From NCBI RefSeq assembly GCF_027943255.1, contig NC_072893.1:3100001-3164000 (forward strand): 64,000 nt of DNA. Reading direction: 5' to 3'. The notes under the pieces were generated by a model. The model ran no database searches. It worked only from the letters and a program-made list of their open reading frames with translations, and was not told the DNA's origin. The first letter of the stretch is position 1. Every line of letters begins with the position of its first letter. The DNA comes from Anastrepha obliqua. Lineage: Eukaryota > Arthropoda > Insecta > Diptera > Tephritidae. A program made the translations under genes and the position numbers. This document shows positions 1 through 64,000 of this stretch, in pieces.

Positions 1-289
1 CATCTGCACAATAAATGTGAGCCCCGATCCCGCTCAACTTGCTTAACAACGATGGCAGTTGAGCACGTCATGTTGCACCCAGAATGATCCAATACAAGAT
101 TTCGCCTTCTGAATTTGCTGCGACGTCTTGCCCGAGAATATATAGTACAAACAAAAGCAAGGGAAACTATTTGGTTGTGAAGAGGAAAAGTATGCAAAAG
201 CAAAAAAAAAAAATACCAAACACAAGATATTATACGCACACCTACACATTTTCTTGCCACGGCATTATCTGCAAGAAAGCGGAAAAACC

Positions 290-480
290 CACATTTGGAG
301 GTTTTTATAGTGTTTTATGATGAGCTTTTTTCATGGCACTCGGAGGCTTGCCATTGCCTGGCGATGGGCGACCGCTATTATAAAATACTTTCTTCATTTT
401 GGTGTTTCATGTACGCAGATTCGAACCTACGCACTCCCAAATGGGAGTCATGCACCAACCCAATGTTTGGTTTTGTATTA
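290..480 (-). mobile_element. SINE copy, same family, partial
   Basis: Reverse-oriented: ATGAGCTTTTTTCATGGCA, GGCTTGCCATTGCCTGGCGA, then B-box complement CAGATTCGAACCTACG. Only the head and part of the body remain, and the 3' tail is missing. Confidence 0.65.
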
Positions 481-623
481 TTATGGTGTATAACGCAGCC
501 GGTTATCAAATTCACAAAACGTTAGATCTAAAAAGACAACATTTTAAGAATTAAGGGAATATCATCCATCCACGAATTTTCATACAATACATGACCACAA
601 CTAACCACATCGGTCCCATGTAT

Positions 624-1645
624 TTAGTATTTTACAAATTTATTTGAAATATTTTTAATATTATAAATATTATAATGTTTGTCGATTAAATCTGGATCCC
701 AGCTAACCTTCGATTTCGGTGAATTAACGCCCAAATAATAGTCCTTATAAACTGCCGGAACTTCTGCGAAGAATTCGTGACGTACAATACCGTTGATCGC
801 TTTCTTTTTGAGTGAAATCGACGTGTTTTTTTGGTCTTGGTTCATTTGGGACCATCCATTCATTCGCCTTATGTCTGGGTTGTGCGTCGTACTCATATAT
901 CGACATCTCGTTTCCGATATTGATGCGTTTGATGAATGTTGGGTCAGATTCAGCCTTGAAAATGATGTCTTGGGTGATATCAACGAGGTCCCTTTTTTGC
1001 ATGCAATTCAAGGCCTTTGTGGCCGACTTTGCAGCAACACGGTGCAAATACAAATCATTAACAATATCCTGAACGTATCCATAAGCAATGTTCAAGTTCT
1101 CTGCTAGGTCTCTGATAGTTAATTTGCGGTTATTGATTAACTTTTCTTTCACTTCACTGATGTTTTCATCAGTTTTCGATGTCGACGACCTGTCATTACG
1201 TTCGTTATCCTCGTTGGACTCATGATCTCGTCTGAAGCGTTCATGTAAGCGTTCGTAAACGGCTTTTTTCTTTAGAGTATCATTACCGGCGGCCGCCGTA
1301 GCCGAATGGGTTGGTGCGTGATTACTATTCAGAATTCACAGAGAGGTCGTTGGTTCGAATCTCGGTGAAAGTAAAATTAATAAAAACATTTTTCTAATAG
1401 CGGTCGCCCCTCGGCAGGCAATGGCAAACCTCCGAGTGTATTTCTGCCTTGAAAAAGCTCCTATAACACCACAAATAGGAGGAGGAGATCGGTCAAACAC
1501 CTAACAGAAGTGTACGCGCCAATTATTTATTTTTTTTTTTATCATTACCGAAAAAGTTTCTCAACATTTCTAAGGTTTTCGCACCATTGAATCCATTTTT
1601 AACCCCAAATTTAATACAAACTCGTTGTTGTAAATTCAAATCCAT
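624..1645 (-). pseudogene. dead mariner-family transposase, interrupted by a SINE
   Basis: On the minus strand from ATG 1645: MDLNLQQRVCIKFGVKNGFN, GAKTLEMLRNFFGND. The SINE (1540-1289) interrupts here, and then the frame continues with VYERLHERFR ... STSKTDENISEVKEKLINNR, KLTIRDLAENLNIAYGYVQD, DPTFIKRINIGNEMSIYEYD. This is the SETMAR-type mariner layout: HTH, then T-G-D-E-T-W. The first catalytic Asp is Asn here (GNEMS). A frameshift then moves to HEFFAEVPAVYKDYYLGV. The catalytic remainder is missing. Confidence 0.8.
1289..1540 (+). mobile_element. tRNA-headed SINE, copy in dead mariner
   Basis: Flanked by a perfect 10-bp target duplication ATCATTACCG (1279-1288 and 1541-1550). The head has a pol III A-box-like TAGCCGAATGG and B-box GGTTCGAATCT. 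The body includes the shared block CCCCTCGGCAGGCAATGGCA, and the tail is TACGCGCCAATTATTTATTT. Removing it restores the transposase reading frame. Confidence 0.85.
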
Positions 1646-2424
1646 TTTTAAAAATGTAAGAAACCAAAACACGTGCAGAGGTAGATTTACTCAAGACGGC
1701 GTAACTTTTACAAATGTCAAGCAGTTGCGATACAATTTTGATAGGAAATAGGTAATGCCACAAATGTGGCAATCTAACAAAAACAAACTGAACTTAAATC
1801 AATTGACTTAGAGCATCTTATGAGATTGTTACGGGAATTTTTTATCAAGGTCGTAAGTTTCAAAAAGGATCTGAAACTTTGAGTTTGTTTCATAGATGAC
1901 TATGATTTGCTTGCTATATTAAATGTATGCATATGTTAAATGGTTAATAAAATTTTACTTAACTTAATTTATTACATCTATTAGTTTAAATGTAAAAATA
2001 ATTATTTTTAGCTTCAATATAATTTTGCACTCGCGGCACTCGTTGCTCGCCTAGTGGCTTTATTTAAATAAATAAATAAAAAAAAATATTGATTTCTTAT
2101 CTGAATATGAATATGAGCCATAAATATTATTTGTACAAATACTTAGGCTCCTGCGCCACCTGCAAGTCTATTTTTTATTTTTATATAAAGGATATGCATT
2201 TTGAGTAGGAGTTAAACCGGGCAATAATCGAGTTTAAATAAGCTTATAAATTATCCCTACCACACCTGTAACACCGGAATGAATACCGGGGAGAAAAATA
2301 AAAATATTAATTTTTTTATATTAGGTATAGTTTTGTATTAATATTACGGCCAGTTATAAAAAGAAAGAGCTTATTCAATTACTTTATATTTAGTTATTAT
2401 ATACATACACATATACAATAATAT

Positions 2425-2742
2425 ATAATTGGTGCTCATATCTTTATAAGATGTTTGGCCGAGCGCCTCCTCCAATTTGATGTGTGTGTATTGTTGTTGT
2501 TCCACAATTAGAGGAACTCAGAGTTTTATACAACCCCGAATGGCAGATGGTTTTTTTATGAGTAAAATATGTAGTTCTTTCGTGGTAAAATATTATATAT
2601 CAGTGGGTTTGTCATTGCCTGTCGGTGGGCGATCGCTATTGGAAAGAACCTTTCTATCAATTGGTATTTCCTATAGTGGATTTCAAATCCGGAACCTTGC
2701 TAATTGTAGCCTCATACAACCAACTATGGTTACGGCGCACAG
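2425..2742 (-). mobile_element. SINE copy, same family, diverged
   Basis: The minus-oriented copy spans from tail (AATTGGTGCTCATATC) to head (GGTTACGGCGCAC). The body contains GTCATTGCCTGTCGGTGGGC. Several substitutions in the A/B boxes suggest an old copy. Confidence 0.6.
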
Positions 2743-2794
2743 TGAGACGGAAACGGGCACACTGTCTCAAAAATGTGTATCTTTTTTATCTTAA

Positions 2795-5375
2795 GTGGTA
2801 ATAACTTGAAAATTTGTTACTATTATGGACTTTTTAATGAATTAAATTTAAATGAAATTAGAATTAAACTTTATTAAAAATAAGGTTTGAAAATTGAAAA
2901 GACGAAAATGATAAACAGAAAATAAAATTTTGAAATAATGCGCATTTATAAAGATTTATTAATCAAAGCAGAATATATTATTCATTGTAGTTTTGGTTTC
3001 CAAGCAAATCCTAGATCATTTTGGCAACATTAAGTAATTACTTTTTTAAAGTGACGTTTGGTGCTCTTAGGCTTGATATATATGGATCTGATGTGAACAA
3101 TAATTAAAGTAGAACATCCTCATTAGTTGCTAAACGATTACTCTGCGTGGAATTATATAATCGATATCGTCTATAATCTTTGTTTCGAGTTCTTGTGTAC
3201 CCTCAGACAATTGGCGTATATGCAAAATTATGAAATGTCTTATAACATTTTCACCATCAATAAGGATTTTATAGAGTGAGGATGGCATGTAATACTAATT
3301 ATGTTTATTTACAAATAATTGAGCAGGGTCCATTGCGCATTGGCCGGTAGCATTGTTGCGAATTCAGTTGACGTAGTTTGTAATATTATATAATATTTAT
3401 ATAGCCGCTTTATCAACTTTCGATGCCAGTAATATTGGCTAAATATTGATAGTTAAAAAAATCTTCGCGCAGTATTACCATCATTGCCGTTGCCAGTTCC
3501 TCGTCAGGGTTTGTCTATTTTGAAACTTACTTAGCACATTTTTTTCTTCTCTTCTTTGCTTATTTTATTTTCGGGAGTTTTGCTTACCATTTCTTGAACG
3601 CGAAATTCTATGAAATGTGCAAAATGGTTTCCATAAATTTAATCCAGGCCTGGAGTGTGGAAGGGCCGTAATGGAATACTTCTTCGTTTTTCGAAGTTAG
3701 GTCAAGCTTTGTTCAGACCATTCATCTCTATAGTATATCTATCTAGCTCGACATATAATACACACAGGATTTGATGATATATCAGTTATTTCTCGTAGCA
3801 TACATGTCTGATCACGGTACTACCGTTACGATTTTACTTTTTGTCATTACTTCAAGGCTTGTACTTTCGAAAAGTGTGTGAAACACGTATAGGAAACTTT
3901 TTTGAAATGCCTGTCAAGTAATTCTATCTTTCTGCCTTTCAGTGACTTATTTGACTAGTAACTATTGAATTACATCAAAGCAATTGGGGAAAACCTATTT
4001 TCACAAGAATCATTTTTGAGACGTCGTTATAGGGAGAATTACCACAGTGCGACGGCCGCATACTTACCTTTGATAACTTTTTGTTTTTGAATTTATTTGC
4101 ATTCAAATTGGAATTTATTTATGGTAGAAGTTGAAACATCTTTTTCATCGTGTAAGTGGTTCATGCGCTGCCATTATTAAAATACTAACAAACAATATAA
4201 GATTACTTTAAGATCTCTTAAGAGTTTGATTAATGAAATATCGTATCCATACGTCGACGAGAATACAAAAACACACTTTTTTCAATATCAAAACGTCTTT
4301 AGCCGACTGCTTGAGGATACTTTATTTACCAATCATACTTGTTTACAGCAAATACTACAACACATCTCATTTTATAATAAAAACAGTTTTTCTTTTTTTG
4401 ATCACAGTTGTATAGCTGGTTTGTATTGCACTTCGTTCCTTACAATGCACAAGTGTTGATGATTCACTAACTGGAGAGCTCCTCAGGTTCGGCCGAAAAA
4501 TACAATTTTAGGATTCTGTACAAGATCTAAATACAGTAGACGCTCGGTTACATAGACACTCACTTGTATATCCGAAAGAGTCAACAAAAACATACATACT
4601 GACAAATTTTGAACTGCCGGTTCTAAAGAGTGAACTCGACCTCTCTTTCATGTGTGCATTATCATCTGATTATTTGCAGTATTTGATTCAAGAGAATATT
4701 TTCCCCTTTGTAATTAATATAAAGGACTTTTTCGCATAAGACTCATGTATCAAATTTAAAGCAAAAAAGAAGAAGTTCTTATTTCCTTATAAGAAGATGA
4801 AAGTGTCACGAAATTATCAGCTTTTGCAGTTAAATTATTTAATTATATTTCTTAGTTGTGCTCCGAGGTTAATATTCAGTTAATGGTGGTTGTCAACAAG
4901 AACAAAAACTAAAAAATAAAAACTGCGAGGTACATAAAAAAAAAACAAAAAAAAACTTTACTCATTCAGTTTAAGTTAAAATATTTGTTTTTTCTTGATT
5001 GCAGCGCTAACCACTTAAGCGGTTTTCGCCGAGTTTAAGAGATAATTTTTTAGTATTATTATATTTAGTCTCTATTTGCGAAATAAGTTACAATATTTTT
5101 TAAAATTAAATTATCAATTTAAAAACTAGTAATTCATTGTTAAAATGTCACATATGTATGTGATAAAATATTTTTCTCCAACCTAAGATGCATAAGTGAA
5201 ACTGCATATAAATTCAGCCTCCAATATATCAACAATGCACTCGAGTGAACGAAGCCTGTTTGAAATAGGTCCCATACACGAGCGGCTACTGTATGTCTTA
5301 TAAACATACTTTCGTGCACTAATACTATGTAAACTTATTATATTAATATATTTAATTAGGTACTTGCCACGAGCT
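2795..5375. other. intergenic stretch, no gene found
   Basis: AT-rich DNA downstream of inaE with frequent stops in all frames. At 4533 there is CAGTAGACGCTCGGTTA, which resembles a pogo/Tc1 MITE terminus, but no partner end was found. Open frames around 4226-4459 show no protein-like composition. Confidence 0.5.
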
Positions 5376-7409
5376 TCAGACACTACTTTCTTCGCTATTA
5401 GTTATATGAAGTATTAGACTAGGGCATTTGCTAGAGGGACTCGAAACAGATAGTGAATCAAGTTGGTTTGAGTAATTTTGTATTTGTAAAATTGGTGAAG
5501 ATTTTGTTGCAGCGGCTGCTGTAGTAGTCGTTGTTGCTGTATTGGTGCACATCAGTGGTTGCGCTATCCGCATATTGCAATTACTCCCCGCTGGATAGAC
5601 GCAACCTTTACGTTTGTTCGATTTCTCCCCCAATTGGGCAATCAAAGAAAAGTCATCATTGCGAGTAAATATAAATTCTTCGGATGAAAGCCTCTTGCGT
5701 ATTCGACCACCAATAACATCTTGTTTTATTTGTGTCGAGGGTGCTAAATCGCATGAGGGACATTTAGGAGTTTCATGCATTTCGGAGGCATTACCAGATT
5801 GTGACCCGTTATGGTGCACTGGATGAGAATCAGTTTCGTATACAGGAAAATGTGATTCGAGAACACCTGGTCGTATGCTGAATGTGTCCTCGGTGACACT
5901 TTGGTACTCGGAGTTACTATTAAAGGCGGTTTTGTTATGGCTCATCATTCTTCCCGGCGTCGAGAATTGTTCGAGGGAGGAGTTGGCACTATAAAAAGTC
6001 GTGTCAGCTGATCCGCTGTTTCCATCTTTGTTTAAAACCGTCATTAAACATTGGCTGTGTTCCAAGCGCTGGCAGCACTCGACTTTAACTTCAGTTCCTA
6101 CATCCAAGTGGCATGGACAATTGGGGCACTGACTCGAACAATCTTCATTTAGAATTTCACTATCACTAAAAGTTAACTTCTTTATGGGATATTGACCTTG
6201 TCTTTGTTCCGTTGTATCACCATCTAATGGATCCGCGGATTTTGAACTCTGTTTCGGTTGAAGCGTATTGGTGCCTGTTGATTCACGTACTGTGGTGGGA
6301 TTACGTTTTGACTGAAGTCGACTAAGACTCTGCGCTGATTCGTAACTATCGTCGCTCGAGTCGAAGCTGGACTGCTGATTGTTATTATTGTTATTATTAT
6401 AAACGTTGTCAAATATGGGCGGAAATGTAACAAACACTCGGCCCATACGTTTATATTGATCTAAATTTCGGCTATCCTCTGCGCAGGTTGACAGGTTCTC
6501 ACTGAACTTTGGTGCCCGCCGCATAATTTTTGGGGTATGCAGTTGCGATTCGAATATGTCTTCGAGCATGACACGTCCGTTTGCACTCTCACCGCTCAAA
6601 TTTAAATTATGCAAATAACGTTCTATGCTGTTAGCTAAACTGATGGGAGCACTTGTGCGCGACGAGATACTAGAGATCTCAGACAATGTTTCTGGACTAG
6701 CTAACGGCGCCAAACCGAGCCAGTCATCATGCAATAAATCTACTGGTCGTGAGGCGTCCGAAGCCCTACGCAATGCTGTTATGGGCATATTACGCTTCCG
6801 CTTCTCAACGCGTGCCGAATATTGACGATGTAAAATACCTTTAGGTGCATTATAAAGAGATGGCGACTGTACTAGTATACTAGAATTGCAATCAATGTCG
6901 AAAGCAACAGCCTTTAAGCGTTGAATGGGTAATTGATCAGGATCATTTATGATCACCGTGGCAGTTTCGCTCGGTACAGAAGGACTTCGGCGCGTTACCG
7001 TTGTTATGCTCTCATCTACTGATATGTCGTATTGAGCTGAACTTAGCTGGCTTCGGCCCAAAATGCTGCCAGCAATAGATGACGTCTTACTCGAATTTTG
7101 TCCAGCAAAATATTGCGTGCCTATCGTTTGCATATCCAATGGACCTTGTAAATTGGCAAAAGAGGTTTCATGACAGATTTTGTGTTGTGTTGTAGGTGTT
7201 AAATTGATAGAGCTGCTTATGTTGGGAAAAGAACTATGCGACAGTCGTTTAAAGTTGGTTTCAAGTTTTAAAATGCTTATCGGGTCGATAGAGCCCAGAG
7301 GCGATACACGTTCGACATCGAAGTCATAATGATTACAATCGTTGGATATGGTGGAGAAGGCATTCGAGGTTTGACGTTGCGGTTTACGCGGTCCACTCGT
7401 GGTTACAAC
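5376..7409 (-). CDS. inaE: inaE long-isoform C-terminal exon (677-residue disordered tail)
   Basis: The acceptor TGTCATAG|GTTGTAACC at 7409 opens a single 678-codon exon ending at 5376. The tail is Ser/Thr/Asn-rich and looks disordered. It contains a polyasparagine run (about residues 252-258 counted from 7139), a Cys-rich patch (CSSQCPNCPCHLD ... ECCQRLEHSQC) and an Ala/Thr run near the end (TTTTTAAAATKS). I did not find a PPxxF Homer-binding motif, which mammalian DAGL-alpha tails carry. No enzymatic domain is visible, and a regulatory or targeting role is inferred. Confidence 0.85.
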   Translation of the reverse strand, partial: VVTTSGPRKPQRQTSNAFSTISNDCNHYDFDVERVSPLGSIDPISILKLETNFKRLSHSSFPNISSSINLTPTTQHKICHETSFANLQGPLDMQTIGTQYFAGQNSSKTSSIAGSILGRSQLSSAQYDISVDESITTVTRRSPSVPSETATVIINDPDQLPIQRLKAVAFDIDCNSSILVQSPSLYNAPKGILHRQYSARVEKRKRNMPITALRRASDASRPVDLLHDDWLGLAPLASPETLSEISSISSRTSAPISLANSIERYLHNLNLSGESANGRVMLEDIFESQLHTPKIMRRAPKFSENLSTCAEDSRNLDQYKRMGRVFVTFPPIFDNVYNNNNNNNQQSSFDSSDDSYESAQSLSRLQSKRNPTTVRESTGTNTLQPKQSSKSADPLDGDTTEQRQGQYPIKKLTFSDSEILNEDCSSQCPNCPCHLDVGTEVKVECCQRLEHSQCLMTVLNKDGNSGSADTTFYSANSSLEQFSTPGRMMSHNKTAFNSNSEYQSVTEDTFSIRPGVLESHFPVYETDSHPVHHNGSQSGNASEMHETPKCPSCDLAPSTQIKQDVIGGRIRKRLSSEEFIFTRNDDFSLIAQLGEKSNKRKGCVYPAGSNCNMRIAQPLMCTNTATTTTTAAAATKSSPILQIQNYSNQLDSLSVSSPSSKCPSLILHITNSEESSV

Positions 7410-10400
7410 CTATGACAGAAAACGAAGTATTGCTTGAAGAAGTTTTTTGTTTTTTGCCACAACAAAAAAGCCAACGAAAACGCCAAACAAAGCAAATAAA
7501 AGAAATATCGTAATGAAATCTTATGTAAAATATAAGCAATTAGTCGAAGGAGCGGGCGTGCACACAATCACTGTGAAGTCGCAGTAAATATGTACATGCG
7601 TATGTACAAAAGACTAAGTGTGAATGAAGAGGGAGGATATATTAGCTTATTTAGTTGATTTGTTGGGTGTTATATGGAAAATAATTTGGTATACCACAAT
7701 AGGCAAACATCGCACTTTCCTTATACTAATTGGTAGTTGAGGAGGGTTTAAAGGCGTTAGAAAAGTTAATGGAGAGGAAAACGTATACTATTGAGTACAT
7801 AGATTGAAGCGTAAGAGCGAAAAGCTTGTTTTCTTATTCCGATAAGTAGATGCGAAAATGAATTGAAACAAGTGATTGGTATATTCGAGGGATAGTATCA
7901 TAGAGATAAAATTTTACATACATACATAGGTAAAAGAAAACAATATGTTTTTTGTTTTGTTTTTTTAAGATAAATAACCAGATTATATTTTTTGTTATAA
8001 TACCTTGTATCGCAATTAAGAGATGCAGAGATGTGAGAGGATATTGCCGAATCGACATTACAAGTACGATCTGGTTTGCATGCCTTTACGGATCGATTTT
8101 TATTACGCACGACCTGCCGAGTAATTGTGTGCAGTTAATGTTGATCTGCTAAAGGATTGCTTATATATATATATATGTATGTATATAATTACACTCAAGT
8201 ACACGTGCATACATAAATCAAATAAGTTCCAAATATGAAGATATTTATAATCGCAATCTAGCAAACTGCGTTTGGAGTTGTGTATAAATACATGTATGTA
8301 TGTATGTATGTATGAGAGGTGGTTTACAGCTGCAGTTGAAACGGCCATAAATGTGTATATGTAACTGTGCATATGTATTAATAAGCAGAACGGCTTTAAG
8401 GATTAATTCGGATGCATGCCTTCAGTTCAATATTTTTTTGAGTAGGGGGGAAGAAATCGACAAATATCAAATGTGTATAACGGCTTTATTAATATATGTT
8501 CTTTCTAAACAATGAAACGTTTTACAAAATATAATAAATAGGCAAATAATACATAAAAAATAAGTCAAAACAATTGAATTGAATGAAAAACGAATACTTT
8601 AGTTTCTACTTTTGATTAAAGCTTCAAAACGTAAAAATATATTAATTGTGGGCAAATCGCACCCTTCTGTGATGTTCGTATCTTATTATAATTGAATAAC
8701 AATAAGCTCTGGCTCAAATGGCTTAAATGTAGGTATATGTGAAAAAAAGAGAGCAAAGTAAACAATAATACTAGGGCGAAAAAAGGCAAGCTTTGATTTG
8801 ACTTTAAGGAATAATTAAAAATTTCATATACATTTTACAAAAATTAATATAATACTAAAATCAGAATTCACTTTTAACATCTAGGACTCAGTACTACACA
8901 GCGAAGTGTTGCTACCGTCAGTAGCGCCGGCAATTACCTTTTTTAGCGCCGCCAATACTTTGTCGGGCATGTGGTCCTGCAGCATTACCGGCGATATGAG
9001 AACTTCATCGAAATCGTACGTATCAGCCCAGATGGCCTGATAGACCGGCTCATGACTCTTTAGAACACTTCTGGAATCATAAAAAATACACTCACATGTT
9101 TAATTGCAATATACATGTACACACACATATGTATATCTATTTCTATATATGTGCATAAATAGTTGTAGATTTTAGGAAGTTTCTTTACTATTTACGCTTA
9201 CATGCATGCTTAGACTTCTAGATTTAGAGACTAACAAGTGTGGCTAAAAAAATTATTTAAGGAATTCGGAAATACATTTTCATTGTAAGGGGATCATACT
9301 CCTCTTCTTCTGCCATAATGCACATATACTTATACACAATATTCGTATGTATTTCATGCTTGGAGATCATGCAACTCTACAAATCATCGTTTTCGATAAT
9401 GGACGAAAAATAGGCATTAAAAGTGGGTAATATCGTCAAAAACTATTATAATTTCAAATACTTATGCATACATACATATATATGAATGTATACTATGTAT
9501 ATGCAACTTTATTTTTATATACGAACAGGGCTCTTCAAATCAGTATAATACAGAGATCATGCCATAAGTTATAGCCATGCACTTGTACAATAAATGGGTG
9601 CAGATGGAAGCACTACAGGCTAGTTTTCGATGGTGAATTTTGCCTACCTCCAACCGCTGTCGTACTTTTGCCTGAAATGTTAATAAACTATTATATTGAA
9701 ACCCGTTTCATATGCAAATTAATTATTTACTTAAAAAACGAAAAATGTATCAAAATACATATATTATATTTTGTTAAAGTCGTTGTTGTTGTTGTAGTAG
9801 TAATACAAAGTCGTCGGCTACCATTGTTTTCGAATTTCACAAAATTTTACGAATTCGTAATTTTTTCGAATATGACGAAATTTAGCATTACTAAGATCCG
9901 AAGAGTAGCCTTTTCATAGCCTGCTCAGGGGCGAACATTAGAAAGGATATTTTCTATTATTTGATCATTAATATTTCACAATGGGTTTATGGATTCCGGA
10001 AATAACCGAATAATACACACATACAATTTACTCCCTCACGACGACCAGAACTCTCTAATACTAGGTTGTTCAATAAGTTTTGTGGTTCGATAACAGAGGG
10101 TTATATTGGTAAACTCTTCATACCAACGTTTGTGAAGTTTCATTTTAATCCGACAATCCATTCTTTGATTACAAGACATTTAGTACCGACGTGTCACAGT
10201 ATTTTCTGCAATAGAAAAAAATCAAACTGCGTTCAAAAACAGCAACAACACCAGAAATCGTAGAAAAATACAGGATATCGTATTGGAAAACCGTCGAGTG
10301 ATTGGAAAAGTTTTAGTAGAACCCTGGAAATCTCATTGGGCAGTCTAAACAATATTTTGACTGAAGTATTGGATTTCAGAAGGCTGAGTGCGCAATGGGT

Positions 10401-13400
10401 GCCGCATTCGCAACAATGGAACAAAAGCACATTCGAATACGACTTTCTCAGCAACATTTGAAGCGTTTTCGAAAGGATAAAATGAATCTTGTGCACCGAT
10501 TCATTACCATGAATGAGACTTGGATCTATCAGCATGATCCTAAATCAAAACAAGAGGCTAAAGAGTGGTGTGAACCTGGTTCTTCGGCACCAAAAGGAGT
10601 TCGTCTTCAGAAATCGCCCAAGAAGGTGTTAACATCAGTTTTTTGGAATGCAAAAGGAATTTCGTTTGTGGATTACTTGCAAACTGGTAAAACAATAAAC
10701 CTTTTGGACCAGCTGATGGGGAAAAAAGATGGGATGGAGTTCATGAATTGGAATCTCGTTGGATGTGCAGGGAGACTATAATGAATAATAAACTGTATTT
10801 CAAAATTGTGCTTTCTTATCTAACCGCAAAACTTATTGAACAACGTATCTCTCGGTAATCTACAGTAAGTTCTGACCTAACAATGGACGATATGCGCAAT
10901 TGATTATTGATGGTATTGTTGTTTTTGTAATAGCAGAAAACACTGTCCAATTTTAATACGTTAGTTAGTGTACTTGGGGTTTCATTATTATTATTATTAT
11001 TATTATTTTTTTTGTTGCGATAAATTAAATCTTTCCTACGTAATAAGTATTCTTTAGTCACAATAGAAGGGGAGCTTCTGAGCCTTTAAAAGCGTCATCT
11101 GGGGTCCCACAAGGGAGTATATTAGGGCCTTTATTTTTATTCTGTTCGTCAGCAATATAAGTAATTTCTTTTACGAGGCTAATTTTTGAGTTATATACTG
11201 AAGACTTTAGAGTTCAGTGCAGCATCAGACTGAACTAGATTAACTACATTTTTTGGTACAATAAAACTTGTCTTGCTTTAAATGTTAAAAAATGTTTTAC
11301 AATTAAATAATTGGCGCGTAGGCTTTTGTTAGGTATTTGGCCCAGCTCTTCCTCCTATTTGTGGTGTGCGTCTTGGTGTTGTTCCACAAATAGAGGGACC
11401 TACAGTTTCAAGCCGACTCCGAACGACAGATATTTTTTTATGAGGAGCTTTTTCATGGCAGAAATACACTCGGAGGTTTGCCATTGCCTGCCGAGAGGCG
11501 ACCGCTATGGTTTTGCGTCATGCACGGAGATTCTAATCTACGCACCACCGAATTAATTGTAATCACGCACCAAGCTATTCGGCTACGACGGCCGCAAAAC
11601 TAATTACTCCTTTAAAAAACCCCTATTACCCACGCCTCGAGTATAAACGAACTTAGCATGATCTCGAACAATGTACCATTTGATTTTGCTTTTCAATGGA
11701 TGTTTTTAAAAATTTACGGGACTCCATTTTGTAGCTCTTATATAAATTTAGTAATAATTCTGTAAGAAGTTTTTGTGTGTTCAATAGACTGAATAAATAA
11801 AACAAGTTGTTTTGGAGTATTGCTACAGTGGCAGTCAATGAGACGGCGGAACACTTCATGTACGCCTGCCTCGTCTTCGTTAGGATTAGATATGAAGCTT
11901 TTGGGCAAAATGTGTTGAGAGAAAAACATCTGTAACGCCCAAGATATCTCTTTAACACGCAATAATCACAAATAGAGTGGGCATAACACAGATGAAAATA
12001 AATCCAAAAGTAATGAAACAGACTGAGTGCAGTCTGAGTTCCGACCAGAGAGAAAATGAATGCTAACGTTATTCCCAAAACTCATGGCTCAAACTTAAAA
12101 TTTTTAAAACTCTTCCAAAATTCAAACGCGCCGGCAATAAAGCTCAAATACATACACACATGACATATTGAAAAGATGTACAATAAATAAAAGAGAAGCT
12201 TACTCTTCTGGTTTCGGATGATGTCGCACTATGTGAATTATGCGCCCGGGCGGGTATAGTGGCTTAAAAGTAAATGAAGAAGAAAATATTTCATTTACTA
12301 TTTGTGCTTCACATATGCATGAGTTTTATTCGTGCTTACCTGGTGTAATGTCAAAGCAATAGAGCTGTCCGTTGGATGCGCACTTGTTGCACGTGCTGAG
12401 TCTCTTTGCTAGTAAGCCATAAAAATTGTAAAATAAATAGTGCTAAAATATTATTAAAAATTATCTCTCCTACTTCTTGGTATTGATTTATATGGGTGTC
12501 TTTGCCGGACATCTCAACAACAGATGTGGGTTCGGGTCCACAGCCACAGCAAATAACAGAGCAGGATATTGTTTTCCACTAAAAACATAAATGTGCAGAG
12601 TTGTAAGTATGTCACCAGAAGTTTGTTTAACGATTACTTACTTTGGGATCAACACTTCGTTGGATAGCGTTAATTAAGTCAGCACGCAAAGCTTCCATCT
12701 GGTGTAAGCCGATGCGAGGTACGACATCCTTCCCCAGCACAACGGATGTGATAAACGATTTTGTATATTCCACCGCGGGCATGCTTTAAAACAAAAAATA
12801 TACTCATTGCATGGTCATGAATGTTTTAAAGCAGTCGCTTACCTGAGCAACCCACCTGGTGGTGAGTAACTAAAACACTGTAACGACGGATAATCTGCTT
12901 TCATGAGTATGGCTAATATAGCCGCAGTTCCGGCACCAAGTGAATGGCCCACTAACACTAATCCAAATGTGTGTGTTCCCTTATCACGATTACGACTTAA
13001 CGCACGCTCGATCAGTCCTTCTTCCTCTAATTTATTCTTAATATAAATAGCTGCCTGCACCATGCCTTTGTGGCCCAGCCAGTCGTCTCTCGGTGGTGAG
13101 AGTGGCAGCACTTCCCCGTCTGCGTTTAAATCGGTGAGTATATCCTTCATACTGAGTGTCCCACGTATGCTCACTACAATTTTCTTTTGAGTATAATCTA
13201 CAGCCACGAAAAACGGCGTCTCACCCACATCAACATGGTAGGTGGCGTAGATGATTTCTATATCACCAACTTGCAAAGTTTTCTTTAGGGCGGCATAATT
13301 ACAAAAACAACAGTTGTCCTGTATAATAGGGGGCGTATCAGTTTGGGGACGGCAACAACAAGTAAAGCATCTAAATTCCAAACAAAAAATATACATATGA

Positions 13401-16400
13401 ATATTTGTAGAGACAAAAGTAATTATTTACTCACTTTAACTCAGGTAGCAAATTATACATTTTCGAACGGTTTATTATGAAGTACATTGGCCAGCCGTAG
13501 GCACCCTGAGCGAAATGCATGTAGTGTATGATAGTTTGGAAGAAATCGTAGTTTTTTGCATCGTTTAAAGCTAGGAACTGAGTGCGGTCAGTAATTGGCA
13601 CACCACTCAAGAACTCGTACGTGCCATTTTTCCGCTAAATACAAAAAAGAAAAAATTACAAGAGATTTGGAATGCAATAGCAATACATAAGCGCTTATCG
13701 ATAAATAAGTGTGCATACCCATGAAACTAAATTTCACAGGACAGCTAAGCTCAAATTCCGAAAGACGGTACATTGAAGTTTCTACAGTACCATCTCGGCA
13801 ATCCGAACACACGCTGGTCTGAACTCCGTACAAATTTACTTAGAGGTATAATTCAGGCTCTGATATTTCTGATACTGACTGAAATATAATTAGCCCTTTC
13901 GTCGAATGCCAAAAGCGCTGACATCCTACATGATGTCTACTTTCGGTATTCATAGAGGTCGGTCTCCATCTGGTATCTATGCGTGGCTTGTTGCCAACCA
14001 GGCTAACCTAACCTAACTTTTCGTCGAATTTTGTCGATTGCAATATAATTAGGCCTTTCGTCCTGGGGGAAATTTGCAATACGAACAAAAATCATTTTAG
14101 AAGAGTGAAAAGATTATTTGAAGTTATTTTTGCTCAAAATATATTGATAACATTATTGAATAAGAAACTTTTTTTCAATTCTTTCGTCAGAAGTATTATG
14201 TATTTCTTGAAAATAGTTATGCTTATTTTAAGCTTTCGCTGAACTATTGCCCAGACCTTTTCAATAGAGTTGGTATCAGGCGACTATGTAAGCCACTCCA
14301 ACATTTTAATCCCATTTTGTTGTTTCCTCTCTTCACACCTTCCGTTTCGATGCTTGGGATCATTGTCTTCTTGTAAAATCCAAGGTTGGCTAGTTCTTCC
14401 AAACATCTTCGTAGTTGACGGTAATAATACTTTTTGGTAAATTTTATTCATCAAAACTGCATACAAATAAACGGCCAAATCCTTTTTCGGAGAGGTTGCT
14501 TCTCGGTTGCTTAACAGTTCGTTGAAGTTGTCCATTATCAGCAGAACACCAGGATCGACGTATACAACTATTGGCTCAAAAGCAAGATTCATATGTGAAT
14601 ATTACATTTGTCCAATTCCGTTCTGAATATGCCTTAGCCCTTGTATGGACAAGTATTTTTTCAATGTGTGAGTGTGATAATGAAAGCAGCAGTTTCTTTG
14701 CTCCGGAGTTTGAGGTCTTCTTCGCGTAAACGACTTCGAATCATGTCTTTGGACACATTAACTCCACTTTTCCTTAGAGTATTAGGCATATATAGCCGGC
14801 ATGGGAACATACCCCTCATGACACTAATCACCTCTTCACATGCTCCCTTAAACCTACTCATCTTCCTGGTCTTACTGCTAGTTGAGTTCGACGATGACAG
14901 ATCGATTTATAACTTATTATGTTTCTTCTAGCAGAAGAAACAAATAGATGACGATTTTCATAACTCCAATCAGTTTGTTTAAATTTTTATTTCATCCCAT
15001 GTATTGCTACGTAAGCTTCAGTTTCCTTCTTAAAGGAACTTTTGTTCTTACATTTACCATTTAAATTTTGTAGTATTAGATTCACCTATATACGAGTACA
15101 GTAGGTTCTGTTTTTATGCGGTAGATACGTTCCGCAAGAAACAGCATAAAGAAAAAACAGCATAAAAAAAGCTACTAGTTCTATAGTAAAACTATAGATA
15201 CGTTTCAAATGCTAAAACCGCATAAATCTGAAATAATCGCATAAAAAAGGGCACTAGTCCCATATTATTACTATAGATACGTTCCATAGACCGCATGAAT
15301 CTGAAATAATTAAATAAAATCGCATAAACAAAATATTGTATCTTTGAAAATTATATCTTTATATATCTTCTATACTTGTAGGGTTAGCATTTCTGATGCA
15401 ATCTGTGATGAGTTTTTGCTTAGCTGGTTTAGAATCTTGTTTATATGTACAATTCCCCATAGGTCGACATGCATTTTGTAATTTAAAAAAAAACCGCACT
15501 ATTTCAAAACCGCATAAAAAAAAGCCGCATAAAAACAGAACCTACTGTATGTTAAAAATGAGATGGCTAGCATTGGTTGATTGTTCATATTTGTGTTCCC
15601 CTCGGATGATGTTTTTGAAACTATGGTGCAACATCAAACCAGATCCTTCTTAAACACACATTGATGCAAACCAACATTTATTACATATATGGCTTTATAA
15701 AATAAAATAAATGAATACTGAGACCGTTAAATGAGACTTTATTTACTACCATTTTTTCAGGTGGGACGGCTTGCGCATTACATACCGGTAGTGTCTCATA
15801 GGTTCAAACCCCACTCCGGAAATGAAATATTGAAATAATAACGTTCCATTTTATGGAAACCAATAAAACAGAAACCACACATTGGAGGAGAATCTCGGCC
15901 TAGTCCCCTGTCAAATGTGTATATGCCACGTATGAGGCTACAATTAATTGTATATCATAGCGAGAATGCATTCAAAGATAAGACACGCACAATACTTGGC
16001 TAAAGTTACCACCCACAATTTAAAATCTGATTAGTAGAAAAAAATAAATAAATAAAAGACCCCACATATTGTAGGCGAGTAAATGCTAAAAAGAAAACAA
16101 TTGAGACCCAGCCAGCTATACCTTCATTTTTCCTTTGAATGGGCGCAATAACTGCATTACAATAAAATTACCTGACGAACAACGGCTTCGCGTTCTATTC
16201 TTTGGAACTTTCGCAATAACACTAAGCCTGCAACAACATCTGAAGGCACCACGTCCAGTTCCCGAAAGAAATCACTAAGCAGGCGGGCTATATCGGTAAA
16301 GGAGTTCCGATTGCGATCTGTGCCACCCATGCAACAGAACAGTAGACGACACCGGTGGTCCCAACTGTCTTGATACGCACGCATCACTTTTCTACAATAA

Positions 16401-19400
16401 TTTAGAAAAAAATTTACATAGGTATATGTATGTGAGTAGATATGTATGCACTATATGTTTAATAAGTAAATAAGAACTATTAAAAAATAAGAACTTTCAT
16501 AGGAAATATATAAGTGCATACAGGGTGGGCCATCCAACGTTTGAAACTTTAACCACTGCTCATTTTTAATGTGTCAACCTAAATTCATTGATATTAAGAC
16601 AGAAAATTAAGTTAACATCTGCGGTTTTCGAAATGAGTCCATTTACGCTTCAGCAATAACATTAATATTAAAAAAAGTACTTCTGAAATGGTGATTCACC
16701 TTCGGAAACTGCAAGAAAATCATTTCTACCGAAAAATCAGCTTTTCCGACTAAGTTCATTTCCAGCACTACGATTTCACTCCCTTGGATTGTTATTTGTG
16801 AGGAGTCATTAAAGATAAATATTTCGCGATTCATCCAGCAACATTTTGCGTTCACAAAAAAATGAAATTAATGCAGCTATTGACCAAACGTAGTTCCATT
16901 CAATCGAAAATGTGCTGAAAAATTGGGTTCATCGCAACGGCTCTTGTAGGAGCAGTCATGGAATCATTTCAGTGAAATACTACTCCATAATTAATCGGCA
17001 ACCCTTGTAGCCGAATGGCTTGAGGGTCGAATGGGTCGAAACCCCGGGCACAAAACACGAATTGAGAGAAAGTTTTTTCTAATCGCTCCTCGACAAAGAG
17101 TGGCAAATCTCAGTGCGTTTTTCTGCATTTTCTCATTCAACAAACAATTTGCCGCTCGGAGTCGGCTTAAAGCTGTAGATCCCTGCATTTGTGAAAAGCA
17201 TCGAGACGCGCACCCCAAATACGGGGAAGAGCTCGACCAAGTACCCAAAGAGGGTGTATGCGTCAATTATGTATATATATACATATATAATTAACCGTAA
17301 GGATTGTACTTTCAAATAAAAAATTTTACATTGAAAACAAAAAAAAAACATTGGTTTCTCACTAAAAGCTATTTCAAATTTCAAACGTTAGGTGGCGCAC
17401 ACTGTACTATATATTATTGTACTAGATAAGAACTGACCGTTGGCGCCAATTACGGTTCATGCTGTTGCTGCGCTTGTAATTGAAGCGAGACTCAGTCTCT
17501 CTCATTGACCTTTGATACTTTTTCATTTTGACCCATGAACGGCCGGCAGCATCGAATGTGCACCAAATGGTAATAAGAGTTATGAACACCAATGCCCAAT
17601 TGCAAATTACGGTGGCTGTGAACAAAATCGCAATAATATGAAATACGCTTTATTTAAAAATGAAATAATTATATAATAATTACCCATGAAGATCTTCTTG
17701 GCCTCATCGATGGGTGCATCAAAATAATAGTTTGTCAACCATATCGTACCTAATACCAGCCACGTAATATCAAAAAATATTACCACTATGGGGAAGGAAA
17801 AAAACGAAATCGCTTTTTAATAATTCAAAAAGACACATACGCGTGTATGTACGAATATGCGTTATATTAATATATATAAGTATACATATTTACAAATGAA
17901 TCTGTGCTGTGCGAGACTTTAATTAGGTGTGTTTGTGAATCAAATAATTTATAATAATGGGTCCGAAAAGACCAGCAAGCGAAATTACTTAATCAAGTAT
18001 TTGCAGGCTGTCTGCAATCAGTGGAAACATGTTCTGAGAAGAGGAATAAAGTAAGTCCATTGTCAGTCACTGAAATATTGTGATTAAATCTGCGTTGAAA
18101 TACGCATTTGCGCATCGGCTTTCGGGACGGACAACCAAAAAATTTATTTATTTTTAGTTTTGCGCAAAGCGTAAGAATAAATACTTCACTTCCAACTCTA
18201 CTTTATCGGCAAACTAAAGAGGGTCTGGTTTTGACTAGTATATTGTAAAAGTACATAAGGGGTGCTCAAGAATGATAGAAACAAGATTGCGCCCATCAGA
18301 GCGTACGTGACGTCACGTTTGCTGAGTTGTGCAGTATTGCCAACCATTTGCTCTTCGCAATAAATTTAGTGCTTTTTTATACCGAAAATGCGACAATTTT
18401 TAAGTTTGGTGTTTGTTTCTTTTTGTTTTTAATTTAAGGCTAGCGAAACTTTAGGTTAAAAAAAACTGTATTATTATACAAAAGAAGTTTAAAAAAGGCC
18501 ACTCTGAGAAGATTTTAGTGCTAATGAAAATTTTTTTACTCCTATAAAATTTGATAATTTGAAAGTGCAAATTTAATTTTTGGCTCCGTTTAAGGTTATG
18601 CAAAAATATTAAATGCCTATCTCTCAACTCTTCTTAAGATTGAAAACCTTTTTACACATTTTAAAAAGCCTTTGAATTTATTGAATGCGAATTAAAACCA
18701 TGTAATCGTTTCTTCCGGTCATCAATCCTTAGTGAGACATAGAGCATCAAGAGGTGTATTCATAGTAAAAATAAGCAACAAAATACCAGAAAATACTAAA
18801 GAAACCATACTGACATTTTTACAGAAAGAGTACCTTATCTAGTTACATAACTTCAAATATAGCAAAAAAGTCGTTCCCTTAATAAAAGAGTCTCGCTTAA
18901 CAAAAAAAACTCAAATTAAATTGTACATAAGCATAACACATTTATTTAAAAAAAACGCACATTCTACAGACAATTTGTCACGCATACAAAGTTCTTTGAG
19001 TAATTCAATAAAAATTTCGTGTTTTATTTTCTTTAAATGGGCATTTAGTGCGTTTGTATATCCAAAGCTAGGCAACTCTGCAGTAGCGAGAGAGAGATTT
19101 GACTGCCGAAAGCAGAAGAACACCAACAACACCGGCAATCGCGGGCAATGCCACCAGATATTAAAAAAAAGTAAAGCTAAATAAAACTGAGTGAATTATT
19201 TAAATAATTATTAAAAAATGTATATTTTACAAAATTATAAACATTCCTTTAATTAGAATAGGCTAGAAAAATGTCATGTGGAATGAACTAAAACTCCGAG
19301 ACAAAAAATAATAAAAATAACAAAAAAAAAAATGATAAATCAAGTTACGAAAATGGTAATCTGGCCATACTGGAGCTAAAATCACGTAACTAGTTGTCAA

Positions 19401-22400
19401 ATTCGCTGAGCGCAAAGTAACGGGACCACGATGGGCGCCATCTCATTATTCTTTGCATCATGAGGGGTGCTCATCTAAATGCCTAAATTTACGAAACCCT
19501 GAAATATAAATATTTACCTACACCCTCTGTTTTATGAATAACTTCCAGAAATATTTCTGTAATAAATTTGGCACTTAAACTTACATAATTTGTGTAAATC
19601 ACCTTTCATATAAATATCGACAGCGGTTTTCTGAGGTTGTTTAAGTGCTTGGGATTTAAGCGTTTAGATGAATATCCTTATCATACTATTAAAAGTGTTC
19701 AGTGGCACAAGGTGCATACATGGTGAACAAATTTTTAGAGGTGTGGACTCTCAGAAGATCAGACCGTTAACCGACTTTCAGCGAATTTAAAAGAATCAGC
19801 TTATGGGCTGACATCACATTGATCATGACAACGGTTTGTTTACGAAACAATTGATATTATGTTGCTGATATACGAAAAAATAACACAGTCGACGCTTACG
19901 TTGCTTCGTTGACAACTGCACAACGAATGTGAATCTGTGTGAAATGGGCGGAGAATTCTGCTGTTGAGTCCCATGTGACGTGTCAGCTGAAGGTATTCGT
20001 ACAATTTGGTTTTTCACATTAGCTGATGGCCAAACCTGGTAATCTATCATCCTTGATAAGCATATGAAACTTTATCGCTCCCTGTGCCACGCTTTAAGTG
20101 TTGAGTAATTTCGGATAAGCTCATCTATCATAACTTACATATTTTGAAAAGAATTACTTGAGGCCTATTCTTTTCTCCAAGCGTTAGCAACTGGCGAATA
20201 GATGAAGCAACTGGTATAAATGAACACATCTTGGCAGCACTGGAATAGAGCTGCTTAAAATTACATTTGTTTGTGAGGTAGTGAGTAATACCAGTTTTAT
20301 GAGTTATAACCGTACTCGCTAGCGGGGAATCTTACTCTATAACTTTGTTGTTGCTTTCACATGGAGATTTTTCGTCAAGTTAATCAAGCATAAAAATAAC
20401 GAGCGGGCAAGTGGCGCATAGAAGAGGTTTTTGCTATTGAAGGCAGGTTGTTAGTAAAAAATATCTGTAACTTTCTTTCTGTTGTGGATATGAAAGTGGG
20501 AATAAATGAATAATTTGCGATAAATATTTACGAAAAGATTGCCAAAGTTACAAAGGATTTTTCTCAGTTGTACATAATTTTTTTGGTGTATTTAAAATTT
20601 TTTGCTTTTATTAAGGGGGGAGCCTGGTTTATAAGGTAAAAAAATCAATTTTTTTTTTCGTTTTAAGCGATTCCTAATATATTTCAGAATATTCACACAA
20701 AGCTACAGAGCCTAATTCTCAATATTCCCGTAGATATAAAGCCAAAGGTAGGCGAGCGTTAGGTAGTTACGCTGTGACCGGACAGCTATAGTACAAACTT
20801 TATCTTCTTTTCTCGACTTTTCATTTTTATGATTTCTTTGAATTGGCGTACATGAATGAAAAAAAACTAATGAACCTTTTGAAATAAATCATAGCTTGTT
20901 ACCTTCAGTATTAAATTCTCTTCTATTTGAACTAACAAAATATATAAAAAAAATTTTTCAAGATTTTTATACCAAGTTGAAGTGAATTTTTTTTTTATAG
21001 AAAGTCATTTTTTTCTTGAAAACCTCCAAAAAGTCCAAATTTGGGAATTTCTCTCAGTTTTCTTAGTTCATCTAGAATAAAAAATCATGATTATTACGAG
21101 CTGTATCTTCTCCGCTAGTTGGAAACTCAAGCGTTGCAGCGCTCTACTAATTTCTATGTTAAACATTATTTCAACTTATTTTAACCAGTACAAAAATTTT
21201 TTATACTTTTTAAATGTCCATTAAAAGATAGAAAAAACTTTGCAGTGCTAAATTAATTTTTTCCTTAAAAAAAAAATCGCAAAGAGATGCAATTTTTAGA
21301 CTTCATAATCCAGGCTCCCCCCTTAATTTTTCATTTATGCTTTTCCCTTCTTAAAATGTATTAAATCCGGCAGTTCTTTCGTTGGGACCAAACCCGCGTA
21401 CTGTTACACAAAAAATCACACAATGTAAATCCGGCTGTCATAATGGGTGGGTTGCAACTGTTGCGGCAAACCATTTGACTGATGTGTTGCCAGAATGAAA
21501 GTATTGCTGCATGTAAAAAACAGATGTTATTAAAACAAATATTATATTTCGTTGTGTATAAAAAGTTTTTTGCCGGTTGTGAAATATATTATAACATTAA
21601 TGGTTATTGAAACGAAAGAGGGTTTTAATAGAATTTATGATAGTCGTAGACGGTTAGTGCGACCATGCATCGATAGAACTTCGCGCGATACAAAATTGTT
21701 ATTCTTTAAAAAGATGTCATGTTCGCCGCACTTGCCGTACGGCAAAGTTGTAAGTTTTTGTGCATTTCGACATGACGTATGGCAATTTGTACCGAATTTG
21801 TCTCAAATACACATAATCTATTTTGCTGACAGTCGAATTCGTTGCCGCAACGGGCCCATTGTGACGGCTCTATTACTCACACCGACATTGGTCACATATG
21901 GAAACAGCACAGATTTATCATACATATGAATACATGTATGAATATATGTATGTATGTATGTATGGATATGCACACTTACTGCTTTTTAGATATATCCAAA
22001 GGTTGATCGATGTTCGGGCGGCAGAGTCCAAAATACTACCCCGCATAGATATAACACAGATGCCAGATTCAACGCAAACGGAGCCTTCGTTGCGATATCC
22101 AACATGTACAAAAATTGGTAGAAATTATTTTAAGCAAATCGTATATCCACATGAATACTTACAAAATAATATTATCAAATAACAGATCTGCAGAGCGAAA
22201 AGTAACTTCAAGTTTAGAATCGCAAGGTTGTATTCGAAGACCAATAATGACAGCAACACTATTACAAAACTTTATAAAAAAGCAAAAATGTTAAAGTTCA
22301 GTTACTCATTTAACTAAATGTGTATGCATATATCTTACCAAATAAGATGCGTAGTCAACAAAAAAGCTCCTGGTACTACGAGATCATCTGAGCCTACTGA

Positions 22401-22433
22401 CCAGCGCCGTCTAAACACGACGAGTCCAGGCAT
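5376..22433 (-). CDS. inaE: sn-1-specific diacylglycerol lipase (DAGL-alpha orthologue), multi-exon
   Basis: The product hydrolyses diacylglycerol at the sn-1 position to give monoacylglycerol; in flies inaE acts in photoreceptor phototransduction. Coding exons read on the minus strand: 22433-22339, 22269-22163, 17785-17684, 17615-17438, 16391-16172, 13634-13435, 13370-12843, 12783-12642, 12578-12474, 12408-12340, 12262-12204, then 9055-8938 spliced to 7409-5376 (long form), or 9055-8881 (short form). Phases close at every junction. The protein opens MPGLVVFRRRWSVGSDDL, as in animal DAGLs, followed by four hydrophobic segments within about the first 130 residues. The catalytic core has GHSLGAG (Ser444), LGKDVVPRIG (Asp496) and PLYPPGRIIH (His592). 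The Ser-Asp spacing of 52 equals that of human DAGLA as I recall it. Predicted lengths are 1,318 (long) and 659 (short) residues. The start is fixed because an AG acceptor lies directly before the ATG, so the 5' UTR must come from an upstream exon. Confidence 0.93.
8292..8314. repeat. (TATG)n microsatellite in inaE intron
   Basis: Five to six tandem ATGT units. Similar (TATG)n tracts occur near 21,940, 30,620, 40,100 and 57,835. Confidence 0.9.
8485..8490 (-). terminator. candidate poly(A) signal for the short inaE isoform
   Basis: AATAAA on the minus strand about 390 nt downstream of the TAG at 8883-8881. Position and orientation fit 3'-end formation for the read-through isoform. AT-rich DNA makes chance matches common. 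Confidence 0.35.
8881..9055 (-). CDS. inaE: inaE alternative terminal exon (short isoform) / internal exon (long isoform)
   Basis: After the acceptor at 9056 the exon reads HEPVYQAIWADTYDFDEVLI and SPVMLQDHMPDKVLAALKK. At AAG|GTAATT (8938/8937) it can be spliced to the acceptor at 7410. Read through, it adds VIAGATDGSNTSLCSTES and stops at TAG 8883-8881. Drosophila inaE is known to make short and long isoforms with different C-termini, and this structure would produce both. An AATAAA on the minus strand at 8490-8485 fits a polyadenylation site for the short form. Confidence 0.8.
10059..10848 (+). mobile_element. internally deleted mariner copy 1
   Basis: Terminal repeats GGTTGTTCAATAAGTTTTG at the left and its complement at 10822-10845. 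A frameshifted transposase reads WVPHSQQWNKS in one frame and NLVHRFITMNETWIYQHDPK in the next. The first catalytic Asp is Asn (MNETW). After TINLLDQLMGKK about 300 bp carrying the second and third catalytic Asp are missing compared with the copy at 48,857-50,169. It lies in an inaE intron. Confidence 0.85.
10984..11007. repeat. (TTA)n microsatellite
   Basis: Eight ATT/TTA units in the inaE intron. Confidence 0.85.
11300..11598 (-). mobile_element. SINE copy, same family, nearly full length
   Basis: Reads from tail (AATTGGCGCGTAGGC) through GTTTGCCATTGCCTGCCGAG to the head complement (GCTATTCGGCTACGACGGCC). Oriented opposite to the inaE-independent copies at 1289 and 50595. It lies in an inaE intron. 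Confidence 0.8.
12204..12783 (-). CDS. inaE: inaE exons 8-11 (catalytic Asp and His)
   Basis: Exons 12783-12642, 12578-12474, 12408-12340 and 12262-12204. The first holds SFITSVVLGKDVVPRIGLHQ (Asp496). The second and third encode a Cys-rich then polar stretch, equivalent to the regulatory loop of DAGLA but shorter: 96 residues between Asp and His. The last holds PLYPPGRIIHIVRHHPKPE (His592). The GTAGGA donor of 12578-12474 is weak, and alternative splicing around the loop exons is possible. Confidence 0.85.
12843..13370 (-). CDS. inaE: inaE catalytic lipase exon (GHSLGAG)
   Basis: This 528-bp exon begins with a Cys-rich segment (CFTCCCRPQTD), typical of palmitoylated stretches in DAGL-alpha, and carries the class-3 lipase core: VVSIRGTLSMKDILTDL, then GLVLVGHSLGAGTAAILAIL with the nucleophilic Ser444, then FSYSPPGGLLS. 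The preceding exon 13634-13435 carries NYDFFQTIIHYMHFAQGAYGWP. The next exon, 12783-12642, supplies the catalytic Asp496. Confidence 0.92.
13906..14017 (+). mobile_element. 3'-end fragment of a non-LTR retrotransposon with target duplication
   Basis: A 110-bp piece ending AACCTAACCTAAC is flanked by TTTCGTCGAAT on both sides (about 13895-13905 and 14019-14029). The direct repeat and 5' truncation are typical of target-primed reverse transcription. It sits in the left part of a Tc1-like element and duplicates its sequence AATATAATTAG.CCTTTCGTC. Confidence 0.55.
14030..14960 (-). pseudogene. Tc1-like transposase remnant
   Basis: Minus-strand fragments: KSGVNVSKDMIRSRLREEDL KLRS (14861-14661), then PWILQEDNDPKHRNGRCEER and NGIKMLEWLT (about 14420-14284). 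The D-N-D-P-K-H motif is the second catalytic Asp of Tc1 transposases. Frameshifts separate the pieces. It lies in the inaE intron between exons 5 and 6. Confidence 0.75.
15099..15547. mobile_element. 449-bp MITE with TA target duplication
   Basis: Perfect terminal inverted repeats of at least 23 bp starting CAGTAGGTTCTGTTTTTATG, flanked by TA (15097-15098 and 15548-15549). No coding capacity. The interior contains two diverged direct repeats of about 80 bp (with ACTATAGATACGTT and CGCATAAA) and several further CGCATAAA motifs, derived from the end of the TIR itself. Confidence 0.88.
15764..15965 (+). mobile_element. candidate second SINE-like family
   Basis: A block with a B-box-like AGGTTCAAACCCCACTCCGG and upstream tRNA-like sequence, then a body with ACCACACATTGGAGGAGAATC. 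Its body differs from the main SINE family. No clear target duplication. Confidence 0.3.
16172..16391 (-). CDS. inaE: inaE exon 5 (pre-lipase cytosolic domain)
   Basis: Reads RKVMRAYQDSWDHRCRLLFC, CMGGTDRNRNSFTDIARLLS, DFFRELDVVPSDVVAGLVLL. The segment ARLLSDFFRELDVVPSDVVAGL is a hallmark conserved block before the catalytic domain of DAGLs. The exon ends on a complete codon (CAG|GTAATT) and joins the exon ending at 13634 in frame. Confidence 0.88.
16521..17404 (+). mobile_element. mariner-like element with nested SINE
   Basis: Terminal repeats CAGGGTGGGCCATCCAACGT at left and complement of CAGTGTGCGCCACCTAACGT at right, flanked by TA. Broken plus-strand coding remnant (EMSPFTLQQ and later NREIF-like pieces) without intact catalytic motifs. 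A SINE is inserted at 16998-17286. It lies in the inaE intron between exons 4 and 5. Confidence 0.75.
16998..17286 (+). mobile_element. SINE copy nested in mariner-like element
   Basis: Target duplication ATAATTAATCG (16987-16997) and ATAATTAACCG (17287-17297), one mismatch. Head TTGTAGCCGAATGGCTTGAG; body GGAGTCGGCTTAAAGCTGTA. More diverged from the other copies, perhaps an older subfamily. Confidence 0.75.
17438..17785 (-). CDS. inaE: inaE exons 3-4 (membrane helices 3-4 and cytoplasmic linker)
   Basis: Exon 17785-17684 reads LVIFFDITWLVLGTIWLTNYYFDAP... and ends ATGG|GTAATT. Exon 17615-17438 begins ATVICNWALVFITLITIWCTFD and runs into a basic linker with RSWVKMKKYQRSMRE. Both are hydrophobic then basic, as expected for the third and fourth DAGL helices followed by the cytosolic region. 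The exons are separated by a short 68-bp intron. They lie just 5' of a mariner-like element (16,521-17,404) in the next intron. Confidence 0.85.
18267..19462. mobile_element. 1.2-kb DNA element with 9-bp target duplication (P- or hAT-like ends)
   Basis: AGGGGTGCT is repeated directly at 18258-18266 and 19463-19471. Ends are inverted and imperfect: CAAGAATGATAG...GCGCCCATC at left and, complemented, CATGATGCAAAGAATAATGA then GCGCCCATCGTGGTCCCGT at right. CA termini, an 8-9 bp duplication and the right-end CATGATG...GTGGTCCCGT resemble the P superfamily. There is no transposase inside; the interior is AT-rich with no long frame. It lies in the large inaE intron 2. Confidence 0.55.
20615..21322. 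mobile_element. TTAA-flanked MITE no. 1 (708 bp)
   Basis: TTAA at 20611-20614 and 21323-21326. Perfect 13-bp terminal inverted repeat GGGGGGAGCCTGG. AT-rich interior with long T and A tracts and no coding sequence. It lies in inaE intron 2. Confidence 0.88.
22163..22433 (-). CDS. inaE: inaE first two coding exons (N-terminal membrane region)
   Basis: Exon 22433-22339 encodes the conserved cytoplasmic N-terminus (MPGLVVFRRRWSVGSDDLVV) and the start of the first membrane helix. It ends in a GTAAGA donor. Exon 22269-22163 encodes the rest of helix 1 and helix 2 (hydrophobic run FVIVLLSLLVFEYN, then ALQICYLIILF) and ends in GTAAGT. The acceptor TTGCTTTCAG touches the ATG, so there is no 5' UTR in this exon. 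A 1.9-kb inverted-repeat element begins only about 77 bp upstream of the start codon, within the preceding intron. Confidence 0.88.
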
Positions 22434-22509
22434 CTGAAAGCAAAAATTAATGATTTAAATTAAATTAAACTGTGAAAGCTGTACAATTGCCGAATGGCAA
22501 GTAAAATTA

Positions 22510-24409
22510 CACTGTGCGACAGTGTTTTTATACTTTTATGGAGACCTAGTACAACTTGTAGGTATAGTAAAACTAAGAAAAATGGTATAGGAGAAATTTG
22601 GAAATACACCCCCAAAATCTCGATTTATGGCCATAAAACCGTTTTTCAGTAGGTTGATGTGAAGAATCACTTCTAACTTCGCCAATTTCCATCCGATTTC
22701 AAATTTGTTTTTTTAGTTCGAAAGAAAAAAAACAAGACTTTTTGACAGTGTGTTGACAATTTTTCTGAAATGACAACTGACGAGACTGTAGGCGGAAGTA
22801 TTTGGAATTTTTTTATTTTTTCTCTATTTTTTCAACTTTGACATAATTTTTACGATATTATCCGATATTGAGGATTTTTTTTAGTACACTACTGTTATAG
22901 TAAATTTGATTTTGCGCCGAATGAGCTATATTTGACTGTACTTGATTTAAAATTAATAGAGTTGTGTGAGTTTTAAGATTTCATTTTTTTTTTACTAATT
23001 TGGTATGAAGGTATAACTTTACGCTAAATGGGAATAAGGACGTGGAACTGGTTAGAACTTACGAAAATATCTGACATATTATAGCACATTTTTTTTCAAT
23101 GAAAATATGAAAAAGCACCCAAGTGTACCTAAGTTCATACTGTACATTGATTAACAAAAGAAGTTTGTTAGTATAATTTAACCTTATTAAAAAGTTAAAG
23201 TTTTATTGTTTGTTTCATTGATATTCAAGAGACAGAAATCAAAACGTTGCCAGAAAAGTCGAATTTCTCAATATTCTCCGATGATGTGGCATCATCATCC
23301 TTATCATAAACCAGATGATTGTTATTTTTATAAAACGGACGTAAACGGTCATCATTATAAAGCTCGAAAGCATATAAAGTATGCTGATGTTGCAACTGTT
23401 AAGAACCCCGTAGTCTTGGATGATATGATTGACTCAACTGCAGGAACTGAAGGAAGTTCAACTCATTGCTGATGACGATCAAACTGATAACAATAAACCT
23501 GATGATGAAGCATACTTTCTGTCTGGTTCTAAGTCTTCAGAACGACACATTGTATCAAATTCAGATTTTCAGGACCTTTCTCGTGATTTACTTCTATCGG
23601 GAAGACAATCTGAAACGCTCGCTTCTCGATTTAAACAATGGAATTTAGTTGATGACGACTTCAGATGAATGATGATGGTCGAATTTCTTACAGAGAAGTA
23701 TTCAAAACTGATGAAGAGAATGACAAATGTACCGTACCATACTAAACTCCAAAGGGCTGTTTCCAATGCATTTTTTAGTTTGGAACCAGTTCCGTTGTGT
23801 ACTGCACCGTACCATACCATACAGTGCTGCACTGCACAATACTCCAATAAATATTATGTGTTTATAATGACACTTGTTATCATTTTCATGCTTCGAAACG
23901 CATACCAAATTAGTAAAAAAAAAAAAAAATCTTAAAACTCATACAACTCTATTATATTAATTTTAATTCAATTACAGTCAAATATAGCTCATTCGACGCA
24001 AAATTAAATTTACTATAACAGTAGTGTACTAAAAAAAATCCTTAATATCGGATAATATCGTAAAAATTATGTCAAAGTTGAAAAAATAGAGAAAAAATAA
24101 AAAAAATCCAAATACTTCCGCCTACAGTCTCGTCAGTTGTCATTTCAGAAAAATTGTCAACACACTGTGAAAAAGTCTTGTTTTTTTTCTTTCGAACTTA
24201 AAAAACAAATTTGAAATCGGATGGAAATTGGCGAAGTTAGGAGTGATTCTTCACATCAACCTACTGAAAAACGGTTTTATGGCCATAAAATGAGATTTTG
24301 GGGGTGTATTGGAAATTTCTCCTATACCATTTTGTTTAGTTTTTCTACAGCCACAAGTTGTGCTAGGTCTCCATAAAAGTATATTTAATTTTTTTTTTGT
24401 CACACAGTG
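22510..24409. mobile_element. 1.9-kb long-inverted-repeat element
   Basis: Left arm 22510-23007 and right arm 24409-23901 are inverted copies, about 500 bp each with few differences (for example TATTTGACTGTA / TACAGTCAAATA). Ends are CACTGTGCGACA and complement of CACTGTGTGACA. It is flanked by TTA at 22507-22509 and 24410-24412. The 0.9-kb centre carries a decayed gene fragment (23206-23740). A 3-bp TTA duplication occurs in PIF/Harbinger and CACTA-like groups, but I cannot assign the superfamily. Confidence 0.85.
23206..23746 (+). pseudogene. decayed gene fragment inside the inverted-repeat element
   Basis: Plus-strand pieces: MWHHHPYHKPDDCYFYKTDV NGHHYKARKHIKYADV, then FQDLSRDLLLSGRQSETLAS RFKQWNL, then GRISYREVFKTDEENDK after a frameshift. 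Together they resemble the N-terminal third of a large uncharacterised insect/cnidarian multi-copy family with W-x-E...DDCYFC...YP, and LN-D-L-x-R-D-L-x-L-S-K-x-x-x-E-x-L-x-S-R-L. The family assignment is from memory. The usual second Cys of CYFC is Tyr here. The rest of the protein is absent. Confidence 0.45.
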
Positions 24410-24412
24410 TTA

Positions 24413-25760
24413 TTCAACAAACACGATTATATTTACAGTATAATTAAGTAGTTCTAAAAATCCCACATTAAAAATTAAGTTTGCTAGAAATAATGCTGCA
24501 TCTACTTCTTGACTGCCACACTCAGAAATAATCGTAGTGAAAGAAACGACTTAGAGCAAAGGTATGGCAGCGAAAATATTTATTAGGATGAAAAAAAGGC
24601 TTAGCATTTTTACTATATTTACTACTAACAAAGAACGTAGATATGAACGTTCAAATTAGAAACAAAGCGGCCGTAGGACTGAAACGATCAAGAATACTTT
24701 TTAAAACAATGTATTTGTAACCTGCAGTGTAGATACGTTATTTTCGACCAGCATGAAAGCAACAACTCCGACTGAGTTACAGAAAAAAATTTTGAATTAG
24801 ATACCCACTTTTCATCAAGATTTCTCAGAAATTACCGTAGATACCTACAGCAACTGTGAAAATTGAAAACATCAATAACTTTATAATTATTTATAATTTC
24901 AAAACTCTTTTTACATGAATAAATTCGTATTTTAAGATACCCACATTTAAAATCAAATTTAGCGAAAGGGATGTGCCGATAATAATAATCATCATGCCAA
25001 ACAAATGGCATAAAGGGAAGGGCTGACGTTCTATTAAACGAGTTTTTAATTTTTCCAACAAGCGGAGCCAATGTGGCGTAACTTTGAGTAACTGCAACTG
25101 TTTTCTCCGAACCCTGCAATTTCCAATCAGAAATTTTAATTTTACTCCGACACTTTGCTTAGATGGACTTTGACTTTTTGCACATTTAACTAGTCATACC
25201 TCAGGCAGCTTTAGAAGATAAATGGCTATTTATAAGTAATATGCATATCATTACGATCAGACGATATTAAAAAATGATTTTAACTGTACTAAATGCATCG
25301 CAAATAAAATGAACGTGTAAAAGTTATACGGCATTCAAACCAGTTTTGGTTTTAGCGCAGACTTTACGCAAAGGGCATAATCGGTATCTGTAGAGCATGA
25401 TTTCACCATGCACGCGGGTATTGCGTTCCGTTAATATTACAGTTGCACCTTCATTGCAAACCTTAAGTTTAGAATGTACGAGTATATAACTAAAAGTTGG
25501 CTTATTGAAGACAGGCAGGCAACCATTCAAGTTTGCGTGACGGAGTGCGCTTGAACTTAATAATTAATAATTCGCCGCTGCAGTTGGGGCGGAAGGAATC
25601 AATACCTTCTTTCGATTCGCCAACCATTTAGCAATTCGCGAATAAAACAAGTAAGGGAGACGAAATTCAGTTCGGACCAAACTTTGTATATACGCGCAGA
25701 TTTGAATAAAACTTAATTTGGGTTGGTTGTTAATTTTTGGAATCAAACAAACTCATAGAA
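24413..25760. other. intergenic stretch upstream of inaE, no gene found
   Basis: AT-rich, with stops in all frames. Short frames on the minus strand at 24832-25119 and 25324-25530 show no recognisable domain. Confidence 0.4.
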
Positions 25761-26639
25761 ATCTTCACTATTTTACTGAGCTGGGTACCAGGACATGAAG
25801 GTCATGATAGCTAGATTCCATGAATCAGAAATCGAAGAACGTGGAATTCATACGACACTGAATGGAAAGTCCGTGACAGAGGCAGGCAAAGCGTATAGTA
25901 CCGATAGAGAGACCTTACGAACTCTCACTGGATACTAAACGGTGCATTGCAGTCTTTATTATCTGGGTGATAAAACAAAAAGGCCATTCCCTAAGAATAT
26001 GTAGCTTCCGCAAGACAAAGACTCACTAAATAAGTGTATCTATCTCGATTCCTTTATGCTATTGCATGCAACTGTTATGTGAACAAAATTATAATACCCT
26101 TGGGTACAGGTGCGCGGGTATACTCGTAACAACAAATGAAGTTGCTGGTTGCATATGTATTTGGCAGCACTGATGTATTTGGTTTATAGCTGGCGAGGAA
26201 AAGAGTTGTGGAGAACCTCAGAGCGATCATGCAAAATGAACAAAATAAAATATATACATACAGTAAATATTTATAATAAATTTAGTAAATTATTGGAAGT
26301 ACTGATCAAAAAAAGTTGCGTGCGAGCTAAGCAGCTATAAACGAACTCGCTTCAGGTCGATTCCAATCACTTCTACTTGATGTTAAGTTTGTTGTTGCTT
26401 TCTCATACAAACTCTATGCTAAGGGAACAGATCAGATATTAAGTGAGTAAATAAGTGGCGAATTGAAATGGACAATGGGTTATTGTATAATAAGAAAACA
26501 ACAGCGTTGCGGAAGAGGGCTCCCGTCTGAGTTATTGAAAAATAGTGGTGCTAACTCTTATGCAGGATATAGTTGGGCGAATATTATACTGGGGCAAGGC
26601 ACACCACCCTAATCCACATGAAATTTCATTCCTTGCATG

Positions 26640-27225
26640 AAAATATAGGGTGGTTCAATGGTGATGCATATCTTTGACAGCAATTAATTGTAATATGGTA
26701 ATTTTTTTCAAACTGGCAAACTTTGTCATGGAGCGTTTTATAAAAATTTCGTGATAAGCGATAAGGCACATTTTCCCTTAAATGATGTATACGTTAACTA
26801 GCAAAACTGCCGGATTTAGGGTACAGAAAATCCAAATGTCATTCAAGAAAAAAGTATACGCATGGTATAGTTTTCAGGTTGATAGAATCATCGGACCGTA
26901 GGTATTTCGTCGAAAATGATAACTCTTTTACTGTGAACGATGAACGATATCATTATTATGATAACAAATTTTTTAGGATCTGAAGTAGATAACATGGACT
27001 TCTATAATGTGCGGGCGGTGCCCCTTGTCTCACAGCGCATGAAACAATTGTCTTTTTGCGTATGGAGCTCCCAGGACTCATTATCTCACCAAACAACGAG
27101 GTCAAATGGCCGTCGATATTTACGGTTTGACCACAACGAACTTCTGGTCTGAAGAACAGAAACATACACATTATAAATGATATATAGGTTGCACAGGAAT
27201 GCCGGGCAGCTCTAAATGATATTAG
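26640..27225 (+). pseudogene. mariner-like transposase remnant
   Basis: Plus-strand pieces in shifting frames: CRI-GTENPNVIQEKS, then FTVNDERYHYYDNKF, then AGGAPCLTAHETIVFLRMEL PGLIISPNNEVKWPS. These match the order WGTENP, TVNGxRYR, QQDGAxCHTAxET, of a Tc1/mariner-group transposase. Many stops. The same protein family appears at 33250-33441. Confidence 0.65.
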
Positions 27226-27232
27226 TGACGTA

Positions 27233-27865
27233 TTCAAGGTCAGCCTTATTTGCGTTCCGCGACATAGAGATATTGAGGGAAACTGTAAAGCAGATTAGCT
27301 AGCCAGAAAGGTTACCGCTCTCCAACTGCTGAGTGATAAAAGTACCATTGGAGTACCCATGGCCACGAGTAAACTAATAATAAAAATAATAATAAAAATG
27401 AAGATACGTGTCTAACAGCTAGGCTACTATGGCCGCAAATAAACAAGAAAAGAACAAAGGAATTGCTTAGTCTCTCAAGAGACAATATCTCGAAGGTCGT
27501 GGCTTGCTTAACCGGTCACTGGCTATTTGGCAGGCATTCCTCGAGGCTAGGAGTCTTCTCCCATGAATATTGCAGAAGTTGCAGAGATGAGGAAGAGGAA
27601 CAAACAGTTGAGCACTTCCTCTGCAATTGTCCAGCCCTAGCTAAAATCAGAGCAGGTTGTCTAGGTAAATACTTTTTTAATTCTCTTACAGAACTGTCTG
27701 GCGTGGGGTTGGCATCAATACTACGCTTCATAAGAGCCACGAAATGGTTCCACGAAGGAAGATGAATGAGGTTCCCGTGTAGCACAGTGGTATCATAACG
27801 GACCTGTGAGGTCTAAGTGAGTTGGTCGTGCAGACCGACTACCACCATAACCTAACCTATATAGC
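27233..27865 (+). pseudogene. C-terminal part of a non-LTR retrotransposon (RNase H and tail)
   Basis: Begins inside an RNase H domain (SLICVPRHRDIEGNCKAD, LARKVTALQLL). It continues DNISKVVACLTGHWLFGRHS SRLGVFSHEYCRSC, then VEHFLCNCPALAKIRAGCLG KYFFNSLTELSGVGL, and stops at 27765. A short 3' UTR ends AACCTAACCTATA near 27860. The presence of RNase H points to an I/LOA-type lineage. The Cys-rich motif CRSC...HFLCNCP is typical of these tails. Confidence 0.75.
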
Positions 27866-28100
27866 CCGAACTATGAAAAAAACTCATGAAAAATTTTAGG
27901 TATGGCATCCTGTGCTACCATAGGAGTCGTGGTAGGTATTTAACGGATATTGTATTTCATACGTAAAAAAAAGATGAGATAAAAAAAAACGTTTTTTCAA
28001 ATTTTGTTTTGTTTTATTTATAAAAGAAAGTCTCCGGTCTTATTGAATTCCTCTGTTTGTTATTTAACTTCCTATTGTTTGTGTTTTGTCAAATAAGGGA

Positions 28101-28400
28101 TCTGGATGGGGGGGTTGTTTTTGTTGTTGTTGTAGCAGTAATAGAAGCCCCGTCAGAGTAGAGTATATCATCTGTCATCTTCGTCAGGCTCATCTAAAGG
28201 TAGGCCCAGGAAACATGCTGTTTCGACAGGTTGGATCCAAAAGGAGAGAGGTGTTAGATGAGTGGGTTTTAAAGGGCATGTGAAAAGGTGGTTAGTGTCG
28301 TGCGTGGTGCCTTCACATGCCGGACCCTAGGCCTGTCTAAACTAGCCCTGACTAGTGAACAGTCTATCACCTGGATGGGGGTAGATCCCATCAACTCAAA
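28101..28400 (-). mobile_element. 3' end of a Jockey-like element, 5'-truncated
   Basis: Minus-strand sequence matches the end of the element at 34581-35760: shared GCCCAGGAAACATGCTGTTT and AAGGGCATGTGAAAAGGTGG. It ends with CAA-type repeats (GTTGTTGTTGTAGCAG on the plus strand). Confidence 0.7.
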
Positions 28401-28599
28401 TCTGCAAGACATTGCTTTGTTGATTTTTCCACTCTGGGAAAAGTTAAAAATATTTCTTCAGCAAAACTGAAGGTATGTATCTGTAGTCGAAAGCAATTCC
28501 CCTCCGGTGGCATTCTGTAGTGCACAAACTTTATGTTCGGCTTGCATAGTTGACCCGTGAATAAGGTTATCATTGCCTTTTTGCATATGCACTTAACTT

Positions 28600-30600
28600 C
28601 ATAAATACATATACATATGTATTTTATAGCAGATACAATTTATTACATTCCAACCACAAATTTTGGCAATAAATTTTACACACCACGACTTAAACAGTGT
28701 GAGCGCCACAGAGCAAGTCGTTAGACATCAGCGAACACTTACCTTTGCAAAATGGATCGGCGCTACTTAAAAAAAAAGCATAAATTTTAATACTTAAGCA
28801 AATCCATGCAGGAATAAAAATGGTGATCTAGTTGCCAATGTTCTGGGAACATTGGGGACTTTGGAACCGGCTTCCCATTATCTGATCATAAGGAACTATT
28901 CACTGAATATCGTGAGTGGTGAATACATTAAATAGCCGCATAAGCCGATGGACTGCCTGCCGAGTCATTGAAATATGGTCGAACGAATGTATGAACGCGA
29001 ATTGCGTGCGGCAATATGCACCAACTGCAATGAAATCGGACTGCTTAAAATCGTATTCAATCTTTTTTCATGAGTATTTTGTGAAATTCCCAGAAAAATA
29101 AATCGACTTATTAGTATTGATATCGTCGGGTTCAATAATCGCATTGAGACTTTTGCCTCTTCTAAACTGGATAAAGAAGCGAAGCGAATGGATGCGTTCA
29201 CATTTTAGTTGCCAGTTATAAATTTAACTTTGTTTAAAGGTTACATACTGATTTGAAGGCCAAGATAAATTCTCATTATTGAATAGTGATACTTTGAACC
29301 AGGGCCGTAGAGAGCATATCCGGGCCCCGGGGGAAAATTTCAAATGCGGGCCCTTTCCAATAATATCTAATTCATATAAATACGTACAATCTCGAGTCCG
29401 GGCCCATCGGAGAACTCCGGGCCCGGGGGAAAAAGTACCCGAACCCCTTCTTGGATTTGAGGAAAGCACCAAAAGCGCGCTTTGTTGAACTGGAGCCAAA
29501 TTGCTAAGGCGGGTTCAGACATACGCATACAATAAATAATAAATAGGAAATATCAGGAAGCAACTTGAAATACCTTCGAACTCACTGCCTAGGTGAAGTT
29601 GTGCGAATGTATTCAAACGACACAGCTCTGAAAGAATTCGATGCGGCATCTACCGTTGGTAGCAGGATAGGGAGTAATAATCAATTATTTGTACTAATTT
29701 GTAATAATTAATTATTTGTTTACTTAGTCTATGCACACAAGTTTCCTACAGACTATTTACAAAGGAAAGTAGAGTAACTATCGACTAAGATTTAAATACC
29801 TAAACACCAAAATATAAATTAATTGAAAATACACTTTTCGGAGATGAAAAATCTGGTTGGGTAGTCGAGAGGAGCATTGTGCGAATACTCTGAATATTGG
29901 ATTTACCTTCAAATTCGCAAAAAACAAACACTATATAATCGCTCAAATTCTGCTACTCACACACTCACGAATATCGGCGTTCGAAAAACAATTTTTTATT
30001 AGTTCAATTTTCACGCTCAGGGATGTGGCGACACGAATCCAGATTCAGACTTTAAATGTGAAAGCACTAATAACAACTTATTGCTTTATGTTTATATGTA
30101 GATATGTAAATAGAGTATATATTGCAAAATGTATGTGCTTTTTTTAAACTGAGTTTAAGCCTGCCAAATTGGGCGTTTAAACTTATTTAACTGGAAAGCT
30201 TAGTTAAACGAGTACCATTTGAGCGGTTATTGTTTGTGACCACAGAAATATTTTTATATGTGTATGTGTTTACGCGTAGGATTAGCTACATTGCGAATAA
30301 TACATTTGTTTGTATGTTTGATTGAAAACCAATTACCTTAGATTGATTTTAGAAGCACTCGGTTATTGAAAGCAGGTGGCACTGATGCTGATGAATTGTG
30401 AAAAAGCTGAAGAGACTATCATTGCGGTGCAGATAAATATGTAGCTCGCTTGTGGGTGGCATTAGCTGCAGTGTCAGCCACTTTATTTAACGTTATTTCT
30501 TCCTTTTTGGCATAAGCTGGTTCTAGATTCCACTTCAAACTCTTTAAATGTCCAGGAACTGGCAATTAACACTCTTCAATCCGTAGTTTGTTTAAAAATC
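28600..30600. other. intergenic stretch with a GC-rich duplicate patch, no gene found
   Basis: Mostly AT-rich. At 29295-29465 there is an unusually GC-rich patch containing CCGGGCCCCGGGGGAAAA and, about 95 bp later, CCGGGCCCGGGGGAAAAA, likely a short repeat element. No protein-like frame was found. Confidence 0.4.
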
Positions 30601-30812
30601 GGAGCCAGTTACCTACATACATATGTATGTATGTATGTGCAAGGCTTGCGCCATTTCGCATTTACCAAAAATTTTAACACTAAAAGTACTCTACTGTGTT
30701 GTAAAAATAAATTGTGTATGTAAGCATGTATGTTTATATGTATGTGGATGTGTATGAATGTACCATAAATATACAGATAGTTTGTTTGAATGTATAGGAC
30801 GCACCGGCGTCG

Positions 30813-30820
30813 TATAAATA
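30813..30820 (+). promoter_or_regulatory. TATA-box-like motif
   Basis: TATAAATA preceded by a locally GC-richer stretch (GCACCGGCGTCG) in otherwise AT-rich DNA, upstream of the 26-codon signal-peptide-like ORF. Initiator spacing is not decisive. Confidence 0.25.
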
Positions 30821-30960
30821 CAGGGACGGGCACTGACATATACGCGTCACTTGACTCCTTGCGTCCGACACCAAATACTACCAGCAGTGGGCCAACAGTA
30901 GAATTCGATCGATAAATGTAAAATGCACTAATGACACAAATTTAAATTTGATTGTGCGAC

Positions 30961-31041
30961 ATGTATCGCATTTTCGCACCATTCGCCATGCTACTATTTT
31001 GCATCTGTTTGGCGATTTCAAGTACCATTTCACTTTTGTAA
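30961..31041 (+). CDS. candidate tiny secreted-peptide ORF (26 aa) or signal-peptide exon
   Basis: ATG at 30961 encodes MYRIFAPFAMLLFCICLAIS, then STISLL and stop. The layout is that of a signal peptide: a basic residue, a hydrophobic core, then small residues. TATAAATA lies at 30813-30820, about 140 bp upstream in the same orientation. The ORF could be a complete micropeptide, or exon 1 with a donor near the TAA (TTTT|GTAACT, weak). No homologue is recognised and no downstream exon can be proved. It may be chance. Confidence 0.2.
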   Translation: MYRIFAPFAMLLFCICLAISSTISLL

Positions 31042-31698
31042 CTCTTTCAATTAAATTGACTTGAGTGAACTGAATTTATCTTTTGTTTTACTTTTTATTT
31101 ACTATATATACATGTGTAAATATATGCACATGGGTACACACACATTTGTAAACATACACATACATATTTTGCTTTTATCACTTCCAAATTTTTTGCAACG
31201 CGCGCTGGCATCGACTACGATACAAATTTGTGTATCATTCGGCACTGCGGAGTCAGCGTCAACGTCAACTTTGGCGTCAAACACGACAGCATCAGCGAAA
31301 GCAACCAAACAATGCCTTCTGCAGCAATGCCGATGGCCAGCAAGTACATACATACATACATGCCCAAGTATGTAATCGTCAGAGACACATTACTACTTTG
31401 AAAATGTGAATTAGCTACCGCATCCCCATACTTTTCACAAGGATTTTTGAAACAAAAGGAGTTTTCAGATGGATATATTTTCAATTATTCGATGAAACAG
31501 ATGTTTTATATATATATTATATATAAATTTTTTCAATATTTAGACCAAGTCATGGACTATTTAGCACGCACGAAAATTAATACTAAACACAAAGCACAAG
31601 CCATAGAAATATAGCCACTCACAGACAGCACATCTACTCTCTTCGTTACCACTATCCAAAATAATATGAAATGCAAAGTGAAATTTCACTGTACTCAC

Positions 31699-31765
31699 GG
31701 CTGCTCGCCGCTCATGACAGATATTATGCGCTCTCTCTGGCTGCTCAATTTAGCATGTCGCTTTC
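31699..31765 (-). other. candidate non-coding 5' exon (possibly inaE 5' UTR)
   Basis: On the minus strand a pyrimidine-rich acceptor (TTATCTTCGTCTTGCAG) precedes a 67-nt block that is less AT-rich than its surroundings and ends at a strong GTGAGT donor. inaE needs at least one upstream exon because its ATG follows an acceptor directly. No other minus-strand coding exon was seen between 22.4 and 40.4 kb. The block contains ATGAGCGGCGAGCAGCC, which would be an upstream ATG out of frame with inaE if the two were spliced. Inference only. Confidence 0.3.
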
Positions 31766-33239
31766 CTGCAAGACGAAGATAAGTCAAAAATGGCAAATGT
31801 ACAGAAAGGTTTATCAAAATTGCCAATAATGATATGTATACGTACTTCATACAATTTTAATGAGATACAAGATACCATTATGCCATTATTGCACAATTTT
31901 CTTGTACATTGACATTTACTCTTTAAATGTGATACAAATTTTTCTTGAGAGAAAATGGCCTTCCCTCAAATGACATGTGGTACATTACGCAGCGTATGAG
32001 GCGTTCGGTTTCTTTTCATTTAGCTTTATGTAGTACATACACATGGGTACGTACATATGTACATATGTATTTACATGCTAAAAGCCTTATGGTTATGCGT
32101 AGTACATAGCAGTGCACGGCATGCCAAAGCACTGCATGAAAAGACATACAGCTGATTATATCTGCTTCACATATCACATAACATACTTTAAATTTGTAAT
32201 AAATTTGTACATACGTAATAATTACAACTCGCTAATTATGAATGAATTCGAAAAGATGAGAACAATATGTCTATACATATACGCAAATGATTGCTCTAAG
32301 TTGCACGCAAAACTCATTGAACAAATTCATTTTATTCCCTGCAGTGCTATGTAGGCCTTATAATAAGAGGAATTTTAAAGCCAAAGCAATTTTTTTGAAT
32401 TCAGTAGATGATACAAATTGTGCTTAGCACCGCGCTTTCAAAAATCTCTTAATAAAATAAATACTTAAAGTAAACTAAGAACAAAAATATTCGATATTAT
32501 TGACTGCAAAATATCTTGTCATTTAGCATGATTTCTTCATTTTAGAATCCAAAACTGACTGCTTTGCCTAGTGTGTGTATGAGAATTGTGTGACCAGATC
32601 ATAACCGAACTCTTTGACAAATCATTCTATGAATCATTTTTGTAGAAAAATATAATTCATATACCCTTCATGAGCGTTTCTTTCCATACATCCGCTCAAT
32701 CTAACCGAGTCCCTTAATCCGTCAGAATTTGTATTTGTTTGATAAAAGTCATTTAAATGTAACTCCTCAAGGTGTACCATAAATAATCGGATAAGAAGGA
32801 AGTAATGTTTTCGCGGCTGCCTAGCGATAGATCCAATGTTAGTTCTAATAGGCTAAATACTTAAACTAAGTGTTTATTGTCGTAAAATAATTAAATTGTG
32901 AATTTAATTTTGTCAGTTTTGTTTTATTGCTTTTGAATTTGTATTTTCGTAAAGCACTCATACGATAGCTCGTTCTGTTTGCACTACTTTATGGTTTCCT
33001 AAAAACAATAATTGAAATCAGCGATTATAATCGATTGTGGGCGCCGTTGCAAATGCTTGTGCGTGACTGCCATTCGACAGTGCACGGGTACAAACCCCGT
33101 TCGAAACACCTAAAACGATAAAAAACGGTTTTTCTGCGTTGTGGAAATTATTAAAAGATATTAACGAAATTCCGGCTTAGTTGAAAATAAGAAGATTCGC
33201 TGCGCATTTTTGTCTCAGCGGCTATGTTAACAAGTAAAA

Positions 33240-33441
33240 TTTTCATTATTTGAGCGCACACAATCCTCAAGTATTCAACCCAGCATCAATGCATGCCCAA
33301 AGATTAACTGTTTGGTTCGATTGCTGGCAAGGTGGTCTCTTCCGAAATGAGAAAGGAGACCCCGTTACCGTCAACGGTCCTCGTTATAGAGCAATGTTAA
33401 CCGACTTCCTGCGGGCAAAACTCGACATCGTCGATAAATGA
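33240..33441 (+). pseudogene. mariner-like transposase fragment
   Basis: SAHNPQVFNPASMHAQRLTV WFDCWQGGLFRNEKGDPVTV NGPRYRAMLTDFLRAKLDIV. This is the central region of a Tc1/mariner-group transposase (QRxTVWxxxWxGG, VTVNGxRYRxMLTDF) lacking the flanking HTH and the catalytic C-terminus. Confidence 0.7.
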
Positions 33442-33466
33442 GTTTGGGGAAAAAGAAATACATTAT

Positions 33467-33725
33467 GTTTTTTTTTGCGGAAATAATTTAAAACTGTTTT
33501 ATGGTCGATCTTTAGTTCCTGGACGATGCTACTGCCGACATTATCGATATTTTCTTTAACATCAAAAATGCCGGAACGGATCGACGAAACCAAAATTTTA
33601 TGTAATTAGCTGTTACAAGCCTGGCTAGCACTTTATTATTATCAAAGAAAAACTGTAAAATGCACAATAGTGGGAGATGTCACCTTGACAACGATCATAA
33701 ACTTTAAATTGTTTGATCATCTACC
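33467..33725 (-). pseudogene. mariner N-terminal fragment, minus strand
   Basis: Minus-strand remnant FWFRRSVPAF.. / SGIFDVKENIDNVGSSIVQE LKIDHKTVLNYFRK is a mariner HTH region with an internal deletion. The 5' leader AAAGTTTATGATCGTTGTCA is shared with the plus-strand fragment at 51880, so the two are the same family. Confidence 0.65.
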
Positions 33726-33849
33726 GTGAAAATAATGGATTTCTTTTTCTCCAAACTATTATTTAAGCAGTGGTTGCAGCAAGACGGCAATACATATCCT
33801 ACAAGCGCCGCAACGCCCGAAGTTTTTGAGGTTGTTGTTGTTGTTTTAA

Positions 33850-34576
33850 GGGGGGAAGCTGGTCTAGAGCGCAAAAAATGGGCATATTTTATGAATTTAT
33901 TTTGACTCAACAAAGGAATCAATCGAAAATCTGTGAAATAGGTTTAATAATATAGCTTTCATGGTACAAATACAAAATTTTTCGTCTGAATTAATTTCAA
34001 AATGGCCGCTGTCCAGCAGTTCTCCTAAGGCGCCTTTTTTTCTAGTGGGTCCATTGCCGAAGACGTAAACTCCTTAATTTTTGTCCTGGATCAAAAAATA
34101 AAATTTTTTTAGTTTCTATATAACAACAGAAAGAAACGTACGTAGGATTTTTTCGATATTTTGTTTTTTCGCGAAATGGTGCACGTTTGAACAAAAAGTT
34201 ACAATTTTCACTATAAAGAACGACATAAAATTGTTGATTAAAAAAAAACTATGTAATATAAATAAAAAATCCTACGTACGTCTCCGGAGAAAGGTATTTC
34301 CAATGTATTGTCAAAATTTCGTAAGAATCGGTAAAGATTTGTTCGAGTTATGTCTTCGGCCAGTTTAAAAAAAGTGATTTCGAGAAAAACGCGCTTAAAG
34401 TTGTAAATAGCGTTCGGGGCATACCTGCGAGGCACTGCCGTCGAATGAAAAATTTGGGTATTTAGACATTTTTGCTGGCATCCCTCATTTGGTATATTAT
34501 TTCTAAGGCCCTAAAGCACCTTTTAAGACAAAAAAAATTTTTCGATTTTTTCGAAATTCTAGACCACCTTCCCCCC
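33850..34576. mobile_element. TTAA-flanked MITE no. 2 (727 bp)
   Basis: TTAA at 33846-33849 and 34577-34580. Terminal repeats GGGGGGAAGCTGGTCTAGA and, complemented, GGGGGGAAGGTGGTCTAGA (one mismatch). It is inserted exactly in the 3' tail of the Jockey-like element that follows. An internal stretch TTTAAAAAAAGTGATTTCGA then GAAAAACGCG has a counterpart in MITE no. 4. Confidence 0.88.
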
Positions 34577-34580
34577 TTAA

Positions 34581-35760
34581 CAGTAATAGAAGCCCCGTCA
34601 GTGTAGGGTATATCACCGGTCGTCTTCGTCTGGCTCATCTAAAGGTAGGCCCAGGAAACATGCTGTTTCGACGGGTTGGGTCCAGAAGGGGTGTTAGATG
34701 AGTCGGTTTTAAAGGGCATGTGAAAAGGTGGTTAGTGTCATGCGGGGTACCTTCACATACCGGACATATGTTAGGTATGTCGGGGTCAATTCTGGATAAG
34801 TAGGAGTTGAACTGCTGCAGTATCCAAAACGTAATTGTGCCAGTGTTACACGTGTCTCGCGGGGGAGCTGGAACTCTTCATATGTGGTGGTTTGACTCCG
34901 ATTACGGCATTCATAACACGGGAGCTTAAGAAGGTGGTGACGGTTTCCCGGTGAATGTCGTTTATTGACTGTTTAAACACTGCCTGGTCCAGTAGATTTC
35001 TGTCAGTTTTGTCCTGAATCTCGTCGGCGTAGTTTAAAAGGTGTCTCCTGACGTGCCTAGCAGGCGGCTCTGGCTCAAACAAGTGACTGCATCAGTGAGA
35101 CCTGCGGTAGCATCCTAGCAGGAACTGCTTGCTGAGCAGTTTATTTTGCTCCATTACAGGGAGCATTTGTGCCTCATTGTGAAAGTGTTGAAGTCCGAAT
35201 TGCAGTATTTTGGCATGTCTGTAGCTTTATCCACTGCGTGTCGCTAGTCCCAGGCGACCAGACTGGCGCAGCATAGTTTAGTACCGGCCGACCAATTGCC
35301 TTAAATGTCGAAAGCAACAGTTCTTTGTCTTTGCCCCAAGTGCTGCCGGCAAGCGATTTGAGGACCTTGTTGCGATTTTGGACTTTTGTGGCAATTGCGG
35401 TTGTGTGCGCTGAGAAGGAGAGCAAACTGTCGAAGGTTACACCCAAAATTTTTGGATTGTTTACCGTCGGAATTGGTGTGTCGACTTTTACCTTGAGGGG
35501 CAGTTTGATCTCCTTTGTCCAGGTGATAAAGAGGGTCGCCGTGTACTTAGTGGGGGAAGTTGAAGATTCCTCGCAGTGAAAAAGCGAGGGAGACTCCCTC
35601 TGGTGGTTGGTGGAGCTTCGTGATGTAGAAGTTGATCAGAAAGGGGGAAAGGACACCACCCTGCGGTACTCCTTGCTTAATCTTCCTCTGCTTTGATGTT
35701 TGGTCTCGAAAAATCACTGACGAGTGACGACCGCTCAGGTAGTTGCGGAGCACCTCTTCA
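34581..35760 (-). pseudogene. Jockey-like non-LTR retrotransposon, 5'-truncated and broken
   Basis: Minus strand: reverse transcriptase motif KQGVPQGGVLSPFLINFYIT (35753-35547), then MGVTFDSLLSFSAHTTAIAT and GRPVLNYAAPVWSPGTSDTQ (35446-35174), then RHLLNYADEIQDKTDRNLLD (35082-34846), and the C-terminal SYLSRIDPDIPNICPVCEGT PHDTNHLFTCP. Frameshifts and an upstream loss make it inactive. The YADD segment is not intact. Confidence 0.82.
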
Positions 35761-38468
35761 GCTCTGGCGGAAGTTTCGAATGATAAATATTGGGACCGAG
35801 CTATTTGTATCTCTTCTAATGTTAAGTTGTATATTTAAATATAATTACAATAATTTAATAATAATTATATTTCAGTTTTCAATTTCGTAGAGGGTATTTA
35901 GCCCACGTCTACGAAAACATGCACGGTCTTGCTTGTTTTGGTTTACTTACGTTTTTGGCACCTCTCTCTCTTGAGAGGTTGCTTAAAAATTGGATTATTT
36001 ATGGAGAGCAAGAAAAAGGTGAGAATTGACGGAAATTCATAGAAAACTGAAAACGTATCTGCATTGAAAATGTTGGCTGGTTAACGTTTTGGATGTGACA
36101 ACCAAAGTAAATGATGTGTGACGCCGGGTTCGAAAACCGTTGCTCAGAAAGTTATTTAAAGCAAAACAATTATTAACTGTTCAAACTTTTCAAAAAAAGT
36201 GAAAAGCATAGCAAAAATTGTTTTCAAATTTTTTTATAATATAAGTTTACAAGTCCCATATAAGTTTAAAAAAGTCTCTTTTACACCTTTTTAAATCGCT
36301 TTTTATTTGTAAGATTTAAACAAGCGTTAGACGAGTTGCTTTTAGCTATTTTTCATAAATAAAAATACTTTAAATTAATTGGGTTTGAATGCGAAAGCGC
36401 TTTTTTATTGGTTTTATAATTATCCATTTGCATTTAAATTTTTGTTAGTTTGTTTACAACAAAGTAAGTATGTATGTATATAAACTTTTTTATGCTTAGT
36501 TTTCAAAGCGAAAATATAATATTTTAATTACTTTGTAAAAGTGTAGATAATTTATTGTATTTTAGAATAAAAAAGTACGAAAGTTAAACACACAATAGCA
36601 CACCAACACACCCTGCGTTGCTTTCATACATACATACATATATGACGCATATTTTTCTAAAGATATGCATATTGTCCCATTTTATAAACTTGAAGAACTG
36701 GTATTCTTCCAGATAGGTATATAATATTATTTATTATTATAAAAAAAATGTGCAAACAGCGAAAGTTCTTCATGTAAGTACAAATACTTCGTGCCTCTCT
36801 ACCACAAACCTACATATTTGGAGAGGAAAAGGAGTGTTTTGTATTTATTTAAGGTATGCGAATTTTTGCGCCGCAATTACTCCACCTCTCTCTTCGCCGC
36901 GAATTATTGCCTATGAAAATAAAATAAAAGCAAAGTTCTCGCATGCACATACATACACGCCCATTTCATAAAAAATATTATATTTAAAAGCTGAGAAGCT
37001 TTCACACTGTCATTTTAATTTTTATTACAAGTAGGTGTTTGCATTTATGTGTATGAGCGTAAATTTGCTTAGAAAATGCTCGCTTTAAAAGCGGTAATTT
37101 TTAGCTCAAGCCAATTTGTAAATAAAATTACAGTTGTATACATATGTACATATGTAAGTTACTCGCGTGTAAGTAATGTATGGCAACAAACATGTCACTA
37201 ATGAAATACCGAAAGACCTTAACTAATATTTATTTTCTTTATATTTGATTATACTTATATATGGCATAAGGATGTCCGTACATGTATAAGCTTAGTTTTT
37301 ATTATATAAAACGGTAAACATATTTGAAACGTAAAGTGAATAAAAAAATTGTTTTTGTGTGTAAAACAGTTCCCTGTTAATTAATAAAAAAATGTCACGG
37401 TTGTTTTTAAAATTTCCCTTTTTCCCTTTTCCTTTGCTTGTGTGTATATCAGTAAATCTAATTAATACTATTACCATAAATTTCCCCAAAAATATAACTA
37501 AAAAAGGAAATTATGTTTCGCATGCCTTATCTCACTTAAATTACTTACCTTTCTGCACACATGTATGTGTGTACGAAGGCAACTTCCATATCTTATACAT
37601 TGTATATGTATGTATGTACGTCTATGCAACGTGGGTTCATTGCACCTTTTTAAATAAACTGTTTGTGTACTGTAATGTAGGCAATAATGCTTAAACTAGA
37701 ATATAATTTTTAATATACGATTATGATGTGTTTATGTACATTATAATAGTTTTATAAATTTATATATGTATGTATTTAGCATTTATACTTAGCGTTAGGC
37801 GCGCACACGGTTCATGCTTATTCATCATATTTTATTTATATTATCATGTACGTTTTTTACTATAGATCTATAAACACATGTACCCCATCAACAAATTTCT
37901 ATACTCATTTGACTTCACGTGTAGATTCCCTGCGTTACAGAGTTGGAGGGAAATTCTGTTCTGAACTTATATGCACCTCAAAGGTCTACTCAGATAAATG
38001 TGTATACAACTATGTACTATTTCATATTTATTCAAAAAAACAAAAAAAAAAAACAAAGTACGATACAATGAGTTTCAAAAGTTGTGCTTCTCTTCGAGTA
38101 TGTATAGTGTGTTTGGAATACCTATTTGAATTCGTATCAAAACTTGTCAATTGTTCCGAAGTTTTACATTTTGCTGGGTTCTATGACATTTAAAGCATAA
38201 GTATTTCCATTAGAGTGACCTGGCTTTCTTAGAAGAAAGCTATTCTTTAAATAATTGAGACATTATTTTTTTACCCCAAACAAATATTTCATTAGAATAG
38301 ATTTTGCAAAAAATGTAATTGGAATGAAATCTAAATTTCGCCCTGTCGGTATAAAACCGACGCCAAAAAATTTGTGAGTATATTTAGTAGAAATTCGTGG
38401 AAAAATTGGTGGAATAAACTTCGTACTTTAATTTAAACGAAAAGATTCGTTTAAAATGCGAATTTTCG

Positions 38469-38469
<1 letters not shown>

Positions 38470-38499
<30 letters not shown>
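38470..38499. repeat. (AAT)n microsatellite
   Basis: About ten ATA units, followed by an imperfect continuation to about 38535. Confidence 0.9.
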
Positions 38500-38500
<1 letters not shown>

Positions 38501-40084
38501 CTTATAATAATAATAACAATTATAATAATAATAATGCTAACAATATTAATTGAAAGTTCCTTAGGCGAATCTTATCCATCTATTTGTGGTATTGGAACTC
38601 TTTGGACTGCGGCAACTGCCAAAACGAAGGAATTGCATGTATTGCAATATTTATAATAAAACTAGTAAAATATACCAGTAAAATATTTTCAAGTCTGGGG
38701 TTTTATTTCTCATTTCTAATATTAAAAAACTTCAAAAAACGGCTAAGAGGGTTTGGCTCTGCGCCAACATCTTAAGTACAATCTTTTCAAAGTATTAAGA
38801 AAGCGGCAATAAAAGTCATGGAATTGAGCAAAGAACTTTTCGTGTTGTGTAGATTAATACTTCAGAGTTTGTAAATAATAGGTCACCCTAATGTAAATAA
38901 TTATGTACGTACACATGTACATGTGAATGAAATATTTACATATGGTTACCAAAATGCACAAAGGCTCTAACCAGCATTTTTTCCAAATTCTTCTTTTTTT
39001 ACTTATTATGGTAATCTGCACTAAAGTGCGCTTCTACATAACCAATTAGAGTATTAAAGCAAAAAAATTTCGTTTTTGTAATTAGCTAATACGAATAGAA
39101 TCGAATACAAAATTTCTTTTGTTTAAGTTTTTCTAACCCTTTCGCCTTTGTTTATTTTGGCAACGATATATAATATTTTATTTCAGTTCGGTTTTCTACT
39201 TCATTTCCTACCATGGAAAATTTCTCAGCTCCAATGCAGTCTAAGCGTTATTGTTTCTATGGGCAATCGCCGAAACTGTTGTATGCACATTCGCATTTTT
39301 AAATTCTGCATACTTTACATTTGCTTTATATTAGCATTCACATGTACACATATGCTTGCATGGATATGTTTTGTGATTATCCCTTGAATTAATTTCCCCA
39401 AAATCTCCTCTAAGAGAGTACACATTAGTGAGCTACATAAATGTATGTAGGACGAGAGTGTGCTGGTATTTTCGTTGGTCAACTCAAAGTGTTGAGTTTT
39501 TATTTTGAAATGTGTTGCCGTCTGCTGCCATCCCATGAAAATGAAATGGTTAGTTTGTTTGGTGGACTTGTACTTAAATATTTATTGTAGTATATGTATG
39601 TATAAGTATATTTAGTTATCAGATAGTGACTTTTAGGCAAATATATGTAGGCTTCAAACGTGGTGGATTTTAGGTATGATTAAGTTTCTTGTGGTTGTAC
39701 TTCTCAACCGGATTCCAATAAACCGTTAGGGATAGGCTGATTAGGTCTTGGTAAGTATTACTCTCAGATTAAAAAATATAGTTTAATTTGTACGTGCATA
39801 GTTTTGTAGTTAGCGCATAAAAGCAAATATCCCATTATAAAAATAAAGCATTTATATATTTTTTTAATAAATTTTATCACTACTATACTGATTGGCGAGA
39901 TTTGTCATTTGTTGTTGGTACAAGTTTTCATACCTCAAGCTTCTCGATATGCTACTAACCTTTTTTTTAATTTTTTTACTGTCAATTTTGTTAAATATTA
40001 TATATTTCTGAATTAAGTATTTTCGAAATTACGTACAACTGCAGAAATAACGAGTATCGCCAATCAGCGGGGAGTGAATGTTAA

Positions 40085-40200
40085 TATGTATGCATGCAAT
40101 GTATGTATGAATGTATGTATGTACGAATGTATGTAGGCAAATATGCATGTACATAATTATGTGATATTTGTAGGATGTATGTATGTATATATATAGAAAC
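40085..40200. repeat. imperfect (ATGT)n tract beyond the ARFGEF3-like 3' end
   Basis: Repeated ATGTATG blocks with interruptions. Confidence 0.8.
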
Positions 40201-40445
40201 ATATGCACATACACATACACACATATACGTATGGATACGCATGTATTTATATAAATGTATGTCCCTTAATGCCTTATGTATTTATGTATGTATATGGACA
40301 GCATGTGTACCGCTCAGTCGTCTTATATGATTCCGATGTATGTATATCAATTCCATTGCCAGTCCTATGCTCGAATCGGGCTCAATGAAGTTCGATTACG
40401 AAATCCTTTCTTTTACAAATCAAAATAAAACTCAACAAGCATAGC

Positions 40446-43070
40446 CTAAAATTGATTAACCTTCAATTCATTGCCTTGCAACTGTACAAGCCGGAAGGCT
40501 TCCCTTATCGTTGGTGTCATTAGAAGCTTAAGATTCTCTTCGGCCTCACCGGGCAAAGAATGTAGCAGCTCCATTGAAGCTACAACGAGTTGAGCTAAAG
40601 CAGCTTTCTTGTAATTGGAGTCCTTAAGTATGCTTGAAGCGCGCTGCTGCTCTATTTCCGGTGAAATCGCTTCCGATTCGCACTTCTGCGGACGGTTCGT
40701 GTCGAAAGGATTATTGCGACTTTTTGGTTGGAACTCACTGATCAGTGTTGTCATCGTAACATTCTCCTCCTCGAGTTGAATACACTTATTGGGCGAGGAG
40801 TCCGTCGTTTCTGAGTGACTGGACGTGCTGACATTGTCGCTATTGCTGTTGATGGATATGCGCATTGGTTTGGCGCTTATCAGTTTTTGCTGCGAACTGC
40901 GCTTATCTCCGGCTTCTCCAGAACGCAGTTTTCCATTTTCAATTTCATGCATTGCTGAGTTATTTAAATATAGCTCGCACACAAGATTCCAAGCGTCCTG
41001 TAGACAGAACAAATATCGCACAAAATTTTCCTTCTTTTTAACGGTGGTTGTATTTAGGCGGGAGCAGGACTCCAATATAAAGTTCAGATCTTCCGGGCCC
41101 AGATTATAAACTACAATGTCATTTAAATAGGAATCCACTAAAGCAATATAGTAGATCATCCAAGATGACGTCATTTGTTTATATAAATTTGCTGCATACT
41201 CGATATTGGATACCTTCTGCATTAAAAACTTGAGTCCGGGGCGGGAATCAAATTCTAGGGAACTCGTCAAATACTGTTTGACGCAACGCAATAGAATTTC
41301 CTTGGAGCGAAAGTCCAAGTCATAATCGTGACTTGAAGCTGATGTTGCATAATTGTCGAAGATGCACGTTGACACCGCCTGAGGTACACACTTTAAGCGG
41401 GAGAGTAAAAGTTTCGCAACTAACTGTAAAAGCATCTGGTTTGCCAATAAGCCAACAACCAAATTTTTGAAAGGTATACGAATTACAAAATTGTCTAGAT
41501 TCGAATTAAAACCATTGTTTAATGGATACAAGAGAAAGGAGTAACTTCGTTCATCTGTCAAATGTTTGTCCAAGTGGCTGGATATCTTTGCGGCCGGCTC
41601 TCTTTGATTATCGGAAAGAAACACCTGCTGCGCCAATGAGTAAATGCGAGTTAACTCATCCATGGTACTATCGCGGCGAGCTGCTACTTTTACATTAGCA
41701 CAGTCTCCATAAAAACTATTCGACTTCTCATGGAAGGCAAAGGACAATTGGCGCAAGGGTGCGATGGTCACAGTACAGGCGCGGTGTATGGCCGAACAGG
41801 CAATCATCCATTGTGATTCATTAAAGAGCATGCCAGTGGATAAAATGACATGCTTCAGACATGAAACGCCCACTCGTGCCACTGATTCCTGCGCCTGGGC
41901 AGCGCACTCTATTAATACAAGTAGTAGTTGTTTCAGTGCCAATGTAGCTGATCCGGATATTTTCGTTGGCGAATCGATAATGTTGGTGCCGCTTTCCTCG
42001 CTCGACGACGAACTGTCGTATTGATTATGATGCTGAGTGTTTTCATTATCGTCAATCCGCTCGGTGACGAACTTCAATTTAGAATACAGAGAGTTTTCAG
42101 TGTTAATGTTGCTGGAAGTGCTGCCCGAGTTAAGGTTAGGAGGTGTGTGTACGATTTGGGTTACACGTGTTTTTAGCACACACTGCCTTCTGGTATCTGT
42201 TACTGACTTCTCGATGAATTCCACTACCAAATCGGTGGTCATGCAGCAACAGTGCTTGAAATTTTTCTCAATTAATGGCCATGGAGCACCAGTTTTATTT
42301 ATATAACGAAGCCAGTCCTGAATCATCGGTATCAACAGATGATTTATGCAGTAAAATCCGAAATCGATGCCGGGACTGCATAGCAAATTTTTAAAGAGTT
42401 TAAAAATTGTTTGAAGAATTGGCGCTTGATGTGAATAAGGACACACTATGAGTGAATTTGTAAGGCCATCTAGCAGAAGGAACCAAACTTTTAACACCCC
42501 TGACGGTTTATCCATTTCATCGATCTTCACGATTGTATCCTTGTCAATGTGCAGCGATCGATACGATATCATGTGCTGTTCATTTTTCGTTTGTAAGTAA
42601 TCATTACCGAAGTATGTGAAGTTCTCCATTGAGTTTGGAATATTTGCATCGATTATGTGGGTATAGGAGATGCCTTTAATTTTGTATGTGGAATGAAAGT
42701 TGGGACACTTCGGCATGTTGAACATAAATCCTAAAATGGATGAGCAGCGCTCCAGGAAACGCAGAGTTTCATGTAAAAATTCTGTCGGTCGGAAGTTGTT
42801 TTCTTCTTCGCCGCATGTATTGCTATTTTGCCCTCCACCGCCAGATATCTCGAGGTAAGACAATAAGCAGAGTATGCAATCCAAACCAGCATTAGCAAAT
42901 ACCAGTGTATTATCCGAATCAAGGAAGACTCTGAATATGTCGATAATATTACTCATATTAAGCATTCGGCTCCGAGCATTGCGTAATGTTCCAAAAAGCG
43001 GGCGCCAACCCGAACGAATTTCCGTCCGATGTGCTTCCACTATTTCGTACAAGCAGGCAACAATTTGATC
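40446..43070 (-). CDS. ARFGEF3: ARFGEF3-like terminal exon
   Basis: The acceptor CTCTCATTCAG at 43071 opens an 874-residue exon: DQIVACLYEIVEAHRTEIRS then GWRPLFGTLRNAR, the conserved block that follows the DUF1981-type region in BIG proteins. The middle contains a Ser-rich spacer. The C-terminal part contains ALAQLVVASMELLHSLPGEA and ends KVNQF. The single long last exon is uninterrupted by repeats, unlike the introns around it. Confidence 0.9.
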   Translation of the reverse strand, partial: DQIVACLYEIVEAHRTEIRSGWRPLFGTLRNARSRMLNMSNIIDIFRVFLDSDNTLVFANAGLDCILCLLSYLEISGGGGQNSNTCGEEENNFRPTEFLHETLRFLERCSSILGFMFNMPKCPNFHSTYKIKGISYTHIIDANIPNSMENFTYFGNDYLQTKNEQHMISYRSLHIDKDTIVKIDEMDKPSGVLKVWFLLLDGLTNSLIVCPYSHQAPILQTIFKLFKNLLCSPGIDFGFYCINHLLIPMIQDWLRYINKTGAPWPLIEKNFKHCCCMTTDLVVEFIEKSVTDTRRQCVLKTRVTQIVHTPPNLNSGSTSSNINTENSLYSKLKFVTERIDDNENTQHHNQYDSSSSSEESGTNIIDSPTKISGSATLALKQLLLVLIECAAQAQESVARVGVSCLKHVILSTGMLFNESQWMIACSAIHRACTVTIAPLRQLSFAFHEKSNSFYGDCANVKVAARRDSTMDELTRIYSLAQQVFLSDNQREPAAKISSHLDKHLTDERSYSFLLYPLNNGFNSNLDNFVIRIPFKNLVVGLLANQMLLQLVAKLLLSRLKCVPQAVSTCIFDNYATSASSHDYDLDFRSKEILLRCVKQYLTSSLEFDSRPGLKFLMQKVSNIEYAANLYKQMTSSWMIYYIALVDSYLNDIVVYNLGPEDLNFILESCSRLNTTTVKKKENFVRYLFCLQDAWNLVCELYLNNSAMHEIENGKLRSGEAGDKRSSQQKLISAKPMRISINSNSDNVSTSSHSETTDSSPNKCIQLEEENVTMTTLISEFQPKSRNNPFDTNRPQKCESEAISPEIEQQRASSILKDSNYKKAALAQLVVASMELLHSLPGEAEENLKLLMTPTIREAFRLVQLQGNELKVNQF

Positions 43071-46000
43071 CTGAATGAGAGAAAGAAACTTTTCATTAAA
43101 AGTAATTTCACTACAATTACTTAACTATAACCTAATTACAATCCAAGAACACGAAATCCTTTCCACAAAGTTCTTACTAAATACTCGTAAAACACCTGCG
43201 TAAGGATACATTTAAACTGTACATCAATTCACCTAATATGAATACTTATATATGAACATACACATTGAAATAACTGCTGGTTTTTTCTAATACTTTCTCT
43301 TTGACATAATGAAATAAAACTATAAAATAAAACTCGCGGATAATCAAAAATGTAAGAAATACTGGTCGGCAAAATTTTGTTCAATTCTTATAGGTAGGTA
43401 GGGGAAATGGTTGAAGTAACAGTCTGTCACTCTCCAAGTAGCATTGAAGCACCGTTTTTATACCATTTTGAGACCTCAACAGCTAACCAGAGCTTTTGAT
43501 TTATGTAGAGGAGAAGGTTGATGGGATTTAGGTTGGAATGCTGCCTCAGGCTGTCGAAGAAGGGAGAACCCAGTGACCTTAATCGTCTAGTTGCCAATCC
43601 CGGACATTTATAAAGAAAGTGAAATTATGGTAATTATTATAGGACTTTTTTACAAATTCGTATGTAAGCAATGATAAAAAGCCGTAATGAATGGCTTCAT
43701 TACCTCTTGCATGCACCAATCAACACTACGATTAGAGACAAGTTATTGTTATTTTTACTTATTTTACGACATTTAAAATTCAACATTTCATTTAAGCCGC
43801 ATTTGAGCTCTCTATCGTCTGTGCCATAATATTTTAAACGCGATTTTTTCCTAATTTTGACATGATAAAAATTACCGCCATTTGTTGTTGTAATAATGCA
43901 ATTTTAGAAACTAAATGATAATGAAATATGAATGGTAAGGAAACTTAAATCTGATTCATAACAGGTTTTTAATAGACGTATTAATGCCATATAGAAGGTA
44001 GACATAACTTCATAGCACTACCTTATGCGCTGACAGTTGACCTCCTCTCACTTTTGATGGGTAATTTTCGCAAAAAAAAAACTGAAGACAGATTTGTGAA
44101 ATCTATTTCATCTCTGTGCTTAGACGACATACTATGAACGGGGTAATGCACTAAATAATTAATACAATAAGCGGATAGTTAAAACCCTGAAAAACTGAAG
44201 ACTTAGTGAAAATGAAATCCTTATTTTAAATACCACTAAAAAATTACTGATAGTGCAGTTGAGTGGTAGTGCAAAATGTCCAACCCTGCGTATTAAATAA
44301 TCTAAAATTTGGCTGTGCAAATTGCCCACATATTTTTTTTCTTTGCTCTATTAACTAAAATTCGAATTATTAAAAAAAAGGCTAAAAAGGATTATTGATT
44401 CGACACGACAGCCCGAAATAAATTAGGGACGGTAAATAAAAGGAGTCTTATTGACTTCCTGAAACTCGCGTGACAATAGCTTCAAAGTTTTCCTTCGTAA
44501 TTGTTTGAAATTGATTTCGTTTTGTTGCGAAAAATATACAAATCTCTAAGTAGAGCAAAAACAAGAGTATACAAGAATACCTAATTAAATTTATTTCATA
44601 AATTGAAAAGAAAAAAACTGAATTAAAAAGTAAAAAACCAACCACTTTGCTTAACCAAAATTTTAAGTTCAGTTTTTTTTCTCACAACGTTTTGCTAGAA
44701 AACTGCTCGTAACGCTTTTAAAAATTTTAAGAGAATTAGAGACCAACTGTCGAGAGATCCTCCTAATAATAAACCTAACTTCATACCTGTAAGTATTTAA
44801 TTTATGAAATGAATGAATGTACCTGCACATCAACGTCGCACGTGTCCATGCTCAAAAGATTTTCGAATGGTTTCAGTAGCGCCTCATTAAAATGGAAATG
44901 TGGCAACTCTGATTGCTCTACCAAGAGTGCTGTAATTACGTCATGAATGTACTCTATGGCTCTTTTGGATATAACACGATCTCTATGGCAAGAAGCCTGG
45001 AAGATTTTAAAGCTCAATAGATGTTTTTGTTGCACAACATAAGTCGTGTTTCAATACTCACGTCCATTAGATGAGGTCCAGTGATAGCCCATACCTTTAG
45101 TATATGCAAAAGCGGTCTGGAACTTTTAAATACCTTCAAGGTAACATCTCCGATGCGGTGCAATAAAAGCGACATGGGTAGAGTGTCGAGTTTCTTCCAA
45201 CCCTTGCTTGGCCACCAAATGCGGCTGCCTTTGCGTGTAACTGTATTTTTATAGAGCTGTTCGCGAGATGCTTTACAAAGGTTTTTCAGAAACTGGCACA
45301 GCGACGGGAGACTTAAACGCTCAGCAGCATCGGAGAAGAGATTTTCAGCCTGGTGCGATAAAGCGCAGAGTACTTTTGAGGTGTCACTCTGACTCAATAG
45401 CACAGTTTCATTAGTGCCAGAGTAAACCTTCAGTATTGATGTGATATTAGTATTAGGGCTCTGTAGAGGTGCTTGAAGGAAACTGTAGACGTCCACGCTG
45501 TAAAAATACATATAATATATGATAATTTCACGTTTATGCCATGTTGAGTAAACTTTTATAATAAACTTTTATTACAAAAAAATGTGTGAATTAAGCTAAA
45601 TAAATTGTAAAACAATATTACCAGGTTTCGTCGTCATCTATAGGAAGTGATGACAAGTTGAGCTTATCATTTTGAGTTGTATTGCTTAGCTTTTCACCGG
45701 TCTCCATATCTCGACGGCCAGTACCCGGCGACGTTCCAATCGATGAATTTTGTAAACTGAAAATTTCGTGTTCCAGCTGGCTGACATGACGACACACAGC
45801 AAACACTGACTGCCAACAATCCGAACTATAAGAACCTAAATTTAGGCCTCCATTTAAAACCACATCCATAGACATTGCTTGGCTAGCAGAAATTCTCGGC
45901 CCGTTTGTCTGACACACATTTGATGCCAAAAGGCTTAAAATTTTTCCAGCTAAGTGCTGTAGATTCAAGCTGTTACTTAAAGTGGCCGCCTAAAAGTTGA

Positions 46001-49000
46001 GGAAAGTGCAAGATCTTATTATTTTGCAAATTCAATAGATTTATAAATTGTTTAAGGATTTACCGCATGCAGACCGTCCAGACACATCGCATATAATGCC
46101 TCTCCATTTGTTTTGTTTGTCTTTGTCTTGACACGTAGTGTACGTTTAGACAAGGCCATCAATTTATTTGAGTTACTACACGATAAATCACCTAGACCCG
46201 AGCTCAAAACTATAACCATCGAATCCCAGCAGCAAGTCAAAAGTCGCCGGCAAAGTTTCTTTGCAGCCTCGCGTCGTTTGTTGTCCCGTTCGTCGGTGTA
46301 CTTTATATTTGCCATTTGTAACCGTTGCCACTCAGAAAGCATCTGGGTGGGTCCCAAGCCACCTGCGTCACAAAGCATATCCACCAGGGCACTTCGTGAA
46401 TTGGTACCTTCCAGTTCCTCCCTGCTCATCGCTTCTAAGCCATTCGAAACCAATATTGACTGATATAATTCACAGAGCCAAGGAGATGAAAGGTACACTA
46501 AAACACCAGTGTTCTGGACAGATGTAACGAACTGCTGTTCCGACATAGGAATTAATATCTCTTTCTGCATGTCTTCATAATATCCAGCCTTTGTAAGTTG
46601 CAGACTGAGCAGTAACGATGAATAAATCGCCAAGTAAATGCCGTCAGCATTGATGGCCGTAAGGTGATAATCGAAATCGGAGAAGTTCATTGTGTTTTCT
46701 TGGCATACGACTGAGGCGAATTCTTGCATGGCCTCGTCTACCTCAATGCAGGAGCGTATACGTAACAGCTTCGGTACCAAATCTTTTCGCAATGCCTTTG
46801 CAAAATCTCGGGCATGTTGTCGATCATTGTCAATATCGGTGCGTACTGGTATGACTGGGGCCTCAAGGTGGGTGTAGGGCCATCTGTTTTCTACACGTGA
46901 CGTTTCATCACTCGATGTTGATTGCTCCTCCTCTTCAGGCCCCTCTGTATCACCTGAACCATTTGAAGCTGCATCGTGTTCTGGATGATCGCCATCACTG
47001 TCTGAACCTGAAGAGGTTTCAAAAACGCTTTGACGAAACTCTACAATCGCATCGCGATAAGGAGCAGGCAGCCGCGCCATCGATTGATAAGTTAATGGGC
47101 CCGTGTAATCGGCATCCTTTAATGTTTCGTGACGACTGTTGACGGTGCTCACAATCTACAGACAAACACATAAGTAAACGGACGACAATTCTCCTGTTAA
47201 TTTATGTTGTTTAGTTACATATTTATTATGATTACCTGATCGCTAATCATTGATTCAGTTAGTTCGCCGCTGCAAAGAATTTGCAAACTATCCAGTAGTG
47301 CCACCATGCACTCCACGCTGGCCTGAAGGCCTGCCTCAACTCCGGCACCTGCACTAATGCCATAAGCGCATTCTTCCATTGCATCGATCATACTGAAATT
47401 ACGTGCAAATATTTTGCATATGAATGGATATGCGCTCATGATATAACCATTTAAAACTTACAGTCGAAATAATGCCATTTCATCACTGCAACCTTGGCCA
47501 GTATTTTTATCAACGTAAAGAATAACCGCCAGATCGATCAAACGCTCTGGACTCTTCAGAATTTCTCGAACACATTTCAATGGCTCAGTACGATTTTGCG
47601 GTGTTGGCAGCAAAAGCATGCGATGAAAAAGTGCCTCCAGCATAGGTCGCAACGAGCCATAGGCTCCTGCAATCCGCAGCAATTGGATTCCAGTCAAGTA
47701 CACGCAACGAGCTTGTGGACCATCTAGGCCAGGGCCAGTAAAAAAGCCACGAGCTTCGTTTTCAATCATATTCAGCGCATCTCTGTTGAAATTTCATATT
47801 TATTTATTAAAGCTATAGGCGTATTGGTACATAAATATAAGTCCCACTTACTTATAAGTGAATTTTTTATCCAAATTAATGCGGCCTGGCGATCCCAATG
47901 CTGCTGCAAGAGTAGGACAGAATTTCTGCCACAAGAATGATGTGAAATGGGGATTTGCATGGACATTTCGGGGCAAAGCCGAAGTCAGTGTTAAAATGCA
48001 TTCTGTTAAATAAAGCGAGCAATTATTCTCAGGCTTTTTGTTGGGTGAACCATTCGCCGCCGGCTCTACTAAACGACTGCATAGCCACTGCATTACCGGA
48101 ATCACTTCATTGTACACTGCCGATGCCTGTGTCTGTGTCATTAGACCAGGCGGTGCAGTCTTCTTCACCTCTTCTGCTTCTTCTATAAGAAAGGCGCAAA
48201 AAGTGCGCAAGCATTGTGATGCTGCTGCCAGTGAGGCGGCTTTGGTGGCACGTGAGCCCAATTCCCAACACTCGCCACAGCGTGAAAGTGTCTCGATGAG
48301 AAGCCGGCCATTTAAAGTGCACGCAGGGGAACAAGCCATAGCCAAAAACAAGCGTAAAACATTGATTACGGTCTCTTCACTGCTAGTTGTGGGTAAAATC
48401 CCATTTGTGGCGCGCAACAACTGAGCGGGCAACCACACTGAGTCATCCTCCGGTTCCAGGCCGATGTAAAAACGTTCATCCTTGATAATGCGCTACACAC
48501 AAAGCAATGAAAACCGATTAAATATCTACTTTCACAGAAATATTATACATAACTAAATAAATGCAAAAGCACAAAATTAGTTTTTAATAATTGAAAAAAA
48601 AAAACCGCCTAAAACTATTGGATATTATGAATCGAAATTATTTTCCAGAAGCAAATAAGAGTTATTCTATGGTTCAAGTACACGAATAGAATCGAAAAAA
48701 ATGCTTAGAGCTTCCAAACATCGTATCACCTGCTAAATTAAGCAAAATTGTCAAGACCAAGCTCCAAGAAAGCGAGCCTAAATATAAAAATCGGATTTAG
48801 GTGAAGTGCACATCGAAATGCAGATAAGTATATTTAATTACGCCATTGTTCTACTAGCCTAATTTGTTTTTTATTTTTGTTATGTTGGTACACTCTTTCA
48901 ACTTATCAACTTTTGTGAAGTTTCATTTCAATCTGATCAAAGGCAATTAGTACCGACGTGTCACAATACTTTCTACAATGGAAAACTGCGTCCAAAAACA

Positions 49001-52000
49001 GCAACAACACCAGAAATCGTAGAAAAAATACTGGTTGCCGTATTGGAAAACCGTCGAGTGATTGGAAGAGTTTTAGTAGAATCCTGGAAATCTCATTGGG
49101 CAGTCTAAACAATATTTTGACTGAAGTATTGGATTTCAGAAGGCTGTGTGCGCAATGGGTGCCGCATTCGCAACAATGGAACAAAAGCACATTCGAATAC
49201 GACTTTCTCAGCAACATTTGAAGCGTTTTCGAAAGGATAAAATGAATCTTGTGCATCGATTCATTACTATGAATGAGACTTGGATCTATCAGCAGGATCC
49301 TAAATCAAAACAAGAGGCTAAAGAGTGGTGTGAACCTGGTTCTTCGGTTCCGGAGTTTTTCAGTTTATTGGGATGCAAAAGGAATTTCATTTGTGTATTA
49401 GCTAGGGTTTACCACCCATTGCAGAACCTGTGGGGACCTTTCAGAGAAGGAGATTGTAGAGCATTTTCTCTGTAAATGTCCGGGTTCGGCAGCTAGACGA
49501 TTAAGGCCACTGGGCGCTCTTTTCTTCGACAGCCTGTGGCAGTGCGCCAACCTAAATCCAATGAATCGCCTCCATTATATCAACAGCTCTGGCTGGCTGT
49601 AGATATCTGCCTGTTGGACGTCTCATAATGGTATCAAAACGGCGCTTTAGTCCTACTTGAGCAGTGCCAGACCAGCACTTCAACCATTTCACCTACCCTA
49701 CTCTACTTGCAAACTCGTAAACCAATAAATTTTTAATATTATTGTAACCTTTTAGACCAGCTGAAGGAAAAATTTCGTGAAAAAAGAACCAGTTTCCAAA
49801 AGAAAAAAAATATTTTTCATCAGGTCAATGCACCGTATCACAAGAGCATTTTGACAATGGCTAAAATCCATGGATTGTTGGAACATCCACCGTATTCCCC
49901 AGATTTGGCCCCTAGAGACTTCTATCTACTTCCAAACCTAAAAAACTCTTGCGTGAAAAACGTTTTTCATCAAATGATGAGGTCATAACAGCTGTGGAAG
50001 CGTATTTGTCAGCACTTCCCGATTCTCACTTCAGGGATAGAATTCATAAATTGGAATCTCGTTGGATCAACTGTGTTGATTTTAAGGATGTACTGAAAAA
50101 TAAAGAGTATTTCAAACCATAAAATTGAGTTTTTCTTATCGAACCGCAAAACATATTGAACAACCTAGTGGCTAACATTTAATAAGTCACTGGAAGGCAA
50201 TTATCAACATTGCAAAGGGTTTTTGGGACCTTTTCCAATATTTCTATACGCAAACATACCCACACCCACACATTTAGTAAATAGGCGTAAAATGCATAAC
50301 GGAGCTAGTGATGCCGGCGATGTATGCACATAAAATATATTTATTGGCGAAGCAGTTTTCGTTCCTTATGACTCATAATCAACATTGCACATTACAGTAT
50401 ATTATTTACTATTCTATTCTTACTATCCTATATTGTTTCTCAATGAAAGTAAACGATGCTTATCTTAATAGTAATTAATATACCATTCGTTAAAGAAATG
50501 TAAATTAGTTTCGTTTGACGGCTGTTTTTAAACTGATGAGAATATACTCGTAGTCACTAATACACACAGACATTATTTCACTGGTTAATGCTTTGGCAAC
50601 CGCCGCAGCCGAAGAAGTTGGTGCGTAACTACCATTAGGACAACGTAGGTTCGAATCTCCGTGAAACACCAAAATGAAGAAAAAGTTTTTCCTAATAGCA
50701 GTCGCCCCTCGGCAGGCAATGGCAAACCTCCGAGTACATTTCTGCCATGAAAAAGCTCCTCATAAAAAGCATTTTCCCTTCGGCGTCGGCTTAAAGCTGT
50801 AGGTTCCTTCATTTGTGCAACGACATCAACACGCACACCACAAACAGGAGGAGGAGCTCGGCCAAACACCTAACAGAAGTGTACGCGCCAATTATTTATT
50901 TATTTTGTTTTTTAATGCTTTCCCTATAAAGCGAACAAGTTAGATTAAATTTTTATTTGCCGGTCTTCCATTTGGGTATCTTACAGTATCAATAAATTAA
51001 TTACGATAAACTGAGTTTCCCAAAACAAACATTATTATTTTTTATTTAACTACGCAGGTTTGCTTACGATTATCAACTTGAAGTGTTCTGTAAAGTGTAA
51101 ACAACAAAGAGTTAGCCATTTCTATTTTTTTTTCCTTGTATCTACTTCAACTAGTAACGGTACTATCTGAAAACAATTTAGTTTTAACGTTATTGATTGC
51201 ATAAAAAGATCGTTTATTACGATATGAAGTCGAAGTTTGTTTTTGAATACTTTTTGTACTGAATAAAAAAATTATTTTGAGTGTAATATGGACTTCATTA
51301 TTGCTTCTTTTGCACGATTTTTTGGGAAAATATTTAGAGTTTTTCATCTTACATGATTTTTTAAAGTTGTGGAACCTAGCCTCAATTTGTCGTATGTCGC
51401 ATGTATTATTTACACGATTTTTTACATAGTTTTTTAAGGAACGCAGCATATCTACCGTATAAAAAAGAGTTGGATGGATATGTGAAAGTGCTCATACACA
51501 TACATGTACATATGTACGTACTACATCTATACTATACAAAATAGGTTTCCTAGTCAGAATAAATAAAATAGGGATTTATTTAAAAATATTAAAGTTTGCA
51601 ATTTCTTTTTAAGTTTCTTAATGTCTAATCGGGTGCGCTATTTGTCTTTATTGCTGACAAACCATTTGGTACCACAAAGCCCTTTGTAATAGTCCGAATA
51701 AATAGACTTCCTTGTTCGAAGACTCAAGAATCAATAAATAAGCACGACCACGAAGAGGACAATTATAACTAATGACATATTAAACAAATAATATAATATA
51801 TTATCCATTATATTAGTTTCGCGAAAAAGGAATCCATTATTTTCTCTGTAGATGGCTATGGTGATCGATATCTCGTCAAGTATCGATCAAACATTTTAAA
51901 GTTTATGTTCATTGTCAAGGTGACATTTCACACTAAAAACACTCTTTTGCTGTTTTTTATTTGCTCCATTCAGTTGTTAGTTACAGGGTGTTAACAATGC

Positions 52001-54527
52001 AGTCAACAAAGATAAAATTACATTTTACAGTTTTTTTTGATAATGAATGGTGTTTATGATGTCGATACTGTAACAACTCATTATGTGCAATTTTGGTTTC
52101 CTCGATTCCGTTTAAGCATTTTTGATGCTAAGAAAAATGTAGATAATTGCGATAAAATTACAGAATTAATGGAAGTTAACCGGCATCTTAGTATTCGTGG
52201 TATCGCCGAGAAACAGTTTTAAGCCATTTGCGCAAAAATTTTATGGATTTTTGGATTTGGGTTTTGGATTGCGATTGAGCGACATTAAATAAATGCGTGC
52301 ATACAAACATAGATATTACTGTGCAACTTAATTGAAGCCTTCTAAATTTAATGACGTCCTCTGTTTTGTCAAATTGGCTCTTAGCATCGGCTGGAAAGTA
52401 CCAGGTCAAGGTCAAGTCAAGAAACCTTTTCAGTTTGTAGCATAGACAGCTCAAATTTTCGTCAGACCGCCAAACTGACAACACAAGATAATTACAAGGC
52501 CCCTTAAGCTTTCCAAATAGGATTTCGCAATAAAAGACACTAAAGTGATGATCTGATCTGATCGTTTTAGCGTAATTTAAATTTTTTTGGAAAAAATTGG
52601 CACACGCCGTCCATAAAAAGGGTAAACCTCTGCAAAACAAAAAATTGCTAACACCTCGCATGGACTCCAAAGCCACGATGGTTCAAAATAGCGCCGGTGC
52701 GACTTCGCAAGAAATAGCAACTCAGCTGACTTCCACGTCATTGCATTAAATCTTAAAACGCCGTCGATTGATCAGATACCCGACCCAGATCGCTATGATT
52801 CATATTTTGCACCAACGGCCAACAACGTGAGCTTAACCAGGTGCTGAAAGAAAGGCAACTGCAAAACCAGAGACCCAATCAACTGTAGGCAGATGCGTTT
52901 TTTAGGCGATACCATAAAATATAATAATATATGGACAAAGCGATTACCGTTATACGCCCAAGCCGCAGTAGCTGCTTTCTCGGCACCTAACAAGGTAGGT
53001 ACTATCAGCCTGCAGGCCAATAGCTGCATGAGTCAAAAAACACATTTAACATCAGCAACTTCAACAGCAACGCCTTTAAGCTTCTGTTCACATCATTTAT
53101 TAGGCCACGTCTGGAATATGCTGCTTTTATATGAAGGTCGGCAATCAGCTTCTCACCAATAGGCTTTGTAAGTGTACAAAAACTGTTTATTAAATTCACT
53201 CTTCGTTCTTTAAGTACCGTGATGTCCTCCTTGTCTTTTACTCATAAACCTTAAGTCCCTTGAAAATCGTCTATTCTAAGCCATCAGCAGTAATGCAATT
53301 GATTGTCTTTTTTGGTTGAAACGTATTCGATTTAATGTTCCCAAAGATCCTTTTCGTAACTTTCTTCCGCTTTCGAAGTTCCTTCTGACATCAAACAAAC
53401 AGTCGGCGCTCCTGCGTATCGGCACCAACGCCACTATTGACAGTTATGATTTCGAGGCTGTAAGAGACTTCGTTTTTTTATGAACCAGCATTAACACCAA
53501 TAAAAAGCCAGCCTTGAAATCAAATGTAGAATCTCTCTTGTCAACAAGTGCTACTTTGGACTAAGCGGGCAATTGAGTAGTAAACTCCTCTCTCAACGAA
53601 CAAAACTAACACTCTACAAGGCTCTCATCATGCCCGTTCTATGTTATGGCGCAGAAGCTTAAACGATAACAACAACCGATGAAGCGACGCTTGGAGTGTT
53701 TGAGAGAAAGATTCTGTGGACGAGTTTTGGACTTTAGCACGTTTACGATGGCGCGTATCGTAGGCGAAGGAACTATAAGTTGTATAAGATTTACGACGAC
53801 ATAGGCATAGTGCAGCGAATAAAGATCCAGCAGTTATCGCGTCAATCAAGAAGAAGAAGAGGTCAAACTGTCTCCCTTAACTTTTCTGTTTCAAGGGCTG
53901 CTTTTTTCTTAATTTTTTCTGATGCTAATCGTAGTAAAGATTGTTTACTGTAGGATTGTAAATTCTTAGACTAAATAAAAAAATATTTACAGCCTTAAGC
54001 CATTCCCAATCTTCAGAAAATAGCATCATTTTGTTTTTGTTCACAATTATTATACGTACAAATCTTTAACTCAGCTCTAATATTCACTTACATGAAGTCC
54101 GTTGAGGCCCATGGTAATGAACTTTGGTCGTTTCGTGTCTAAGGCCATTTGTAGTGCAGTGAAACATACAGAACGGAGCTCATGTGCTGGATCCCGATGG
54201 ATGCCATGCTGGCGATATAATTTATCTATTTGAAGGAAAACACATATATTTATATTTGCAAAATATATAAAACACATGGACAATGGCGAAAATAGTGGAA
54301 AAATATTGGTTTAGGCAACAAGATTTGATTACTTTTAGTAGTTACGCTGTGTGCTGAATTCAACAAATAAACTTTATGCAGAAAACAAAAAAAAACATGG
54401 GAACAATAATGGGAACATTTCTGATGCGGCAAATCCACTCACCGTAGGCGATTTGCGCAGTTTGCCTCAGTGCATTGTGCTTCGTCCCTGTCGACTCCTT
54501 GATTATCAACAAAAATAAGTCTTCCAT
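40446..54527 (-). CDS. ARFGEF3: ARFGEF3/BIG3-like large Sec7-family protein, ten exons
   Basis: Minus-strand exons: 54527-54443, 54225-54092, 48492-47852, 47782-47462, 47392-47236, 47155-46064, 45989-45622, 45497-45062, 44996-44823, 43070-40446. Phases close throughout and give about 2,010 residues, near the length of vertebrate BIG3. The start MEDLFLLIIKESTGTKHNAL matches the N-terminal helical repeat of BIG proteins. The Sec7-like region is degenerate. Late exons carry the BIG-family helical domains (RPLLHILKVWAITGPHLMD; ELPHFHFNEALLKPFENLL), and the last exon carries SVARVGVSCLKHVILSTGML and RIYSLAQQVFLSDNQREP, the BIG3 C-terminal block. BIG3 works at Golgi and secretory-granule membranes and as a scaffold rather than an active Arf exchange factor. 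Canonical BIG1/2 is less likely because no FRLPGE motif is seen. Confidence 0.88.
43395..43625 (-). mobile_element. non-LTR C-terminal fragment in ARFGEF3-like intron
   Basis: The reverse complement reads CTAGACGATTAAGGTCACTG and TTCTTCGACAGCCTGAGGCA, matching the plus-strand piece at 49402-49711. It is a 5'-truncated 3' end of the same family. Confidence 0.65.
43630..44822. other. intron 9 of the ARFGEF3-like gene, remainder
   Basis: AT-rich DNA between the non-LTR fragment and exon 9, with no further recognised element. Confidence 0.4.
44823..45989 (-). CDS. ARFGEF3: ARFGEF3-like exons 7-9 (BIG helical domains)
   Basis: Exons 45989-45622, 45497-45062 and 44996-44823. The first is polar (SSIGTSPGTGRRDMETGEKL). 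The second has SLPSLCQFLKNLCKASREQL and LLHILKVWAITGPHLMD. The third reads ASCHRDRVISKRAIEYIHDV and ELPHFHFNEALLKPFENLLS, equivalent to the BIG1/2 block that contains FLRPFE. Confidence 0.85.
46064..47155 (-). CDS. ARFGEF3: ARFGEF3-like exon 6 with degenerate Sec7 region
   Basis: A 364-codon exon. It opens IVSTVNSRHETLKDADYTGP, has an acidic low-complexity stretch (EGPEEEEQSTSSDETS), then a Sec7-like segment (about residues 555-650 of the protein): DFDYHLTAINADGIYLAIYS SLLLSLQL, followed by MSEQQFVTSVQ. In active Arf exchange factors the first Sec7 motif carries a glutamate finger in F-R-L-P-G-E. The matching position here (SCIEVDEAMQEFASVVC) does not show it. This agrees with BIG3, which lacks exchange activity. 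Confidence 0.82.
47236..48492 (-). CDS. ARFGEF3: ARFGEF3-like exons 3-5
   Basis: Exon 48492-47852 begins RIIKDERFYIGLEPEDDSVW and continues with a long helical region (TVINVLRLFLAMACSPACTL). Exon 47782-47462 holds NMIENEARGFFTGPGLDGPQ. Exon 47392-47236 holds LMIDAMEECAYGISAGAGVE. Introns are short (69-79 bp) with normal GT-AG ends. Confidence 0.85.
48857..50169 (+). mobile_element. mariner copy 2, less deleted, with nested non-LTR fragment
   Basis: Right terminal repeat complement of CTAGGTTGTTCAATATGTTT at 50169; the left end is diverged. Coding remnants: NLVHRFITMNETWIYQQDPK, then after the nested insertion LLDQLKEKFREKRTSFQKKK, VNAPYHKSILTMAKIHGLLE HPPYSPDLAPRDFYLLPNLK, and GIEFINWNLVGS. 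NAPYHKS and SPDLAPRDF mark the second and third catalytic sites of a DD34D mariner. The first two catalytic Asps are replaced (N in NETW, V before NAPY). Shares about 90 percent of its sequence with copy 1 by eye. Confidence 0.8.
49402..49711 (+). mobile_element. non-LTR retrotransposon 3' fragment nested in mariner
   Basis: Plus strand encodes a Cys/His tail (EKEIVEHFLCKCPGSAARRL RPLGALFFDSLWQCANLNPM) then a 3' UTR. It interrupts the mariner between TTTCATTTGTG and TTGCAAACTCG. Confidence 0.75.
50595..50911 (+). mobile_element. SINE copy, best-preserved, with 10-bp target duplication
   Basis: Target duplication TTAATGCTTT at 50585-50594 and 50912-50921. Head CCGCAGCCGAAGAAGTTGGT with A-box-like motif; B-box GGTTCGAATCT; body CCCCTCGGCAGGCAATGGCA and GGCGTCGGCTTAAAGCTGTA; tail GTACGCGCCAATTATTTATT. 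About 317 bp, the longest copy in the window. Located in ARFGEF3-like intron 2. Confidence 0.9.
51880..52225 (+). pseudogene. mariner N-terminal fragment, plus strand
   Basis: NGVYDVDTVTTHYVQFWFPR FRLSIFDAKKNVDN, then KITELMEVNRHLSIRGIAEK. This is the HTH half of a mariner transposase. The leader AAAGTTTATGTTCATTGTCA is shared with the fragment at 33467-33725. Catalytic half absent. Confidence 0.65.
52880..53870 (+). pseudogene. degenerate non-LTR retrotransposon fragments
   Basis: First part: SFIRPRLEYA, an end-of-RT motif. Second part (53380-53860): FEAVRDFVF, then QLSSKLLSQRTKLTLYKALI MPVLCYGAEA, then DEATLGVFERKILW and YRRRRNYKLYKIYDD. The latter block is the characteristic end of a widespread RT family (LYK-x-LI-x-PVL-x-YGAEAW...FERKIL). 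Possibly two different elements joined. Many stops. Confidence 0.6.
54092..54527 (-). CDS. ARFGEF3: ARFGEF3-like exons 1-2 (start and first helical repeat)
   Basis: Exon 54527-54443 begins at ATG and reads MEDLFLLIIKESTGTKHNAL, RQTAQIAY, ending at GTGAGT. Exon 54225-54092 reads DKLYRQHGIHRDPAHELRSV, CFTALQMALDTKRPKFITMG, LNGLH, ending at GTAAGT. This is the HEAT-like N-terminal region of BIG proteins. The next coding exon is 5.6 kb away, across an intron packed with transposon remnants. Confidence 0.85.
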
Positions 54528-55735
54528 GTCGCGTATAGCCCGTCAGCCACGTCGCTTATTGTTTGATTCGAATTATAGTACTTTTCCTGTTGCCGAAGCT
54601 TTATGCTTAATAGGGTATTATGCTTGCTATTTTTGTGTTTTTGGTTTTTTTGTTTTTGTAGTAACTATATTTGCAGCATATGTATTATATGTATGCATGT
54701 ATGTGCAAATACATACTGCACTAAATGCTTCCTTTGATGTCGATGTGAGCACTACTATTGTCTGCGTAGGGTTTTATCCTGTTTCGCTTCGCTGATTGCC
54801 ATTCAAGTAGAGCTACAACATAAAGAAAATATAATCTTACGTGCTTCAAATATGCATACATATGTAAGTACTTAAGTATATATGTATGTACATAAATTCG
54901 TGTGTGTAAAATCAATAATACAACAGATGCTTTTGATGCACTTTCAAGGATATCATTTCGCATCAATTGAAGAGAAAATTGCTTTTGTTTTCATCCTTAC
55001 TATGAACTTCTTTATTTGTGACCTTACGATGTACAACAATAAACAAAATTCACATAAATGACCCACGTCTTTGCTAACTTAAAAATGTATGTAGATCCTG
55101 TAGTTACATCTCCGATTGAAGTAAATTTGTAATATTTAATATTGATTTTTCTTGTTAAACTTAATTCGATTTTGTTTAATTGATAACAACTGTTTTCAAA
55201 TGGGAATACTCAAATAAAAGTGTGTGTATCCCATTTCACAGACAGTCGAGACTTTTTGGGTATATTATAAAATGCACTGCTCTCACTTCCATCACTGCGC
55301 GAATTATTATATTAACTTTTTACCAAGATTCGTTGTTGATTTTCTAATGAAATTTTATCCAACCTAAGTCGGGAAGAAAGTCAAGCGTTTCTCGTCATCT
55401 TGACAAAGTTGTTTTGCTGGTTTGACCTCTACTATTCACAAATAGCCAAATTGGCTTCAAACGTTGTTTCTAAAGGCAATCGGAAACAAAACTGACTCTC
55501 ACTACTGCACATGAATGATGTTAGTCACTCGATACGTTCTCTATCGAGCCTTTTACAATCAAAATATTAGCCAAGGCGCATGTCCGGGCATCCATCACTT
55601 TGGCGACCAGCGATTGGATGTTTTGCTTAATGTTTCTGCTGCTCGACTGGAAAAATCGATACTGTCTGTTGCTGGTAGCCGCTTACCGTCATTCATGCAC
55701 ATATAATATACACTTACCTACAAAGTACGTACATA
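54528..55735. other. intergenic stretch upstream of the ARFGEF3-like gene, no gene found
   Basis: Likely holds the promoter and 5' UTR of the minus-strand gene. I see no convincing TATA or initiator. Contains short ATGT repeats near 54690 and 54885. Confidence 0.35.
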
Positions 55736-57586
55736 CAGCCGTGGAAAAATACTTAAGAACGATGCGTTGGAAACCTTATATGCGCATATTTTATCGAGCA
55801 CGATCCCGTAATGGTACTTTTTGCACTGGAATATATTTGCAATGATCACATTCATTGAAATGCGTTCATTTATCTATTTCTGTTGAAGGGTTCGCATTGA
55901 TTTTTTGGCGTTTTAGTAGGAGCACTGATATTTTTGTGAGAAACTTACTTAAGAACGATTTGGTCTTTGTCCAAAATTTTGTAAAAACCAAGCTCTTCAT
56001 AGAGTTGCAAAACACCGGATTATCCTACAGTGCTATTTCAACATCATTAAACTTTTCAGAAACCATGGTTTTTAAGGGGGTAGTATGGTATTTTTTTTTT
56101 TTCATTTTTTTTTTAAATTATTCTATAACATCTTAAGATTATTGTGTGAAAGTTTGAAGTGCATTAGAGTAAAATTGACAAAGACACAAAGGATTAAGTA
56201 TCTACCTCTCCAACCGGATTTCACGCTTCACAAATCTTTAAACGCGTTTTTCTCACACTTGCCTTTTTTACGGTCGGTGTCCACTGTAGATTCATATCTA
56301 CTGCACCGATTCTTTTCAAATTTGGTTTTTTTGTTTCTTTACTTTATTCACGAGGTAATGACCTCGAGTTTTTTTTTTTTTTAAATTTTGTCATATTTTA
56401 AAACAACAAAGTTTTCAAGTTTTTTTTATGAAAAATCGGTGTTTTGACTTCAAAGCGCTTTAAAAAATTAAAAAAAAAAAAAAAAAAAAAAAAATTCGAC
56501 GTTGTGACCTGCGAAACTTTATTAGCTGATGAAATCAATTTGGTTTTTTGATTTTAGTTGATCCAGTAATGAGTTCTGAGGGACACCGCAATAAAACTTT
56601 TTTATGAGACGTCCGCGAAGATTCGCTGCCACCAACTCATTTCTTCATAAAAATCAATGAAAATTTCACACAATATTCTTTAAATATGACTTTATAATGA
56701 AGTAATTTTAAAATTTTGAATAAATCAACTGTGTCGACAAAAAAAATTTCGAAAAATATGCTTGTTTTACACCGAATTAACCATACTACCCCCTTAATGC
56801 TCTGAAATATTTTTCTGCTCATAAAATTGCAGAAAACGTTCCCAGAAAAAAGAGGCACGAACGACTACTAGCCAGACTGATAGAATGATCTTTGATTGTC
56901 AAAACAGGATCGCAGGAAGGGGCGAAAAGAACAGTAGCGCTTTGATTTGCTGAAGCAGGGCTTTACGGTCGACTGGCACGGAAGAAGCTATTGGTAGCAG
57001 CATCGCAATAACCAAGCCGAATTGAGTTTGCCCGAGAGCACATATCCTCGACTCAAAATCAGTAGCGTTATATTTTATTCAGCGATGAAACAAAAATAAA
57101 TAATAAAGTTGGTCCAGGCGATAGGGAGTTGTACGGTGACCAAAATGTACCAAGTTCATCTCTCCAATCATAAAGCTCGGGGGAGGCTCAATAATAGTGT
57201 GTGGCTGCTTTTCGTGGAACGGCGTCGGGCCAATTCATCGCATTGAAGCTAATATGAAAGTGAACAGGTACGTTCAGTTACTTCAAAGCGTAATGCCACC
57301 ATATGCGGAAGAGAATTTACCGGTGATTTGGAAATTGCAACAAGACAATGATCCGAAGCACACTTTTCGTGTGGCAAAAAAGTATTTCGAAGACTTTTCG
57401 ATCACTGTTCTGGATTGGGCATCTTCGAGTGCCGACTTAAATCCACTAGAACATCTTTAAAACGACGTAAAAATTAACTCAGTACACAGGTTGAAAACAT
57501 TTTTAATTTATAAAATAAAAACTTATATGCAAATCATTTAAGTGAGAGAGAACTGGGTATCGTTCCTAAGTATTTTTCAACGGCTG
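55736..57586 (+). mobile_element. Tc1-like element with nested TTAA MITE
   Basis: Terminal repeats CAGCCGTGGAAAAATACTTA at left and complement of CAGCCGTTGAAAAATACTTA at right, flanked by TA. Plus-strand transposase remnant: VKTKLFIELQNTGLSYSAIS before the nested element, and MCGCFSWNGVGPIHRIEANM, QQDNDPKHTFRVAKKYFEDF, WASSSADLNPLEHL at 57197-57460. D-N-D-P-K-H and the S-x-D-L-N-P-x-E-H motif mark the second and third catalytic sites. Earlier parts are broken by frameshifts. Confidence 0.88.
56076..56793. mobile_element. TTAA-flanked MITE no. 3 (718 bp), nested in Tc1
   Basis: TTAA at 56072-56075 and 56794-56797. Perfect 13-bp terminal inverted repeat GGGGGTAGTATGG. The interior has long T and A homopolymers. 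Removing it rejoins the Tc1 sequence at a single TTAA. Confidence 0.9.
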
Positions 57587-57589
57587 TAT

Positions 57590-59515
57590 GGTGCATCCTG
57601 TCATGATTTCCCAGGTTTGTTTGCTTGATTGTCAACGAAAATAATGCGTGATTTCGACAGTTTTATCGCTAAAATACTTCCTTGGTAGTTCGTCACTCAA
57701 TGCAGCTATCCACTAATCCTTGAAAGCACATACAAATGTATGAGTGCATATATGCCCTCGTAAGGTCACGTGCTTTCTTGGGCCTCTTAAAACACGCATA
57801 TTGATGTTATCTGTCATGTGTAGTGTGTACATACATATGTATGTATATGGCAAATACATAAATACATGATATTTAATCCTTATGAAGTGCCTTATGCCTT
57901 ATTACCCTGCTCGTTATTTTTTGTATGCATAAAGGCGTGTACGTGAAAACGGCTCCAGCGCCAGCTATTTATTTATTTGTAATATAAGAATGTTCGTATG
58001 AGTAAATGCACAAGTATCAACTGTAGTGTTCTCGTTTAGAAAATCCCTCAATACTCCAACAGGTGGTTTTATCACAAAAGAAAAATGCATCTTTTTCATC
58101 ACCTATTTATAATGTGTGTGCATATATCTAACCTTCTCATCCACATACATACGAGTATGCCCATATATGCCAGAGATATTCATTTCAAGCTCGTGATTTT
58201 TATGATTTATTTTTCGGTTAAGAATTTATATTTTCGGCTTACCTACATATGAATGGCCATTAGCCGGATAGGCTGACAAACAATTCTAAACAAATACCTC
58301 TACTAAAAATTTACTATTATTATAAACTAATAGAAATTGAATACCGAAGTCCAAAAGAAGATTAGCGTCGACACCCTATGGATGGTGTATAGAGATTAGT
58401 CAGTGAAACCTAGCGTTTTTTATGGAGATCGCACTCGAGAAGAGGCGGAGGTAAGCCTTGGTACTGGCTTTGAATATGTCTCATCAAATATTGATGACAG
58501 CGATCCCGACGCACAATTGGAGTTAGATTCTTCATAAAATATAGATTTTCAGTCTGAACCTGGTGGGTCTGCAAGGGCAACATTAAGTATTTGGAATAAC
58601 ACAAGGAACATGCTAATATATTATATATAAATAGGCAAACATGTTTTCTTTACATCCCTTTTACTCATAAACTATTCATATTTCTAAGGTATAAAGAATT
58701 AAATATATTTTGATGTAGAAGGCAAAAAAATTCACACAAAAATAGTTACAAATGCTAGAACCTGTATATATGGGATGACTCCTAAATGTATGCTTTAATA
58801 TTATACTGACTGAAAAGGCAGGGGTTAAGGAATAAAATTTGGGTAATGATTAATACAAGAACAAAGTAATGATGAATATATAGCTGAAGAAAAGCACAAA
58901 GCCGAAGATAAAAATAAAAATAGAGATGCGTACAGATAAAATAGTGAAGATTAAGATAGGGACAAAAATTCAACCAAAAAGGTAAATAAAAGGAAAAGGA
59001 TGGAAATAGTGAAAAAGAAGGGGATAAAGATAAGGAAACAAAGAAGAGGTAAAACTGAGTTCTATAATTTTTGCTCAATTTCTGGGCTATGGAATAAGTC
59101 TCACATACCGCTCCGGCGATTTTCATGATTTTCTCAACAATTTACCAATTGGCTCACCAGGACGAAATCATAGAATTACCACTTTACTATTGCATTTTCT
59201 CTTTTTACCTTTATTTTGGAACGCCTTAACCCACAACTGACTCCTACAGACCGGTCAAAGAAATTGCTTTGTTGCGAAAGTCACCATCGAATCGCCGTTG
59301 AAGATGACCCTATACAATTTATACGTCATTTGATTTGGCATGCTAAAGATATTAAAAAGACCTTACATTATTAACCTCAAGAAACCACACTACATTATTT
59401 AAATGAATATCAATATGTATGTAAGCAAAAACTAAACAAAAATAAGTAAGTAATAAACATGGGGCGATAATTGGCTTTGTAAACTGATACAAAACCAACA
59501 ACAGCAACAACGACG
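57590..59515. other. intergenic stretch, no gene found
   Basis: AT-rich. A purine-rich run (about 58860-59060, many GATAAAG/GAAAAAG units) gives a low-complexity minus-strand frame that is unlikely to be coding. Confidence 0.4.
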
Positions 59516-59517
59516 CT

Positions 59518-59660
59518 AATTGGTCGTTTCCACGACAGTCGGTTCTCCGTTACCGAAACGACCCAGATTTATATCCGGCCAAGGACTGTCACTCCAGCAG
59601 CATTCACCGTATGTAAGTATGGGGAATGTTTATGCTGCTACAACAACAACGCCAATTGGT
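59518..59660 (+). mobile_element. short retrotransposon 3'-end-like repeat
   Basis: A 130-bp block ending AATGTTTATGCTGCTACAAC and CAACAAC, flanked by AATTGGT at 59518-59524 and 59654-59660. The CAA-type 3' end resembles those of the Jockey-like copies. The flanks are also preceded by CAACAAC, so a tandem duplication is an alternative. Confidence 0.4.
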
Positions 59661-59836
59661 GACGCAGCACACCAGCAATCGGTCTTGGATTCGACCCGCG
59701 CATATTTTGGCATATAATTAAAAAGATGCAGCAACGATTCTTACTTATCTGCTTATCCATAGTATTTTTAAATAGTATAATCCATATTTATAAATATTTC
59801 TACACAACATATTATTAAATATCTTTAAAATTAATG

Positions 59837-59842
59837 TTTATT
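59837..59842 (-). terminator. candidate MCTS1 poly(A) signal
   Basis: AATAAA on the minus strand about 110 nt past the MCTS1 stop codon. Confidence 0.5.
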
Positions 59843-59951
59843 CAATAAGCTAAAGAAATAGATGTATTTTAATACAAAAATCATTTAGACATTTAAATAT
59901 AGCTCTTTCAGACTAGCTATTGCAATCATGCGGATTAATATTTTATGATTT

Positions 59952-60674
59952 TTACTTTATAACTTTCATTTTCCATAGTCCATCATTAAGGTAATGGCAA
60001 TTTTCCACTCCTACGCCCTTGTTAACTTTCGAGCTGTAAAACAAAAACATATAGTTAATAAGAATACAGACCACTAGGCTGTAATTTACATTTCTTCAGT
60101 AGACAAAGTGGTGATGCCAATGGCCAATGCATGTTCTTTGCCTTCGGCCATTATTGCCACAACAGCTCCTTTATCGGAGGGTGTCATTTGTGCGCCAGGC
60201 GACGTAAGGCCGGGACACATTATATTAGCACCACTTAATACAAATCGAATGGCACCCTTATCTACTTGCTGCATAGTTACAAAATATGGAAACTTGTGTA
60301 GTAATCGCAAAGTCGGCATCCACTGACCCTCGCGATGCCGGAAGAACGCTATTTCGCCGCTCCCTGTGACTAAAAGTTCAATATGATCGTGGCTAAAAAG
60401 TAATTAAGAAGTTAAAACCATTTCATTTGTATACAAATAATAGTAACCATTTAGCGATGCGGTACGAATCTTTTTTTGGTAGTATCAAGTCAATGTGTGT
60501 TTCCAACAATGGATACGTTTCCAACAATTTCGCACGGATACCCTTCTGGACAGAAGATTTCAGTTGCTGAAGCGATGAAACACTTTCCTTTTCTTCAAAT
60601 CTGCAATATCGACAATTGAAATAAGTGAATTTTAGGAATGGTCTCATTAAACACTAAACTTACTTTCTAAACAT
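59952..60674 (-). CDS. MCTS1: MCTS1 (MCT-1), PUA-domain translation re-initiation factor
   Basis: MCTS1 pairs with DENR and promotes re-initiation and 40S recycling. Minus-strand exons: 60674-60664 (11 nt, MFRK), 60600-60448, 60392-60090, 60033-59952. The joined protein has 182 residues, about the family length of 181. The N-terminal part is [20 protein letters not shown]. The PUA domain has [40 protein letters not shown] and [17 protein letters not shown]. The C-terminus is [20 protein letters not shown], then KMKVIK. The 11-nt first coding exon is easily missed. The exon-2 donor (TG|GTTACT) is weak, but the frame and protein match are convincing. An AATAAA on the minus strand at 59842-59837 fits the 3' end. 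Confidence 0.95.
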
Positions 60675-61144
60675 TTTGAATTAGTATTAATTATTAAAAT
60701 ATTCACACAATATATGTCTCATGTGTCGTAAAAGCAATGCAAAGAAAAGCAATATAAAGCAACCAACAACAAAACAAAAGCGAACCTTAACTCTGAGTAG
60801 TGGCTGTCAAATCTCATCTGCTAGTTGTCAGTTTCAGTGCTTACACTTTACACTTAGTCCCCACTATATTTTAATATGACTTATAGCATGGTAAGACAGA
60901 TTACCTTCATTGAATGTAATGAGAATGGGATAAGTAAATTCAATCAAACTTATGAAACTCTGTTAGCGGTATTTGATTTGGATTTTAAAATCTATTTAAT
61001 AGACAGATCTCCTAAAACTATTTTAATTTAATAATAGCACGTAACCCTACGAATATGCTGACATATGATCATGAAAATTTTGTATCTCTCGCCGAAATTT
61101 AACAAGATGTGACAATAGTGCGAGAAAAGAAATATCAAGATTAA

Positions 61145-61866
61145 AGGGGAACGCCGCCGTGGGAGGTCAAAAAATAGTAGATTTTTGGGAATTTGTTTTT
61201 GTAAGTAGGAATTATTCGAGGATCGGACAAAAGGCAATTTATTATATGTGTATTAAACTGTGTTGATGTAAATTTTTATTAAAAACTATTGAAAATTGGC
61301 AAATTTATGTAAATAAACGTAACGAGTTAAACAAATGGCGTATTTGGTGGCAGCGATACAGCAATGAATAATTATCTGAACTCCAAAAGCCAAAACTTGT
61401 ATTAATATACACAATAGTGGCTATCGTTGTAAGTAGCCGTTCTTTTTTTTTGACAAAATGTTGGAGACTTGAATTTCGATGTGTGTTTTTCACCATTTTT
61501 TTGATTTTCAACAGGCCCAAAAAAATATATTAGTTATTTTCAAAATTTTGAAAATCGGCTACGTACAACGATAGCCAATGCGATAACAAAAATTTTGAAA
61601 AAAAAAATTAAAATCGGTTCATTAGTCTTCGAGAAATCGTTGCCACCGTATTAAAAAAAGTCGTTTGGAGAAAAACGCGTTTGAAATAAAGCATCGTATC
61701 GAAAGCGCTACGGGGCCGAATCGACGGGCGCTCACTTAAGTGCACATAGAATCGGGAATAACGCGAATATCGCTTTAAAATTTTTACCACATTTTCTTGA
61801 GTAGTTATACTAACAATTTATGCAAAAAAAATCTATTTTTTTTAATTTTTACAGTGACGTTCCCCC
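61145..61866. mobile_element. TTAA-flanked MITE no. 4 (722 bp)
   Basis: TTAA at 61141-61144 and 61867-61870. Terminal repeats AGGGGAACG and, complemented, GGGGGAACG (one mismatch). Interior TATTAAAAAAAGTCGTTTGG and GAAAAACGCGTTTGAAA parallels MITE no. 2. Located between MCTS1 and the ashwin-like gene. Confidence 0.82.
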
Positions 61867-62454
61867 TTAATTATGCGAATGGAACGGCTTTCCGTTTACC
61901 ATATAAGTAGATGATCTGCTTTTTCGTGCTTAACTCCCAATCCATAATTAAAAAGCATGATTTCCCATACGAAATTTATCGCGCCAAGCTATTAAATTCA
62001 ACTTTGGGTGTTTTCGTCAATTTTATTTGCGCAAATAATATCTTTTGCAGATTACCGCTTCACTTGGGCCATAAGACACCTTTGGACAAAACATAGAATT
62101 GTTGGTTGCATTTGCCACACGATGAATGTGCTACGGCTAACGGACTACTGCCTCATAGAATTTTTATAAACGTATTTACAATCGATGTAGCAATTTATAT
62201 TATTTGGTATGTTCAAGGCACATTGAACAGGTAGTATCAATAGAGCAACTGATTTGATTTGTTCCTATTTATTTGGTTTTTAAATTGTAAATATATGTTT
62301 ATTTTTTTATTTCTCTTAACAGTCATTTTTTAATCGAATTTGACATTCTATGCCCAAAACTTAGAACGAAATACATTGTTCTCGTTGTTTTTGCCCGCGA
62401 TTACCTGTTCAAGGTGCCTGGATAAATTATTATCGCCACAACAATTTTTTCTTT

Positions 62455-62751
62455 TTATCCGTCTTTTATGTATAATAATAATGCATTTGATTTAAGAAGG
62501 GAAAAACGGTTATGAGTTTTGCTTTTAAAAGTATTCATTGCACTGAAAACTCTTTCAACTTCTGCATTTGAGTCTGGCAATGACAAGAACCAAGTTTGCA
62601 ATTGGGCGCTTTGATTTCCACTAAAACTAGTGCTTAAAGCAAAAAGTTGGCAACTATGCGTGCATGAATGGAGATCAAATCGAACAACATCAAGAATAAA
62701 ATTAATTTTAACCGTATTTACGCATTTATATTGAGTGGCATCCAACAACAT
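62455..62751 (-). pseudogene. hAT transposase C-terminal remnant
   Basis: Minus strand: FSGNQSAQLQTWFLSLPDSN AEVERVFSAMNTFKSKTHNR FSLLKSNALLLYIKDG. This is the hAT dimerisation block (LP-x-SNA-x-VERVFS-x-MN-x-x-K...RN). The frame starts at the ATG complementary to 62749-62751, which overlaps the plus-strand ATG of the ashwin-like gene. The upstream catalytic part of the transposase is missing. Confidence 0.8.
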
Positions 62752-63239
62752 GGATTATATGTTTGCAGAACTATTAACGCACGAACAGTTGTTAAACATT
62801 TTAATTGAGGTGAGGCTCACTTCTGGGAAGAACCAAGCCATAATATATTTTTTGCAAACATTTCTTACAGCGTCAACTAAACATACCAAACCTGCGGGAA
62901 ATGCCACACGATGAACTTGTACGTATCTACAAATCGTTTGCTCTACCTTTGGCACGCCGGGAAAGTCATCGCAAAACTAAAATGCAGCCGGAGTTCAAAG
63001 GCTTGGAGGGGAAAACCGGCAAAGAGCCAATCAACAAAGCCAATGAATGTATTGCCGATTTGCCTATGGATGTAGATGGATCTGAGTGTATTCAAATATC
63101 AAGCGATAGATTTAGTAAAACTAAAGCGGGAAGGAGCATATCCTGTGAAAAGAGATCGCATGATTACAAGCATTTAAACCCTCTGACGGACGAATACTTG
63201 AGCATAGCAACCAAACGCATCAAAATTGCCTGGTCTTAG
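62750..63239 (+). CDS. ashwin-family protein (C2orf49-like), two exons
   Basis: Exon 62750-62809 (MDYMFAELLTHEQLLNILIE), a 61-bp intron (GTGAGG...TTACAG), then exon 62871-63239; total 142 residues. The start ELLTHEQLLNIL, then IPNLREMPHDELVRIYKSFA LPLARR, and a basic C-terminus ending KRIKIAW match the ashwin family, whose vertebrate member is a nuclear subunit of the tRNA-splicing ligase complex. The middle is polar and poorly conserved. The start codon overlaps the end of a hAT remnant, so the 5' UTR or promoter probably comprises transposon-derived DNA. Candidate AATAAA at 63524-63529. Family assignment is from remembered motifs. Confidence 0.72.
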
Positions 63240-63537
63240 CTGTTCCGCGCGAAAAACAGGTATCGCTTGGACATGATGCCAATGTGAAAGTGTGGCTCCA
63301 GAAGTTTCTACTGCTGCTATGACAAAAGTTTCGTATTGTTACTGCAAATGGTTTCCATATACGGAACAGTTCTCGAATCCTATTTTGAGAGGCTAATTGT
63401 TATAATAGAAAGTGCAATACGAGTAACGTAGTCAGGTTTGATGCAGAGAATGATTTGTTTGATAAATATAGTGTAATGCTATTTACATATATTCGCAAAC
63501 TACTGTAAAGTTTATTCGACATGAATAAATGCTTCCG

Positions 63538-63802
63538 AATATATCGCACCCTAAATACAAAAGGGTCACAACTCAAAATGTACGTTCTGCTCAAATATGA
63601 ACGAGACGTTATCAATAAAACGGTCCGCGGATGACATATGGCAAAAATAAATTTTTGGTTTTTTGGTAGGACTGTTATAAGCTTACATGGCAAATTTCAG
63701 CGTGATATGTCACATAGTTTGTTTTCTGTGCTACTGTAAACAAGTTAGGCTCGAGTGTGGAAAATTTTGAGTTGTGACCCTTTTGTATTTAGGGTGCGAT
63801 AT
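63538..63802. mobile_element. 265-bp MITE with about 40-bp terminal inverted repeats
   Basis: The left end ATATCGCACCCTAAATACAA, AAGGGTCACAACTCAAAAT is exactly complemented at the right end (ATTTTGAGTTGTGACCC, TTTTGTATTTAGGGTGCGAT). No coding. It lies beyond the ashwin-like 3' end. Confidence 0.88.
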
Positions 63803-64000
63803 GTTCCCCATATCAATTTTTACTGTAGCAGCCTCAGCAGAAGTCCGACTAAGATTTATTGGGATCTATACTGGATCGGTAGGAGTTTAACATACCACAA
63901 AATCCGGAACGTTGTGGAGGCGTTATGTGGGTTTCACGAGACAACCCCATCTCTGTTTGCGTTGAGTAATGGTTGGTCTCCGATAAGGGTATTTATGAAG
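63803..64000. other. window edge, nothing recognised
   Basis: No feature supported in the last 200 bases. Confidence 0.3.

What the first reader, a model, noticed from the sequence alone, without database searches (positions are those of the whole stretch)
20615..61866. A family of four ~720-bp TTAA-flanked elements with G-tract terminal inverted repeats
Elements at 20615-21322, 33850-34576, 56076-56793 and 61145-61866 are all 708-727 bp, all bounded by TTAA on both sides, and all begin with five or six G (one AGGGG) and end with the complement. The termini differ in sequence after the G-tract (GGGGGGAGCCTGG, GGGGGGAAGCTGG, GGGGGTAGTATGG, AGGGGAACG), yet size and architecture are constant. 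This suggests several subfamilies moved by one TTAA-specific (piggyBac-like) transposase. Nos. 2 and 4 share an internal TTTAAAAAAAGT...GAAAAACGCG stretch.
Basis: partly seen in the sequence, partly recalled or inferred. Interest (0 to 1): 0.8.

Follow-up and report, generated by a model that had tools for sequence, protein, structure and literature searches.

The report
Kolobok miniature transposons with measured anatomy
Four 720-letter jumping-gene fragments in a fly genome belong not to the piggyBac group but to the Kolobok group, and families of them with different sequences keep nearly the same length and a folded-back pair of sequences at nearly the same distance from one end, which suggests a hidden ruler that such elements may need in order to move.

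Summary
Observation confirmed: four TTAA-flanked elements with G-tract inverted ends, each multicopy in an 836-Mb fly genome. They are not piggyBac-like. Transposons with a Pfam PF20700 transposase have TTAA-flanked, mostly G-tract ends; two carry an element-3 end, and element 3 is such a transposon with about 2.1 kb, gene included, removed. Ends, target and transposase signatures fit published Kolobok criteria. No autonomous partner was found for elements 1, 2 and 4, but only 36 PF20700 loci were fetched. New: eight miniature families, 721-747 bp, sharing little sequence beyond about 70 bp around one motif, have one plan: a family-specific inverted repeat near the element's midpoint and (seven of eight) an antisense GAGAAAAACGCG motif about 550 bp from one terminus. 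In four full-length relatives stop codon to terminus is 599-603 bp, although these stretches align barely better than shuffled sequence; motif and repeat lie there in a predicted 356-364-bp terminal intron. I infer a long cis-acting transposon end; function is untested.

The parts
20615..21322 (-). E1: miniature Kolobok-type element, 708 bp (family consensus 747 bp), TTAA target duplication, ends GGGGGGAGCCTGG; gene 3' side probably on the left
   Evidence: orientation only from the position of the weak internal inverted repeat; no recognisable motif
20921..20940 (.). E1 internal inverted repeat, arm 1 (weak; 17 of 20 pairs in the consensus)
   Evidence: (p=0.010)
21058..21077 (.). E1 internal inverted repeat, arm 2
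33850..34576 (-). E2: miniature Kolobok-type element, 727 bp, ends GGGGGGAAGCTGGTCTAGA; gene 3' side on the left; the 40 scored copies are 98-100% identical
34133..34153 (.). E2 internal inverted repeat, arm 1
   Evidence: score 21.5; p=0.0033, the floor of 300 resamplings
34264..34284 (.). E2 internal inverted repeat, arm 2
34342..34399 (+). E2 conserved motif (antisense to the lost gene), core GAGAAAAACGCG
56076..56793 (+). E3: miniature Kolobok-type element, 718 bp, ends GGGGGTAGTATGG; internal deletion derivative of the L056/L063 transposon; gene orientation +
56226..56227 (.). E3 deletion junction (2-bp overlap, E3 151-152, between the 5' and 3' parts of the parent)
56237..56270 (-). E3 conserved motif, reads GAGAAAAACGCGTTTAAA on the minus strand
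56353..56368 (.). E3 internal inverted repeat, arm nearer the lost gene (window copy has changes against the consensus)
   Evidence: located by eye from the consensus arms
56495..56510 (.). E3 internal inverted repeat, second arm
   Evidence: located by eye from the consensus arms
61145..61866 (-). E4: miniature Kolobok-type element, 722 bp, ends (A/G)GGGGAACG; gene 3' side on the left
61418..61439 (.). E4 internal inverted repeat, arm 1 (family consensus pairs 28 of 29)
   Evidence: (score 32.5)
61556..61577 (.). E4 internal inverted repeat, arm 2
61628..61685 (+). E4 conserved motif (antisense to the lost gene)

Best explanation
The four elements are miniature (MITE) members of the Kolobok superfamily in a fly genome. 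Each is what remains of a ~2.75-kb Kolobok transposon after deletion of the ~600-codon transposase gene (shown for element 3 and for M94; inferred for 1, 2, 4). Transposases of PF20700 type supplied by intact relatives are inferred to recognise the ends and move the fragments by TTAA-targeted transposition. The families that carry the motif keep ~165-185 bp on the 5' side of it and ~550 bp on the 3' side, up to the motif. I infer that this 3' stretch is a long, asymmetric cis-acting transposon end: terminal repeat, a family-specific internal inverted repeat at nearly fixed distance (~283 bp in), and the motif (~550 bp in) are docking sites for transposase or host factors in the synaptic complex, and shorter deletion products move poorly. 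Shown: ends, target duplication, parentage of E3 and M94, near-constant spacing, pairing of the repeat. Inferred: mobilisation in trans, the cis function, and any role of the predicted terminal intron that houses motif and repeat in the intact gene.
For: Parentage: E3 1-152 = L056 3221-3061 and E3 151-683 = L056 964-472; E3 151-718 matches L063 at 97.9%. A second miniature, M94, is the same kind of derivative of the L055 transposon (aligned blocks of 567 and 172 bp, target site included); both deletions stop about 10 bp before the motif's TTTAAA, at similar distances from both ends. PF20700 elements: TTAA-flanked inverted ends in 16 of 20 loci, an E3-type end in 2 of the other 4. Transposase: D208, CCHC 243-269, D306/308, CxxH 331-334, H/C 419-430, E485, invariant in the 4 aligned, as the Kolobok paper describes. 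Unchosen sample: the first nine exact motif sites listed on contig 1 all lie in such elements, one of them badly decayed. Repeat at the expected place: Fisher p=7e-14 over 12 sets, one clear miss (L072) included, L056 left out as E3's family and L058, L082, L087 for unknown ends; mean score 18.6 in place against 7.6-8.5 with both windows slid, 10 sets; later found in E5, E6, E7. Spacing: motif end 551.5, SD 3.7, 11 families (E1 left out for lack of motif, M94 as L055's copy); stop to terminus 599-603 bp in four families at near-shuffled identity. A shortened E7 form without the repeat makes up 3 of the 40 scored candidates (of 1235), while 33 of the other 37 show both blocks set apart.
Against: The repeat-less 481-513-bp E7 form has three copies at separate places, so the repeat is not strictly needed. 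Insect Kolobok MITEs average ~386 bp in iMITEdb (PMC5199201), so the length rule is not general. Repeat not found in L072 (p=0.17), L058, L082 and the decayed L095; displaced in L056 (centre ~295) and L070 (centre ~331 once its end is set at TTAA); E1, L049, L055 and L081 score near chance maxima and L066 has p=0.053. E1 has no recognisable motif. The arms occur nowhere else in the element, in particular not near the 5' end, unusual for transposase sites. A shared 5'/3' module is clear only in L059 (p=0.01; E4 p=0.03; eight others p>0.1). Motif and repeat also fit a gene-regulatory reading (rival 1). No transposition data; no partner for E1, E2, E4.
Confidence: 0.75

Rival explanations
1. The conserved motif and inverted repeat serve the transposase gene, not transposition: they sit in a terminal intron (donor GTAAG at the stop codon, acceptor TTTCAG ~237 bp from the end) and fold in the pre-mRNA to control splicing or 3'-end formation. 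The miniature elements keep them only because deletions tend to end just upstream.
For: Predicted donor and acceptor in L049, L055, L059 and L066 give introns of 356-364 bp; in L059 splicing removes the stop codon and restores one at once. Pairing kept while letters change is the signature of a hairpin. RNA folding of the region is on average more stable than shuffled (mean z -2.2 sense, -2.5 antisense, 13 families).
Against: No strand preference (sense lower in 7 of 13); G-U pairs tally 4 in sense against 2 in antisense, too few to decide. An intron alone does not explain 599-603 bp from stop to terminus at near-shuffled identity, nor retention in the miniature families. No RNA data; no Rfam match in L059, L066.
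Confidence: 0.3
2. A piggyBac-like transposase moves the four elements.
For: TTAA target; piggyBac-type PF13843 genes are present, 116 rows.
Against: 5'-GG..CC-3' termini (Kolobok RR..YY); E3's ends are on a PF20700 transposon; E2 and E4 share the 3' motif of PF20700 elements. The ends of PF13843 genes were not inspected.
Confidence: 0.04
3. Constant length and spacing are only common descent: one ancestral miniature diversified into all families.
For: Same plan in the families; some 3' modules are alike between families.
Against: E3 and M94 derive separately from their own autonomous families; spacing stays while identity falls near the shuffled level and pairing arms differ, so maintenance is needed even after common descent.
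Confidence: 0.12

Closest known systems
Kolobok superfamily (PMC9587614: passages and section 10 read)
   Same: TTAA target duplication; RR..YY termini; DDE transposase with CxxH and two zinc fingers
   Different: No accessory gene looked for beyond the ~600-aa frames; no long terminal direct repeats as in KolobokP. KolobokP's repeats too have constrained lengths (about 450 or 660 bp), an interesting parallel
T2-MITEs of Xenopus (PMC6004289: passages read)
   Same: Non-autonomous Kolobok elements, TTAA plus AGGRR ends; E4's window copy fits that string
   Different: The passages seen report no fixed length or internal repeat
Kolobok1-Andl of Anopheles darlingi, nearest Kolobok-N1_Dan (PMC6428116: passages read)
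   Same: TTAA, 14-bp ends, 751 bp: nearly the same length in a mosquito
   Different: 47 copies, called degenerated; internal anatomy not described in the passages seen; sequence not compared here
piggyBac and its MITEs
   Same: TTAA target
   Different: Terminal bases and transposase family
P-element internal inverted repeats (recalled, no call)
   Same: Internal inverted repeat inside a DNA transposon
   Different: Recalled as one site near each end; here both arms lie near one end of the full-length element

Membership tests
Kolobok superfamily | TTAA 4-bp target site duplication | tested here: met
   38 of 49 copies with both ends recognisable are TTAA/TTAA, 3 more have identical other quartets; empty sites
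Kolobok superfamily | 5'-RR and YY-3' termini | tested here: met
   Families seen start GG (E4's window copy AG); definition from PMC9587614
Kolobok superfamily | DDE transposase with C/DxxH between second D and E | tested here: met
   C331-H334 invariant in 4 of 4 aligned transposases of related autonomous elements; catalytic residues assigned by pattern, not by structure
Kolobok superfamily | zinc finger between CxxH and E, and (some lineages) CCHC finger after the first D | tested here: met
   H419/C422/C430 (fourth ligand not assigned) and C243/C246/H265/C269 invariant in 4 of 4 against section 10 of PMC9587614
Kolobok superfamily | Phylogenetic placement among known Kolobok transposases | not tested
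   No named Kolobok protein was at hand; Pfam names the domain 'Mutator'
MuDR/Mutator (name of PF20700) | Target duplication of about 9 bp (recalled) | tested here: not met
   4-bp duplications
piggyBac | PF13843 transposase in elements with the same ends | tested here: inconclusive
   E3 and M94 parents carry PF20700 instead; ends of the PF13843 genes were not inspected
piggyBac | Termini other than 5'-RR | tested here: not met
   The four elements start GG or AG; contrast drawn in PMC9587614
MITE | Short, non-coding, multicopy, with parent-derived ends | tested here: met
   E3; E1, E2, E4 multicopy, parent not found

The most novel reading that the evidence does not exclude
Kolobok miniature elements are measured machines: the mobile unit places a paired internal repeat at its middle (281-286 bp from both ends in E3, E6 and E7; within 26 bp of symmetry in all eight), so that the DNA can fold or loop symmetrically when the two ends are brought together. 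The ~730-bp length is set by that geometry, and each family renews the arm sequence while conserving pairing and distance.
Probability: 0.25. Interest if true: 0.85.

Novelty: new variant of a known kind. Interest (0 to 1): 0.6.

Why it matters
It corrects the class of an abundant fly repeat, gives one of the four (and a further family) parent elements, and offers a short motif that occurs 3,425 times exactly against 0 for the reversed control. More important, it suggests that non-coding transposon DNA can keep distances and self-pairing while its letters turn over. That makes the old question of what, beyond terminal repeats, lets one deletion product become a MITE directly testable.

Tried and rejected
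E1 pairs of ends 1.7-2.0 kb apart, first taken for an autonomous E1, are E1 copies holding nested mariner elements (5 of 5 inspected). Reading by eye the first 100 of 722 exact E1 ends (contig 1 up to 89.5 Mb), none lies within 3 kb of a listed PF20700 row, and the shortest left-right pair is about 604 bp. A viral-contig scan for relatives found none. No solved structure matched at E<=1. A general 5'/3' shared module was tested and is not supported overall (pooled 23.9 against 24.0 for the reverse-complement control, 21.9 shuffled). Papers: the motif's letters are in no held paper in this orientation (one unrelated E. coli paper for the complement). Six searches and the passages opened showed nothing on internal inverted repeats or a fixed length in Kolobok MITEs; subscription papers and Repbase were not searchable, and supplements were not opened. 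Species not established: a protein next to the elements is 76% identical to one of Sarcophaga, so a higher fly; a contig-length resemblance to Anastrepha ludens is only a hint. E6 copy number is unknown (its search did not complete).

Full report
OBSERVATION. The four elements exist as described: TTAA on both sides, matched G-tract ends (18, 18, 16, 13 of 20), 708-727 bp, with no comparable pair in 100 resampled windows. All are repeats in the genome. Among the 40 best-scored copies of each, identity to the window copy is 98-100% for E2, mostly 94-98% for E3, mostly 88-94% for E1 and 87-91% for E4; as only the best candidates are scored, these are upper views of age. Of 55 copies inspected, 6 had a decayed end; of the other 49, 41 have identical flanking quartets, 38 of them TTAA and 3 another quartet. 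Of 13 junction-spanning matches to unoccupied host repeats, 6 show a single TTAA, 4 a quartet one base off and 3 neither. The 4 bp is therefore a target duplication.

WHAT MOVES THEM. PF20700 gave 117 rows from 114 scored of 353 candidates. In 16 of the 20 loci fetched with that call, a simple scan found TTAA-flanked inverted ends around the gene, with four end types, three of them G-tracts, element length 2.74-2.80 kb. Two of the other four, L056 and L063, bear an E3 end on one side. E3 aligns to L056 as two blocks flanking a ~2.1-kb gap that holds the gene, and its 3' part to L063 at 97.9%. Four full-length transposases (51, 47 and 49% identical to the first) share residues that the Kolobok literature names: CxxH between the second acidic residue and the glutamate, a finger between them, and a CCHC finger after the first acidic residue. 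Pfam's label for the domain is Mutator, but the target is 4 bp and the termini are RR..YY, as for Kolobok. 1556 relatives were found, best 120 listed; the named ones in the list are insects such as ants, wasps, a moth and Anastrepha. I did not place them on a tree with named Kolobok proteins.

SHARED PLAN. Measured inward from the terminus downstream of the gene (13 rows: seven miniatures, six autonomous families): an acceptor-like TTTCAG or CAG at 235-241 bp (226 in L055/M94; none clear in E1), an inverted repeat centred at 352-367 bp (E1 386.5), a motif ending at 545-557 bp (E1 none), and in the four full-length elements the stop codon at 599-603 bp. E7, fetched later, has motif and repeat in place but no clear acceptor. 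Outside this: L056, with a shortened 3' part (acceptor 206, centre ~295), and L070 (acceptor 212, centre ~331). By contrast the 5' leaders of the four full-length elements, taking the first in-frame ATG, are 385, 417, 414 and 447 bp (arithmetic). Identity of the four 600-bp 3' stretches after pairwise alignment is 0.61-0.64, against 0.55-0.62 with one shuffle per pair, so the distances outlast most of the letters. Between miniature families BLAST found matches of at most about 70 bp, around the motif (E1, E3 and E4 were compared with fewer sequences than E2, E5, E6 and the short E7).

THE INVERTED REPEAT. It was first seen in E1, E2 and E4, then looked for elsewhere. It was found in E3, L049, L055, L059, L066, L089, L081, L088, L070 and L087, E5, E6, and E7, for which the place was expected before the full copy was fetched (19 of 20 paired, p=0.0033). 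The test window was drawn from the first cases, so the Fisher value (7e-14 over 12 sets, L072 included as a miss, L056, L058, L082, L087 left out) is not free of selection for those; the later families are. Not found: L072, L058, L082, L095; displaced in L056 and L070. In the eight elements scanned no further good copy of an arm was seen. Folding shows no preferred strand.

MINIATURE FAMILIES. Eight are now known here: E1-E4 from the window; M94, E5, E6, E7 from loci (M94 and E6 seen as one copy each). Lengths (consensus or one copy) are 747, 729, 721, 728, 737, 722, 728 for E1, E2, E3, E4, E5, M94, E6 (mean 730, SD 9) and 727 for E7. The repeat is nearly central: 3' and 5' flanks 308/283, 283/293, 283/281, 277/290, 283/300, 272/290, 283/286 in that order and 281/284. 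The first nine motif sites listed on contig 1 were taken in order: three E2, one E3, one M94, three E5, one decayed E4-like. In E3 and M94 the deletion removes part of the leader, the gene and the splice donor and stops about 10 bp short of the motif's TTTAAA. A shortened E7 form of 481-513 bp, with the repeat deleted and the motif kept, accounts for 3 of the 40 scored candidates: mobile perhaps, but rare. A scan of 326 kb of held sequence for TTAA/RR-ended elements of 80-1300 bp found, besides the query copies, 8 elements, of which 494 (the short E7) and 530 bp (a fold-back) were the only ones under 700 bp; scans with three other quartets gave 4-11 chance pairs, so single finds in it mean little.

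HOW IT MOST LIKELY WORKS. Shown: internal deletion (E3, M94), TTAA duplication, near-constant spacing, pairing. Inferred: PF20700 enzymes act in trans; the 3' ~550 bp is a long functional end, needed for efficient transposition, in which repeat and motif have fixed places relative to the terminus; products that lose more are poor substrates, hence one length. The alternative, RNA-level control of the terminal intron, is real competition, since motif and repeat are inside that predicted intron; both may hold.

NOVELTY. Kolobok, Kolobok MITEs and a 751-bp Kolobok element in a mosquito are known. The motif, the centred family-specific repeat and the rigid spacing were not found in print by the searches listed. 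iMITEdb's mean of ~386 bp for insect Kolobok MITEs warns that the rule may be lineage-specific.

Noticed in passing
L073-L077: E1 copies with mariner-like elements nested inside (5 of 5 long E1 pairs inspected).
   Followed up: yes
L063:3257-3998: A fold-back-like repeat with inverted arms of about 125 bp or more, next to the E3-type transposon.
   Followed up: no
window:745-1335 and 10365-10781: Reading frames that look like mariner transposase fragments (by eye).
   Followed up: no
window:40446-48492: Exons that look like a brefeldin A-inhibited guanine nucleotide-exchange protein 3 gene; only the frame 46052-47155 was searched.
   Followed up: partly
G000, genome-wide: piggyBac-type PF13843 genes are numerous (116 rows; 5733 first-look candidates) and many listed frames are open; their ends were not looked at.
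   Followed up: no
L049-L054: PF20700 elements with GGCATCTGGCCACCCT ends and nearly equal scores on three chromosomes (C2, C4, C5), suggesting recent movement.
   Followed up: no
L059:141-868: Miniature family E6 (728 bp, one copy seen) lying 14 bp from a GGGGTTATATCCAC-type autonomous element.
   Followed up: partly
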